Assembly: GCA_019973155.2 (NCBI GenBank)
Contig: BPQB01000085.1
Location: forward strand, 62,001 to 126,000
Reading direction: 5' to 3'
From: Phanerochaete sordida
Lineage: Eukaryota > Basidiomycota > Agaricomycetes > Polyporales > Phanerochaetaceae
Length of the DNA stretch: 64,000 nt
Within the stretch, counting starts at the first letter, position 1. Each line of letters begins with the position of its first letter. The position numbers and the translations under genes are program-made. The notes beneath the pieces were generated by a model. The model worked only from the letters and a program-made list of their open reading frames with translations, was not told where the DNA came from and ran no database searches. Positions 1-64,000 of this stretch are shown piece by piece.

Positions 1-521
1 AAGAAGGCAATGGTGCGGCTGACCTGGTTGCGCGTCCTTCAAGCTCTCCGCCGGTCGGAAAGCTTGTTGTCACGCCTCGCTGATTCTTCAGGACAAGGAT
101 GACCGTTGTGGGATCTCCGCAGGGCAAGCGGTATATGAATAGTTAGTCAATCCATACCAGGAAAGCAGGATACTCTGTCGAGCGATGACTCCCGCATAAA
201 ACAGATTTTGAAGCGTACAGCCCTTTGAACGCAATGTCAAACCCGACGCCCCCGCGAAGGGCCATGACTTCAATTGAGCATTCAAATCTGTCCGGAATAC
301 GCCACTTGCGGGATGATCGAGGGTGCCACACCGACGCCGAGGGCGCCGATGGTAGCTCGGAGAACGAAGGTAACGGGGGGCGCTTCGACACAGGAACTGA
401 GGACGTGCATGTGCAGAACGTACATCCCACGCATACAATGTAAGTGATAGATATTGTTTCTGGAACGTCCAAGGCGAAGTTGATGTCAAAATGACGGCAC
501 AAGATGTGACATTTTGCCCAC
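1..521. other. no gene recognised (window edge)
   Basis: This is the downstream side of the minus-strand DUF6533 gene. Reading frames on both strands are open in places, but none has a recognisable domain or a convincing exon structure. Confidence 0.4.
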
Positions 522-2141
522 CTACAGACGTGCTCTAGAGTCATTCGCAAGTGAAGGCGACACATCGATTGGCCTAGACACGCTCCTAACCTCCATGTCG
601 TCTTCGTCGTCAGAGCCGAATCTTTCGGCCTGCGAATAATCCAGCGAGGCACCAATATTCCCGATGACATGCGAGGTTGCAGAGTCTCTGTTCAGGTTTG
701 AGAGCCGAGGTAGTAAAGAGTTTGTGGGCTCTCCCGCGTCTGTACAATCCCGTAGATGTAGGAGAAAGCGCGAGATGACCACCGGAGGCTGTGTGCGAAG
801 TCAGAGGATGATGATAAGCGTCAAGCGAGGCGTCTACGAACGAGATATGCGCCAACGGCGTTGAAACCTTGGGTTGACTAAGAACCGTTAGCGACAGTTG
901 AGAGTCAGAGGTTTGTCCACAGCGTACGGTGAGACTCCCAGCCAGGATCCCCGCGTTCATGCCGAGCAGCACCCTGTGCCATATTTCAATTACCTGCGTC
1001 CGATGATCATTGGTCGTAACGCACAGGAAATAAAACGTCCCTTGTATCAGATGAGTATTATTCGCGCTGTAGCCACGCAAATCGCACCGTCTCTGATAAG
1101 GTACGATGTCACTGGCAGAGCTACGCTCAGGCGACGGGAATTTTGCCACTGGTGATACGTTTTCGCCCACGTAACGACCAAAACGAGGACATCAGCTGTA
1201 ACGACAGACGTCCTTGTGAGTATAGATACTGTGGACAGACGTCAGTCGCATTCGCACCGCCATGAAGCAATGCATACGTCTAGAAATAACGCACATTCAG
1301 TAGCTGCACATCAGGGCGAACCAAGAGAACGCTCACTTTGTGTGCAGTGAGCCCGAAATCCCCACGACAGTCGCCCCGCATGATGACCAGCTCCCGACAA
1401 AAACGTAATGAGCCATCGTGTACTGCAGAAATATTAGCGTCATCTCTATAGGAATAGCATCAGATACCAGCGAGATTGGTTCCGATTGGCATTGAGCTCA
1501 GCACCAGCACGGACACGGAAAGCGCCAGATTCTTCTCTGTCAGGGCATATACCCGTAGGGAGGAGAACACTGAATGTCAGACCCGTCCGTCAAGGGGTCT
1601 TGGGCCGGATCTCTTCGCTGGGAACTCACATGCCGTCTGTGCGAAGCCTAGTATTTGCAGCCCAGCTTCGGATACACCCTCCGCTATGCATCTATGCAGA
1701 ACGTCAGCCGCAGTCAACCGAAGACGCGCCAAGCACATTCACCCCTGGCAGGTTTATCAGCCCAGGTACGGCCTCTCTAATCAATCAGCGTACCTTGTGG
1801 GTGGTGGCCGGGGTAAACAGCAAAATGCTGTTCAGGAACAGCGTCCAGCGAACGCTGATAAGCAGGATTGAGGTCGCTGTCTTCTTGCGCTGCCACGCCG
1901 TGATGACCTCCAAGTCCAGGTTGATGATGAACTCGTGCATGCATAGCGCTATAATAGAGGGCGTATCAGCAGGCGCAGCTCCAGGAGGTGCGCATAGACA
2001 CTTACCAGCGAGAGCGTAACCTTCACAGTTCGCGACGAATCTATGATATGGTCAGATAACGCGTCGATATCCACAAAGCGAGGTGTTTTACTCCGCGTTC
2101 AACCCTGCTATCACTTCTGCCAAAGAACCATCGGCAGACAT
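522..2141 (-). CDS. DUF6533-domain multi-pass membrane protein (copy A)
   Basis: Member of a membrane-protein family expanded in mushrooms; its function is not known. The start at 2141 gives a short first exon (MSADGSLAEVIAG...). A first intron begins GTAAAA and ends at CATAG. A second intron (GTAAGT...TATAG) splits the codon just before LCMHEFIINLDLEV. The DUF6533 core then reads EVITAWQRKKTATSILLISV, followed by hydrophobic exons. The C-terminal exon has the SRFLLHLRD block and an acidic tail, NIGASLDYSQAERFGSDDED. The tail and both N-terminal intron positions recur in the genes at 25.3 and 27.7 kb, so the three are paralogues. It lies downstream of the Pex8-like gene on the same strand. 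The stop at 522 is immediately followed by a GT donor-like sequence, so a further exon cannot be excluded. Confidence 0.75.
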
Positions 2142-2699
2142 AGCAGCAAGTCCCGTCAGCTTCAGCTCACCAGGCCCCAGCCGGGAGAGCCTGCGATATA
2201 AAGTGCGGAGCAAGCGCGTTGCTCGAACGCCGCTCCCGACAAAAACCGCGTGTAAATCCTCGACGGCTCATGCGCGGCGATGTTATGTCTCAGGGTCGAA
2301 GCGCCTCGCCCACAATCAGCATCTACCTCAGCGAGCAAGGTCCGACCTTCGCCGCACTATGCCTGGGAGTCTGTGGCGACGCTGGTCAGCAGAAAGCGCA
2401 GAACGTGGCTGGGACCCGCAGAGTGCTCACGACGGCGCCTCACGACAAGAGTTTGCACGCGCACTCGCAATTGCGAACTTCAAATTCGTCGACAGAAATG
2501 ATGTCCAAAATCCTCATTGACATTGCTGACGTGCCGCAAAGCGCTACCTGATACATTGTAAAATACCCTGTGGGACGGGCGGAGATCAGAAACTGCTCGC
2601 ACGTCGTGTACAACGGCCCTACCTGTCATATTCCAAATTCTACTGTGAACTGTCCCCGAGGGTGCGGGTGTCGCAGCGATGGTCCCTCCCCGTTGATGA

Positions 2700-5337
2700 T
2701 CACAATCGCGCCGCGGTCTCGCGCGCCTTGCCCTTGCCAAGCGTCGGAGGCTGCAGCTCCGCCTCACGCTCCCCGCCCGCCTCCGCCCCTCGCGGGCCGC
2801 CGACCCAGCCTGCGACCCACCGCTTGTGCTCGCCCCACCACCGCATCGCGTGCTCCTTCTCCTCGTCGCCGACGTTGAGTAGCTCCTCGAAGAGCGTCTT
2901 CGCGAGTTCTTCACGGTCGCTGTGGTCGTCCGACGAGCCCTGCGCATCGGCGTCTGCGCTTGAGGCCAGGCTTTCGAGGACTTCGAGGATCGAGCCCAGC
3001 AGGCGCGGGAGCAGGCGCAGCGAGACGGACGGGACGGTCGAGATGAGCGTGAGCACGAGCTTCTGGCGGTGTTCCTTCTCCCTGTCCGAGAGCGCTATGT
3101 TTGGGCGGGCCTTGATCGCCTCGAGCAGGAGCGCAATGCAGAACCAGGCGTAGGCGTCTCCCTCTGACGTCCGTGCGCGACGATCATCGGGCTTTGAGGT
3201 AGCGCTGTCCCGCGACGAACCGAAGACGGACGCACAGCCGACGAGGGCGGCGAAGGCCAGGCGCAGCTGGGTCGTGTTGAGCTTGTCAGGAGAGGAATTC
3301 TGCGCATACAGTCAGCCCCGAAAGCATCCGAGGAGATAGCTTCGTCCACGTACGTCGATGAGACACTTTGCATACGCCGGCACGACTTGCTCAGCGAAGG
3401 GCCACCGCGACTCCTCTGAGCTTATGGTCTCGCTCTCCACCTGCAAGGCTGGTGTCTCGACCACGGTAGTCGCTGCCAAGGACGACGGCGCGTTCACAGC
3501 AGCAGATGCGCTGCCGGCTCGTCGTTTCTTCGCATGCGCAGAGAACATTGCCAGCATGACGCTATGCGCTGACTCGTATGTCTCCCGATGACTCGGGTCG
3601 TTGAGATGCCTGATACACGTCGTCAGCCAAAGAGCCAGAGGCTAGTGTTGACAAAAGCTTACGGCTCGCACATCTGCCAGACGTCGTCTCGCATGGTGCG
3701 GTCGTCCAGGACCGCGACGAGCTGCTCGACACACGCCAAAGCGTACGCTTCCTTCGCTTTGAGAAGATATGCGGGCAAACCTGGTGGAGATCAATGTTAG
3801 CGGAGCACCGCTAGAACCCGGGTGGAAGTACCTCTCTGTCTCGTCCGATTGACATCCTTCTGGAGCTTCCGCACCAGCACTCGGCTCTCGTCAGCCGACG
3901 TAGACAGCACGTCGAGCGCAGTGTAGAATCCCTTAAGCAACTCTGGCAGGGCTGACGACGCCGTTGACGAGACACCGCCGAAGCGAGGGAGGATGAAAGA
4001 CAGGTGAGACAATGTTCCCAGCGTCGCATGCGTTATACTGAATGGCGTGGGCGATTTGTCCGCCGAGTCCAGAGATGCCGGAGGAGGCGGGACGAATAGG
4101 ACAACGCTCATGGCTTGTTGCAAAAGGCGGACGGAGGTGAATAATAGAGTCTTGAATATCGTCCACATCTTCACTGCGACTTCCTTCGTCTGTGATGCTG
4201 AAAGACCAATCGGCACGTTGGAAAGGAGGGCTATATGGAATGAAAGGACTGCATACCTAGAGACTCGTCGTCATCTACACTTGCCAGGGGACACAATGAC
4301 CATTCGTCTTCCGCAGTCTTTGCAAGTAATGAGACAATTTGTACGAGCTTAGAGACGGCTGTCCACGCGTCCGCCGGTCGGCTGTCGGCGAGGACGGAGA
4401 TGACCTGCGCATACATCGCAGAGATGGTGGCCATATGCGTCAGTAGAAGCCCACTGGATACCTCCTCGATGGTCCGAAATATAGGCGAATCGTTCTGCAT
4501 GGTAAAGTCGGCATTGCATTAACGGTACTAATACGAGTGTACTGACGGCGATGGCAAGCTTCCCCGATTCCGTCGTGACAAAGGGGGTTTGTAGCTCCCG
4601 GAAGAACACATTGTGCCAAAACGCTTTATTGAGGGAGGATTGGAGTATGCGGCATAGGTCGAGGAGTGGGAGCGCCCCGAGTCTGTGCGGGGCGACGAAT
4701 GGTAATGAGCGAGAGGCAATCGCGAGTGCAGCGGGCACAGCATCTGGCACTCAGCAGTCAGTCTGAGCATACACACACAGGGTGGCACAGACGCACCTTG
4801 CTCCTGCTGCACCTTCGACCTGAACTCTGCCTGCCAAGGATCCACCGCCGCCGGCGCACTCGCGTACTCCACGACCTCCGCTAGCGCGACGAGGAACTCC
4901 TCCTCGACGGTCCGCCGTGCCGAGCTCCTCTCGAGCTTGAGCTCCGCCTCCCTGTCGACCATGCCATGCAGCAGGCCCGCGCAGCACGCGAGGCGCAGGA
5001 CCGCGTGCCCGCCCTGGAGGCCCTGGAGCACCTGCGCGACCCACTCCGCGACGAGCGCGGCGGTGCTCCGCGCGAAGAGCCCGCCGGGCTGCGCCTCGAG
5101 CGCCGCGAGCTTCAGGTGCACGGCGTGGCGGCACGCGGTGAGGAGGCCGTCGAGGTCCGCGTGCGCGTGCGCGCGGAAGAGCGCGCTGCTGACGACGGAC
5201 GCGGCGAGCGGCGTCGCGGACGGCGCCGCGCGCGCGAGGTGGTGCGCGACGGAGCCGAGGACGGTCGTGAGCGGGAGCGAGGTCGACGGCCGCGAGAGGT
5301 GGGCGACGAGGTTGAGGTAGCCGCGGTCGGCGGACAT
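2700..5337 (-). CDS. Pex8-like peroxin (tentative), C-terminal PTS1-like ARL
   Basis: Multi-exon gene for a largely helical protein with no cofactor or catalytic motif. The N-terminal 180 residues (VLGSVAHHLARAAPSATPLA, then ...LLTACRHAVHLKLAALE, LVAEWVAQVLQGLQGGHAVL and CAGLLHGM) follow the helix-by-helix pattern I recall for fungal Pex8. Pex8 is the intraperoxisomal factor that links docking and RING peroxins. The protein ends in ...ETAARL, which fits the PTS1 consensus [SAC]-[KRH]-[LM], as expected for Pex8. Later blocks include ISAMYAQVISVLADSRPADA, AYALACVEQLVAVLDDR and MRWWGEHKRW. The start at 5337 is chosen over 5352 because the decayed duplicate at 21985 conserves an ATG at this position. 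Family assignment is from memory; an unnamed alpha-solenoid protein is the alternative. Confidence 0.5.
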
Positions 5338-5684
5338 CGCGGTTAGAGGCAAGGAGCGGTTCCCCGCACGCTCTGATGGCGGCCGGGCGCGTCAGAGCAC
5401 CCGAGCCCGGCGGGCGCCACAACGCCCGAGGCTGCGTTCGGGCAACGATAGCCTCCAGCGACGAGGATCCGAGATAAAACGCCGTATCTTTTATTGCGTC
5501 TGCACGTGAGGTACATTACAGGTGGATGTAGTCAGGAGAAAGCAAGAGACGTATGATACAGCGGGCCTGGGCCGTCTATGGTTAGGTGGTGAGCTGGGGG
5601 TCATTATAGAGCAATAAATACGAGATATGAGCGATATAAAATGTCCAGAAAGAATCCGAGAGAAGGAGAAGACTGAAAAGACGT
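5338..5684. other. intergenic: Pex8-like promoter and alternative oxidase 3' end
   Basis: About 350 bases between two minus-strand genes. No further reading frame is supported. A CACGTG hexamer lies near 5504. Confidence 0.5.
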
Positions 5685-7204
5685 TTAGTGTCTGCCCAGA
5701 AGCTTGTGTGATTCTTGCACGTATTCTTCCGACTCCGACCGCTCGAAGCTGCAGGAAGGATCGTCAGGAAAGTCCGCTGACAATCGGCGATGGATGACAT
5801 ACCCAAGTTTGGTTCCCTTGACGTGCATGTCAGGCTCGCGCAGCGCAAAGGGGTTGATGTCCGTGCTCGGGTTGAGGTTCGCCAGACTGTGGTTCACGAA
5901 CCGGTGCGTGCTCTCGTCGCTGCGCACCGCGTAAAGGACGTCAATCATCTTGGCGTCGGGCCTGAGCCGCCAGTAGTCTTTCGCGATCTCCGGGGCTTCG
6001 ACGTTCTCCCTGTTGAGGCGTTAGTGCGCCGCACACGCCGACACAACTCAAAAACTTACCACTCCGGAATGCGGCCTTGCTCGAGGTCGCTGATGCAGCG
6101 GGTGCTAGCGCCGGTGTGAGCTATACTTGTCGGCGAATGGCATGAGGCACTCACTAGGTGTGGACGGCTTCCTCCTCGAGATACGCGACGAAGCGGTGAC
6201 AGATCTTCGGCGACACGAGGTACGAGAGGACTAATGGAAGCACGGGTCAGATAACAGGGCGGCAGAGACGGCGGCAGCGACGCACAAAAGGCGTTGTAGA
6301 AGACCCCCTGGGCGCCGAGCACGAGCGCGCGGAAGAAGATGGACGGCTTCCGGATGGTCATGAAGGTCATGAGGTGCATGCGCTCGTTCTCGGCCTCCTC
6401 GAGCAGCGTGTGGATCCAGCCCGCGTCGCGGCGCTGCAGCGATGGTCAGCGATGGGCGGGCGCACACGGGGACGGGGGACGCACCATGAGGCGGAGGCTC
6501 CGGAGGTGGCGGAGGGTCGCGGCGACCATGCCGGGCACGCCGGCGATGCTCTCGAGGAAGAGGATGCGCGAGAGCCACTGGTGCTCGGTGAGCGCGTAGC
6601 CCTGCCTACGGAGCTGCTCGAGCGAGAGGCCTTCCGCGGGCGGGACATGCTTCTCCTTGTAGCCCGAGACGAAGTCGAAGGAGCGGCGGGCGAAGCGCAC
6701 GAGCGCGCGCGCGACCTTGTCGGGGAGGGTGGTGGGGTCGCGGTGGACGACCTGTGGGAGAACGCTCAGCCGGCCCTGCGCTTCGTGGCGCCTGTCCCGT
6801 GACGCACCTTAACGGCCTTGAGCTCTTCGTCCGAGTACACGGGGTGGAAGAGCACCCAGTCTCCGCGGATGAGCGGCGCCTGCTTCACGGCGTCGGGGCT
6901 CACGGCGTCGGGGTGCGTCAGAGCCTCCTCGACGGCAGCAGGATGCTGAGGCGCGAGGTCCCCTGCATCCAATTAGCAGCGCGGCGCGTAAGCATGCTGA
7001 CGACGTACGTCTGTGCAGGCCCTCGGTGCCCTGGACAGCCTTTTCATCCGTCGGCTTTGCGGACAAGGCGTTTCGGCTCGGCGTGCTGGTAGAGAATGCG
7101 CGCGGGTAGGTGGCGACGAGGAGCCGGCTCGCGGCCTGGGGCGTGAGAACGAGCCGCTGCGACGAGGCCCGCAGGGCTGTCGATGTGCAGACGGTGCGTA
7201 GCAT
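5685..7204 (-). CDS. aox1: Alternative oxidase, mitochondrial
   Basis: Di-iron ubiquinol oxidase of the inner mitochondrial membrane. It oxidises ubiquinol and reduces oxygen to water without pumping protons. The N-terminus ([20 protein letters not shown]) is an arginine/serine-rich targeting peptide. The family motifs follow in order across several exons: [13 protein letters not shown] (first iron-ligand glutamate), [26 protein letters not shown] and [19 protein letters not shown]. All six usual Glu/His ligands are visible. The variants LES and RSDE stand where many homologues have LET and RADE. A phase-2 intron splits the tyrosine codon of VHTY. The start at 7204 is preferred to an in-frame ATG at 7270, because that one abuts the apparent TATA box (7271-7278). 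The C-terminal tail beyond the catalytic core is about 60 residues. Confidence 0.95.
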
Positions 7205-7270
7205 GGGTAGTTGTGCAGGGAAAATGAGTCGAACACGGTTGGTCGGCGCCGCCCTGGAGGCTGGCAACAC

Positions 7271-7278
7271 CTTTTATA
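7271..7278 (-). promoter_or_regulatory. TATA box of the alternative oxidase gene
   Basis: TATAAAAG on the minus strand, about 67 bases upstream of the ATG at 7204. The spacing is compatible with a short 5' UTR and argues against a start at 7270. Confidence 0.55.
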
Positions 7279-8077
7279 CAGGCTCACTGGCATTGGCTGA
7301 GCGCCCCGTCTCGTTCCGAGCCGTCCGAGTGCGACCGCACAGGCCAGTGCTACAGGGGCGGCGCTGGCGGGGCGACTATTCGGAATGGCGCGCGGCTGCG
7401 ATCATGCAAAGGCCACTGTTCGACCTCTGGGCTCTTCTGGGATTTCCGCGGCGTGGATCGCGTCCTGGACAGCCCAAAACTAGGGCTGATAAGGAAGGTG
7501 GATGTCCACTTAAGGAAAGACCGTGCAAGCCGGGGTACCCCTGTAGCGCTCACGTGGCGGCCTCAGCCAATCAGGACGGGCGACCACGTAAGCAGATGAC
7601 CTCCGCCTCCAGGAGCTGTCGCCGTGCGCCTGCGCTGATTCCGAATCGCTTAGTCCAGGCGGCGCACCAGACTGCACGGGGGGCTCTACCATTCGGAATG
7701 CTCAGACGACACATGTTTTGGCCCACAATCGTCTCCAAAGATGGCGTACGGGGTTATGTCGCCATCGAAGACCTCGCTCGTACATACGACGCCGGAAGAT
7801 GCACCACTCACAGCGTCTGCTGCCATAGATCGCCGGAATCGGGCTGCAGAGGACTCGTCTGGCTCCGTATTGGACCGCGGAAGGGCACACGCAATCTGCC
7901 GTGCGGCAAAGGTAAATCGCCACGGGTACAGGCATGTAATAATGGTACGCGAGCAAGCCGTAGCTATACTTGCACTTCGGGCAAGGTAGGATGCCAAGGA
8001 GGCTGGGTCGCGCCAACACGATGCGCGTGACGAACCGGGCAGGGTGCCCAGTGAGGGCACGAGCGAGGCACGCTTTG
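7279..8077. other. intergenic: alternative oxidase upstream region
   Basis: A plus-strand frame (7110-8030) and a minus-strand frame (8060-7686) are both open across this stretch. Neither shows a domain, a targeting signal or a matching exon structure. I read the region as the alternative oxidase promoter plus the 3' UTR of the next gene. Confidence 0.4.
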
Positions 8078-8568
8078 CTAGGTTGACTTTGTCTCTTTGC
8101 TTTGCTCGCCAGCGAGCGAGCGCTCCTCGGGAGTGAGAGAGAAGAAGGCGTCACGCTGCTGCTGGAGCCATCTCCGTGGCTGGCGGAATGAAGGCAGGTA
8201 AGCCGAGGACGCGTTGCGCTGGGACGGGCAGCTCACCGGGCTGAACACATGCTCGTGCTCGCCAAAGTCTGCAAAGAAGACGCCGTAGAGGATGACGGCT
8301 GGTGTGTGCGCGGGTCTAGCGAGGCTCTGATGGAGGACGGTGATGGATACGCACCCGGAATGACGAGATAGTTGGACAGGCGTTGTGCTGTCCAGAACCA
8401 GGCTCGGCGGTGTTCCTGTGGCTCGGGGGTGTCGCTCTGGCCGAGCGGGGCGTGTGTCGCGGGCTTTGCGGGCTTGTGTGCGTAGCGACGGAGGCCCGCC
8501 GACGACGACGACGAGGGCGAGGCCAGCAGCGCACCCCGCGGGGGTCGGGTAAGGACACGGCCTATCAT
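8078..8568 (-). CDS. Small mitochondrial-type single-pass membrane protein
   Basis: Three exons joined at clean GT-AG introns (8362-8307 and 8235-8179, approximate) give a protein of about 125 residues. The first 30 residues (MIGRVLTRPPRGALLASP, then a serine run and LRRYAHKP) look like a mitochondrial targeting peptide with the RRYA-type cleavage context. One hydrophobic segment spans the first splice junction (YLVIPAVILYGVFFADFG). A charged, soluble C-terminus follows (PRRWLQQQRDAFFSLTPEER...) and ends in KETKST. The layout suits a small inner-membrane protein such as an assembly factor or accessory subunit, but I do not recognise the family. It lies head-to-head with the transcription factor at 8757, leaving fewer than 200 bases between the two starts. 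Confidence 0.65.
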
Positions 8569-8756
8569 GGGCTTGGAGGCTGTGTGCTGGTGGCGAGCAA
8601 CCTGGCTGGGGCCTGTCGCTAGGCGCCTGGGCCGTCGACCGCCGGCTGATGGAAAACGGACCGTCTCAAAATGGCAAGGGTCAGACATCTCCGGACTCGG
8701 ACTCGACTTCCTTGTCCAAGCTCTCTTGCCCCTGCCCATCCCCAACCGCCCCAGCG

Positions 8757-11700
8757 ATGGAGTACGACTACGAGGTCGACCTCCAGGACAACGACCAGCG
8801 CCCTCTGAAACGCCCCAGGCAGCGCAAGGAGGGGGACGACGGCCACCGCCCGTATAACCCCCAGTCCGGTCCGTCCGGAGTCCACTTAGACGTCGATGAC
8901 CACGCCGAGACGAGCGCGAGGAAGGGCAGGAAGAGGCCTCTCTCCTGCGGCGAGTGCAGACGGTGCGTCCCGCCCTCGCTCTACCCCAGCCGTCGAGCTC
9001 ACGACCGCGTACGTGGCAGACTGAAGCTCAAGGTATTGTTCGATACCCGGTGCGCCACCGTGTGATGCCTGACCCCACCCGTCGCAGTGCGACCGCGTCT
9101 TCCCCTGCCAGTCATGTCGCAAGCGAGGCTGCGCAGAGATATGCCCCGAGGGTGCCCTCACCGGGGGCAAGGGCAGCAGGTCGGTCCCACCGTCCCCCAA
9201 AGCCAAGCGTGCGCCGTTGACATGCCCCCAGGTTCATCCTCGCCAACACCGAGCAGCTCCACGACAAAATTAAGACGATGAGCGAGCGCATACAGCAGCT
9301 CGAGGACGCACTGCGGTCCTCGAACACGAAGCTGTCCCCGGCGGAGCACCCCCTCCTGCGGCAGGAGCTGTTGCTCATCAAGAAGTCGCCCGAATTGTTC
9401 GGGATCGATCAGCAGATGATGGTCCACGATACTACTCCCGAACGCAGGACAGAGGATCAACCTCGCACCAGCCCTGCAGTCTCGTCCAAGGACGGGGAGG
9501 AGGTAAGGCCCCCGTCCCATGCCTTCCCTGGCTCCGAACCGGGTGCTCACTCGCTCTCTGCCCTCCAGTACGCTACCACCTCCAACACCCCAGTCGGGCA
9601 GCACTACCACTCCAGGCAGCCAGAGATCTCCCCCGAGCTCGCCCGGCTCTCCCGCTCCTTCCCCTCGCCCTGGTCGATATGTTTCGAGCTGGACCTCGAC
9701 ATGCGGCAGCGGCTCCGGGACATGCTCCCGCGACGGGAAGACGCCGAGCACCTGTGTGAACAGGCCCGGCGGAACGCCTTCTGGCAGTGAGTCCTCGTCT
9801 CCGTCCATTTCGGGACGCGCCCGGCCGCAATTAGCTGACCTCGGGCTCACAAGACACCAACCGGACGCGAGCGAGACTTTCCTTCCTAATCTTATACACA
9901 GCGTCTACACCACGTCGCTACCCGCACTGCTGCCCCATCGATTGGGGCTCTTCCTTATGGTGCTCGCGATAGGTACGATGGTCGACCTTCGCCATGGTCC
10001 GGACAGGCACAAGGCCGAGATGTACCACAATCTCGCGCGTGCAGCACTGTGCGAGGTGCCTCTTATGGACGACACAAGTCTGGATGCTGTGAATGCCCTT
10101 GTGAGTTCTGCCTCGTAGTGCCGAGATTACCGGGCCGGAAAAAGCTAATGTGCTTCGTGCAGTTCTTCATGGAATGGTACCTCCTGACATTTTCCGACAA
10201 CAAGAAAGCATTGGAGTACGCATGGGGCATCATGGTCAGTACAAGAACAGCTGTTCTTTCCAACTGCCTTATCTGACCCGCCGTGCCCGCAGGGCCTTGC
10301 GACGAGGCTGGCATATTCGGTGAGGCACTCGTTCGTATGCACGGTTGCAGTTGTCCTAATCCGGGGACTGCGCAGATCGGCATCCGTACGTTCTCCGGGC
10401 GGGATCCCTCCTCTCCGCCAACGTTCACTGACATTTGGCGCCCCGCGCAGATCGGGATGGCGTTAGGTCGAAGCTTATTCCCGAGGAGTCTGACAAACGG
10501 CGGACGCTCTTCTGGGACCTCGTCGGTGCGGACGCGCGGCTGGTGAGTCCCCGCTCCGAGCGGTGCAGCCGTCCTCGCTATTCTTGATCGGTGCTCACGG
10601 ATGACGCCTGCCCGCGCTCAGGCCCTCATGCTTCGCCGCCCGCCGTCGGTCTGCATGCGCAATGTAGACGCCAGGCAGCCGGCGTTCAATGGCGACTCGC
10701 CGGACGCGCAGTGTCAGTACCTATTCCTGATTGTGCTCGGCGCCCCGTCGTGTCTCACCGCGCCCGCTCCGCAGATCATCACTGGCAGTACAGCTTCCTG
10801 GCGCACTGCATGCTCCCGGTCCTCGACCGTGTTACGTCCACACAGCCGACGGGCTACACCGAGATTCTCGGCCTCGACAACCGTGTCCGCAACTTCGACG
10901 TCCCGCCGATGCTGCAGATGGTCGACAACGACCGGGTGACGACCAACGAGGCCATGCAGCAGGCGATGACGGCGTGCACCCGCGAGATCGGTGCGAGCCC
11001 CCGCGTTACGCGTACCAGTGCCCGGATTTATCGCTGCTATTTTCTAGCGCTTCTCCACCTGCACAGGAACTATTTCACGCAGGCCCTGACGTCGTCACAG
11101 GAGTTCAGCATCAAGCACCGCTATGCGCCCTCGGTGCTAGCGGTGTACTCGAGCGCGTGCAAGCTGATCTGGACCGTCGACGCGCTGTACTCGTGGGAGC
11201 CGGCGTTAAGCTCGCGCTTCATGGTATTCTGGTCCAACTGCTTCTCTGCTGCGGTGCGTGTGGTTCCCTCGCGGGCTCCGGTGGCAGCATGCTGACGGGC
11301 GCGCGACCAGTGTGCGCTGTGCTTCCTCGTGTCACGCGCTCCGTCCCTCGGGATCACGCCCCGTGCGCTCCAGGAGCTGGACAAGGTGCTGACCTTGTTC
11401 AAGGACGTCGGCGACCATGTGCCCAAGGTCGCGTCGTATCTGGTGAGCGCCGTTGTCCATGTGCACCCCTTAGCAACACACCAACACAATAGCACAGCAC
11501 ATCCTCGACAAGCTCGTCGCCCGCGGGCGCGAACACTACGTGAACTGGCGCGGCGGCGTGCACACCGCGAACGACGAGACGAACGACGAGATCTGCCAGC
11601 TCGCGCGGCGCATCGTGCCGCCCGCGGGCGACGGCTTCGCGCCCGCCGACGCGAGCCTCGCGGACCCGTTCGAGTACGCGCACCCGCACCTGCGGCGCTG

Positions 11701-11959
11701 CCTCGACCAGGCGACGGCCGCGGACCCGTGCCTCCCGAGCGGCTTCCACCTCACGCGCATCCGCGGGCCCGTCGGCGCGATCATGCACGCGCAGTCCGAC
11801 GTGCGCTCGTACAGCGCGCCCGGGGAGCTCGCCGGGCGCGCGGGCGGGCTGTCGTGGTCCGCGGGCGGCAGCCGCGCGGGCTACGGCAGCGACTACGCGG
11901 CGGCGGCGGCCGCGCTTGGGGCAGACATCGCGGACAGCAGCTGGATGAGCTGGCTTTAG
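8757..11959 (+). CDS. Zn2Cys6 transcription factor with fungal-specific TF domain
   Basis: Nuclear DNA-binding regulator. After an acidic, low-complexity N-terminus the binuclear zinc cluster reads LSCGECRRLKLKCDRVFPCQ, then SCRKRGC and a further Cys, giving all six cysteines. It is assembled from three exons, the middle one only 13 bases (9020-9032). A coiled coil follows (LHDKIKTMSERIQQLEDALR). The fungal-specific transcription factor region runs through 9.7-11.5 kb: LPALLPHRLGLFLMVLAIG, EMYHNLARAALCEVPLMDD, FFMEWYLLTFSDN and RRTLFWDLVGADAR. The last exon ends ...DSSWMSWL at 11959. An in-frame ATG at 8649 is possible, but the conserved acidic segment starts at 8757. Target genes cannot be inferred. 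Confidence 0.88.
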
Positions 11960-12462
11960 ACGTCGTGTTCCTCCGTTTCCGGCTCCTCTGGATTTGTTAC
12001 CCTTATTTGCTAAGTTCCTCCTCCATATTTTTGGCGCAGTAATGTTTTCCTGTTGAGCGAGGATGACCCTCCGTCTGATGTAATCTGTACTGTATAGCTC
12101 CAGGGTATTTATTCGCTGTAGACAGGATATCCGGGTCCGGAATTGATGTTGTACGCGTCTTCACACCGCCCGACTGGACGCACTCTCTCGGCTTCGCGCA
12201 AACAAGGACGATTTGCGTCGCAAGTGCGAAGGATTCTTACAGTTGTAGAATGCCCTGCGTAATCATTTGCTTGCTAGTGTGTTATGCATATCAATTCGCT
12301 CTTCCAATCTTTCACGTGTGGGCATTTCGTGGCATGGCTCGTCAGTCCCCGTGTAATAAAGCGTGGTGTTTATGGGGTATTTCTACATTGTAGACAGAAT
12401 ATTTGGGATGTGGTTGCTATTATACAGCGTTTGTGACTTCCATTTGGTGCCCGCGGGCGATT
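11960..12462. other. intergenic between convergent genes
   Basis: This is the 3' side of both the plus-strand factor and the minus-strand oxidase. It is AT-richer than the flanking exons, and I see no gene in it. Confidence 0.6.
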
Positions 12463-13313
12463 CTAGGGCGCGAGTCGCTCGATCTTCCACTGGGGGTCGT
12501 CATCGGAGGAGCCCTCCACTCGCAGGTATCGTACGCGGTCATGCAAGCGAGAGGGCTTGCCCATCCAGAACTCGATTTCGCTGCGCAGAGATGAGCAAGG
12601 AGGCAGCCACGCGAGGGGAGTGCGACGTACTCGGGGATCACTCGCCAACCGCCCCAGAACTCGGGAAGCGGAACGTCCGCCTCCTTCGTGCTCTCGTCGA
12701 CACCAAATTTCGTCTTTACCTCGTCCAACCTCTTCGCCAGCTCATCCTCCGCCACAACCTCGCTCTGCGGGCTCGCCCACGCGCCGAGCCTGCTCCCGAG
12801 CGGGCGGCTGCGGTAGTACTCCTCGCTCTCGGCGCGCGTGAGCCGCTCGACGCGGCCGACGACGCGGACCTGGCGCGAGACCTCCTTCCAGTAGAACGCG
12901 AGCGCGGCGTGCGGGTTCGCGGCGAGCTCGGCGGACTTGCGCGAGGCGTAGTTCGTGTAGAAGACGAAGCCGCGGCGGTCGAGCTGCTTGAAGAGCACGA
13001 AGCGCGTGCTCGGCACGCCCGCCGCGCTCGCGGTCGAGAGCGCCATCGCCTCGGGCTCGAGCACCGCGGCGCGCACCTCCGTGAGCCAGGTGCGGAACTG
13101 CTCGAACGGGTTCGGCGCGACGCTCGTGGGCGCGATGCTCTCCTTCGGGTCGTACTGGCGGCGGCTCACGACCTTGAGCTGGTCGGGGGCGGGGAGGACG
13201 ACGTCCATGTTCGGGGTGTGCGTGTGGACGGTACGTGAGAGGGAGAGGCGGGTGTTGGTGCGGAGAGAGGCGAGTAGTCGCAGAGAAAGCGGAGAAAGCA
13301 TTGGGCGAGTCAT
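12463..13313 (-). CDS. pdx3: Pyridoxamine/pyridoxine 5'-phosphate oxidase
   Basis: FMN enzyme that makes pyridoxal 5'-phosphate from pyridoxamine or pyridoxine phosphate. Conserved blocks are visible in order: DPFxxF-like [81 protein letters not shown], then [16 protein letters not shown]. The C-terminal exon is [20 protein letters not shown] and ends KIERLAP. One intron (about 12.58-12.63 kb) interrupts WRVIPD/EIEFW. ATGs at 13313, 13301 and 13208 are in frame. The longer forms add an Arg/Ser/Leu-rich extension that could be a mitochondrial signal; the form from 13208 would be cytosolic. The length is normal for the family. Confidence 0.93.
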
Positions 13314-14859
13314 GACTTCATTGGGCAATCCCGGATATCCGGGACGCCACAACGCCCTCGCGTCTCGGGTGCATTCGTCGACAGACTCCTGTGCACAGAA
13401 CAGAGCAGCGTCTTTGAGGGTCGTCAACGTCTGTATTTTAACACCACATGGCTAGCAGTAGATGGGCTCTACAATTTTCATAATACACCGTATTTGTGCG
13501 CAGGCAGCTCATTCATGAAATACGGCCTCCTCGCGGATAGGCGACAGTAAAATGACCTGTGGCCTCCAGATGACCTGCTCGATGGGAAAAGATACAGAAC
13601 TCCTTTTCTAGTACGACAGCTTTGAATGTATTTGGTTTAGTTACTGCTTCACTTGTGAATCAAGAATATCCAGAGCCCGTCAGTAATAACGATGATGCCG
13701 TCGTCGATGCGGATAACTGGAAAACAGCCTCCTGGGCTTCGCAGAGAGCCCAAGACAAAAGCCCATGGAGCTGTCCACGTCTTACAAACAAGGGGAACGC
13801 CATAGGATGCTCTGGAAGCACCTTGGCCTCCAGAGACCTCGGGTCATCGATGAAGGATGTCTGAAATCTCTCGGTGGCTCGGTCCAGGTCTGCTGTAGCT
13901 CAGACAACGGACCGGATTCAAGGCACGCAAGAGATCTCGCAGCGCAGCGATACGAGCTGCACAGGTCTGCGCCGTGCCTGAGCGATCTCGCCGTCGGGAT
14001 GCCAAGTTCTGCAGTCTTCCACCCCGATCGTAACTCGATGATCATTGGCTAGCGCAGGGGTGGGCGGCCCTCAGTGAGCCTCGAAGTCAGAGGTCGTGCT
14101 AGCCTATTTGAAGGTTTACCCTGGCTGCGTAACTTCGTTCTCGCGAGGACGCGGGACGTCCTCGCCAGCCAGGCGTCGGAAAAGGGGGTCACACGACCAC
14201 TAATGACGACTGAGCTCTGTTCAAGCGCGTCGATATCGAAGTCCGGCTTCCTGGGAAATGTATCGCCGTGCATCGTCGGGCGGTTCTGCGGGCGGTGCCT
14301 GAACAGATAGCCGTGCGTAAGCTCGCTCAGCGGTGCGACGTACGGCCGAGGACAGCGCCGTCGGGCTTAGGACAGACTTTCGAGGGCTGTTCCCGGTCGT
14401 TCAGGTACCGATGGTCGTCGACCTGAAATTTTCGAGTGTGTCTGGCCCTGGGAGGCATCAGAGACAGATATTGTGCGCCCTGTGGGTGTGCGATGGGAGG
14501 GGGATGTTCTGGCGGGTGGCATGTGTGCTGCTGACGTTGGAGGGGGGCGGCGGAGGACGCGCACCGCGGTGGACCGTGTGCTGTGGCGGGCGGAAGAGGG
14601 ATAATCGTTCTTAGCCGGATGCCTGATGCGGTTTAGCTCGAGCCTTGCGGGGGATCTGGGCCAAATAGCTGCAAATATGTTTCCACGATAGGAAGTTTTG
14701 TGATTGGCAGAGATTAGACGCGACTGGGCGAGAAAGAGTCTCCCGGCTGCTTGCTCTCGCCGTTACCACTCTTCAGCACGCCCCGCCCCGCGTCCTCCCA
14801 GCGCGCTCGCTGTCTTCCGTCTCCCCCTCCTCGTCGATCCCCGTCGAGGGCGGTACGCC
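13314..14859. other. intergenic between divergent genes
   Basis: About 1.5 kb shared by the oxidase (minus) and the Kelch-BTB gene (plus). Short open frames exist, for example at 13622-13864 and 14333-14614, but none has family features. I read the region as promoters and 5' UTRs. Confidence 0.45.
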
Positions 14860-17800
14860 ATGTATCCCATCGCCGACCTCACCGCCTTCTGCCGCAGAAC
14901 CTCTGGAGATGTTCCGCCCAAGCTCGTCGTGAGTCTCGCCTCCAGACACGTCCGCGCGTAGCCAGCTCATGTTCCGTGCCCACCCAAGGGGGCGTCGACG
15001 ACTGTGGTTGGCTCCAAAATGTACCTCTACGTGCGTAACCACCCTTCCCCGTCCTGCGCGACCAGCTCACGCTTCCACTGCAGGGCGGCCGCCTCGTAGC
15101 AGAACGCAAGATGGTGTCTGACATCTACATGTTCGACCTCGAGACGCTGCGTTGGGAGAAGATCGTTCAGTCGCCGGAGGATGATGTTCCCCAGGCCCGC
15201 TATTTTCATAGCGCAGATGCATGTTCGTACATCGCTCCACCTTCCTCTCCTCCTCACCCCATGCCAAGGCTGAGCGCGGCACCGTCGTGTGACTCTTCTT
15301 TCTCTCACGACGACGCGCTCTGCTGCACCCATATGCTCGACCCTGCGATTTTCGTTTCGCATATTCCAACTGATGTCGGGTCTTTCCAGGGAACAACCAC
15401 CTCCTCATCTTCGGAGGCATGGCCATCAGTCTCCAATCTGACAATCCAGAAGATCTCTGCGTCCTCAACGATGTTCGGCTCTTCGACCTCTCCACCTATC
15501 GCTGGCTCCCTTCCAAAGAGTACCCTTCATCTGCCGCCGTTCCCAAAGCGCGCTACGCCCACCTCTCCTCGGTCACGGCGAACAAATTGTTCATCATTGG
15601 TGGACAAGATCTCAACAACGTCTGGCTCGACGACATCCATGTTTACGATCTCTCGCTCGGCGATTGGATAATCCGTCGCGACTACCCACGACATTGCGGC
15701 ACATATCGTTCTGTTGCCGTAACCGCCGACAAGCGTGTACGTCTACCGCAGGAGGAACGTCGGAGTACCGCCCACCTCGGACCCCCGGGCGCACGCTTCA
15801 ATACCCACGCGAACGCGCAGCCCAGTCCGGACGTGACCCAGCCGGACTCTCTTGTCCACCTTCCGTACTCCGCTGATCCCACGGACGAGTTCCCTTGTGA
15901 TATCTTCCTGTTCAGCAACTACAACGTAAGCGCTTGCACTACGAAGTACTCTGTCGCTTGGCTCATGTCGCCCACAGTTCACGGATGTACAGCGGGAGCT
16001 GGAAGTTTTCACGCCGCTGCCAAACCATGACTTCACTGTGTCCGACCGCTCAACGGCAATGACCGGACAGTTCTTCCCGCCAGGATTGCGTTTCCCGACA
16101 GGTGCCATCCTCGGCACACACTTCATCGTTGCGGGAACCTACCTCTCGCAGAGCTTCCAGTCATTCTCCATCTGGGCACTGGACCTTGTCACCATGACCT
16201 GGTCGCGGATAGATCCTGGGAGCACGCTCTCGGGCACAAGCGGTTCCTGGTTCCGAAGCTGCCTCTGGACGGAGGCGAACAAGTATTTGGTCTTCGGTAA
16301 CCGCCACGGCAATCTCGTGGAGGACTACAACCGCCGTCTGCTTAGCTGGGAACACGTCATTGTCATCGACCTCGAGGCGTTTGGCATCTACCAACCCCCA
16401 CCTCTGGTGATCGACATCCCGCAGCAGGAGCTTGGCCTTGCTGCGCTCGAGGAGGGCGTTCTTGCCGACTTCGAGATCATCTGCGACGACGGACGGAAAA
16501 TCAAGTGCTCGCGCAAGCTGCTGGAAGACCGGTGGCCCTGGTTCAAGAAGCAGCGACAGCTGTTCCTGCAAGCCGCTGCCCGCGCCATCGAAACGGCGCC
16601 GTCACCGATCGCGCCTCCACCGCTTCCAGACGTCCATGCTGCTTCTGACAAGGACGAGGAGCGCCTCGATCCCCGCCTCACCCCCCGGGCGTTCTCACTC
16701 TCCGAGCCATACCCCATCACCCTCGCGTTCCTGCAATACCTGTATTCTATGGCGCTGCTTACGCCCCTTCAACATGCACCTGCTGTGCTCAGTCAGCTCC
16801 TGCTGCTGTCAAGTACCTACGACCTGCCTCACCTGCAGTCGCTCGTCAAGCATGCCATGCACCGCGCTTTGACATTCGCAACCTCAGTCGGCATATATGG
16901 TGTCTCCACGCTTTGCAACTGCAGAAGTCTACAAATCAGGTGAGCTGAGGTCGCGTGTCAGTCCAAGGGTTGTTGGTTGACCGAACTTCGTCACAGGGCA
17001 CTGCGCGTGGTAATGGTAAGCTACCCTGACGGCCAGTTCCTTCTCGTGTAGAACGATACCAACATTCTATTTAGGCATATAGCCAAAAGCGACCGACTGC
17101 GGGACGAAGTCGGCAAGACAAAGATGGATCTGGTGGAAGCCGTCACCACGAATCCAACGGCAGCGGTTCCGGTCCTGGGGGTCCCTCCTCCGACAAACGG
17201 ACTGCGACGCGGCCTCGCGGAATGTCGGACGCATCGTACATGCAACAATCGGACGGCGCAGGCGCCATGGGACTTGGAAGGGAGTATACCAACGGTACTG
17301 GTAGGCAGCGAACGTAATCGCTGGCATGGACGATACCCGCTCACGCATCGTCTCGTATTAATTTAGTCGCTCTGCATCATATCTTGTCAGAGTCGAATCT
17401 TGCCATGCTCTTGGAAGAATCTAAACGCAGTTTTCGTGTCGGTCACCGCTCGAATGATAGTGCGAGTTCGACCAACACTGCGACCGGCTCGAAGCCGCAC
17501 GACCACGAAGCCACGACACCCGACACGCCGACCTCGCCAGCGTCAATCGAACGACGGAGACCCACGACTCTCCCAGCTCGCGCGGCCGGTCATCAGGCAT
17601 TCCGCTACGCTTCGCAGCCATCGACGCCCCTGGCAACGCACGTCTCGGATCCGCTGGCGACCACTCCCCCTGCCCGGCCCCCTGTGAAGAGCACCATGAC
17701 GCACGTGCGTTCGGGCAGTATGATATCGATGGCCACCGAGGAAGACATCGTTGCTCTCGCCGACATCCTCTCGCCAACAATCGAGACCCAGGACCTCCCG

Positions 17801-18787
17801 CCAGAGCGCCTACAGTACCCCTCCGTGCCCGCGAGCCCGAACCCCAACCGGCTCTCCATCCCCGCGTCTGACCTGCAGTCCCTCCGGTCATACACGCGCA
17901 TGTCCGCCATGTCCGCCATGTCGTCCGTGTCGTCCATGTCGTCCATGTCCGACCAGCTGTCCCCCGACGGCGAAGGCTCCGACGGCTACTTCGAGAGCGC
18001 CTACCTGTCGACGTCGCCGACGTCCATGTCCTTCCACCTCCCGCGCTTCCGCCCGCGCTACCTCAGCGACACGCCCTCGCTCGCGACGTCCGAGTCCTAC
18101 AGCATCGCCTCGCTCTCGACGCCGCCGATGAGCCGCGCGCCGTCCGTGCTCGCCGCGGGCACGCCGCCGATGAGCCCCGCGTCGACGTCCTTCGTGCCGA
18201 CGCCGCTCGAGCCCGCGTCGCCCGCGCCGGGCCTCGGCGTGATCTTCGAGGGCGGCACGCCCGACGACGAGGCCGTGCGCTCGCGCCTCGAGCGCGCGCT
18301 CACGCTCGACGACGTGCTCCCGCCGCACGGGCTCTCGCCCAAGACGCGCCAGGCGTCGCTCCAGACCGCGTCCTCGCGCGGCTCGCTCGCGGACGGCAGC
18401 CGCGCGCACACGCCCGAGCCCGACATCCCGCCGCCGTCGCTGTGGAGCGAGACGGACACGGTGTCGAGCGGCTCGAGCGCGCACGGCAGCGGCGGCGGGC
18501 GCGGCACGCGCGCGTTCAGCAAGATCTTCGCGCGTGCCGCCGCGGGCAAGCGCGCGGACAGCGTGTCGAGCGCCGCGGGCGCGCTGCCCAAGGACGAGGA
18601 GAAGCGGCGCAAGAAGCAGGAGGCCAAGGAGCGCCGCGAGCGCCTCGCGTTCCACTTCCAGCAGCAGGCCGCCGACCGCGCGGCCGCGGCCGAGCGCAAG
18701 TCCCTGGGCTCCGACGGCAGCAGCAGCAAGCATCGCAAGCGGCAGTTCGAGGAGGAGAACGGGATGTACGAGGGTCTTGGGCTTTGA
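14860..18787 (+). CDS. Kelch-repeat/BTB protein, Ral2/LZTR1-like
   Basis: Large multi-exon gene. The N-terminal half is a Kelch propeller: GRLVAERKMVSDIYMFDLET, LLIFGGMAIS, NDVRLFDLSTYRW, KLFIIGGQDLNNVWLDDIHV and FSIWALDLVTMTWSRID. A BTB-type segment follows near 16.45-16.9 kb (LADFEIICDDGRKIKCSRKL, then a long insertion, then ITLAFLQYLYSMALLTPLQ and VLSQLLLLSSTYDLPHL). The final exon (from about 17.38 kb) is a long serine/proline-rich tail with (M-S-A/S) repeats, a charged KRRKKQEAKERRERLAFHFQ helix and a C-terminus at 18787. Kelch followed by BTB matches fission yeast Ral2, needed for Ras activation, and animal LZTR1, a Cul3 adaptor for Ras turnover. Linkage of the last exon to the BTB part passes two or three short exons (16.94-17.38 kb) that I could not fix exactly. 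Confidence 0.75.
17896..17952 (+). repeat. Met-Ser-Ala/Ser codon repeat
   Basis: An in-frame tandem array of about six near-identical nine-base units (ATGTCCGCC and ATGTCGTCC types) encodes alternating MSA and MSS/VSS inside the disordered tail of the Kelch-BTB protein. Such arrays commonly vary in copy number between strains. Confidence 0.7.
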
Positions 18788-19176
18788 CGACCCCCGATAC
18801 GTGTATCAACCTGGTGTAATTGTGCGTGCGACTGGTCTTTTTATTTGGTTAACCTGTATTTTCTTGTTTGCTTCTACACCCCACAGCCTATACTTCACGG
18901 ATACCTCCACATGCTTATTATAGCCCTGCTTATTGCTTATTACTATGATAAAATTATGTATGTGCTCGCTTAGTTACAGTCATCCATACAATTACAGTTA
19001 GGAGGAAAATCCGACGTTATGAGTACTGGGACAGGGACGGTGTGCAACTGCGAGATCGGCGACAGGATGAGATAGCATGAGGTATGGATGAGGGGCTCTT
19101 CCTACAGATGGCAGAGTGTCTAAACGATGCAGAATGAGATGGGACGGGACGATGGGTGATCAGGGGACTGTGAACT
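18788..19176. other. intergenic between convergent genes
   Basis: AT-rich 3' region between the Kelch-BTB gene and the RING ligase gene. No gene is seen. Confidence 0.6.
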
Positions 19177-21152
19177 TCAAAACACAGCATCAAGCTCAGC
19201 TTGCACCTCGAAAGACGAAGATGTCGATGCCATGCCCTGCGCCGAGGGCGGATGTTCAGGCTGCGTCGACGAGGGCGGCAAATCCTTGAAGATCTCACGG
19301 AAACGAGCGTCTTCGTACTCGTCCCGTGGGTCAACCGGAGGGTCAACGAAGACCGGAAGGACAGACACCGGCACTGGGGGGCGACCGACGTCGGACCCTT
19401 CCGCGCGCGACGGTAGCCTTTCTGCGGGATGGGGGTTGCTCCGCGAAGGCTCGCCGTCAGGCGGCCCTTGAGCCTGTACACCGCCAGCGGGCGCGGCTCC
19501 AATGACGTGATTGACTGCAAGAAAATCGTGAGCGACGCACAGCCGGCACAAAACACGGAGTACTTACATTCCTTTGCGTGCGCTACAAGGTGACGGGCGC
19601 GTTTGTCAGTAGCCGCGCGGGCGCGATGTGTCTGGGGAGGGGCGCCAAGCACTCACCATGGTTCTTCTGCAGCTGGCAGAGCACGCCGTCGGGGCAGTCC
19701 GGCCGCTTGAGGATGCGCTCCTCGAGGAAGCCCTTGCGGCGCTCGAGCACCCACCACTCCTTGAGGCCCCACAGCAGCACCTCGGTCGCGCACATGCGGC
19801 AGATCCGGCTGCGCGGGGCGCTCGGGTCGGGGTCGACGCCCGCGGCGACTGGGTGGACGTCCAGGAAGAGGTCCGACTCGATGAGCGGCGCAAAGCCGCG
19901 CGGCGAGGCCGTGATCATCGCGACGACCTGTGCGCGCGTCAGCGTCCGCTGGCGCGTACGTAGGGGGCGGTGCGCACCTCGCGGTAGATGTACCGCGGCG
20001 TCAGGCCCTGCGCTGTGAGATAGTCAAACATGATGTCGACCTCGACGGTGTTGCCGTCGAAGATGTCGTATACTTCGCCGCATTGGATGAGGTCACCGAG
20101 GTCAGAGAGCCCGTGGAGGTGCTGCGTGAGCAGAGGCGCGGCCACGCAGCGCCCGGGTATGCCAACGCCGCAGAAGGAGACTTGACAGAAGTCACATTTC
20201 GTTGTTGATGGTGCGCGCAAAGCCAAGACACTTTCGCTATACGTGTGGCTGCTTGAGCAAGGGATCATGCCACTCGTAGCGGCGACATACCAGTTACCAC
20301 AGTACGCGTGGCCCGGCGGTGAGCCGTCGTCGCTGTGCCACGCATTGTCCGCATCCGTGTCTGGATTGGGGATCGGTTGCGGGCACACCCAGCCCCACTC
20401 GTTTCCTGGTAGGCAGTGTGGGCATGGATGAACAAGGTTCAGGTTGCCTTGTGGGATGCTTGGTTCAGGGGACGCCTGTCTCGGTGTCGGGATCTATGTA
20501 CACGTCAGCCCCCAACCCCGGACACGAAAGCAAGCAGAACGTACTCGGAGGGCACCAGCTTTGTATATCTCGTCTGCTTGTATCCGCTCGTTGATTGTCC
20601 GGGCCTTAGAGGGTGCGTGCCGGACGAGAACGTCTGCCATTGTCTGGATCACGCGCGAGGGGGTCACCGAGAGGGCGATACCACGACATGCCGGACAGTT
20701 TGTGCCACCATTCTGTGGACGAACGCATCAGTCACGAATGAGGGGAGGGCGGCACAGCTGCGCAAGGACGCGCCACACACCTTGACCCACAGGACGATAC
20801 AGCTATCGATACACGCCTCAGCAAGGACTCAGAGCTCAAGGCCTGCACATACTCACCTTCCACAGAAGAAGTGTTGGCAGGGCGAAACGACAACGGGCCG
20901 GTAGACGAGGGCGGAGCAGCACCCGCATTGGAGCTCCTGCTCCAGCTCGTCCGCGAGCGCAGGGCCGTCGACGGCGGGCGGTGCCTCCTCTTCACGCGAG
21001 TCTTTCGCGGCGCCCCAGCCCATGTTCGAGTTCCTGTGGCGCTTCCTGCTCGAGCCCTCCTCGAAATCGTCTGCGGCGAACGTCGACGAGGCCCTGCGCT
21101 TGAGTGATGGCTCGGGCGACGGCTCACTGTGGATGAGGCGCGACACGTCCAT
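19177..21152 (-). CDS. CHFR-like RING E3 ubiquitin ligase
   Basis: Predicted ubiquitin ligase of the CHFR type. After MDVSRLIHSEPSPEPSLKRR the RING reads LQCGCCSALVYRPVVVSPCQ, then HFFCGR in the first exon, and GTNCPACRGIALSVTPSRV after an intron, completing the Cys/His set. The next segment, SKARTINERIQADEIYKAGA, is a conserved linker. A Cys-rich module spans 19.6-20.4 kb: CPQPIPNPDTDADNAWHSDD, PGHAYCGNC, TTKCDFCQVSFCGVGIPGRC, AQGLTPRYIYREV, RICRMCATEVLLWGLKEWWV. It corresponds to the C-terminal CHFR cysteine-rich region. The protein ends in a disordered tail finishing ELDAVF at 19177. Unlike animal CHFR, no FHA domain precedes the RING. The start at 21152 leaves only about 65 residues before the RING. 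Confidence 0.85.
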
Positions 21153-21984
21153 GGCGTGTGCTGCGCTGCTGGGGGTGCTATTGGGATGTGTGTGGGGTGC
21201 GAATGGGGTGGGCGAGAGTGGCGAGGCTGCCTCTCGCATTCGGTGGTCAGTACACGGTAAAGAGCGACAGGATATGGCTAGGCTGGGATCACCGGGGCCG
21301 GCGGGGCTCGGCGGTCCGACGAGATTCAGGCCCAGCGACTGTGGCAACTGGGCTATTCGCCTCGACGTGCTCGTGCAATACGTTCAACTGAATTCAAATG
21401 ACGCTGGGTATGCTCAAGGGATTGCTCAAGATGCTTGCGCGACGCAAATACACGGAAGGTTCTTGCCCTGAGCTCTTAGAAATATTACAGGGCGGAAGCA
21501 TATTCATCATCAGCTTTGTCGGAGCTCAGATTTCCCCGCTTCGTCCGGGGCAAGGGGCGGCTTGGCGATAGCACGCTCACAAAGCCTCCGCTCGTACAAG
21601 CCCATAAAGAACGACAGTCGATACGACATAGCATCTGGCGAATATTCTTGTGGTGCTCCGCAGGCAATTTATCTCACCCGCTAGCTCAGTAAAAGTGCCT
21701 ATCAGCTCGCAAAAGACACTACAGCAGTGTCTTGACGCGCATCTATCCTGCGGGGACTGCTGCTCTCTGCACTCCCAGCAAATCGCGTTCGTCGCGGTGG
21801 TAGGATACAAAGTAAGCGGAAAACACTACAGCTCTAATACACCACTTCAAAGTGCCTGTAAGGATCTATTTGCGGAGACTAAAGCATCATTGAGTTTGTA
21901 ACAAATCGATAAAACTCCGAAAGGCCTCACTACAACACGCTGACCGGAACCGAGAGCCGGAACCACTCCTTGTCTCTGACCGTG
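21153..21984. other. intergenic between CHFR-like gene and decayed duplicate
   Basis: Contains the CHFR-like promoter and the left edge of the duplicated block. Short frames at 21577-21901 show no family features. Confidence 0.5.
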
Positions 21985-23930
21985 ATGTCCTAGGACCTCA
22001 AATTCACTGTCCTCCCCTGGCGATTGTCGGAAACTCTCCCGATTGCAACCGTCCTTGGCCTCCTCGCGCCTCTCCTCGCGCGAGCTTACCTATGCGCAAC
22101 GCTGTTCACCTTCATGAACGACGCGCTCTGAGTACGCGCACGTTCCGCGACGCCGCGCAGCTGAAACCCGCGGCGCTCGAAGAGCAGCCCGCAGAATCCT
22201 CCGCGCGAGGCTTCGCTGCGCAAGTCGCGTAGTGGGTCGCGCAAGTGCTCGCTGCCAAACATTTCTCGTCCCCGTACAGATTCGGGGTGCTCCTGCTCCT
22301 GCCTGTGCCGCATACTTCAGTCCTATCTCGATAGACCTTATGGCCACGTCTTGTTCTTGTTCTTTTTTTTTTTTTGCAGGAAACCGCAAGCTCCTTCTTG
22401 TGGCCACAGTCGTGAAAGCTTTTCGTCGCCGTCAGTATACTCATATTAGAACCGTCAATGTACTACTGACTTTCCCATTCTGAACGATTCGCCTGTCTTT
22501 GGGAGTATCGGAGAGGTACACAACGAGTTTTTTCAGCGCATATGGTTACATCTCTGCGATGTATACGCAAGTCATCTTCGTTCTCGCCGACAGCCGACCG
22601 GCGGACGCGCGGAAATATGGCCATGAGGTCCCTCGCGAGGGGAGTTGACGAGTCTCTAGGCATGCTGTCCTTTCGATTCATACAGGACCCCGTTTAACTT
22701 GCCAGCTGGCCACAGTCAGGTGCTGATCCAGACGTTACAAAAGAACACGGATCGGGCAACTTGGGGAGAACTACTTCTGTCTGGGCTCTCGTGGTGATTA
22801 GCTATGTAAGATAGTCTTCTTCAGATTTTTTTTCGATAACCTTCCCAAAGTGAAGAAAGCCTACGCTTTGCACTGTGCCGAGCAGTTCGTCGCACTATGC
22901 GAGACGACGTCTGGCCGATGTGCGAGCCGTGAGTATTTGTTCCCATTGGTCTTTGACTCCTTCACTAACGTTTCGACCTTCGTGTTAGGCATCTCATCGA
23001 CCCGAGTCACTGGGAGACATATAAATCGGTACATAGCGTCATGCTGGCAATGCTCTCTGCACGGGCGAGGAAATGTACAGCGAGCTGACGGCGACTACTG
23101 CCGTCGATGCACCGATGTTGCAGGCGGAGGTCAAAATCACAAACGCAGAGGAGTGGCGATGGGCATGCAGGGAACAGGGAACAAGTCGTGCCGGTGTATG
23201 CTCATTGTGTCATAGACGTACGTGGACATGACCATCCCCTCGAGTGCATCCAGTGTTGACTCCATGCGTAGGATTCGCCTCCCGGCATGCTCGACACGAG
23301 CTAGCTGCGTTTGCCGTATGCTGCCTTCGTTGACTGTAGGTTGACCTGGCTCGTTTCGGGATAGCCCTTCCTCAAAGGCCGAAGGTAGTCGCGTGGTGGC
23401 GCTCACACCTTGCTCGACGCTGCGCTCCTGCTCGACGCGACCAAGGACCGTTAGGCCATGGCGCTCTCGGGGGGATGGAAAAGGCGCACCGCCAAACGCT
23501 TGTGTTTCCCCTCATGTCGACCGTCTCACCCACCTCGCTTCGTCTGCTGGGCTAGATTCTCGAAACCCTGAAGGGTTCAGCCTCATGCGCGGACGCCGAT
23601 GAGCACGGCTCGGGAGACGACCATGTAACGTCGGCGAAGAGGAGACGGAGTATTCAATGGGGTGGTGGGGCGAGCACACGCGGCGGATTCCGGACTGGGT
23701 CGACTGTCGGCGAGAGGCGTAGGTAACCGGGGAGCTTGAGACGGAGCTGCAGCCTCCGACGCTCGGAAGGGGCAAGGCACACAGGAACGCGGCGCGCCTG
23801 AGATCATCAGCAAGGAGACACCATCGCTGCGACACCCGAGCTTGTGGCAAGGTTTGGCGGGAGGGCTTGGAGTATGACAGATAGGGCTGTTGGGGCGGTC
23901 GCGGAAGTAGGCACTGTCTGATTTATGCAC
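21985..23930 (+). pseudogene. Decayed duplicate of the Pex8-like gene
   Basis: An inverted relative of the minus-strand gene at 2700-5337. Matching blocks occur in the same order: an ATG at 21985 followed by a stop at codon 3; SETLPIATVLGLLAPLLARA; AAQLKPAALEEQPAE...WVAQVL near 22.15-22.25 kb with an internal TAG; intron-plus-exon sequence near 22.42 kb; ISAMYTQVIFVLADSRPADA near 22.56-22.6 kb followed by a frameshift into DESLGMLSF; KKAYALHCAEQFVAL near 22.85 kb with a short deletion; the segment starting RHLIDPSHW near 22.99 kb; and WWGEHTRR...LQPPTLGRGKA near 23.66-23.8 kb. Similarity continues into the 3' UTR. Retained intron sequence points to genomic DNA duplication, not a processed copy. 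Stops, frameshifts and missing pieces mean no full-length product. Confidence 0.9.
22363..22375 (+). repeat. Poly-T run inside the pseudogene
   Basis: A run of 13 T followed by GCAG. It sits where the parent gene has an exon start, so it may be an expanded polypyrimidine tract of a former intron. Confidence 0.5.
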
Positions 23931-25257
23931 GGTACACTGGATTGTTTACAATGAAAATATGCGAGCTTTGCAGGATGGTTGCGACTTGGATGTTGATGTG
24001 GGATTATGTACATTGGGCATTATCACATTTAGCAGATTTGAAGTTCGCATGTGCGATTGTAATGCAGACTGCCGCTGCATGACACACTGTCCAGGTAAGC
24101 ATCCTCGCAGCCATGCTCTGTTGTCTGTCCGATTGGCGTTAGAATATACCACTCGGCGGAGAGGTGCGAGCATTGCGAAAAGGCACGCTGCTGTGCGCAC
24201 AAACTGCTCGTTCCGGGGGAGACTGCAGAAGCAAAAGCAAGGCCTAGGCAGCCTGCCTCTGATCTATCGATGCGCAGCTAAGCTAAAGATTATGATATGG
24301 GCTCATCAGTGCCTGTCAAGGCTACGTTTGGGCAGGTCAGCATGGGCCTGCGTTTAGCTTTTGAGTTTTCGCCCTCAGGCCTCAGGGCCTCACCCCCAGG
24401 TTCCGCTTCAAGCTTGTGGTTTGTCGCTGCAGGTTAGACCGATCAGCATAGTACTCTTGTCGGTTGACTAGCATCGACTGTCCAGTATTACGATGCAGTC
24501 TTGGTCACCAAGTGCGTGCCAGTGAGCAAATGTTGCGCTGTATATTGTGAGCAGATGGTTGCGGTTGTAGTACAGTAATGCCGTGACAAATTTAAGAAGG
24601 TAGCGGCCTCATCAAGCAGTCATGCTGTGCTTGTGATTCGGGAGCAAAAGCCCGGATCCGGCCCGCAGCTGCTGCTTGATTATAATCGCAGCCAAGCAGC
24701 AGCATCTGTCTTGTGAATTGCCCTTCTACACTTATGATACGTTGAATCATGGCCGTTCTAGTGTCATACCATCCTTGTGGAGTAGCATTGTAATCTGTGC
24801 TGCGGTAGCCTTTCCTCAGTATCATATTAACATGAGCTTCCCTTGTCAAGGTCCGCTATACGGACGGCTGCCCTTCCTTAATACCGAACAACGTCGTGTT
24901 ATTGATCGGCCAGAGAATATTACTAGCACATGTTGTCCAATCAGGCACTTTTGTGCCTACAGGTCTGATCCTACCGCTCGCACTGGCCAAATTCTTGTCA
25001 AGGTTCAGATCTTAGTCCGATAATTGCGCAGCATACATGCACTGTCACCAGAGCTGTTCTTCGATTTGATCAATGGGAGAGTGATAGATGTATCAGACAG
25101 ATTCTATGTTGCTAACCAAGCTAGGAAGGCTGAAATAGAGCTCAATATACATGGGCTGAACTATATATAAGCTCGATACCAAGACTATACAGTACCGTCA
25201 GCTCAAGCATACTACTGAACACCCTCTCCATAGGGCTCTCACGCTGCATATCTCATC
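23931..25257. other. AT-rich intergenic DNA between pseudogene and DUF6533 copy B
   Basis: About 1.3 kb in which I recognise no gene. In the first copy the equivalent gap (2142-2699) is about 560 bases, so this copy has gained sequence or the breakpoints differ. Confidence 0.5.
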
Positions 25258-26947
25258 ATGGCATCTGAGACTCTGGCAGAATTTGTTGAGTTCGAGTGCG
25301 CAGTACCTATTCCGTTCTGATGCTTATCCGCTTACAAAACATGTTGCAGACGGGCTGAAGGTTCACTTATCTACGCTATGGCAGGCGAGTGCTCCTTGCC
25401 TCGCTGTCTACAGATATTGTGTGGTTGACTGGTAGTCTCCTACTCAAAGCGATCGCTATATACGAATTTGTGTACAACATCGACTTAGAAATTGCCACTG
25501 CATGGCGCCGCAAGAAAACAGTGACATCCTTTTTACTGCTTAGCATCCGCTGGAGTATGTTGGTCAACAGCATCCTCGTCATCTACCCTCCAAACGGATA
25601 CACAGTGTGTATACAAATCACGGATGTCCTTGTGAATTCCTATCTAACTTCGAACAAATCACAGGGGCGAGTGATCGTTTACATTACAATCACAGCCCTT
25701 AGCTGAGCTAGGTCAGCACTTTAGATGTGTTGCATTGCAGATCTTGCAAGGCGTCTTCATTGTAACAGGCTTGATACAGACTGCTTGTACGCAATATTCA
25801 TTTCTGCTCCGCTATTCAAGCTCTCTGATTCATAAGCACTAGTGTTTTCTGCATTACGAGCGTATGCCTTAGCAGACAGAAGCACCATTTTATTTTCCAT
25901 GGTCTTGGTTCTGAGCTTGGTGTCCGTGGGAGCCAATGTGGTCAGTCAGCGTTACAACTGTGCAAATGGAGCTTGCTGAAAGAGTTTCTATATAGTACAC
26001 CGCTGCTATTCTTGTTTTCTATCACAGCGGAGCATCATGCGTCTCTATACCAGCTGGCATGTCCGCTTCTTTGAGTGCAAAGTGAGTCCATACAGTAAAT
26101 CTGCGCATATGTTCGCCTGAAACTTCGCAACATGCCAGGTGTAAGTTTAACCAGCTGACCTCTCCAGTATCACCGAGAAGTAACTTGAATTTTCAGTGAC
26201 CATATCCACCCGATCCTCGTTGATAGCAGCCGACATTCTTGTGCTGGTGGTGACGTGGAGACAGACATTCTCGCAGTGGAAGACCGCTAGACGCATGCAA
26301 TTGCAATTGCCAGTCACCACATGCCTCATAAGAGATGGTAAGTTCACGGTCCTCCCCATGCCTATTGCTGCTTGAGTATCGATGGATAGGGACAGCATAC
26401 TTCCTGTATGTCACCCAAGCCCTGACCACATAGTCCTGTATATTTGGTAACAGATCGCAAACTAGAATTCTGCTTACGACCAATATCGCACTCCTGATCA
26501 CCAACCTTGTACCAGAAGACTCAGCAGTGCCTTTCAATCCAGTCGTAGCATATCTTGTATGTATGTGAGATTTTTGAAGCACGAACTCAGCTGAATGCTA
26601 CCGCACAGCCGCCTATCCTCGCCTCACATTTTCTGCTCAACTTGCGCAGTTGTGCCAATCATGGGGGCGCCATGGGCCGCAGTACACCACCACCGGCTTC
26701 AGCCCTTAACATCAACTTTGCCAGACCAGACCGGCTTGGCAACATCGGCGCGCCATTGGAATATCCTCAGGTCGAAGATTTGGAGCCCGATGATGATGCA
26801 GATCACACAGATGCTAAGGACGAAAACGTCTATACCCTGTCTGAGATACAGGAGGGCCATACTGCCTTCCTAAGTACCGCACAGAATTATCAATGGGAGA
26901 TCGAGGTAAGTAATCGTGATGCCCGTTCATCGGCTGAGTCCATCTGA
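25258..26947 (+). CDS. DUF6533-domain multi-pass membrane protein (copy B)
   Basis: Paralogue of copy A. Exon 1 (25258-25295, MASETLAEFVEFE) joins exon 2 (25350-25384, RAEGSLIYAMA), then exon 3 from 25450 (AIAIYEFVYNIDLEIATAWR, then RKKTVTSFLLLSIRW). The intron 25385-25449 starts with GC in place of GT; no GT alternative keeps the frame. Later exons give FSALRAYALADRSTILFSMV, LIAADILVLVVTWR and the SHFLLNLRS block. The acidic tail NIGAPLEYPQVEDLEPDDDA follows. The frame ends at 26947, but a good donor (GAG/GTAAGT at about 26906) pairs with an acceptor near 27008 that opens onto a 170-codon frame ending at 27527. The real C-terminus may therefore be longer. Local DNA is AT-richer than in copies A and C. 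Confidence 0.72.
25385..25449 (+). other. GC-AG intron
   Basis: Donor GCAG/GCGAGT and acceptor AAAG. Copies A and C have GTAAGT and GTGAGT at the homologous position, and the reading frame is only kept with the GC donor. Confidence 0.7.
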
Positions 26948-27742
26948 CGATTGCAATTGGCATTTCGCGCTGTGTTGAAGCACGCGGGCGCGAGTTCTAA
27001 TGTCGCAGGACCTTCACGCCTCCAGGTGTGAAATTGTGTCCCAATCCTCCGCAACTCTGTCGACTCCCCGATGGTGCCGCATTTACTTGCGGCTTGCAAG
27101 AACCGCAGATGGAGAAATTCTTGTAGTGCTCACCGAATATTTATGTCGTCGTTTCAGCAATCACATCCAACCTGAGAGGTACCGTCTGGGTCTTCGCCGT
27201 GCAGTGTGGCGCATCCCAGACAGGACTAACGCCGATGCAGCCATACGAGAGCGGCGGGCTACAGGCGTTCACAGGGCCTCCTCCAAGAACATAGATGTTC
27301 TCTACCGTCGTCGCTACTCGTCGGAGTCTATTTCATGCCTGGAAGGCGTGCACTCGCCGTCTCTGTACAACCGGTGCTGCGTAGATGACCAGCGAGCGGT
27401 CGCACTTGCCCTCAAGAATCAGCGAGGCGTGGCCGGAAGCGTTCCGATGAGCGGAGAACTTGAAGGACGTGCAACTCATTTATATGACCGCTGCACTGTC
27501 TGCTCTGCATCCGTTGCAGGATATTAACGATCCTAATTAAGGTATGATCATTCACCGGCGGTGCGTCTCCGACAGCTTGTAGCCGGGCAATGCCACAGCG
27601 CCCCGCAGCGTCGGACGACACGTTGCCCGACCATCCAAGCCGTATAAAACCCTCCGATGATGCATATAATACAATGGTGCGATTCGCTCGTCTATCTTTC
27701 GGCTCCTCTCGTTACGATCCGCAGGGTACAGGTCTTGCTTCG
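26948..27742. other. region between DUF6533 copies B and C; possible 3' exon of copy B
   Basis: Contains a 528-base plus-strand open frame (27000-27527) that could be the last exon of copy B. If it is not spliced to copy B it shows no domain of its own. Confidence 0.35.
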
Positions 27743-29504
27743 ATGACATCTGCACCACGCGCGGAATATATCGCTGGGCTCGAGGAGGCGTACGGGAGCC
27801 AATTCTCATCAGCAGCCAGTAAAACTCAGTAGAGGTTCATCGCAGATAGCTCGGAAAATGCGTCTACTACGCCATGGGTGGTGAGTGCACTCTCCACTGG
27901 CCTCCGCGCCCGCACCCTGCTGATACACCCGCTCTGAAGCGCTGTCCATCTACGAGTTCCTCATCGCCCTCGACGTGGAGGTGTCCACCGCCTGGCGGCG
28001 CAGGAAGACCGTGCCGTCCGTGCTCCTGCTCACCATCCGCTGGTGCATGCTTGCGAACGGCATCCTCACCTTCCTCCCCACGCCCGGCTTTACGGTCAGC
28101 GTCCCTCGGCTATCGTGCCCCTCTCGCGATCTCACCATGTCGACAGGGGTCAGTAATTTGCTGCATGTGTACACCGGAACACTCGTTGAACGTCTGCAGG
28201 TGCATGGTGTCCACGGCCCTTACCGCCGCGTTTAATCTCGTCGGGTTCGCCCAAGTTGCTTGTACGTCCGTCGGGCCCGTGCGGGCTCGTCAGTCGCTGC
28301 CGTTTACTGACGTCTGTCTCCAGTTTTCTCCGCTTTGCGCGTGTACGCGCTGGCGGACGGCAGTTTCCTGCTGCCCGCAGCTGTACTTGTCCTGAGCTTG
28401 GTGCCGCTCGGGATCAACGCGGTACGTAGCTTAGGTCTCGATGTTACGTGTCGTCTATGCTGACGTGAGCGTTGAGTATAGTACAGAGACTCGCATTATG
28501 CGTGTGTAACGAGAGGCGGGACGTACTCTGTAGTCGTCCACACATACGCGCACAACGCTCTGTGAGTGCCTCGATGTCATGGAACCACCGCCAGCTGACG
28601 TCTATAAGATGTGCGTCCTCTGTGGTCCGTGGTAGATATTGACTCAGGCCCGCTTGACGTTTCTTCAGTGACCATTCTGGCAAGGTGCACGTTGATAGCG
28701 GCGGACGTCATCGTTCTCGCCGTGACGTGGAGAAAAACCTTGCGCCAGTGGCGCAGCAGTAATCGGCTGGACATGAATTTGCCTGTGACGACTTGCCTTG
28801 TGAGAGATGGTAAAAAGCATACCTCATCGACATCGGTGAATGCCATCACTAACACCGTTTTCATAGGCACCACCCACTTTCTGTACGTATATTTGTTGCA
28901 TACTGTACCTGCACAGTGCCTTAATATTGGATCCAGCATATTACTAGGCATGAACATCATCAACCTCGTAGGTGTGCTCACCTGGGAAACGAAAATCCTG
29001 GGGCTGACCCCGATGATCGTCTATCTGGTGCGCAGCCTGCCTGGTCTGTCACGTTCTCAGTCTGTGCTGAGCACAGCCGCAGCCACCCATCCTCATCTCG
29101 CGCTTCCTTCTGAACCTGCGCGACTGCACAAACGTCTGCCCAGGGGGCGCGAGCTTGCAGACACTCTCCAGCCCCGGCATCAAGCTCGCCGCTCAGAGCG
29201 TGCTCGGTAACATCGGCGCGCCACTGGGCTGCCCGCGCGATGACGAGCTCAGCTACGCGACTGACAGCGATGCGCAGGACGAGAACGGGGGAGTGGATGA
29301 CCTCCTCGCGGATGCCACCGGTGCCGATCCTGAGGTCTGCAATGGGGCGTACGTGGCCCGTAGGAGGGCTGTGGAGGTAAGCCTCGCGTTATCTTGGCGG
29401 ATGCAGCCTCTGAGGATCTGAAGGACGTACGCATACAGGGCACACCAGACGGTCTATCGCAGGGCTTTTCTGCGAAGGTACATAAGGCGCAGGAGCCAGT
29501 GTAG
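27743..29504 (+). CDS. DUF6533-domain multi-pass membrane protein (copy C)
   Basis: Third paralogue. The core exon reads ALSIYEFLIALDVEVSTAWR, then RRKTVPSVLLLTIRW, preceded by a short exon ending GKCVYYAMG with a GTGAGT donor at the position conserved in A and B. Downstream exons give FSALRVYALADGSFLLPAAV, LTLIAADVIVLAVTWRKTLR, LVRDG and ISRFLLNLRDCTNVC. The acidic tail is NIGAPLGCPRDDELSYATDS. A last intron (GTAAGC...CTGAG) leads to DLKDVRIQGTPDGLSQGF and a stop at 29504; without that splice the frame stops at 29421. The first exon (MTSAPRAEYIAGLEEAY from 27743) is uncertain: I could not find a splice that keeps the frame without using an unusual acceptor (GATAG). GC-rich, like its neighbours. 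Confidence 0.68.
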
Positions 29505-31192
29505 GCTTCGCGATGACATGTCCGCTCATGTAGAATTTGATTCATCAGATTATTCCTCACTTCACGTCTGCGAGGGCCGGCAAAGGCCTGCGCTGGGCAT
29601 TAGGGAAAGGATATCGTCCAGGTGCTATTTATGCCGCGGAGCAACTTGAGCGCGCCGACCGTCGCGAGAGCAGCATGGGTCGAGGAAGGCGGCCGGAACA
29701 TGTGCAGTGGGGAACATTTGGCGAGAACGATCGCTCTCCAAAACCTCAGACCCAGAGCGAAGAGGATGTTAGCTCCCTTAGGACGAGTCCACACGTTCTT
29801 GAATGTGCCTCTTGCAGCGTCTCGTGAGCCGCTGCCGTGATGACTGGGGCCAGGCTGACTGTCGGCCCTAGGGGGCCCTAAGGTGTGACGACAGTTGGAA
29901 TAGCATCGAGGCGGCGTCGAGGGTAACGAAAGAGGGCAGCGGCGTAATCGAAGTCAAAACGAGAGAGGGGGCAGCGCATGGCCGTCATATGCGTTTTGGG
30001 GATCTCCGCGCGGGCCTGGACAGATCGAAAGACCCTTGTCCTCGGCACCGAGCCTCACGGCAACGGCAAGACGAGCCTCTTGAGCTGTGGGCGCGCGGAG
30101 GCGTAGCGATATAGACATCCGCGGTAAGGCCGATCGCGCACGCGGTGGACGCGCCCCGCCACGTGCGGCTGCACTCGACGCGCGCTGGCCGACGGTCGGA
30201 CGGCGTGCGGGCTGCAAAACCTTTGCAGGTCGATGGGCGCGATGGCCAGCCGAAGGTGCGTCAGCGTGCGCGTGCCGCGATTAGTCAAGAGGGAAAATGC
30301 CACCGTTGGGCAAGTGTTTCGCCATGCGCGGCGGTGCGGGCTGAAAATTGGGCGGATGATGGGCTGCACGGTACCTGGGATTCCTCCGACGGAGCCCCGG
30401 GCGGCCCCAGCGCAGGCGAGTGCGGCGGAAGAGCCCCAGGAGGAGGAGGAGACCGCGCGGTGTCTCTGTGTGCAGGTCGGCCCAAGCTCCAGGCGTGTCG
30501 TGGCATGGGAACGGCGACGTCAGTGCAGCGTGGTCGTGCGTGCGCAGACCCCTGCCGACCCTTGAGGAGGCCTGCGCGCTGCCTTGTTTTCGTGGCGAGG
30601 ACAAGGACGACCGAAAGGCACGGATATGACGGCGAGACCTGCTGTGGGATGATTGGGCGTTGCCCGAGAACACCGCCGAGGACGCTGGGAGAACGGATTA
30701 TCCTACGGGTCCTCGGTGAGCCAATCAAGGGCCTGGGCGGGCCCGCCTGGGATGCACCTGGGCCGTCGCTGGGGGCCGCAGCTTGTCGTCCTCCCTGTCG
30801 CTCGCGGGTTCGGTCGCTGGAGAGGCTCCTGAGAGAAGGTGAGTGTCGGCGCCTGGCTTGATTACGAGTTGCCTGTTTTGGTTAGTCTCCGTCGCGGAGA
30901 GTTTGTTGGCGTTTGCTTCCACCGTTCCGTGGTTTATTCGCGCGTTATATTTCGTTCGAGGGCAAGGCTGCGTTCCGCTTTGGTGCATCCGCCCGGCTGG
31001 CATGCGTGTTACATCACCCCGCCTCTCTTTCTCTCCTACCCCCAACTGCACCCTGCAGCGTCCTCCACACCCGCCGCTCATTCCTCGCGCTCCGCTGCCA
31101 GCGTCCAGAAACCAGAACGCACCGGGTGCTATTGACATAAACTCACGCCCACAACCAGCTATTGTCGCACTCTAATCCGGTAGCCGAGCCTG
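29505..31192. other. intergenic, GC-rich; upstream of Zn2Cys6 factor
   Basis: About 1.7 kb. Long frames between 30145 and 30861 are open on both strands, as expected for GC-rich DNA, and carry no domain. A direct repeat of GGGCCCTA lies near 29.87 kb. It is probably promoter and 5' UTR. Confidence 0.45.
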
Positions 31193-34100
31193 ATGTCGGG
31201 TGCTCTTCCTTTTCCTACGTCGGACAATCGTTCTCTTATATCCGCGGGAGACCAAGCTCTCCAGGGCGGCTCCTACCCCTACGCCTACGAGCGCGACGCC
31301 CACAGCCAGGACACCGCTCACAGGCAGCCCTCGTCGTCCCACTCGCCGCTCTCGACAGATGGCGGCCACGCCCCGCTGCCAAGGGCGGCACATGACCTCG
31401 CCTACGTCCTGCCAGGCCAAGCTCCCCTTCTTGTAAACGGCCCTCTCGGCGCATCTTCCGATCAGGAAAGAGACACTCATGCCTCACAGGGATATCAGCA
31501 GCCCTCTCTGCCTTACCGCGACCAGTACGCCCAATTGCACCCTGGCAACATGTACTCGAGCTCGGAGGATTCTGCTCTCTCCGCCTACCCCTCCAGGTCC
31601 TACGACGCTGTCCAGTCCGACGGTCGCTCTGCCGCCTCACACTCCAGCATCTCGCGCTCGCCGCCGGTGCAGGTGGACCCACTCTCCACCGGACACCGGC
31701 CAGACGCAACAGCGTCCAAGCCGTCGGCCAAGCGTCGTGAAAAGCCTCGCATTGAGCTGGCTCCCGACCAGCCACTGACCACCCAAGGGAAGCCCCGTGC
31801 TAGAGTCTACGTAGCCTGCGTCCAATGGTGAGTGCCCACACCATCGCCAGATCTCCACCCTTCTGACTGGCTGGTTCTTTCGGCTCGAAGCCGCACCCGC
31901 AAAATACGGTGCGACGGTGCAAAGCCCGTGTGCCACAATTGCAGCCGCCGCGTCGCCACAGGCGCAGACGACGCCTCCCCCTGCTCCTACGACACCGCCC
32001 CGAAGCGGCGAGGGCCCGACAAGAACCCAGGCTCGCGCCAGCGGGTTCCCCCGCATGAGACCAACGACGGTGGCAAGGTGCGGCGCCGACGTCGACGGGA
32101 CACCGGGCCCCTGCCAGACAAGGGCCTTCCCATGGCTGCGCAGGAGGCCGCTAATCAGGCTCTCGCAAGCTCCGGCGGCATGCCCCATCCTGGCTCGCGG
32201 GTCCCACAGATCGCGGCGCAGGCCCTCGCGCCTGCATACACGATCGAGCCGCTCGCGCCATCGCAGGCAGGCTCGTCACGCACCGTGCGAGCGGACGACA
32301 TGTACCGTCCTCCGCAGCAGGGGGCCGTGGCAGCCCAGCTCGACGAAATAGGTGCGGCCACCACTGGGCACGTCTCCTCCCTGCGGGGCATCATCCATCC
32401 ATCCAATCGTCTGCAGCGGCTCGTTACTGTGTCCGAGCCGCCGTACTCCCATGCACAGGTACGCCATGCTCTCGAGCCTTCTCTCGCTTCATCTCAGCGC
32501 GCCGGGATCTGATACCGAGTTGGACAGATATCGCCCATCCAGCAGCAGTTTACACAGCTCTCTCCCGTACAAGGCACCACCTTTTCGAGCTATGTCTCTG
32601 GCAACAGGCAGTCTGGCTCACACGTCAGCGAGGGATATGGATGCGACGACGATAACGAGCAGCCGGTCAGTGGCATTGGTGCGGAGCCATCTATGCAGCT
32701 GGCGCGCGACACCTGGTGGGACGCCCTGCTCTCAATGTACTCCAGTCACGCGCAGCTGCATATCCCAGGCGCGGCCCTTACGCCTGGAGTGCGGGAGTCT
32801 ATGGCACAACGGATCTCGGCCGACCTGCGGTTTCTGTTCCGCGCGTCCAACTACTGGTTCTCCTTTTTCAACATCCCGCGCTTCTTCGCCCGCCTGCTCG
32901 ACCCCGCCAAACGGACGTCCCTGCAGCCCAGCGTTGTCCTCGCGGCACTGGCTGCAGCCAACCTCATACGCAGCTCGGAGCAGGAGAACGGCGCGGCGGG
33001 AAGAAACTGGGCCCTGACGCTCCTCCAAGAAGCGCAAGGCTCACTCGAATCGAGCATTAACGCCCGATGGGTAGACGAGAGCCTGGTGCAGGCTAGCTGG
33101 GTGCGTCTTCGCTTACTCAGTTCCTGCGCGTTTCCGACGCTGAGACACCTTGCGCCCACGGCAGCTCATCGCGTTCTTCGAGATCTCGGCGCACCCGCTG
33201 CACAACACGATCCGCGTCCGGAGCGCGCTCAGCATGCTCGACTCGCTCATCCGCAGCCTCGCGATGTCCGCGCTCGACCGCGACGACCACCGCGCGTCGC
33301 GCTTTGCGGCGCGCGCGGTGCCGACGGTCCCGGGCGGCGGCTTTCCCGGCGGCGGCGACGCGTGGGACCTGCGCGCGTCCCACACACACGGCCACGCGCA
33401 CGCGCTGGGCACGCCGGCGGCGGGCGCCGAGTGCGCGTGCACGGCGTACACGCTCGGGCGCAACTGGGGCCCGGCGCAGGAGCTCGCGCCGCTGTGGCTG
33501 ATGACGCCCGCGTGGCGCGAGGACGCGGGCGACGCGGAGGTGCGCAAGGAGGAGTGCCGCCGGCTCGTGTGGAGCGCGGTCATGATGGTCGCGGGCTACA
33601 CGAGCTTCACGGCGGCGAACAACGCCGCGCCGACGCTCGAGCTCACGCTCATGGAGCCTGCGAACGTGCGTGCCCCATTCTCTCTGCTGCGCGCGCCACC
33701 GCTGACACGCACACAGTACGCGCTGCTCTTCCCCGGCGAGGAGGTCGTGCGCGCGGGCGCGGGCGCGAAGGACACCGTGTGGGCGCTGTACATGCGCACG
33801 ATGCTCCTGTGGCACGCGTGCGTGCGCATGCGCTGGGACGCGGGCCGCGGCGACGCGGAGAAGGCGCAGTTCGCGGTGCAGGCGTGGCTCGAGGCGGACA
33901 AGATCGAGGCCGGGCTCGACGCGCACACCTGTGGCGTCGAGCGCGCGTTCCTGTTTCAGGGGCGCGAGTACCTGTTCAAGTGAGTCACCCTGCCTTCCGC
34001 GCCCGCCTGCGCCGCACTGACCGTGTGCAGCACGCGCATGTGCATCTCGTTCGAGTTCCGGCGGTTCATCCCGCAGGTCAACGCGTACGTCCGTCCCCGT

Positions 34101-34644
34101 CGGTCTGTCTCGCGCTGCGGCTCATGGCGTGGCAGGAATACGAACATGATCTTCCACCGCCAGAAGGCGGAGGAGTGGCTCAAGCACCAGGCGTCGATCG
34201 CTAAGCAGACGATGTTCGGCCTGCAAACCATTACAGGCCAGCCGAACGTCACGCTTGCCCGACGGCCGTTCTTTGGTTTCTGGTTCATGTCTCAGGTGTC
34301 TAGGTATGTCGTCCCGCTGCGCCCGTATGTACGGCCGTTCGCTCACCTCTTTCCAGGGCTCTGCTCCTATGGTCATGCGACCGCGGTCTTACGGTCGCAT
34401 TAGAAGTGGCGAAGGCCCTTCTCGGTCCGATTGAGTATCTGATGTCGATGTGGCCATGCGCAGGTGGGCACCGTCTCGTCCCGTGGAGTCCCCCGAACTG
34501 ACATCGGCTGCAGAGCAAAGGAAGCGCTATGGCGAACTACGTGCGGCCCTGGATCGCGCGTGCTACGCCGCAGGTGTCCCGCCGCCGTCGCCCGGGTCGC
34601 AGCACCCTGGCCCGCTGCCCTCGGCTAACATCGTCCCTGCATGA
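31193..34644 (+). CDS. Zn2Cys6 transcription factor
   Basis: Nuclear regulator. A Ser/Tyr/Gln-rich N-terminal exon (MSGALPFPTSDNRSLISAGD...) ends at 31827 inside the zinc cluster. Joined to the exon at 31891 it reads ACVQCRTRKIRCDGAKPVC, then HNCSRR and CSYD, giving six cysteines followed by the usual KRRGPDKNPG basic stretch. After a low-complexity linker, exons from 32.52 kb encode a fungal-regulator middle region: DTWWDALLSMYSSHAQLH, RISADLRFLFRASNYWFSFF, LQPSVVLAALAAANLIRSSE, LIAFFEISAHPLHNTIRVRS. Further blocks are ECRRLVWSAVMMVAGYTSFT and YALLFPGEEVVRAGAGAKDT. C-terminal exons (MIFHRQKAEEWLKHQASIAK...) run to about 34644. The final exon junction (34.4-34.5 kb) is approximate. The protein is about 950 residues. 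Targets are unknown. Confidence 0.83.
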
Positions 34645-35733
34645 CAGCCCCCGCCCGCGACGGACCTCCTGCCCCGGCCACAAACACTGTCCATACACAC
34701 CTATGACTTTCCGCACCCCTGTTGTATCTCCTAGCCGTCTGCGTAGCCTACTGTTGTACCATTACATACGCGCCTCTGCGCGCTGCGCCAGCGCACCTGG
34801 CGCGGCGCCCCTCAGTGCAATTCCAGCGCCGGACTCGCGCCTCCTGTGTACGTGCGCGCGCCGCGGCGGCGACGCCTGTGTGTCCCTGTGTGCCCGAGTG
34901 CGCTGCGTCCGCCGGCCAGGTGACCCCGCGCGGTGGAGAACTGTATGCGGCGTCGGCGGCTCGCGGGCTGCGGGCGTGGCGTGCAATGCTCCCGCGCTGC
35001 GCGCTCAGTTCGCCCGTCGATCGCGCGAGCCGCCCCCCGAGAAAGCGATGCGGCATCTCAGATCTTGCCACTCGCCACCACCGCGGCGCCTGCACAGCTG
35101 CGGAGGGCCCGCGTCGCGCTCGGCTTGGCGTTGGATTTGGACCTGCTCTTGACGACGGAGGCAGCGTCGGCGTTCAAGGTGAGGCTGGACAACCTTGATA
35201 CATGCTGTGGTGAAGGAAACTGAGTTCTTGCAGTCGCTACGGAGGGGGAATCAGATACTTATACGACAAAGCAGCGAACACATGTCGACTTTTTTCATAG
35301 TAGCAAGTATACAGCTTCAGCTCAGGAAGATTTGCAGAACACACGGATCGTTTCGGTGATTCGGGGCCGTATGACGCTGCCATTTTTGTGTCGAGAGTAT
35401 GTCTGGATGGTAGCAACGTGGTAAAGGTCAGATCAAGGTGCGCCGACTACCCTGCAATTCTCCAGGGCTATCCAGCGCAGGACTCATGTGGCATAGGAAC
35501 ATCTAGGGACAGCCTTAGTACCAGGAAAAAGTAACCTTAGGCCACCATCAGCCCTCCAGCGAACTGTGTTCTGACTACCCCTTGCAATGCGCAGCATCAC
35601 CAAAATCACAAATAGAACGGCTGATTCTGGTCACATCAAGGCCCATCTTTCACTGCCACGTGAATACCTGTGGTCTCCTCGAGGGTTGCAGAGAACGTCA
35701 AAGGAGGTGCACGCGGGCAACCTGGTCGGCTGA

Positions 35734-36021
35734 CTAGAGCGCACGCGTCTCCTTCAGCTTCTCATCCTGCAGGCTTTCCGGCTGTTCGCTCCGATTCCCA
35801 GCAAAAGAGAGCTTCATCAAAGTAAGTCCTTCGGACGCGACGTTCCAAACCTCGGCGGGCAAGTCTAAATCTTCGTTTCCTAGCGTCAGGCTGCCGGACG
35901 CATTGTCACATTGCTCAAGGCCGAAAAACGTTCGCGCGACAACCGCATCCAGCATGCCCGGCGACATTGACAGAGCGGATACCGTCGCATCTGCGGACGA
36001 TCCTACAATACATTCGAGCAA
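35734..36021 (-). CDS. possible small hypothetical protein
   Basis: A 95-codon frame with balanced composition (MLECIVGSSADATVSALSMS... ending KLKETRAL). It has no recognisable domain, signal or repeat. It could be a real small gene or the last exon of something longer upstream on the minus strand. Evidence is limited to the frame itself. Confidence 0.2.
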   Translation of the reverse strand: MLECIVGSSADATVSALSMSPGMLDAVVARTFFGLEQCDNASGSLTLGNEDLDLPAEVWNVASEGLTLMKLSFAGNRSEQPESLQDEKLKETRAL

Positions 36022-36391
36022 ATCAACTGCCTGCGCCTGCCCTTCCCGCGAGGCTCAATGTCGCGTAGGCAAGGCTCAGTCCCGTCTCGCTGGCACGTTC
36101 CGCGCTGATCCTCGTCCGCGCAGCTTGCCTTGCGCAGGGCCATGACACTCTGTGATGAGACAATTGCGTGCAGCACATGCCGCCCGCCTATTCTTTTCCC
36201 TTGGCGAGCGACCCGCCCCTCGCCATTGGCCACCGCCGTCCCTGCGCCATGCGGGCCCTGACGAATGTGACCTTGCCTCCGCTGTCCAGCCGACCGCTGC
36301 CACTGCAGCTGACAGCCCCAGCGCACGGGCACGCTTCCTGGCAGTTCATGGCAGTTCGCTGTCTGTCGGCGGGCACGGTGCGAGGCCGCGC

Positions 36392-36398
36392 TATAAAA
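36392..36398 (+). promoter_or_regulatory. TATA box of the lipase gene
   Basis: TATAAAA lies 134 bases upstream of the lipase ATG and is followed by a pyrimidine-rich leader, a typical layout for a secreted-enzyme gene. Confidence 0.5.
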
Positions 36399-36531
36399 GC
36401 TCGAGTACGCGCGAGGGAGCGAGCGCAGGACTGCACACCCCGTCTGCCTCCCGCTGCGCCGGCCGCTCGCGCCCTGTGTACTCCAGCACCCGCTCAGGCA
36501 CACACGCACCTCCCCGGACCCCGCAATCACG

Positions 36532-37697
36532 ATGCAGCTTCTCCTCGCCTCGTGCCTCGCGCTCGCCCTCGGCGCAGCCCAGGCCCTCGCGGTCCCTGCG
36601 CCCGCGCCGGAAGCACTCGAGCTCCCGCATGTCGAGGTCGCCCGCGCCGGCGTGTCCACGCTGTCCGCATCACAGCTCAGCGCGCTCGCGCCGTACACCC
36701 AGTTCGCGCGCGCGGCGTACTGCGATTCGAGCATCATCAATGGCTGGCAGTGCGGCCGTACGTTGTCTGAACATGTGAAATGCTCCGCTGTTGCTGATAT
36801 ACGGGTCCAGAGGCGTGCCAGGCCAACCCTGGATTCCAGGTGACTCTCACTGGTGGCGATGGCAGTGATGAACAACTGTGTAAGTGCAGTTTGCAAGCAT
36901 ATTGTGCGCCGGACAATCTCATGTATGCGCTCTGCAGTTTATGTTGGGTACTGGCCTGCCCAAAATTCGGTGGTGGTCGCCCACCAGGGCACTGACCCCA
37001 CACAATTGTACGCATCTCGTCTTCGCGTGTGGAAGATTATGCTGAATGTCGCATCCACAGCTTGTCTGACCTGACAGATGCGGACATTTTCATGACGACT
37101 CTCGACCCGACTCTGTTCCCTGGCATCTCCAGCTCCGTCGAAGCGCACGAGGGCTTCGTGTCTGAGCACGCGCTGACGGCCTCGACCATTCTCGCCGAGA
37201 CGAAGCGACTCATCTCTTCCAAGGGCGCGACCCAAGTCATCCTGGTACGCTTCCCGCGTATCATTACGAATGCATTTCTGACAGCCGGCCCGCAGGTCGG
37301 ACACTCGCTCGGCGGCGCGCTCGCCGAGCTCGACGCGCTCTTCCTGAAGATGAACCTGCCATCGAGCATCCACATCAAGGGCGTGACGTACGGCACGCCG
37401 CGCGTGGGCAACCCCGCGTACGCGGCGCTCTTCGACTCGTCCGTGTCCGACTTCGAGCGCATCAACAACGAGTCGGACCCGATCCCCATCGTGCCCGGCC
37501 GCTTCCTCGGCTTCCAGCACGTCCACGGCGAGATCCACATCGTGTCGCCCGGCGACGCCGTGTCGTGCCCCGGCGACGACGACGCGACCGACGCGCAGTG
37601 CACGATCTCGACGGTGCCGAACATCTTCGACAGCGACATCCTCGACCATCTCGGGCCGTACCAGGGCATCTACATCGGTACCATCTACTGCACTTAA
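36532..37697 (+). CDS. Secreted class 3 (Rhizomucor-type) lipase
   Basis: Extracellular triacylglycerol lipase or related esterase. It opens with a signal peptide (MQLLLASCLALALGAAQALA). Exons then give LSALAPYTQFARAAYCDSSI and YVGYWPAQNSVVVAHQGTDP, which contains the oxyanion/lid-side HQGT motif. The nucleophile elbow GHSLGGALAELDALFLKMNL lies just after an intron. The catalytic aspartate is probably in NESDPIPIVPGRFLGFQHVH, and the catalytic histidine in ILDHLGPYQGIYIG near the C-terminus. Length (about 300 residues) and cysteines fit family members. Four short introns interrupt the N-terminal half, including one just before the nucleophile motif. Natural substrate cannot be told from sequence; a feruloyl-esterase-like activity is an alternative in this fold. 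Confidence 0.9.
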
Positions 37698-38038
37698 AAT
37701 TGGGTCATGACACGAACGATTGCGACGTGTTTTTACGATGTGTTCGACACGAATTTGTATAGTTAGTGTATACTGGGTCAAATATTATTGGTCATTTGGG
37801 ATTTACGAACGAAAGGAGTTGCTATTCCTGGAAGACGCGAAGTGGCACAGAGGTTTGACGCTTTGGTTCGACGCATCTCTCAGCTTTGCATCCGACTCCA
37901 TTCACCGCAGGCCTCGACCATACGCTCACTCCCTAGTCACCTCACGTCGCACGCTGGACTCGTCGACTTCGCCCCCCTTCATCATAAGCGGTCGTTCCAC
38001 CTCTATTCCCCAACCTGCTACACTCAGAGACCGTCAAC
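37698..38038. other. intergenic
   Basis: Lipase 3' UTR and the promoter of the small membrane protein gene. Nothing else is seen. Confidence 0.5.
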
Positions 38039-38590
38039 ATGAACCACTCAAACTCCAAGTCTGCGGACCACGCTTCCGTGCCGACCTCTTCTACGACGCA
38101 TTCTTCGAGCCTCTCTAGTGTCTCGAGCACCTACACAACGCTCTCTGGCTTCTCAAGCTCAAGCTCGTACTACCGCGGCGGGTCCGCCGGCTCGCTCAGC
38201 CTAGCCAGCAGCCTCACCTCCATCGAAGACCTGCAAGCCATCCCCACGTACGAAGACTGGAACTACGTCGCGCCCCACGCGTTCGACTACGACTGCCACG
38301 AGAAGCCGAGGCGAAGGAGACCTATGTACGAGCGGCTTGGCGCCATCTGGAAGGACCTTCGAGCGTACGCAACCGACTTCCTGCACGGAGTCTCCCTGTA
38401 CAACCTCGTCGTCGGCCTTGTCTTCTGCTACTATGCCTGGGTACTCCTCCTTGCCCTGTCGGGCCTCGGCTCCCAGCTCACTACTGTCGACGACCCCCGC
38501 TGCAAGGTCCTGCTGGCCGCTCATCCTGTCGTCAACGCTTCCTCCGGACAGGGATTCCACACTCTGCCTCATTCCCATGTCGGTCCTTAA
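38039..38590 (+). CDS. Hypothetical single-pass membrane protein, Ser-rich N-terminus
   Basis: An intronless frame of 183 residues. Residues 1-60 are serine-rich and disordered (SSTTHSSSLSSVSSTYTTLS). Residues 66-105 are charged (SIEDLQAIPTYEDWNYVAPH, RRRRPMYERLGAIWKDLRAY). One hydrophobic segment lies at about 120-142 (YNLVVGLVFCYYAWVLLLAL). The remainder is short and polar. With no signal peptide it would be a tail-proximal, single-pass membrane protein. I do not recognise the family. A modest intron inside the last 40 codons cannot be excluded. Confidence 0.55.
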   Translation: MNHSNSKSADHASVPTSSTTHSSSLSSVSSTYTTLSGFSSSSSYYRGGSAGSLSLASSLTSIEDLQAIPTYEDWNYVAPHAFDYDCHEKPRRRRPMYERLGAIWKDLRAYATDFLHGVSLYNLVVGLVFCYYAWVLLLALSGLGSQLTTVDDPRCKVLLAAHPVVNASSGQGFHTLPHSHVGP

Positions 38591-39155
38591 GGCTGGGGTC
38601 CAGCTGGTGGTAGTCGGATTGGGAGGAAGAGGCGGTTATCTGGCGACATGTGCGGTGTTTGGAGCATCGCGCGTTACCCGGGTCTTTTTCTCATCTTCCT
38701 GTACACGTGTAATAAACACCACCTGCATCAGGCCCAGCTTCTGGCACTAGTGCAGTGCATGACGCGTGAATCGCTTGGATGCACAATGTGGCGCAGCGTG
38801 CCTTGTCTCCGTATATGCGCCCGTCCGGCCTTCGAGCAAAATAGGGTGTTGTGCGGCACAGTTGTGCGCATATAGGCTGCTTTCTAGTTGTCATAAGTAA
38901 CATTTAGTACAGACAGCCCTTTCAGAGGAGAGCGAGGCAGGCTCAGGGGAGACTGCGGGCAGACGGCAGTCAGGCGTGGGGGAGTGGAGGCGAATCATGA
39001 TCAGACTAGATCAGGACCCTGATGCCGCCAGCGAGCTGTGACGTCTGTGACTGCAACCTTCACCTGGAGCTGAAGCTTGTCGCTGCCATGCTTGCTCTTT
39101 GACTCTCTCCCCCGTGTTCTCGTTTGGCTGCACACAGCGACCTCGGTGCAGGGCC
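38591..39155. other. intergenic
   Basis: Between two plus-strand genes. No supported frame. Confidence 0.5.
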
Positions 39156-42100
39156 ATGGCGACCCCGCACAGCATACCGCCGCCCATCACCATCGACTCA
39201 CGGGTAGCGATCACCAAGCGGGATGACCCCCACAAGTATCGCAGGCGGTTCATAGGCCCCATGCCGGAGCGGGTCGTGTCCCAGCTCGACAGCACGGTCC
39301 ACGACTCCCCACACGGCTGGCGCGGGCTCTTCTCCCGCCGCCAGGGGGCCAAGGACGAAGACGCGGGCGTGCGCGACGCGATCCGCGACTACGCGAAGCA
39401 GTTCTTCCTCGGCCAGGGCGGGCGCGAGGAGGACTGGGGCGAGAACGAGGAGCGGCACATCCGCGAGGAGATGTACCGCAGGTGGCAGCAGACCGAGTGG
39501 GCCAAGGCACGCGTGCGGCGGCGCGAGGCCAGAGCGACACGCCCGTGGATCGGCACGTCCTTCGACGTCGGCGTGTTCCTCGGCGTGAACGTGTTCGACG
39601 CGACGCGCACGATCCAAACGCCCACGGGCACGCAGAGCGCCATGGGCTCCGCCCGCGGACGCGGCGCGCTGTCGACTGCAGGCACCGGACACGAGACGTT
39701 TGTTACTGCGCCTTCTGAGGTCGGTGCGGACATCAATTCTCTGGATGCCCATTCGCAACGTATGGCCTTCTCCCGGACCTTTCTCCCTGTGCCAAATGGT
39801 AACCCCCACAGGCCAGACAGTACCAATTCTGCGACTCCGCTGCTTGAGAACCCACCTCCTCTGGAAGACGCAGAACACCGCCCTTCCCAGCCCGCACGAG
39901 CGACAACCAGCAGATCCATGCCTGGGCTATCGACGGCTGCTGTGTCGCAAACTACGCAAGGATACCTCGATGTCCCACGACGTGCGAAGGGCAAGAAGGC
40001 CGTTCACTATCCTGATGTACCCACGCCCTACGAAGAGCCGGCATCACCGGGCGAAGTCCTGGCTCGGACAACGTCCCAAGTGGAGGATACAAGTGCCGGT
40101 GCGGCGCAGCATGCTCAGGAAGCATTGGTGGAACCCATGCACGAGGATGTGGTCATGCGCGGTAAGCTACCCTCGATTCCAACCTCACAGCGTGTACTGA
40201 TGTTTGCCTCAGACAGGATGTATGTTCAGATATTCTTTACCACAGATACCCTGACTGCCGGCTTCGACGAAGCGAAAGCGCGAGTAACACCGCACGTACA
40301 GTACTACGAGGTGTCGGAGTATATCGTTGCGTGGAGGAAAGGTCGCATTGAGTTGTACCGCAATTATGTGCGTACATTTTTAATCCCAGTTCTCCTCATA
40401 TACTCGTGCAGTCGTTCACACGTTGACAGTCCTTCCCAGGGCGCGAGTGGGTCGTCGGCCACAAGCAGCTTGCTTTCGTGATACCGCTCACGAAAGGGAC
40501 GCGCCTCTCCCTCTACTCGTTCACTGACTTTACCTTCTGCTTGACCTGCCCGCACAACCCCGTGCGCGCAGGATCTAACATCAAAGGCCGCCTGTTACTC
40601 GGCTCGAAAGGGACGAATATCTTCGTCTTCAATGTCAAAGCGCGCACAAGAGCAGCTGATTGGTTTTGGAGGCTCTGGTGCGCCATCAACTCCCTCGAAG
40701 TCGTTTGCTGGGCTAAAGGAAGGCTTTATAGGCTGAAGCTTGGCGGTGAGCTGCCCACCTCTGTCGAGCTGAGAGCTCCGCGGCTAGACACCAGGCTCCG
40801 GATCGATATCCCTTCCAGCGAGCTTAGCACACATGACAAAGCCTACGCGATCTTCACCCCGGAAAATACAGTGAACCTATGCAAGCAGGTTTTGCACAAG
40901 GTTGAAGACTATGATGCCGTCATAGGCAAGGCTATACACGAAGGAGCGTCGCTGCAGCTCGCATGGCGTGTCGATGCGAAGCTCGATTGGATCTGGCAAG
41001 CAGAGGACGTCACAGGACAACATCGCGACTGGGCTGTTCTGTACGGCCTGTCCATCAAACAGGTATCCTTCATTTTCCTGGTTATGTGCGGGTTAGGTAC
41101 TCATGCTCATTTCAGGCCGGCAAGCCTGCTCACCTCGAGCTCAGACTAGAAGAGCACCGCACGACGCGTATCCACCTCAAGGACGGGACACGCCTCGACG
41201 AGCCGGCCGGGGTCGAAGGCTACCTCGAGCGCATCCGGCCTAATTCGACGATGAAGCAAGCACTGTACCTGTCCACGCACGACGGCTACCTCTTCATCGC
41301 GAATGCGGCACAAGCGCTCCCGCCTCCGCCTCCTGGCCCGCCGCCCGAGGTGGACGACCCGAATGCCCTGCACGCTGCCGAGGCCCTCCGCGGGGCGCGC
41401 CAGGTGCTGGCCGCGCACGGGCTGTGCGATCTGCGTAGCATCGTTGCCGTGCGGCGTGCATTCCAGGTCATGCCACCGCGAACCGCGGATGTCGACGCCA
41501 CTGCCGTACCTCAATGGGAGGACGCGCCGGGCTTCTGGGAGGCTGTTGAGCAGGACGACGAGGACCATCGCGATGCCGGCGGCGCCGAGGGCCTCGCGAA
41601 GGCGCTGGACACGCTGCAGATGCGCCGGCGACGCTCCTTCGAGCTCGTGCTCACGTCGGGACAAGTCGTCAGGTTCGAGGTGCGCATACTAGCTGGTGAT
41701 GTCTCTGAGCGCTGCTGACCCCTGGATTAGGCGTACTCTGCGCAATACGCACTCGAGTGGATAGCCCGACTACGGCCGCTGATCTCATACTGGAGGAAGC
41801 GACACCAGGTCGACGCTCGGAACGAGATGGACATTACCCACACCGCGACGGGACGCCCGCGCATTACGCCGCACAGGCCGCTCGACAGCGAGCGCGAGGA
41901 GCGGCCAGAGGCGCCGCCGGACCCCGAAGACCTGTCGCCAGAGCTCTCATGCTTCTACGACTGGTGTCTGCTCGAGGGCTGCCGCGCGATCAGCAAGACG
42001 GGACGGCTGTTCGGGCGCAAGGGCCTCCGCGGGCAATACCAGTGCGTCTCAGTCAACCGCCGGACTCCGGATTTTTTGCTAACAGGACGCAGACATATGC

Positions 42101-42534
42101 AGCTCGTGCTTGTCCAGGGGCACCTCGTCGAGTACACGATCGCCAATGCGGAGGTGCACCACCGCCGGCGGCAGGTCGTGCACCTGCTCGACGCGTACAT
42201 CTGCTCGGGCTACCTCGCGGCGCAGCACCTGCCCGAGGGCCAGTACCGCCCCGACGACCCGCCGCTGCCGCGCCGGTACCAGGACGGGCTCGAGAGCGAC
42301 GACCGCGACGAGGACACGCTCTTCATGGTCTGGTGGGCCCGCCCCGCGGTGCGCGCGCCCGAGAGCGCGCTCCCGCCGCTCAACTTCAAGCGCAAGATCT
42401 CGGTGTACCGCACCCGCAGCAAGCTCGAGCGCGACGCGTGGGTGTGGGCGATCAAGACTGAGATCGAGAAGGCCGTGCGCGGCTCGCAGGAGCGCGAAGA
42501 GAAGCTGAGGCAGGCAGGGGGACTGGTGCCGTGA
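39156..42534 (+). CDS. PH-domain protein, Spo71/Mug56-like
   Basis: A long multi-exon gene of about 1,000 codons. The N-terminal third has a conserved start (HKYRRRFIGPMPERVVSQ), a charged helix (EERHIREEMYRRWQQTEWAK) and WIGTSFDVGVFLGVNVFD, followed by a disordered linker. The centre holds a PH-like unit (VQYYEVSEYIVAWRKGRIEL, GHKQLAFVIPLTKGTRLSLY, KARTRAADWFWRLWCAINSL). A second unit lies at 41.15-41.8 kb (LKDGTRLDEPAGVEGYLERI, ALYLSTHDGYLFIANAAQAL, SFELVLTSGQVVRFE). A C-terminal PH-like unit contains GHLVEYTIANAEVHHRRRQV and ends KLERDAWVWAIKTEIEKAVR. This arrangement of split PH domains matches the Spo71/Mug56 family, which in yeasts acts in prospore membrane extension at meiosis. An in-frame ATG at 39099 is also possible. 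Family call is from recalled architecture. Confidence 0.65.
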
Positions 42535-42708
42535 TTTTCGACCACACTTGCAAGTTATCTCGATACCCACACCATATGAACTCTTCAAACGTAGCACCAT
42601 AACGACCACGTAATGACCAGTATCGCAATGGAGGCATGGATTCATTGGAGTACTTTTGGATGACTAGAGTAGGATGGAGGGTATGAAAATATCCAGGACC
42701 AAGGCGGT

Positions 42709-43356
42709 CTACGTCTGCTTCGGCTTCTTGGCTGTAAAGAGAGTTACATTCGTGTGTGCAGCATGGAAATGGATATGACGCACCTCCGTAGCGACTGCGA
42801 GACGTCACACGGTTGACGACAGGACCGCAGTCAAGCACACCACGGATGACCTTGTAGCTGTACGAAGACCAATTTACTTGAGCCCATGAACACACTCGAC
42901 CAGGCAGGTCACTCACCGAACACCGGGCAAATCCTGCGCACGACCACCTCTGACCATAACAACACTGTGTTCCTGGAGGTTGTGTCCCTCACCAGGGATG
43001 TATGCGTGGATGGACTCCCCATTGCTGAGCTTCACGCGAGCGACTTTACGCTTGGCTGAGTTGGGCTTCTTGGGCTTCATGATGAAGACGTGGCTGACGA
43101 CGCCCTTCTTCTGGGGGCACTGGTATAGCAGCGGCGACGTGGGCGGCACTTTTCGCTTCTTGGGCTTTCGCCGTGTCGACTGGTTCAGCGTCACGAGGGA
43201 CGGCGGCGAGGCGTGGAAGTTGCGGAGGAGGGCGGCAAATGGCGATGCCCCGAGCGGGACAGGCCGCGGGGCGAGGAGGCCCCGCGCCATGAGTGACGGC
43301 GCAGGCGGCGCCCACGGCCGCGGTATGCGTGCGAGCGTGCGGAGGGCGGCGAACAT
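42709..43356 (-). CDS. mrps12: Mitochondrial small-subunit ribosomal protein uS12m
   Basis: Mitochondrial uS12, a decoding-centre protein. The presequence runs from [15 protein letters not shown] to about residue 50 and is Arg-rich. The core starts [15 protein letters not shown], then [40 protein letters not shown] and [32 protein letters not shown] is followed after an intron by [21 protein letters not shown] last, very short exon encodes AKKPKQT and the stop. All the invariant uS12 blocks (KKPNSA.RK, GEGHN.QEHS, RGGR..DLPGV) are present. It is transcribed divergently from the Nse2 gene. The start at 43356 is chosen because the presequence begins there; 43419 is an upstream in-frame ATG. Confidence 0.95.
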
Positions 43357-43441
43357 CGTCGAGGGCGGGGCAGGCGCACAGCGCCAAGACGAAAACGGAA
43401 GCCGGCGGGGCCCTCGCACGAGTTCGCCGGCCCTAAAGCGT

Positions 43442-43447
43442 CACGTG
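43442..43447. promoter_or_regulatory. CACGTG E-box between uS12m and Nse2 genes
   Basis: A perfect palindromic hexamer in the roughly 180-base divergent promoter. CACGTG is the binding core of bHLH factors such as Cbf1. One hexamer is weak evidence alone. Confidence 0.35.
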
Positions 43448-43532
43448 CGTCGTCTCAATTGAGGATTCCCGTCGCGTACTATCGCGTCTACCCCGACCAT
43501 CTCTGCCCCTGTGCCCCTGAAGTCTGCACGCT

Positions 43533-44787
43533 ATGCCTGTCGCGACATCTTCTCGCCGTCTGCGGAGACAGGACACAGACGACATCGAGGACGCAGTCGC
43601 CACTCAGGGCCGTGATGAGGAGCTCGACGAAGTTGAGGCCGCGACCCAGCCGCGCCAGGCAAAGGGCGCGAAAAAGGAGAAGAAGCCCAGACGTGAACCC
43701 GAGGAAGACGACGACGTGGAGGATGATGATGACCAGGATGACGACCCTCTTGCGAACTTCACCGACCAGCCAGTAGACAAGCAGCAAGCACTGCGCGTCC
43801 AGGGCCTCGCTCAGGACTGGGCCCAGATCAGGACGGGCATCCATAGCTCTTCGTATGCTCTCGTGCAAGATATCGGTACAGCGATAGCGGAGTTCATGGA
43901 AGGCGAGAAGGTCGAGGCAGTAAGTTCATGTCCGCCGCGTTTCGTGCCGTACATTGACACCTCGCAAGAAATTGGCTGAAGTTGACCGGACCATGCGGAA
44001 ACTAATCGACACGGAGAATGACATTCGTGCGCATGAAGATACCCTGAAAGATCTGCATCAGCAGATTGAGCGCGGTGACGCTGTTGTATGTCGGTTTCGT
44101 GTCTACCATAACCTCAGCTGACACGAATGCATACAGGCTGAGATTCTCTCTCGCTATGAGGGTGGGGTTCAGCAGAGAACAGACGATTATCAGAGCAAGA
44201 CATCTCGCCAGAAGTACGCCAAACACGAGAACTATGCCAGCTTCCGCCAAGCAGTCTACGTACGCCTCTTCTGCGGTGCACTGCCATTTGGTTCTCATTC
44301 TCCGCGTAGGAAGTACAACATCCGGACGAACCCATGCCACCAGTTTCTGATTTTATCCCAGCGGGTATGTTTGACCTATACGTATAAAAATGTTGGCTCA
44401 CATGGTGTGTGTTCACCAGAGGCTGGCGACGACAGCGATGATGAGGATGATATCCAAATCGGTGGTGTCACGCAAGACTACAAGTGTCCCCTCACCCTCA
44501 AACTGCTTGAAGACCCTCTCACATCGTAGGTGCATGCCTCTGCCGCGCGCTCAGAGTCTAATTATCTCGATAGGGACATATGCAAGCACTCATTTGATGC
44601 ATCTGCGATCCGCGAGTTCCTGGGGACCAGTCGCAAGAAGTGCCCGAATGCCGGTTGTAATCAGGTCATTTCGGTCAGTAACCTCAAGCCAAATAAGGAT
44701 CTCGCGAAGAAGGCGAAGGAGGCTGCGCGACGCGAGCGTATGCGCGAAGAAGAGGACAGCGACGATGCTGAGAGCGTCATCGAGTAG
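43533..44787 (+). CDS. nse2: SUMO E3 ligase Nse2/Mms21 (SMC5/6 complex)
   Basis: SP-RING SUMO ligase that docks on Smc5 and acts in DNA repair. The acidic N-terminus (EEDDDVEDDDDQDDDPLANF) is followed by a helical region (LAQDWAQIRTGIHSSSYALV, LAEVDRTMRKLIDTENDIRA, DLHQQIERGDAV) that would form the Smc5-binding coiled coil. The SP-RING begins YKCPLTLKLLEDPLTS, continues after a phase-2 intron with DICKHSFDASAIREFLG, and closes with KKCPNAGCNQVISVSNLKPN. That gives the expected Cys, Cys, His, Cys, Cys zinc set. A charged tail ends EEDSDDAESVIE at 44787. At least five short introns are present. Length of about 320 residues is normal for fungal Nse2. Confidence 0.88.
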
Positions 44788-45113
44788 GCAGCCAGATCTT
44801 GCGGGGTCTTGACACTCCATAGCCTTGTAATGGTATTGTACTTCGTTTCTGCTATCTATTTATTGACGTTGGGGGACCCTCACTCGCTTAACGATGTGTA
44901 GCTGAAATTTCTACGCGTGAAGTTCACAGATACTGTCCTTCCAATGCTGCCGCCACTCAATATTCCTATAAACGTCTACGTCAGCGCAAGTCAGCCTACG
45001 TGGGCCGGCGTGGCGCCACCCGAACTCTGACGCTATCGTCAGCCTCCCTGTAAATCTGACACTGGCGCATTCTGGGCTTACAGCCAGCGTGTACCTCTGT
45101 CAGCCACCAAGTG

Positions 45114-45120
45114 CATAAAA
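45114..45120 (+). promoter_or_regulatory. TATA-like box
   Basis: CATAAAA lies 110 bases before the ATG at 45224 and just upstream of a pyrimidine-rich leader. Confidence 0.4.
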
Positions 45121-45157
45121 CGGGCGCTGCGCGCCGCGTCGGATATCCGCAACTTCA

Positions 45158-45183
45158 TTCACGACCTTCACGACCATTCACGA
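45158..45183 (+). repeat. three TTCACGA repeats in a 5' leader
   Basis: TTCACGA occurs at 45158, 45167 and 45177, spaced nine and ten bases, between the TATA-like box and the ATG. Confidence 0.6.
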
Positions 45184-45223
45184 ACACCAACGTCAATCTA
45201 CACTCCCTTAACCCACTCTCGTT

Positions 45224-45709
45224 ATGAACACTGTCATTTCTCTCGCGATGCCCCAGACGCCCAAGGCGGCGCGCAAGGTCGTCTTCGAGCCCGAGTCCCC
45301 GCTCGCACGGTTCAGCCGCGGGCGCGACCGCGCTGCCCTGCCGTCGCTCGACATATGGAGAGAAGTCTGCAGGGTGAGTCGCTTGGACCTCTGTCGCCGC
45401 CTCGCCTGACCCCGCGCTTTGCAGGAGCACAGCTTCTCCGTCGAGCAGTCGACTTCCGCAACGAGCTCGCCGCAGCCGCTCTCCGAGACGTCTGGTTACG
45501 ATGGCGATTCGCCCTCGACAGGCGCGATCCTGTATGGCGACCTCATGCGCGAGAAGCTGGTAATCGCGTCGACTCCCGACCGCGACCGACCGTACAAATC
45601 TCGACCGGCCGTCTGGCGTCCGCTGCAGGCGGATTGTCCTGTCTTGGACAGGACGAAGGGAACCAGGCCTCATGCCTCCAGCAACCGGCGCGATGCTGCG
45701 TGGCTCTGA
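45224..45709 (+). CDS. Small hypothetical protein
   Basis: Two exons separated by one clean intron (AGG/GTGAGT...TTTGCAG, about 45373-45423). The product is about 145 residues with no membrane segment, signal or known domain. The N-terminus is MNTVISLAMPQTPKAARKVV, then EPESPLARFSRGRDR and LPSLDIWREVCREHSFSVEQ. The second exon is Ser/Pro- and Arg-rich (SETSGYDGDSPSTGAILYGD, STPDRDRPYKSRPAVWRPLQ). A TATA-like box and a leader with repeats support it as a transcribed gene. No function can be inferred. Confidence 0.5.
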
Positions 45710-46128
45710 TCCTTGCCTTTGAGCTGCTCTAGGTTCGTGTCAGTGGCAAATTGTGACCTTGTGCTGACACTTCGCCGTAGACGACCATGTCCCCCTGTGC
45801 ATAAGTTACCACGACAATACCAGAATATATGCTCAACACCGATGGAGTCACTCGTATTCGATAGTTGCATATTGTCTGCGCTGTGCATATATTCGTTCTG
45901 TTTTCCGTCCACGTTCAAAGCGCGATGACCTACCGGACGCTGTCTGTATCTTATCTGATAATGTTGGTTCGCGGGATCGTGTGCGGGACGGACTGGTCGC
46001 CACTTCTGCTTCTTACCACCACATACAAGAGCTTAAAAATCGACGGCTCTTCTTGTGGTCCCTGGTCGCAAAGTAGGATCCCTCAATTTCCGCAGTTATT
46101 ACTGACATGCGCCTTCTAGTTCAACGCC
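45710..46128. other. intergenic
   Basis: AT-rich sequence before the F-box cluster. No supported frame. Confidence 0.5.
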
Positions 46129-47280
46129 ATGAACCTTTGCCCGCTTGAGCTATGGGGAATCATTGCCACATACGCCTGCACAGATGGTGGATACACTGGT
46201 CGTTCATTGTCGCTTGTCTCGAGGACCATGCATGATGTCGTCAGGCCTGTTCGCTACCATTCGGTATCGCTTGTGGAGAAGCGGAAGCTCTTCGCATTCG
46301 CATCCCTGCTCAAAACTCTCGATGATCCGCCTATTCTCCGTCACCTCTTCGTCGGTCTGGATGGATACTCACTTCCACCGGACGACGCGAGCTTGACCAT
46401 CGAACTATGGGAAGAATGGGACATTCAGATCCGAGGAAGCGCAACTAAAGTACACAACGCCTTGCGAACCATCCTGGCTTCAGCCGCCCCAAATCTACGC
46501 ACTTTGGTCATTCATGGCTGGAGGTTCGACTTCGCCATCGAATTCCTCGTGTTTCCTCATCTCGTCGACATTTCCCTGTACGACATGTGCAGCAACTGCA
46601 TCACAGGCTTTCACACGCGGTTCCCTTCTCTGCGTCGGCTGCATCTAGTGACAGCGTCCACTTCTTACGAGTGCTGGCTCAACTTGGCACACATGGCACC
46701 CTATATCACCCACCTCAGGCTGTCCGACGTGGCTGAGGATGCGTATATCTCACCATTCCTGCGCATCTTGCTCGACATTCCCCCAACAAAAGAGAACGCG
46801 GGGACGTCGTCAGGCGACTCTTTTCCTCCGAGCTCTCGTGCGGCACAGCAAGCCGTCTCCGTCGCATCTCGGCTGTCTTGTCTGGGGCACCTCATCGTAC
46901 AGCCGGGTCCCTGCCGCAGCGCAGGTTGGCGCAGCAATGGCGCCATCTCGCAGTGTGACGCCCAGATGGAATCGGACCTCCGGAGCCTTGCGTCGGCCGC
47001 AGCGCGCGGCGAAGGCGTCGGCACTTTGGCGTTGCTATCCCCACAAAAGTCCTACGGCCCTGACGACGCGCGCGGAGACTGGCTGGGCGTTGTTTTGGGG
47101 AGCGACGGCCCGTGGTCGAGAAGCTCGCGATCGGAGGCCTCAGGAGGGTACGCGTCGCCTTCCGTCCGAGCCCGATGGCCAGGTGGCAGTCTGTACTTTT
47201 CGCTGCCAGATACTCCTCACGCGACCCAGCTCCCAGACGACACAGGCGAGCTGCAGACTGTACGTACCTCCGCTCTGTGA
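46129..47280 (+). CDS. F-box-like protein 1 of a tandem trio
   Basis: An intronless frame of 383 residues. The N-terminal F-box-like motif reads CPLELWGIIATYACTDGGYT, then GRSLSLVSRTMHDVVRPVRY. The body has leucine-rich, repeat-like spacing (HLFVGLDG, LRTLVIHGWRF, FPHLVDISLYDM, FPSLRRLHLVTA, APYITHLRLSDV), typical of mushroom F-box/LRR-like proteins that present substrates to SCF ubiquitin ligases. The C-terminal block LLSPQKSYGPDDARGDWLGV is shared with the next two genes, so the three arose by tandem duplication. Substrate is unknown. The F-box is divergent; the call rests on the L/V-S-R core and family resemblance. Confidence 0.75.
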   Translation: MNLCPLELWGIIATYACTDGGYTGRSLSLVSRTMHDVVRPVRYHSVSLVEKRKLFAFASLLKTLDDPPILRHLFVGLDGYSLPPDDASLTIELWEEWDIQIRGSATKVHNALRTILASAAPNLRTLVIHGWRFDFAIEFLVFPHLVDISLYDMCSNCITGFHTRFPSLRRLHLVTASTSYECWLNLAHMAPYITHLRLSDVAEDAYISPFLRILLDIPPTKENAGTSSGDSFPPSSRAAQQAVSVASRLSCLGHLIVQPGPCRSAGWRSNGAISQCDAQMESDLRSLASAAARGEGVGTLALLSPQKSYGPDDARGDWLGVVLGSDGPWSRSSRSEASGGYASPSVRARWPGGSLYFSLPDTPHATQLPDDTGELQTVRTSAL

Positions 47281-48247
47281 CAGTCGCAACATACGCAGAA
47301 CGTCTGACTTCTCTTCGAATCTCAGCCGAACAGCGTCGCAATCATCCAGGCATCCCTGCCGCGCTCGAGATCCCGTTCTCCCACTGTAAGTCCATTTCTC
47401 CAGCGCTCCGTCCTCGGGATATTCATAGCAGGAGCCCTGGTAGGATCTAACCCCTGTTCGCGAGTCTTGTCGTAAACAGTTGGCCGTGAGTTCACTATCT
47501 CTCTCCCAAAGATCTCCTCACAAGCCCTGTGCAACCTAGACCAGCCCTGAGCGGACGAACCCTCCTCCTTCGCGAAGCGTCAGTATACCCATTTTACGAA
47601 ACCGCGGCTGAGGCTGATATGTGTCTTAGCCAACATTGTCCGCTGCTCGAGAATCCAGCCCAGTGACCGCGTCACGACGTAGAGTGTCCCCGTCTATTGT
47701 AGCCCAGTCTTACTAGTCTCGCGTCTCCCTTGTCGCTGACGTATGTAACGCCAGGTTCAACTGCGAGCACTGCCTCGTTTCCTCGATCGGTTTACCAGGA
47801 CTGCAAATAGAATATTGCATCGCTTCCACGGACGCAGAGGTAAGCTATCGTTCACCGCATTCAGGGTCACGCTCGCTCTCTATGCGATCGGGACCTAGTA
47901 CATGAAGAGGTGGCGTTTCCCTCCCGAGGGTGTGCAGGGCTGGCCGGCATGCAACCGAACCGCCGAGCACCACGTTTGACAGCTCCGTCGCTCTTAGCAT
48001 TCCACTCGTGGTTACGCGACACTTATCGTCCAACCGGGCCTGGGGGTAGGCTGGACCTGAAAATCTACCGCCTTCTTTCGACGCTCTATGACAGCTCCGG
48101 AATGGTCCTACAAACTTCTCTTTTTCATCTAAACCCCGGCCAGCGTCGCTTTCATGGGATATAACACCGTGCTGATCAAATGTGTGCCCTCTTCGCAGTC
48201 CCTCCGAATCCTCAGCCATCCTAGTGCCTTCTCCGCAGATTCGCAAG
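47281..48247. other. intergenic within F-box cluster
   Basis: About 970 bases. I found no further F-box-like copy or relic on either strand. Confidence 0.4.
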
Positions 48248-49231
48248 ATGGAGGACTGTCCCGTCGAACTGTGGATGAAGATAGCCGGCTACGCATGCAC
48301 GGATGGAGGTCACACCGGATGTGCGCTATCGCTTGTGTCGCGCACGATGTACAGGGTTGTCCAGCCTGTTCGGTACTACACTGTATCGCTCGTTGGGAAG
48401 AAGAGGCTCTTTGCCTTCAGCGCCCAATGCGGCGCGCTCAACCTCCCACCAAGGGTTCACCATCTCCTCATTGCGAAGGTTTCGATACCCTGTTATCCTC
48501 CGGACGATACCCTGCAGCTCCAAGTCAACATCGCCGTCCGCACCGTCCTCGCCCAAACCGCGCCATACCTCTGCAGCTTACATATAGTCGGCTGGGAAAT
48601 CGACTCTGCTGCAGATCTTCCCATATTTCCGCGCCTTCGCGACATCACGCTTCCCGATGCCCCGTACCAGTGTGCGCCACACACCCACACCCACTTTCCT
48701 TCGCTTCGTCGTCTACATCTCCTGTCCATTGCGAGCGCGCAACCCCAGTTCTGGCTCGACGTGATGCGCTTCGCACCACACCTTACGCATCTCCGCCTGT
48801 CCAACCTTACGCGGGGCGAGCGCCTTTGTCCCTTCCTCCGCGCCCTGCTCGACACTCCCCCAACGCTTCGGGATACGGACGCTCCAGGCGCTCCGGCAGC
48901 CGACGAGACGTTTGCCCCGGGGTCCGAAGCTGCGATGATCGCGGACACCGTCGCGGCGCGCCTCGCCGCGCTGCGCCGTGTCTACGTGCAACCGGGCTTG
49001 TATCGCTGTGCTGGATGGTACGGGTCGGGACCCGTGGATTTCGGCGAGATGATGTCAGGCCTCCAGGACATCGCGTCGGTATCGGCTCGGGACGAAGGCG
49101 AGAAGAGGCTCTCTCTGCTCCCGGATCAGACGTACTGCGTGGATGAGGTTCGCAAGGGCTGGCAGGACATGGTCGAGGGCGGCGACGGCCCGTGGCTGGC
49201 TGGTCATAGCGGCGCTGGGGGCTCGAGTTGA
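48248..49231 (+). CDS. F-box-like protein 2 of a tandem trio
   Basis: An intronless product of 327 residues if started at 48248 (MEDCPVELWMKIAGYACTDG, then GHTGCALSLVSRTMYRVVQP). An upstream in-frame ATG at 48182 is less likely because the paralogues start at the MxxCPVELW position. Leucine-rich-like blocks follow (LCSLHIVGWEIDSAADLPIF, FPSLRRLHLLSIASA, APHLTHLRLSNLTRGERLCP). The C-terminal motif LSLLPDQTYCVDEVRKGWQD is common to the trio. It is shorter than its neighbours between the F-box and the first leucine-rich block. Predicted SCF substrate adaptor. Confidence 0.75.
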   Translation: MEDCPVELWMKIAGYACTDGGHTGCALSLVSRTMYRVVQPVRYYTVSLVGKKRLFAFSAQCGALNLPPRVHHLLIAKVSIPCYPPDDTLQLQVNIAVRTVLAQTAPYLCSLHIVGWEIDSAADLPIFPRLRDITLPDAPYQCAPHTHTHFPSLRRLHLLSIASAQPQFWLDVMRFAPHLTHLRLSNLTRGERLCPFLRALLDTPPTLRDTDAPGAPAADETFAPGSEAAMIADTVAARLAALRRVYVQPGLYRCAGWYGSGPVDFGEMMSGLQDIASVSARDEGEKRLSLLPDQTYCVDEVRKGWQDMVEGGDGPWLAGHSGAGGSS

Positions 49232-49614
49232 GATAGTGAGTGCAAAATAATATTTCCTGTACGAAGCGACGCTGAGTCGTTCATGTCAGCAGGTAGACGT
49301 CTTATGACGACAAACGGATATTAATTATATAGACTATAGAGCTGTGTCGTAGTGCTTTAGACCGGTAGTGAGTCTGTGTACGTACCTATACGCTCACTAA
49401 TACCAGCTATGACTCGAAATCGGTCCGATAACTAGTTTCGCGGGCATCACCGTACTGCGATCTGCCATGAGAGGCCATGAGATGTCTTGCGCAGTGAGTA
49501 ACAATCGATTCTGTTCTTTCACATATCAAGCCAGTTGCTCTGTGTCAAGACCTCGCATCCCTTCGCCACATCCCTTGCTGCAGCTGATTTTCCACCCTCC
49601 CCTAGATTCGCGAG
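49232..49614. other. intergenic within F-box cluster
   Basis: Short AT-rich spacer. No gene seen. Confidence 0.5.
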
Positions 49615-50691
49615 ATGGAGCGGTGTCCCGTGGAGCTATGGACGAAGATCGCATGTCTTGCATGCACCGACGGCGGGTACACCGGGTGCTCACTGTCCCT
49701 TGTGTCGCATGCTATGCACGACGTCGCAGAGCCTGTCCGTTACCATTCGGTCTCCCTCGACACCGTCGACAAACTACTCGCATTCTCAGCTCGCCTGACG
49801 GCGATGGACCGTCCTCCCCTCATCCGTCACCTCTTCATAGCAGAAATGCACGTTCCTCGACTGCGCATCAACAGCGACGACAGCTGGGAGACATTTGTAA
49901 AGCAGCGGCGGCAGCGTGCGGCCGAAGCCAAGATTAGCATAGCAAGGATACGCAACGCAGTCCACACTGTCGTAGCCTCTGCTGCAGACACCCTCTATCA
50001 CCTGAACGTCCATAGCCCTCCTGCCGACATCACCTTCCCGCACCTCCACGATCTCACTATCGCTGCCATTGCTCTAACAGATCCTCTTGCGACCGCTTGC
50101 GACCGCTTCCCGTCCCTACGGCGCCTACACGTTCTGGATCTGTCTGCTGGCACCTCCTCCGAATTTTGTTCGGGCCTGGCGGATGCGGCGCCCAATATCA
50201 CCCACCTCAGACTTTCAGGCGTGAGTCAAGATACACGCATCTCGCATTTCCTTCGTATCATCCTCCGTATGTGCCCCAATAGTGGCAGCGAACGCGATGC
50301 CGCCCAGTCGGCAGGCGGCCATGCCTTCGCCCAGCTAGGCTCGCAAGAGGATCAGGAAGCTGCCGCGGTGGCTGCACGACTGCCTACCCTGAAGTGCATC
50401 ATCGTGCAGCCAACGGAGATCGCCAACGGGTGGTGCGGGACGGGAGGGCATCTGCAATCCGAGATGATGGTTGCGCTCGGACTCCTTCAGCTGCGGACAC
50501 GCTTCAGTGTCGCAGAGAGTGGGCAGGCCGCTGGACCGAGGTTCTCCTTGCTCCCAGAGCAGGAATACTCGGCCAAGCAGGCTCGGGAAGATTGGCTGGA
50601 CACGGTAGAAGGTGGTTCAGGGCCATGGCAGGGGAAAGCAGTAGAATACGAGGAGGACGCAGGCCCCGAGAATGTTGTATGGGCTGCTTAG
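49615..50691 (+). CDS. F-box-like protein 3 of a tandem trio
   Basis: An intronless frame of 358 residues. The N-terminus MERCPVELWTKIACLACTDG, then GYTGCSLSLVSHAMHDVAEP, matches genes 1 and 2. Here the otherwise conserved SR of the core is SH. Leucine-rich-like blocks are LIRHLFIAEMHVPRL, FPHLHDLTIAAIALTDPLA, FPSLRRLHVLDLSAGTSSEF and APNITHLRLSGVSQDTRISH. It ends with the shared block FSLLPEQEYSAKQAREDWLD. An insertion rich in Arg/Gln (VKQRRQRAAEAKISIARIRN) separates the first two leucine-rich blocks. Predicted substrate adaptor; target unknown. Confidence 0.75.
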   Translation: MERCPVELWTKIACLACTDGGYTGCSLSLVSHAMHDVAEPVRYHSVSLDTVDKLLAFSARLTAMDRPPLIRHLFIAEMHVPRLRINSDDSWETFVKQRRQRAAEAKISIARIRNAVHTVVASAADTLYHLNVHSPPADITFPHLHDLTIAAIALTDPLATACDRFPSLRRLHVLDLSAGTSSEFCSGLADAAPNITHLRLSGVSQDTRISHFLRIILRMCPNSGSERDAAQSAGGHAFAQLGSQEDQEAAAVAARLPTLKCIIVQPTEIANGWCGTGGHLQSEMMVALGLLQLRTRFSVAESGQAAGPRFSLLPEQEYSAKQAREDWLDTVEGGSGPWQGKAVEYEEDAGPENVVWAA

Positions 50692-51033
50692 AAGCGAGAG
50701 TAAAGCGTTTGTATGGGAGGATGCCCAATTCTTCAAGTGCACGCGCCTGGCGATTGCTGCTCACGTTCGCGTCAACCACATTTGAGTCCGCGTCCAGCGG
50801 ACGCTCTTGTCGCTGGGCATTTATAACGCCCCCTTCATTGTTAAAACAACGAATGTCTTCACAGGCGCGTTCAGACCAGCATGGGCAATGCCAAAGAGTG
50901 GGTGAATAAAATTACAAGAACGAGCTGCGTACAGTCCATGTGCGCGTGAGAGCACACACTCAGAGTTCCCCAAGTAGCCTTTTCCTGTAGATCATGGTTA
51001 ATTTCCTCACGGAAATAGAACAATGCGAGAAAC
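50692..51033. other. intergenic between convergent genes
   Basis: F-box 3 and Derlin 3' regions. A further Derlin exon after a GATGT donor is conceivable but not required. Confidence 0.45.
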
Positions 51034-51820
51034 TCACAATACATCAGGTGCCTCGCTGAACCACGTTGGACCACCGACCATTTCCCGTGTCCAGACGTCC
51101 CTCAAGAACCACCCGACATGGCCTACGGCGCATCCTACGAGATCGCCAGCGGCCGCGCGCCAGGTGCCGTTCAGGACCCATGCAAGACCCACAAGTGCGA
51201 GTGGGAGATACGGCGCAGTGATAGTTATCAGGCCGAAGAGCGAGATTGGCGTCGCAGGGTGCCTTCGTGACCAGAGGTAGATGGGGACGAAAGCAAGAGG
51301 CGACGACAGAAACGGAAGGTTGACTAGCGGTGACAAGAACTGTAAACCAGTGAGCGAGGTAGTCGACTACATAGCATATATGCGCACCAGGAGCATCACA
51401 GCGGACTGTATCAGCAACCAGACGTACTCCGCCTTCTTGTTCGCGAATGACGACTCTTCCAGCATTCTGCTATACCGCATACTGTAACGCGGTCAGCCTC
51501 ACGAAAATGCACAAGCCCGGAGCGACACTCACAAGAAGAACATGTGGAACACGAAGTCTAGCGAGAGCGAGCCGAAGTAGAAGAAGTTCGTGAACACGCG
51601 CCAGGGCTGCTTATTCGTAAACGCAGCCTTGAAGCTAAAGTAGAGCTGCAGCGGTGTCACGAGCTGGCATTGCTGCAGGGTGTATGCGTAAGTCTCCAAG
51701 ACACGCGCTATGGTTCGAGAACTTACTCACAACCGCTATGCTCGTGAGCACCGACAGTGCGAGCCACGCTCTTGTCACTGGGGGTATCTGGGTGATCCAT
51801 GCCTCGATTCCGACAGGCAT
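51034..51820 (-). CDS. der1: Derlin (Der1-like ERAD membrane protein)
   Basis: Rhomboid-like pseudoprotease of the ER membrane that helps dislocate misfolded proteins for degradation. Four exons give MPVGIEAWITQIPPVTRAWL, ...QCQLVTPLQLYFSFKAAFTN, KQPWRVFTNFFYFGSLSLDF, VFHMFFLMRYSRMLEESSF, AEYVWLLIQSAVMLL, then FLSPLVNLPFLSSPLAFVPI. The Derlin signatures WR..TNF..FG, MF...RYS..LE and a late GDL.GCAVGHVGWFLRDVW segment are all visible. Several membrane spans are evident. There is no catalytic Ser/His pair, as expected for Derlins. The protein is about 210 residues. The stop at 51034 follows EAPDVL; the tail is short compared with many Derlins. Confidence 0.92.
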
Positions 51821-52327
51821 TGCGACAGAGAAGTAGCGTTATATTCCGGTGGTAGTAATAGTAACGATAGAAGCTCTGAACGGCTGTGTTCAATGAGTTG
51901 GTAGTTGGAGGTGAAGTCGCCTCGGCTCACGGGCGGAGGTCGTGTCGTAGCCGCCCGCGGTCGTGGCATGATTGCATCCCCACGTGGACGCGTCTTCAAC
52001 GCTTCAGCAACTGTTCGACAAACTAAACCGTATTTTATTCGTACAGGAGCACTAGGCTAGCTAAATCAAACGCAGAGGTAGGAAAGTCATATAGGTGCAT
52101 AAATACGAGATAGGGTTATCGCATAAGATAGAGCATGCTCTGCAGAAGAGCTGAGTAGTGGGGCTACCTATATTCAAGGCGGATCGTCCCAAGGCCAAGA
52201 CAAGATCCTCGAGCAGCAGTGTAGGCTGAGAAATGGAAAGGAAGCAGGTCATGCCGTGGTAGTTGAAGGTCCGTGTGTGCTGCAGACAGGGAAGCATATC
52301 TCACGCGTGAATCTTGTCCTAGGCCAA
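51821..52327. other. intergenic (Derlin promoter)
   Basis: No supported frame. AT-rich near 52.03-52.15 kb. Confidence 0.5.
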
Positions 52328-54009
52328 TCACGCCTTGACAGTACGCGCAGAAACAGACGTAGTCTTCTTGACGACAGGTGACTTCGCACTAGATCCATTG
52401 GCAGGAAGGCCCGCGGAGCCCAGAGACATCTTCGCAGCGCGCAAGGCAGCGCTCTTGTTGGTTCGAGGGACGATGGTCGGCGGAGCACCGACACTCAGTC
52501 TTGCCTTAGGTTTCGGAGCCGCGTCGCCATCATTAGTGCTTCCTCCCGGCTTGTTAGACTCAGAAGAAGCATTGAAAGGCCTGCTGCTACCCCCGATGCT
52601 GGACCGAGAGGTCGTACGTGAGATCGGGCGGGATGGCCCATTGTGTACGGAAGCCGCAGAAGCAGGGCGAGTCGGGGGACGAGAGCCATCCAGGGAAAGG
52701 CGCGATGATGCGCGAGAGATAGTGGACGCTTGGCGGACTAGGGCAACCGTCAGAAGCTAGGTGTGCGTAGGACCGTAAGCATACTCACAATTGAAGGAGG
52801 AAGGAGGCGCAGCCTCTTTGCTAACGCGCAACTCCGCGCTGCGGTTTGTGCGGGGTTGAACTGTAGGCGGCTTGGTGCTAGCCACCTGGAAGCTTTCTCG
52901 CCTCTTGTGTCCAGGGACACCATCGAAAGTCTCCGACGGTGCCGCCCCAGCGGACTTGGCTTTCGCGATTCCCCGGGGCTTGAGGGCCGTCGGTTCGACG
53001 GGGATGCCAAGTCTGAGCGACGCTGCACGTGTCATACGGGGCGGGGTCACAGGCGGCGCAGTCGAGGCAACCGAGATGGTCTCCGTACGCTTGTGCCCGG
53101 GCACGCCAGCGAATGTCTTTTTGATAGACTCGGGAGTCGCGGGGAAGCGCTTGGGAGACACGGAGGGGTCTACGACACCCATCCGCAGGGCAGCCGCGCG
53201 GGACATACGAGGGACGATGTCGGGGCTATCATGGGTGACTGGAAGCGGACGAGCTTGGAACTTGGGCTTATCGTTTTCGGTGCTGGTCGACTGTGCTCGC
53301 GGGGTCCCCCGCGACGACTTGGAGTGAAGTGACTCTGAGACGTACGGATCCGAGACATAAGAATCAGAGCCGACGTCGGGGAGTTCGACGGAGGGGAGAG
53401 GTGGGGACGAGGCGAAGATGGACATGATTTGAATCTCAGCCGTCTCTTCGTCCTGAGAGCCCATGACCGCGTTTTGTTCGTGGGAGATTCCGAGGAGGGC
53501 GCGAATGGAGTTCGGGGCCTCTTGCTTTGCAATCTCTGGGTCTGCGGGGCCCATGATGGTCTTCCAGACTTGCACTGCGCGGCGACGCTCGAGGACGTAG
53601 ATACGGACAGGGCCCCTGGGGCGAACCAGCGTAACGCGTCAGCCCAGCCGCATGCACCCGTGGATACCCCTACCCAAAGGCGTAACAAAAGGGAGCACGT
53701 ACTCGGCAAAGCAGATATAGTCTTCCCCGAAGAGGTCGAACATCGTGTCAGGGTCACTCTCGATTTCGAACTCCATCTGGCGTTCTTTGACGATCTACGC
53801 ATACCACATGATGGATGAGCTTGAGGGAACGGGATAACATGGGGACGGCCGACCTCAAAACCAGCCTCGGACATCCGGCTCTCAATTTCCAGCCTGTATT
53901 CCAAGGCATGGTTCTTGATGATGGCGACGGTGCGCGTGCGACGTCCAGGAGGACTGGAGAACCCCTCCACGGGGCTTTGTGTCTGGACGGGCGAGGACGA
54001 GGAGGACAT
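52328..54009 (-). CDS. NDK-fold protein lacking the catalytic histidine, repeat-bearing tail
   Basis: The first about 135 residues follow the nucleoside diphosphate kinase fold: RTVAIIKNHALEYRLEIESR (the ATP-side lysine is kept), EAGFEVIVKERQMEF, EGPVRIYVLERRRAVQVWKT, IMGPADPEIAKQEAPNSIRA and NAVMGSQDEETAEIQIMSIF. The active-site motif is normally N-A-V-H-G-S; here the phospho-accepting histidine is methionine (codon at 53462-53464). Phosphotransfer by the usual mechanism is therefore not expected. A disordered tail of several hundred residues carries four copies of PR-x-x-[RK]-[SA]-A-x-L-R and two of GVPGHKR. Two introns interrupt the NDK part and one lies near 52.74-52.79 kb. It is probably a binding or scaffold protein. 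Confidence 0.8.
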
Positions 54010-54631
54010 CCTAGGCTAGCAGTTCAATAGATAATGGTCGCGCGGCGGTGGTCGAAAGGAGGGACGGGTCTCGAAGAGCTGGGCCTGCGGCGAGTCTCGG
54101 GGGTATATAGACAAGAAAAGGAGGGAATAGAATGAACAGTCTTGAGCCAGCAGAGAAAGAGAAGAGTTTCTAGCAAGAGCAAGTATCCAAGTTGGTTGCG
54201 GAGAACGGCTGGTGCTCTGCGCAGGCTATCATCGTAGCCAGCCTGGGCCCTGGGATCAAGTGCGGGGACTGGACCCTGATCACCGCTCACCGCAGTGTCA
54301 ACCAGCACAACCAGAGAACTCGAGGCACACATTCCGCGGGATGTTCTCGTCGTCAAGGTGCGGTGGTTAGTGGAGGTCAAGGCAAACGTGTGTTCGTGTA
54401 CACGAGTGAAATCAGACCCCAAGCGAGAAATGAAGCAAGCGTGCACAAGCGAGCGGCTTCCGGGGTCTTCTGCACATCCTTCACATTCGTGCCTGGCATG
54501 ACCGTCCAGCTTATTTCTGTGCTGAGTCCATGCAAGCGATCCAACATGAAGGAGCCAGCATAGATGAGACATTATATGGTATATGAGATATACAAGCAAC
54601 CAATCAAATCCGAAGAGCAGAGATCCCAGTC
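54010..54631. other. intergenic
   Basis: NDK-like promoter and Erg26 3' region. Frames at 54024-54662 have no features. Confidence 0.45.
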
Positions 54632-56113
54632 CTACGCCTTGCCAGGGTTGGCGTCCACCCACTGCACGTAGGCCTAGATAGGAGCATGAGTCAATGGCTG
54701 TCCAGAAGAAACAGACATTCGTGCACTCACATCGACAGTGCGTTGCATGCCTGTATCAAGATCAACGATGGGCTCGTAACCAAGAACCCTGCGGGCCTTC
54801 TCGATGTTGTGCCACTTGTGCTTGCAGACGAGCTTCACACGGTAGACGGTGAACGCCGGTTGCTTGCCGCTGAGCCAGCCCCACCACTCGGCAGCATGCG
54901 CAAGGATGAGACCGACGGTGTTCGACATGACGATCGTCTTCTTCTTGTATTTCTCCGTGCCGTAGTGCTTGTCAAATCGGTAGCAGATCGAGCGCGCGTA
55001 GTCCCAGAAGTACACGGGCTCGCCGTTCGTGATGAAGAACGCCTGGCCGGCAACCTGGTACGGCGACGTCGTTGCGTTCGTGAGCGAGGACTCGGAGAAC
55101 TGGTCGAAACGGCTCCGGCGTATCTGACGCGGCTGTGGTGCCTTGTAGTCGGGGTTGTTCCAGTTCGCTTCAATCTGCTCAGCGTTTTGGGGAGGTTCCA
55201 CATACGGGCCAAGTGGCCGTGCCTCAGAGGTGGGGATCTTGTGCGACCCGGTGGTCAATGTGACAGGCGGAAGGTATGTGGATGCGATCTCCACGACCTG
55301 AGCAGGGTTCGAGAGATCGACGACGGGCTCCTTGTCCAGCTTGTCGGCGGCAAGCAAGTGGGCGTGGGCAACGTTGCCGACATAGGTCCAATCGAACAGG
55401 TTCGTGTTGTCGCCGATCTGCCAGTGCGTCTGACCGCGCTTCCAGACGTCATAGAAGCCGGCGGTACCTTGCCTGTCACCAGGTCTTTATTTGACAGATG
55501 TGAGCACCACGTAAAGGCACGTAGATTGGAGACATACCCGAAGATTCCAGCGGGCCGCAGTGATACAGTGAGTAGACCCTTCACGCCGTTCGCAGCGAGG
55601 ACCAACTCCTCTGCCTTCGCCTTCGACTCGTTGTACGCATCCATGGCCTTCTCAGGAGGCGCTGCGCGCTCGTCGACATTGATGAGGTCGCCTCCGTTGA
55701 AGACAAGACCCGCAGAGCTAGTGAATACAAGCTTCCGCACACCAAGTGCGTGGGCAGCGTTGATGATGGTACGAGTGCCGTCGACGTTGACTCTCCAGTA
55801 CAGCGCAGGATCCTGCATACCATGTGGCGGAGACACAGTGTGCATAATACATGTCGCGCCGCTCTGGCAAGGGAGTTCAGCATGGCTACTTTTACAGGGT
55901 TTCCGGACGTACCTTGCGCAAAGCGTCGGCGACCTGCTCCTCCTCCGTAATGTCGCCCGTGTAGAAGGGCGTGTCGTGATATTTCTGAACGATATCGAAC
56001 ACGGACACGGCGTCCCCACGGGCCATCAGCTGCTCTACGATGTGCCTGCCAACGAAACCGCTTCCACCGAAGACGATGTAGACATCGCGGGGCTTGTCGG
56101 TATGGGTGGACAT
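54632..56113 (-). CDS. erg26: Sterol-4-alpha-carboxylate 3-dehydrogenase (C-3 sterol dehydrogenase)
   Basis: NAD-dependent enzyme of ergosterol synthesis that oxidises the 3-hydroxyl and decarboxylates at C4, at the ER. It starts at 56113 (MSTHTDKPRDVYIVFGGSGF); GGSGFVGRHIV is the Rossmann glycine motif. Next come GATCIMHTVSPP, YWRVNVDGTRTIINAAHALG, VRKLVFTSSAGLVFNGGDLI and the catalytic Y-x3-K in MDAYNESKAKAEELVLAANG. Then LRPAGIFG, PGDRQGTAGFYDV, QIGDNTNLFDWTYVGNVAHA, ITNGEPVYFWDYARSICYRF and KARRVLGYEPIVDLDTGMQR. The last small exon ends AYVQWVDANPGKA at 54632. All hallmarks of the 3-beta-HSD/Erg26 family are present. It is divergent from Tam41 across a 344-base promoter. Confidence 0.92.
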
Positions 56114-56291
56114 GGCGGTAGCGTCTGCAAAATTCGGGAGGACCTGGAAGCTTTTAGACAGCAACAGCGAACCTTGCTGGAGCTCGTCGAGGATGGTCTG
56201 GAGGAGAGGTGGACGGGGTCAGACCACTTTCGCGAGGCACGAACTCCCGCGTTCAGCACGAAGCGCCCGGTGCCAGCGCGCCGTTCTCCAC

Positions 56292-56301
56292 GTCACGTGA
56301 C
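56292..56301. promoter_or_regulatory. GTCACGTGAC palindrome between Erg26 and Tam41
   Basis: A perfect ten-base palindrome containing the CACGTG E-box, midway in the divergent promoter. It matches the extended site of Cbf1-type bHLH factors (GTCACGTG). One site could serve both genes. Confidence 0.5.
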
Positions 56302-56457
56302 AACAGCCTATTCCAGGTTTCGGCAACGGCTGGTCGACCCCACATTTCTTCCTCCCCCTTCATCTTCGCCTACGCCCTTTCGTGCACGGACGACCATCTG
56401 CATACTTGAATCTTACTGCAATCTAGTCTTTCGCATTCCTTACAGTCTCCTACAATA

Positions 56458-57814
56458 ATGCTCGCAACCGTCTCCCGCTCCCAGCCGCGCCATGCAATTA
56501 CCGCCGTCCGCCTACTCTCGACAGAGGTTTCCTCGACGTCTTCGCATTCGCATCTTCCACCACCGCCCCCGCCAGGCGCAAAGACACCTCACCGAACACG
56601 CTTAGACCCTGCGCCGCGACCGTCGGTACCGCGCACACGACAAGTGCTGCCCCACCTCCCTCCGACTTTCGGCCGTAACCAGATCCTCCCTGTCGCTGAT
56701 TCGACCCGCGCTCTGCTAGAGTCCATTGTCGCGCAGTTCCACGCCCCCATCCGGTACGCCTTTGCCTACGGCTCAGGAGTCTTCGAGCAGGACGGCTATG
56801 CGAATGCCAGCCCCCAGGCCAGGGGTGGGCCCATGCTCGACTTCATGTTCGCGGTCACCCACGCGTCGCACTGGCACGACCTCAACATGCACCAGTTCCC
56901 CTCGCACTACCCCATGTACGCGCGCGCATTTGGCTCCGAGTTCATCTCGCGCGTTCAGGAGATTAGCCCTGGCGTCTGGTTCAATGCCTACGTCCCCATG
57001 AAGGGCGTGGTGAGTGCATTCAGACCAGTCACGGAGCTTGTGTTCATCTTTCCCGTAGACCATCAAGTACGGGGTAACGACTGTCGACAACCTTTGCTCG
57101 GACCTGCTTAACTGGAAGACGCTCTACCTCGCCGGCCGCATGCACAAGCCGATCCGCATTATTAAGGATGACGCCCGGGTCCGCCTCACGCAGCAGGTCA
57201 ACCTCACGTCCGCGATCCGTGCCGCGCTGCTCACGCTTCCGGAGGAGTTCTCCGAGACCGAGCTCTTCGAGCGCATCGCCGGCTTCAGCTACGCAGGCGA
57301 CGTGCGCATGGTCCTTCCTGGCGAGAACCGCGCGAAGGTCGGCAACATCGTCCGCAAGCAGGGCCCCCAGTTCCGGGAGCTCTACCACCGACTCGTCGTC
57401 GCGCTCCCCGGCGTGCATTGGTCTCCGCAGTCGCACATCATCCAGCAGGACGTCACGCCACACGCACGTGCCGCGCACCTGCGCAAGCTCCCATCGAACC
57501 TGCTCGCGCGTGTCACGGGCTCGTACGCTGCGTCCGACCTGCCCGCGCGCGAGGCTGACGAGAGTGTGTACTGGACACGCATGGCCGCGCGCAGCGACCT
57601 TGCGGACACAATCCATCACGGTCAGTACGCGCCGCTTTCAATGTGTACGTGCACTCACCTGGGTACAGAAATCCGCGATGTTGTGCGCTACCCCTCAACG
57701 GTCCAGAGCTTGAAGGGCGTTGTAAGCGCGGGCCTTGGCAAGAGCATCAGGTATGCGGCGGACAAGGTCTCAAAGTGGCGGACAGGCGGGCAGGCCAAGG
57801 GAACCACGTCATGA
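56458..57814 (+). CDS. tam41: Mitochondrial CDP-diacylglycerol synthase Tam41
   Basis: Phosphatidate cytidylyltransferase of the inner mitochondrial membrane; it makes CDP-DAG for cardiolipin. The presequence (MLATVSRSQPRHAITAVRLL) is followed by a Pro-rich linker. The nucleotidyltransferase core reads YAFAYGSGVFEQDGY and PMLDFMFAVTHASHWHDLNM, then GVWFNAYVPMKGV and TIKYGVTTVDNLCSDLLNWK. After that come LYLAGRMHKPIRIIKDDARV, VNLTSAIRAALLTLPEEFSE and LFERIAGFSYAGDVRMVLPG. The last exon is EIRDVVRYPSTVQSLKGVVS, then AGLGKSIRYAADKVSKW. Two introns are clear (57010-57058 and 57621-57668). GSGVFxQxGY and the DFxFAV acidic motif are the family signature. Length of about 415 residues is normal. Confidence 0.95.
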
Positions 57815-59139
57815 TTTACGCGGATTTAATCATGTTGGGCGTACACTTTGTGTATTATGGGCGGACGGACAGTGCAAACAGTAATATCACTAGAATCACG
57901 ACTCGAATTTGGTATGGTCAGGTGCGAACCGTCCGTAGCTATCGGCAAGAATACGCACGCCGCGAATGGCGTCCGATGCTAACGACTCACTATTCTAAGT
58001 CCACTTGTTTCGCTCCCCAATCCAGGTGGACCCAATCCAGGTGGACCAGGTCTTTGTTCGGGACGCGTCACGCCGGTCATTCGCTGGTCGTCTGGTAAGT
58101 CAGACGTTCGTCTACCCGGTTGAAAAGTGGTGCTGATACTGACAAAACTTCCTTTGTAGTATGTCGCACGCTTCGTCATACATCTCGAGGGCAAAGCGCT
58201 TAGTCGATGAAGTTCGTGTAATTGGGAGGGGCATTTCCATGGTTCACTCAAACGGAAGCCGCCCCCTACGCAAGGTATGACATTGGCTTACGTTCACACC
58301 GTTGCCACTAACACCATTAACACAGAGACGAGATCATGCTCGCCGAGCGCGAATGCGGCGACTGCCACCTGCAAACGAACTCTTACACGCAGTCGTCTGC
58401 CTACTCCTAATTCGTCTCGCATAGCGCGTCGCTCTCTCCGGAGTCTTCGGAGGTGCAGTGCTATCATCCCCGCGCGTCCACCCTCATCAATATCAAATAT
58501 TCTGCTGCCACAGCCAGGCGCTGTAGGCCCAGGACTTCTGAGCAAAGCGACGTTCACCGACTGAGCGGCGAGCGGCGGGCGGCGTCAGGAGGCATCTCAC
58601 TCTGCTCTGGAGCCATCGGCCGGTCGCGCCCGCCAACGCCCCGGTTCCCGACTGCACCAGAGTGCGCATCATATCCCGGTTAGGTATGCGTTCTTGTTCG
58701 TGGGAACGGACACCGCGCACTTTCCCGCTGGCTCTGTGTCATGACCGGTCGCTTTGATCATACGGCATCCGCGCGGTCTTTTGCAACATAGAGTACAAGA
58801 GCCAGGCGTGAGCAGCATGGCCGAACGAAGGTCTGTCCATTCTACTGGATTAGGCCCGCGGCATGCGTTCTCATGCCCTTTATCCCCCGGCGGCAGTCGA
58901 TATCATGATCTCACCTCATGAACCTAGCCGGAGTCTCATGTCGCGCGGAAAAGCTTGCTGGGATGCCTGCAGGACGCGTGTTGCGGGCCGTACCCCAGGG
59001 CCAATGCTTTTGTGCACGCGGTTGAGGAAGTCGCCTCCTCCCCGTCTGAAAGGCACTCCTTGTCCGTCCTACGCCTCCCTTTGCCTCGCCCTTCCTCTTC
59101 CTACGTTCAGCAAGGCTGCCTTTCGATACACACCCCAGA
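57815..59139. other. intergenic with possible exon fragments
   Basis: About 1.3 kb. Exon-like pieces between good splice sites occur near 58.04-58.09, 58.16-58.27 and 58.33-58.41 kb on the plus strand (the last reads DEIMLAERECGDCHLQ). I could not join them into a single frame. Confidence 0.35.
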
Positions 59140-62028
59140 ATGTCAAGCTTCTCGCCTTCGGAAGTAAGAGCCATTCGGCTGCGTCGCCGTGTACTAGGCT
59201 GATCCTTTGTTCTGTAGGACGCATCCTCCGCTCAACGCGACATGCCGGGCGCATTTCCTACCGCGCAGCGACAGCTGCTGCCTCTACCCGTGACTCACAG
59301 CCCTCTTCACCCCGGTGATGCTTCGGTCAAGTCCGACGCCACAGCCTTGACGATATCGTCGTTGGCGCAACTATCAATCAACAAGGTGAAGAAGTCTAAG
59401 AAGAAGAAGAAGATCAGGTCCATCACCTCGGCCGACGCAAGTTCGACCCGGCTGTTGGAGGCGGCGAGGGGCATCGCCTCGCGCGTACCCAGCTGGCGGA
59501 AACCTGGGGCGGAAAACGGTGGACTGTCAGTCAGTCCCGGTGTGTCGCAGCGGCCACTGCAGATGAACCCTATCACGGCTCCTCCAACGAGTCAATCTAC
59601 AAGCCCGAGCCCGATTGAACACTTGCAGACCGTTCCCGGGATTTGCATAACCCCTGCCACACCGAAGAAAGCCAATCATGGCGCAACGAGTTCGCAGACG
59701 TACATGCCGGCGATACATCCACCCAACTATCCCGGCGTTTTACCTCGAGCCTGTACGCCCTCGCGTGCTGCCCGAGTTGCTCATCCGGTTGCGTCCCCCC
59801 GGTCAGCTCGCTCCTCGGTCCAGTCACCGGTCTGCTGTCAAGACCAAGCACAAACTTCGTGGTCCAGCGAAAGGTCTGCGACTCTAGCTGCCGTATCATT
59901 TGAAGATTCTGGAGACCCGCAGACTTCGTCGCCACAAACTATTCGAATCCCTACCCCAGTACGCCCGATTAATATCGCGCAGCTCTCTTCCATCAACTCC
60001 GCCAACGACGGAAGCGCAGAGCAGTACTCCTCTCTAGACCTCCCGCCCGAAAGCATCGCGTCTTCTATCAATCTTACTGGAACACCGAATGGGAATAACG
60101 TGACACCTAATCTTCCACCGTCTCCGCAGCCGTCTTTGTTGGATCCTGATCTCGTGAGTTGCAACAGTTATTTGCCGTAATCGTTTCCCGACTAATGATC
60201 GTAAAGAACATCAGCCCCTCGCCTCCGAAGTCAACATCGCAAGAGGAAGGGAGCGGTTGGCCGAACGTGGCGGAGAAGTTTGGCGAACACGACGGGAAGA
60301 AAGTGCGAGAATGGCACGATGAGCTGGATACCCTCCTAGTATTCGTGCGTAACTTCCGGTTCGGATCATGCCAGAGCTCTCATGTGTGCTGCACAGGCTG
60401 GGTTGTTTTCCGCCATAGTCACCGCCTTCATCATTGAATTCTACTCCGCGCTCCTCCCCGACAGCGACGGCAGACGCGAAAAGCAGATGACGCGCCTGTC
60501 GGAGCAGATGGAGCAGCTTACCATCTATCTTGTCTCGCAAGACCCTTCACAAATCAAGATCTATCCTCCCGTCCACTTCGAGAAGTTCGTGCCGCCGATC
60601 TCTGCCGTTTGGATGAACAGCTTGTGGTTCTCAAGTCTCCTCTGCGCGTTGATGGCTGCGGCCCTAGCAACGCTCACGAAGCAATGGCTTCGTCGCTACA
60701 TCGCTGTGGATTACTCCGCCTCGCGGGAGCGCGTTCGTCTGCGCGAGCACCGCTACAGCAGCCTCGTCCTCTGGATCGTTCCGCAAGCCATCGCTTCCCT
60801 CCCCGTATTACTCCGCATTGCCCTCAATCTCTTCTTTGCTGGGCTGCTCGTGCAGCTGTGGCAGCTGGACACCGCTCTCACGAGTGTATGCGTCATCTGG
60901 GTCGCGTTGTGGACTGCTGTGTACACGCTCGCAACGATCCTTCCTTCTGCATTTCCTAGATGCCCATATGCATCACCGGAAGCTCTCGCCTTCGCACATC
61001 TGGTTCGTGCCATACGTCGCGGCGTCAAGGGGAGGAAGTCGTTTTCCTGGGACGAGCGCGAGGAATCGTGCAAGCAAGACCCATCGCTAGACATGCGGGC
61101 CCTCGCAACTGCGGCGGTCACATTCTCTGACACGTTCCTAGAGAATCCCGTCAGAGAATGTGTTCGAGATCTACAGCCCCACGTAGTGCCATTGTTCATC
61201 GCCGAATGCTTCCGACACCGGCTCCAGAATTATGTGAAGGGCAGGATCATCTGGGGTGTAAAATCAAACGCTCAGCTGCATTTCTCAAAGTTCAGTCGTC
61301 AGGCAACTGCAGCTTTCGTCAATATGCTCCTAGATGCGACAGAGAGGTCTCTGAAAGGCGTCTCGAGTGAAGCTGGTTTCCATCTCTTGGCCATCAGTCA
61401 ATGTCTCGGTGACCTCCTCCGGTACAACTCCTGGCAGCTACCTAACGATATCGAAGAGCGCCTACGCCACTTCTTCAGGCATACCCTGGAGGCGCTGCAG
61501 CCTAACTTGCGCCATGCAGCAGCCCTGACGGAGAATATTACTTCAACTCTCTGCGCACGACCGGAGTTCTTAGAGCCTGGAATGTCGTCCAGTATGTCTC
61601 GCGTCTATCATGCTTCACGAGATCGCGACTGACATGCGAGAATCGCAGTCCTGCCGCAGCTGATGCAAAGTGCCGCGCCGTCATTCAAGGCTAGGGCCCC
61701 AGTTGAACACTCTTTGGAAGCCTGCATTGTTGTCCTCACTTTGCAGGACGTCTCAGATATTCACAGCCGAGAGATGGATCAGTTCGTTGCGATTCACACT
61801 GGACGCATTCGAGACGCAGCACTCAGGCTGAACATCGACAAGATGTCGCCTATGGACCGTACAACCTGTACGACATTACTCAATCGCTGCTCAGAGATGA
61901 TATCACGGCTCCCACCTTTCTCTGGCTCGAAAGGCCTGCGAATCGCACTGTCCGCGCTACGGAGCGCTATTGCAGCTGCAGTGCAGTCGACCGGCAAGCC
62001 ATCGAAGCGATCCTCCAAAATACTGTAG
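59140..62028 (+). CDS. DUF6535-domain membrane protein
   Basis: A mushroom-specific family of unknown function. A tiny first exon (MSSFSPSE, from 59140) joins in frame to the exon at 59219. A starting ATG at 59242 inside that exon is the alternative. Residues to about 330 are disordered, with a lysine tract KKSKKKKK and many SP/TP sites. The DUF6535 region begins near 60.2 kb: WPNVAEKFGEHDGKKVREWH, DELDTLLVFAGLFSAIVTAF, IIEFYSALLPD. It then runs MNSLWFSSLLCALMAAALAT, TKQWLRRYIAVDYSASRERV and VLWIVPQAIASLPVLLRIAL, with about four membrane spans ending near 60.95 kb. A helical soluble C-terminus follows and ends SKRSSKIL at 62028. The order matches the family: W..V...D, LLVFAGLFSA, then paired spans. 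Confidence 0.85.
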
Positions 62029-62295
62029 GAAACTGCACATCGAAGACGAGATCACGAGCGTACATGCCATGTCGTTTTCATACCGAATATGCCTCGAGTG
62101 TAGCATTGCCGTCGTAGATGTACAATCTAGCCTAGCCATATCGATTAATCGTAAATACAGCGACGTTGCTGTATGCTCCGCGAGGAAGATCCTCCCTAGG
62201 TCGACGCCAGGAACATAGCGACACATAGTGAGCCATCGGCGGTACAAGTTGAAGGATAGCTACATACCTCCATATGCTATACTTGGCGCATTGCG

Positions 62296-63163
62296 TTAGG
62301 GAATAGCAACCACCTTCGGCGATCCCCACATCCTCTTCTTCATCGTATAGTATTTGAAGAATAGGCACTGATCCTCTTCGACAAACAACTGCGGATCTGA
62401 TCCAGCAGCGATGTCCTGCTGGTGCAGTCTACGGGCGTAATCTGCGGCAATAACATCTCCATGCTCCATAAAGAGGGGAAATTCCTTCTCCTTCTCAACT
62501 GAGACGTTATTCGCTTCGTCAACCTCCACTGTGAACCGCCCAGAGCCGTTGAGCGCGATCGCGATCCAACGACTATCGACTTTCGTATGCCCGCGAACGA
62601 GGACAAGGTCTTCTTCGCGTATCTCCTGACTGAAGCACGTCAATGCGATGTCGATCCACTGTCGGTAGTTTTCTGCGAAGTGGGCCTCGAACTCGGCGTT
62701 CGGTGCCACCTCTTCGATAATGCCAGTTCCTAGGGATAAAACGACCGCACCAGGGCCGCCATTTGCAACGAAGTGAAATGTAATAGGGCTACAGTATTTT
62801 AGCTGAAGTACGCGACTGTGAAAGTGAACCTTACAAGGTCAGAGGTGCTGTCGCGGCGTTGAACTCCGCAAGCGTCGGCGACTTCAGTGAGATGTTCTTC
62901 GACATTTTTATCATATGCCTGATCGTCGACGTCGTTCGCTGCTCGATCTTGCACGACAGAGGTTCGTAGTCGTTTGGAAGAGCACCTCGGTTGAAGTCAT
63001 CATCAGGAGGCTTCATCACGTTGACCATCTGCTTGAAGTCGCCGCTTCCAAAAAACCCCACGTCTCCGATCTCGACAGGGCGTTCAGGGGACCACGGTGT
63101 GAATCCGATGTTGAGAGAAGACAGCGCCTTCTGGTAGATTGTACCAGGCCAAATGCCGTCCAT
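62296..63163 (-). CDS. Unrecognised mushroom-type soluble protein
   Basis: Two exons joined by one clean intron (about 62.83-62.79 kb) give about 265 residues. It begins MDGIWPGTIYQKALSSLNIG and FTPWSPERPVEIGDVGFFGS. Exon 2 has AVVLSLGTGIIEEVAPNAEF, YRQWIDIALTCFSQEIREED, LVLVRGHTKVDSRWIAIALN and DPQLFVEEDQCLFFKYYTMK, and ends at 62296. I recall many similar lineage-expanded proteins in Agaricomycetes with this opening (Y..AL..LN.G...W.P.....IGDVGF) and the 'D.....RG..K...W..A' block. None has a described function that I know. No membrane span or signal peptide is seen. The protein is soluble and probably cytosolic. Confidence 0.65.
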
Positions 63164-64000
63164 GTTTCGCTACGACTCGCGGGTCCCACTACCAGGCACC
63201 TTCTGGTGAGCAGGCATTTCAGACGACCTGGTGACGAATTTCCTCACCTTACTTGAAGTATTGTACAAGGGTGTGTGGCGTGTTGGAGAGGCAGCTGGAG
63301 TCGCGAGGAAAAGAGTAGGGACCGAGGACGGAGTGAGGCTGTGCATGACGGTCCGATAGTCGCTGCCGCACAGTGGGAAAGCTTCCAGAAAGCGCTCACG
63401 TTATTGTTGCATTCGTACGAGCACAGCGCATGACGATAGCGATTCAGGATGGTGACAACAATATCTTGGTGAATAATCGAGAGGAAAGCCTACAACCACC
63501 CGACCCCACCGTTCACTACAGGCGCGATGAGTCTGAGCCTACGATAGCCGCGGGAATATGAGAGGTTAGGTTCACTGAAAGAACCCACGGAGAAGGCAGA
63601 CCCCTTAGAGCACTGACCTGTCAGAAGACACCTTTGAGACTACGTCGAATCCCCTTCAAATGTATCAGAACGTCGTAAGTATATTTCAAGATTTCCTTTG
63701 GTAGACAGGACCTACCGAATGGACAATTCACTGCAGTGTTAGTGCAGCCGCCGCAGCCCGCCGCAGTTATGCAGCCGCGGAATCTGCAGGAATTTTGCTC
63801 ACCTCATCTACCGTTGACACTGCCTTGACTCGGATTCGGCTGTGATAATGACTTAAGAGACTAATCGCTTCTACGGCACTGCTGCGACCTGTGCATGTGA
63901 TCCGTTGCGCAGCCGCCTTGATCGTTCCGGGGCACGCTCAACCTCGTCGCGACGAGTCATTCGATAAGACGTATAAGAGGTCGGTCAAGTTGGCATTTAT
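63164..64000. other. intergenic (window edge)
   Basis: No supported gene. A short imperfect CCGCCGCAG-type repeat lies at about 63750. Confidence 0.5.

What the first reader, a model, noticed from the sequence alone, without database searches (positions are those of the whole stretch)
522..29504. Inverted segmental duplication: Pex8-like plus DUF6533 block occurs twice in opposite orientation
Minus strand 5337-522 reads 'Pex8-like gene, then DUF6533 gene'. Plus strand 21985-29504 reads 'Pex8-like pseudogene, then two DUF6533 genes'. Order and relative orientation are kept, intron sequence and 3' UTR sequence are alignable, and the two arms are about 17 kb apart flanking six unrelated genes. 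This looks like an inverted genomic duplication followed by asymmetric decay. Such arms can drive local inversion of the intervening aox-to-CHFR segment.
Basis: seen in the sequence. Interest (0 to 1): 0.75.

Follow-up and report, generated by a model that had tools for sequence, protein, structure and literature searches.

The report
Old inverted duplication with dead Pex8
In a white-rot fungus a block with a peroxisome gene and membrane-protein genes occurs twice, facing opposite ways; in one copy the peroxisome gene has decayed while its neighbours kept reading frames, an ordinary kind of event apart from oddly tiny predicted exons in the neighbours.

Summary
Minus strand 5363-2462 (intact 771-aa Pex8-like gene) matches plus 21959-24059 (Pex8 pseudogene). 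The arm then runs off the left window edge: plus 27246-29492 matches window 254 to about -1959, so the second plus-strand DUF6533 gene (B2) pairs with a gene (A2) just outside the window. Pex8-like DNA was found at only these two places in the genome (Phanerochaete sordida YK-624). By the Pex8 tree the copies arose after the split from P. carnosa. Pex8B has 8 premature stops and 21 frameshifting gaps; B1 is open, B2 open but for one stop codon near its start.

Corrections: the middle pair A1/B1 aligns only in coding exons and is saturated at silent sites, so it is an older pair or diverged much faster. DUF6533 introns do not align above control. Silent divergence is uneven, so one event of one age is not proved. 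The longest exact match between arms is 27 bp: present-day inversion by recombination is unsupported.

Noticed: all six hand-built DUF6533 models need two exons of 2 nt; elsewhere the second one gave the best model in 22 of 26 modelled loci (14 more could not be modelled).

The parts
2700..5337 (-). Pex8A: intact Pex8-like gene, 7 exons (5337-4797, 4743-4547, 4494-4257, 4197-3832, 3780-3663, 3609-3354, 3299-2700), 771 aa, ends in ARL (PTS1-like). Arm A similarity runs 5363-2462.
   Evidence: Gene model; identical to deposited PsYK624_145130; 64 of 73 listed proteins, itself included, end in a PTS1-like tripeptide
21985..23805 (+). Pex8B: Pex8 pseudogene; third codon of the aligned start is TAG; exon 4 largely missing. 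Arm B similarity runs 21959-24059.
   Evidence: 496 of 772 codons alignable, 8 stops, 21 of 25 gap runs over the gene span (introns included) not a multiple of 3; start read
522..2141 (-). DUF6533 gene A1 (group I), 13 exons in my model, 327 aa, open; lies in the stretch 2461-255 whose counterpart in arm B aligns only in coding exons. One intron has an unusual GC donor (GCTGGT).
   Evidence: DUF6533 over cut-off in exon frame 2051-1785; model; alignments
25258..26947 (+). DUF6533 gene B1 (group I), 12 exons in my model, 354 aa, open; two GC-AG introns; AT-rich (GC 0.48)
   Evidence: DUF6533 over cut-off in frame 25359-25706; model; GC
27743..29421 (+). DUF6533 gene B2 (group II), 12 exons in my model, open but for one TAG at codon 17; pairs with A2, which lies outside the window at -232 to -1879 (C85:61768-60121)
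   Evidence: DUF6533 over cut-off in frame 27924-28235; models; 64.7% aa identity with A2, dN 0.24, dS 0.93
1..254 (-). Start of the second alignable part of arm A; it continues left of the window to about -1959 and pairs with 27246-29492
27246..27742 (+). Arm B: intergenic stretch upstream of B2, alignable with 254 to -231; a 79-bp core (27397-27475 vs 105-27) is 81% identical
24060..25257 (+). Unpaired stretch of arm B between Pex8B and B1; single copy in the genome at this sensitivity
5364..21958 (.). Spacer between the arms (AOX 7204 to about 5690 on minus; CHFR-like gene on minus ending the spacer)
   Evidence: AOX model, AOX Pfam, PNPOx, sub-threshold RING and zf-CRD

Best explanation
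A stretch of about 7.3 kb, read as Pex8, DUF6533 group I, DUF6533 group II, was copied as DNA and set in inverted orientation 16.6 kb away, in the Phanerochaete sordida lineage after its split from P. carnosa. Pex8A on the AOX side stayed intact; the second Pex8 was redundant and decayed by ordinary point mutations and small indels. DUF6533 genes, a large and growing family here, kept coding frames in both arms. The middle (group I) pair is probably not a simple co-duplicate: either two older group I copies existed and each arm kept a different one, or this pair diverged much faster. Shown here: the arms and their extent, Pex8 at two places only, decay of Pex8B, open frames of A1, A2 and B1. 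Inferred: one event for the outer parts, direction A to B, the history of the middle gene, and how the inverted orientation arose. The arms are now too unlike to be expected to recombine efficiently.
For: Antidiagonal and its continuation beyond the window. Retained introns. Two places genome-wide. Pex8A+Pex8B 100/100, P. carnosa next; polarised sites 8 for this grouping against 1 and 2. Nearly all change on the B branch, 0.84 against 0.035. Group I then group II order in both arms (groups supported 93/90 and 94/92). A2/B2 dN/dS about 0.26. No CpG bias in Pex8B: C-to-T type changes 83/492 at CpG, 149/809 elsewhere (p 0.50).
Against: Silent identity is uneven: fourfold sites 126/164 (Pex8), 72/128 (A2/B2), 25/78 (A1/B1) (p 2e-4 and 5e-11 against Pex8). 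A1/B1 (42.9% aa) are less alike than A1 and P. carnosa P0196 (52.9%); A1+B1 is not found as a clade, nor rejected (p-AU 0.32), and A2+B2 has only 72/77. At 487 compared Pex8 sites B shares more with A alone (78) than with P. carnosa alone (19), but A shares still more with P. carnosa alone (121), as B has decayed. Just beyond the arm ends identity is 0.46 and 0.49, a little above five shuffles each (0.36-0.42 and 0.38-0.45), so the exact ends are soft. No outgroup DNA was available.
Confidence: 0.6

Rival explanations
1. Layered origin: DUF6533 genes stood on both sides first, and Pex8 was copied later; or an old Pex8 pair was made alike again by gene conversion between the inverted arms before Pex8B died.
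For: Pex8 introns (169/248) and fourfold sites (126/164) are more alike than those of A2/B2 (299/570; 72/128) and A1/B1 (246/549; 25/78).
Against: Same gene order and orientation in both arms; the Pex8 3' flank and the inter-DUF6533 stretch are alike to a similar degree (151/236 and 287/481), as one event would give. Constraint on Pex8A can explain part of the gap.
Confidence: 0.25
2. Tandem duplication in direct orientation, followed by an inversion that carried one copy and the AOX to CHFR segment, instead of a direct inverted duplication.
For: A3 and A4 show that tandem duplication happens here. The present arrangement is what such an inversion would leave (inference).
Against: Nothing for or against was found; outgroup order was not available. 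It concerns only how the orientation arose, so it is compatible with the best explanation.
Confidence: 0.3
3. The arms act as an inversion switch for the AOX to CHFR segment.
For: Inverted repeats in cis can recombine in principle (general knowledge).
Against: About 65% identity with many indels; no exact match above 27 bp.
Confidence: 0.02
4. Assembly artefact: alleles of two nuclei joined in one contig of a short-read assembly.
For: The genome is a short-read SPAdes assembly (PMC8530024).
Against: The copies differ by about 35% and one is a pseudogene; the contig holds no N. Repeats this unlike are not confused by an assembler (general knowledge).
Confidence: 0.02

Closest known systems
Inverted segmental duplication with a duplicated (unprocessed) pseudogene
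   Same: Several genes copied together as DNA, introns kept, one copy decayed
   Different: Neutral divergence is uneven along the block and the middle gene pair does not align outside coding exons
PF20151 (DUF6533) tandem gene families of mushroom-forming fungi
   Same: Large family in the genome: 150 matches over the cut-off, with only 150 of 203 candidates scored; tandem copies
   Different: A local subfamily: the best genome matches of B1, after itself, are the other copies on this contig; predicted 2-nt exons
Pex8 (peroxisomal biogenesis factor 8)
   Same: One relative (P0045) bears that name from its source, three others the label Peroxisomal membrane (protein); PTS1-like C-termini in 64 of 73. 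That Pex8 carries a PTS1 is recalled.
   Different: No Pfam family over cut-off in the copy used here; function untested
Ultra-short microexons of plants (1-nt exons of APC11 and VPS55; PMC8831610, passages read)
   Same: Conserved exons under 3 nt that gene annotation misses
   Different: A fungus, length 2 nt, in a large multigene family; no RNA evidence here

Membership tests
Inverted segmental duplication | Two multi-gene segments in opposite orientation with alignable noncoding DNA | tested here: met
   Pex8 introns and 3' flank and the inter-DUF6533 stretch align above shuffles; order kept
Inverted segmental duplication | Uniform age along the segment | tested here: not met
   Fourfold identity 126/164, 72/128, 25/78 for the three gene pairs; rate differences could contribute
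Duplicated (unprocessed) pseudogene: Pex8B | Disabled frame with introns kept | tested here: met
   8 stops, 21 of 25 gap runs out of frame, introns 169/248 identical
Pex8 | Homology to named Pex8 proteins | tested here: met
   P0045, E 3e-111, named Peroxisomal biogenesis factor 8 by its source; one name, as its depositor wrote it
Pex8 | Curated Pfam match | tested here: not met
   No family over cut-off for Pex8A; P0001 bears a precomputed PF27812, whose meaning was not looked up
DUF6533 (PF20151) | Profile match over cut-off | tested here: met
   A1, B1 and B2 exon frames at 24.9, 25.2 and 27.7 bits, cut-off 24.1
Homologous-recombination inversion switch | Long, nearly identical inverted repeats | tested here: not met
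   About 65% identity, longest exact match 27 bp
Ultra-short microexon | Frame and splice sites require it; residues conserved | tested here: met
   Six of six hand models; P. carnosa P0196 residues; second junction best length 2 in 26 of 32 modelled loci of 46 tried, shuffles 55 of 640. First junction only 11 of 22 modelled of 26 tried
Ultra-short microexon | RNA reads joining exon, 2 nt, exon | not testable with these tools
   No RNA data at hand

The most novel reading that the evidence does not exclude
The DUF6533 genes that make up most of the arms, and many members of this large family elsewhere in the genome, each need a coding exon of only 2 nucleotides (two such exons in the six arm and neighbour genes), set between two short introns of mostly 45-65 bases. 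If real, a whole multigene family of one fungus depends on recognition of a 2-nt exon, or on stepwise (recursive) splicing at YAG-NN-GT sites, and automated annotation of the family is wrong at these points.
Probability: 0.6. Interest if true: 0.6.

Novelty: new member of a known kind. Interest (0 to 1): 0.3.

Why it matters
The duplication is a clear local example of unequal fates after copying: a conserved single-copy peroxin copy dies while copies of a fast-growing membrane-protein family keep their frames. It also shows how a window edge can look like asymmetric decay. The by-product may matter more: the 2-nt exon prediction in DUF6533 genes can be tested directly in any RNA data of P. sordida, and would explain why two deposited models of this family go astray at the same two places.

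Tried and rejected
Chance similarity: rejected (E 3e-114). Retroposition: rejected, introns are kept. Dispersed multicopy element: rejected for Pex8, two places only; the unpaired 24060-25257 is single copy. RIP-like or CpG decay of Pex8B: no sign. Pairing of B2 with A1: rejected, B2 pairs with A2 outside the window. Inversion switch: unsupported. B1 brought in from elsewhere in the genome: its best matches after itself are the other C85 copies. RNA families: none in the window at gathering level. Outgroup order: only contig lengths could be used. Pex8 and AOX relatives lie on contigs of equal length in 7 of the 19 other species that I found by eye in both lists (all 73 rows, 120 of 289 rows listed), and of unequal length in 12; equal length suggests linkage, not order.

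Microexon modelling, all runs: anchors too strict, 9 of 26 loci modelled (2 nt best in 6, none in 2, 12 nt in 1). One search, first junction, 22 of 26 modelled (2 nt in 11, none in 8, 5, 8 and 30 nt in 1 each); in this script the second-junction run was switched off. One search, second junction, failed for all 26 loci through a faulty anchor pattern. One search, second junction, 18 of 26 modelled (2 nt in 15, none in 2, 5 nt in 1). One search, second junction, 46 loci tried, 12 without anchors, 2 without a model, 32 modelled (2 nt in 26, none in 4, 5 and 26 nt in 1 each); without the six arm and neighbour genes 22 of 26 modelled. The 40 other loci were picked by me from the hits, not at random. 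Margins over the next length are often small. In A1 the script found no 2-nt model at the second junction (one intron has a weak GC donor) and in A4 it narrowly preferred 5 nt; both hand-made models have 2. At the first junction B1 can also be read without a microexon (best, second). The reference peptide was P. carnosa P0196; the loci are relatives, so the p value (1e-20) overstates independence.
Full report
WHAT THE WINDOW IS. The window is C85:62001-126000 of a held genome of 40.8 Mb in 222 contigs. Its Pex8-like protein is identical to PsYK624_145130 on a contig of 136,728 bases, the length of C85, so the organism is taken as Phanerochaete sordida YK-624, sequenced with short reads and assembled with SPAdes (PMC8530024, whole text read; the paper gives 341 contigs and 41.2 Mb, so the held copy differs somewhat).

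Self-BLAST of the window shows an antidiagonal. With the rest of the contig added and a looser search the alignable parts are: arm A, 5363-2462 and then 254 to -1959 (negative numbers lie left of the window); arm B, 21959-24059 and then 27246-29492. The lone minus-strand DUF6533 gene of the window (A1) is therefore followed by a second, A2, just outside, which is the partner of the second plus-strand gene, B2. A3 and A4 follow further left, and a seventh copy lies at C85:45517-46401 on plus. Beyond the arm ends identity is 0.46 (inner) and 0.49 (outer), a little above five shuffles each (0.36-0.42 and 0.38-0.45). The spacer is 16,595 bp.

PEX8. Arm A holds an intact 7-exon gene of 771 aa. Of 73 proteins listed with it, itself included, 64 end in a PTS1-like tripeptide; one is named Peroxisomal biogenesis factor 8 by its source and three bear the label Peroxisomal membrane (protein), names being cut in the list. 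No Pfam family reaches its cut-off in the copy used here. In arm B 496 of 772 codons can be aligned; 8 are stops; 21 of 25 gap runs over the gene span, introns included, are not multiples of three; exon 4 is largely missing; codon positions 1, 2 and 3 are 73.8, 74.6 and 70.5% identical. Introns keep 169 of 248 bases. No third place was found in the genome by DNA search. A tree of 11 rows puts Pex8A and Pex8B together at 100/100, with P. carnosa next. Of sites with a clear outgroup state 8 group A with B, 1 groups A with P. carnosa, 2 group B with P. carnosa; over 487 sites A=B only 78, B=P. carnosa only 19, A=P. carnosa only 121, the last because B has decayed. The end branch of A is 0.035, that of B 0.84. 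C-to-T type changes are not enriched at CpG, 83/492 against 149/809.

DUF6533 GENES. I built gene models for A1-A4, B1 and B2 by hand. A1, A2, A3, A4 and B1 are open; A4 begins with GTG in my model, so its start is unsure; A1 has one intron with an odd GC donor and B1 two GC-AG introns. B2 has one TAG at codon 17 and may start further down. A2/B2: 64.7% aa, dN 0.24, dS 0.93. A1/B1: 43% aa, silent sites saturated. The tree of 12 rows has group I {A1, B1, P. carnosa P0196} at 93/90 and group II {A2, B2, A3, A4} at 94/92, neither starred, so the groups run in the same order in both arms. A1+B1 is not found but not rejected (p-AU 0.32); A2+B2 has 72/77. Between the two alignable parts, 2461-255 against 24060-27245, only coding exons of A1/B1 match.

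AGE OF THE ARMS. Fourfold sites are identical in 126/164 (Pex8), 72/128 (A2/B2) and 25/78 (A1/B1) (p 2e-4 and 5e-11 against Pex8). Constraint on Pex8A can explain part of the first gap; I do not think it can explain A1/B1. The outer parts, Pex8 with its 3' flank and the A2/B2 stretch, most likely come from one block copy; the middle pair is either older, with a different copy kept in each arm, or has run much faster. A layered history or gene conversion of Pex8 stays possible.

DIRECTION AND MECHANISM. Pex8A is the intact copy and stands next to AOX. In P. carnosa Pex8, AOX and the nearest DUF6533 protein lie on contigs of the same length, 1,494,437 bases, so linkage, not order, seems ancestral; this rests on equal lengths. 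Over both lists 7 of 19 shared species have equal Pex8 and AOX contig lengths and 12 do not (by eye). The longest exact match between the arms is 27 bp, so recombination between them is not expected to be efficient (general knowledge of homology needs).

NOTICED: 2-NT EXONS. All six DUF6533 hand models have two exons of exactly 2 nt at the same places, between short introns. P. carnosa P0196 has the residues that these exons predict (Gly before Cys; Lys-Leu before the TR exon), whereas the deposited P. sordida models P0194 and P0195 depart at both places. A search over gene models with microexons of 0 to 30 nt, scored against P0196, gave length 2 as best at the first junction in 11 of 22 modelled loci of 26 tried, 8 of the rest fitting no microexon, and at the second junction in 26 of 32 modelled loci of 46 tried, against 55 of 640 shuffles (p 1e-20, overstated as loci are relatives). 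Margins are often small, and the loci were picked by me. The shortest exon reported in the P. chrysosporium P450 paper is 6 bp (PMC1184071, passages read); 1-nt exons are validated in plants (PMC8831610, passages read). My searches (8 papers, 102 with 10 listed; for DUF6533, 2 papers, not opened) listed no paper whose title or shown abstract describes this; that is not proof of absence. RNA evidence is lacking.

VERDICT. A real, old, inverted multi-gene duplication with asymmetric decay, of a known kind; the inversion-switch reading is unsupported; the by-product on 2-nt exons deserves an RNA test.

Noticed in passing
Window 1744-1743, 1279-1278, 25665-25666, 26139-26140, 28147-28148, 28609-28610; A2-A4 left of the window; loci L037-L076: DUF6533 gene models need two exons of 2 nt (YAG-NN-GT between short introns); at the second junction length 2 was best in 26 of 32 modelled loci of 46 tried. 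Only frame, splice sites and protein conservation were tested.
   Followed up: partly
105-27 (minus) and 27397-27475 (plus): Between the two DUF6533 genes a 79-bp stretch is 81% identical between the arms, more than the coding sequences around it; five frames of arm B in 26890-27527 gave no Pfam match over cut-off. Perhaps a decayed gene or a control element.
   Followed up: partly
24060-26947 plus: This part of arm B is AT-rich (GC 0.48-0.50) and CpG-poor (CpG o/e 0.72 against 1.05-1.20 in the five other stretches compared), although B1 in it is open.
   Followed up: no
46120-50691 plus, with a further match at 64036-65090, just right of the window: A direct repeat family of three copies, about 67-77% identical in DNA to each other or to the copy outside; three of its open frames gave no Pfam match at E 0.01.
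   Followed up: no
C85:45517-46401 plus (locus L052): A seventh DUF6533 copy of the contig in the opposite orientation to A1-A4; length 2 was best at both microexon junctions there.
   Followed up: partly
11814-11841: A 28-bp palindrome, 92.9% self-complementary.
   Followed up: no
Deposited models PsYK624_145090 and PsYK624_145100: They match A3 and A2 but leave the conserved protein at the two 2-nt junctions, so are probably misannotated there.
   Followed up: partly
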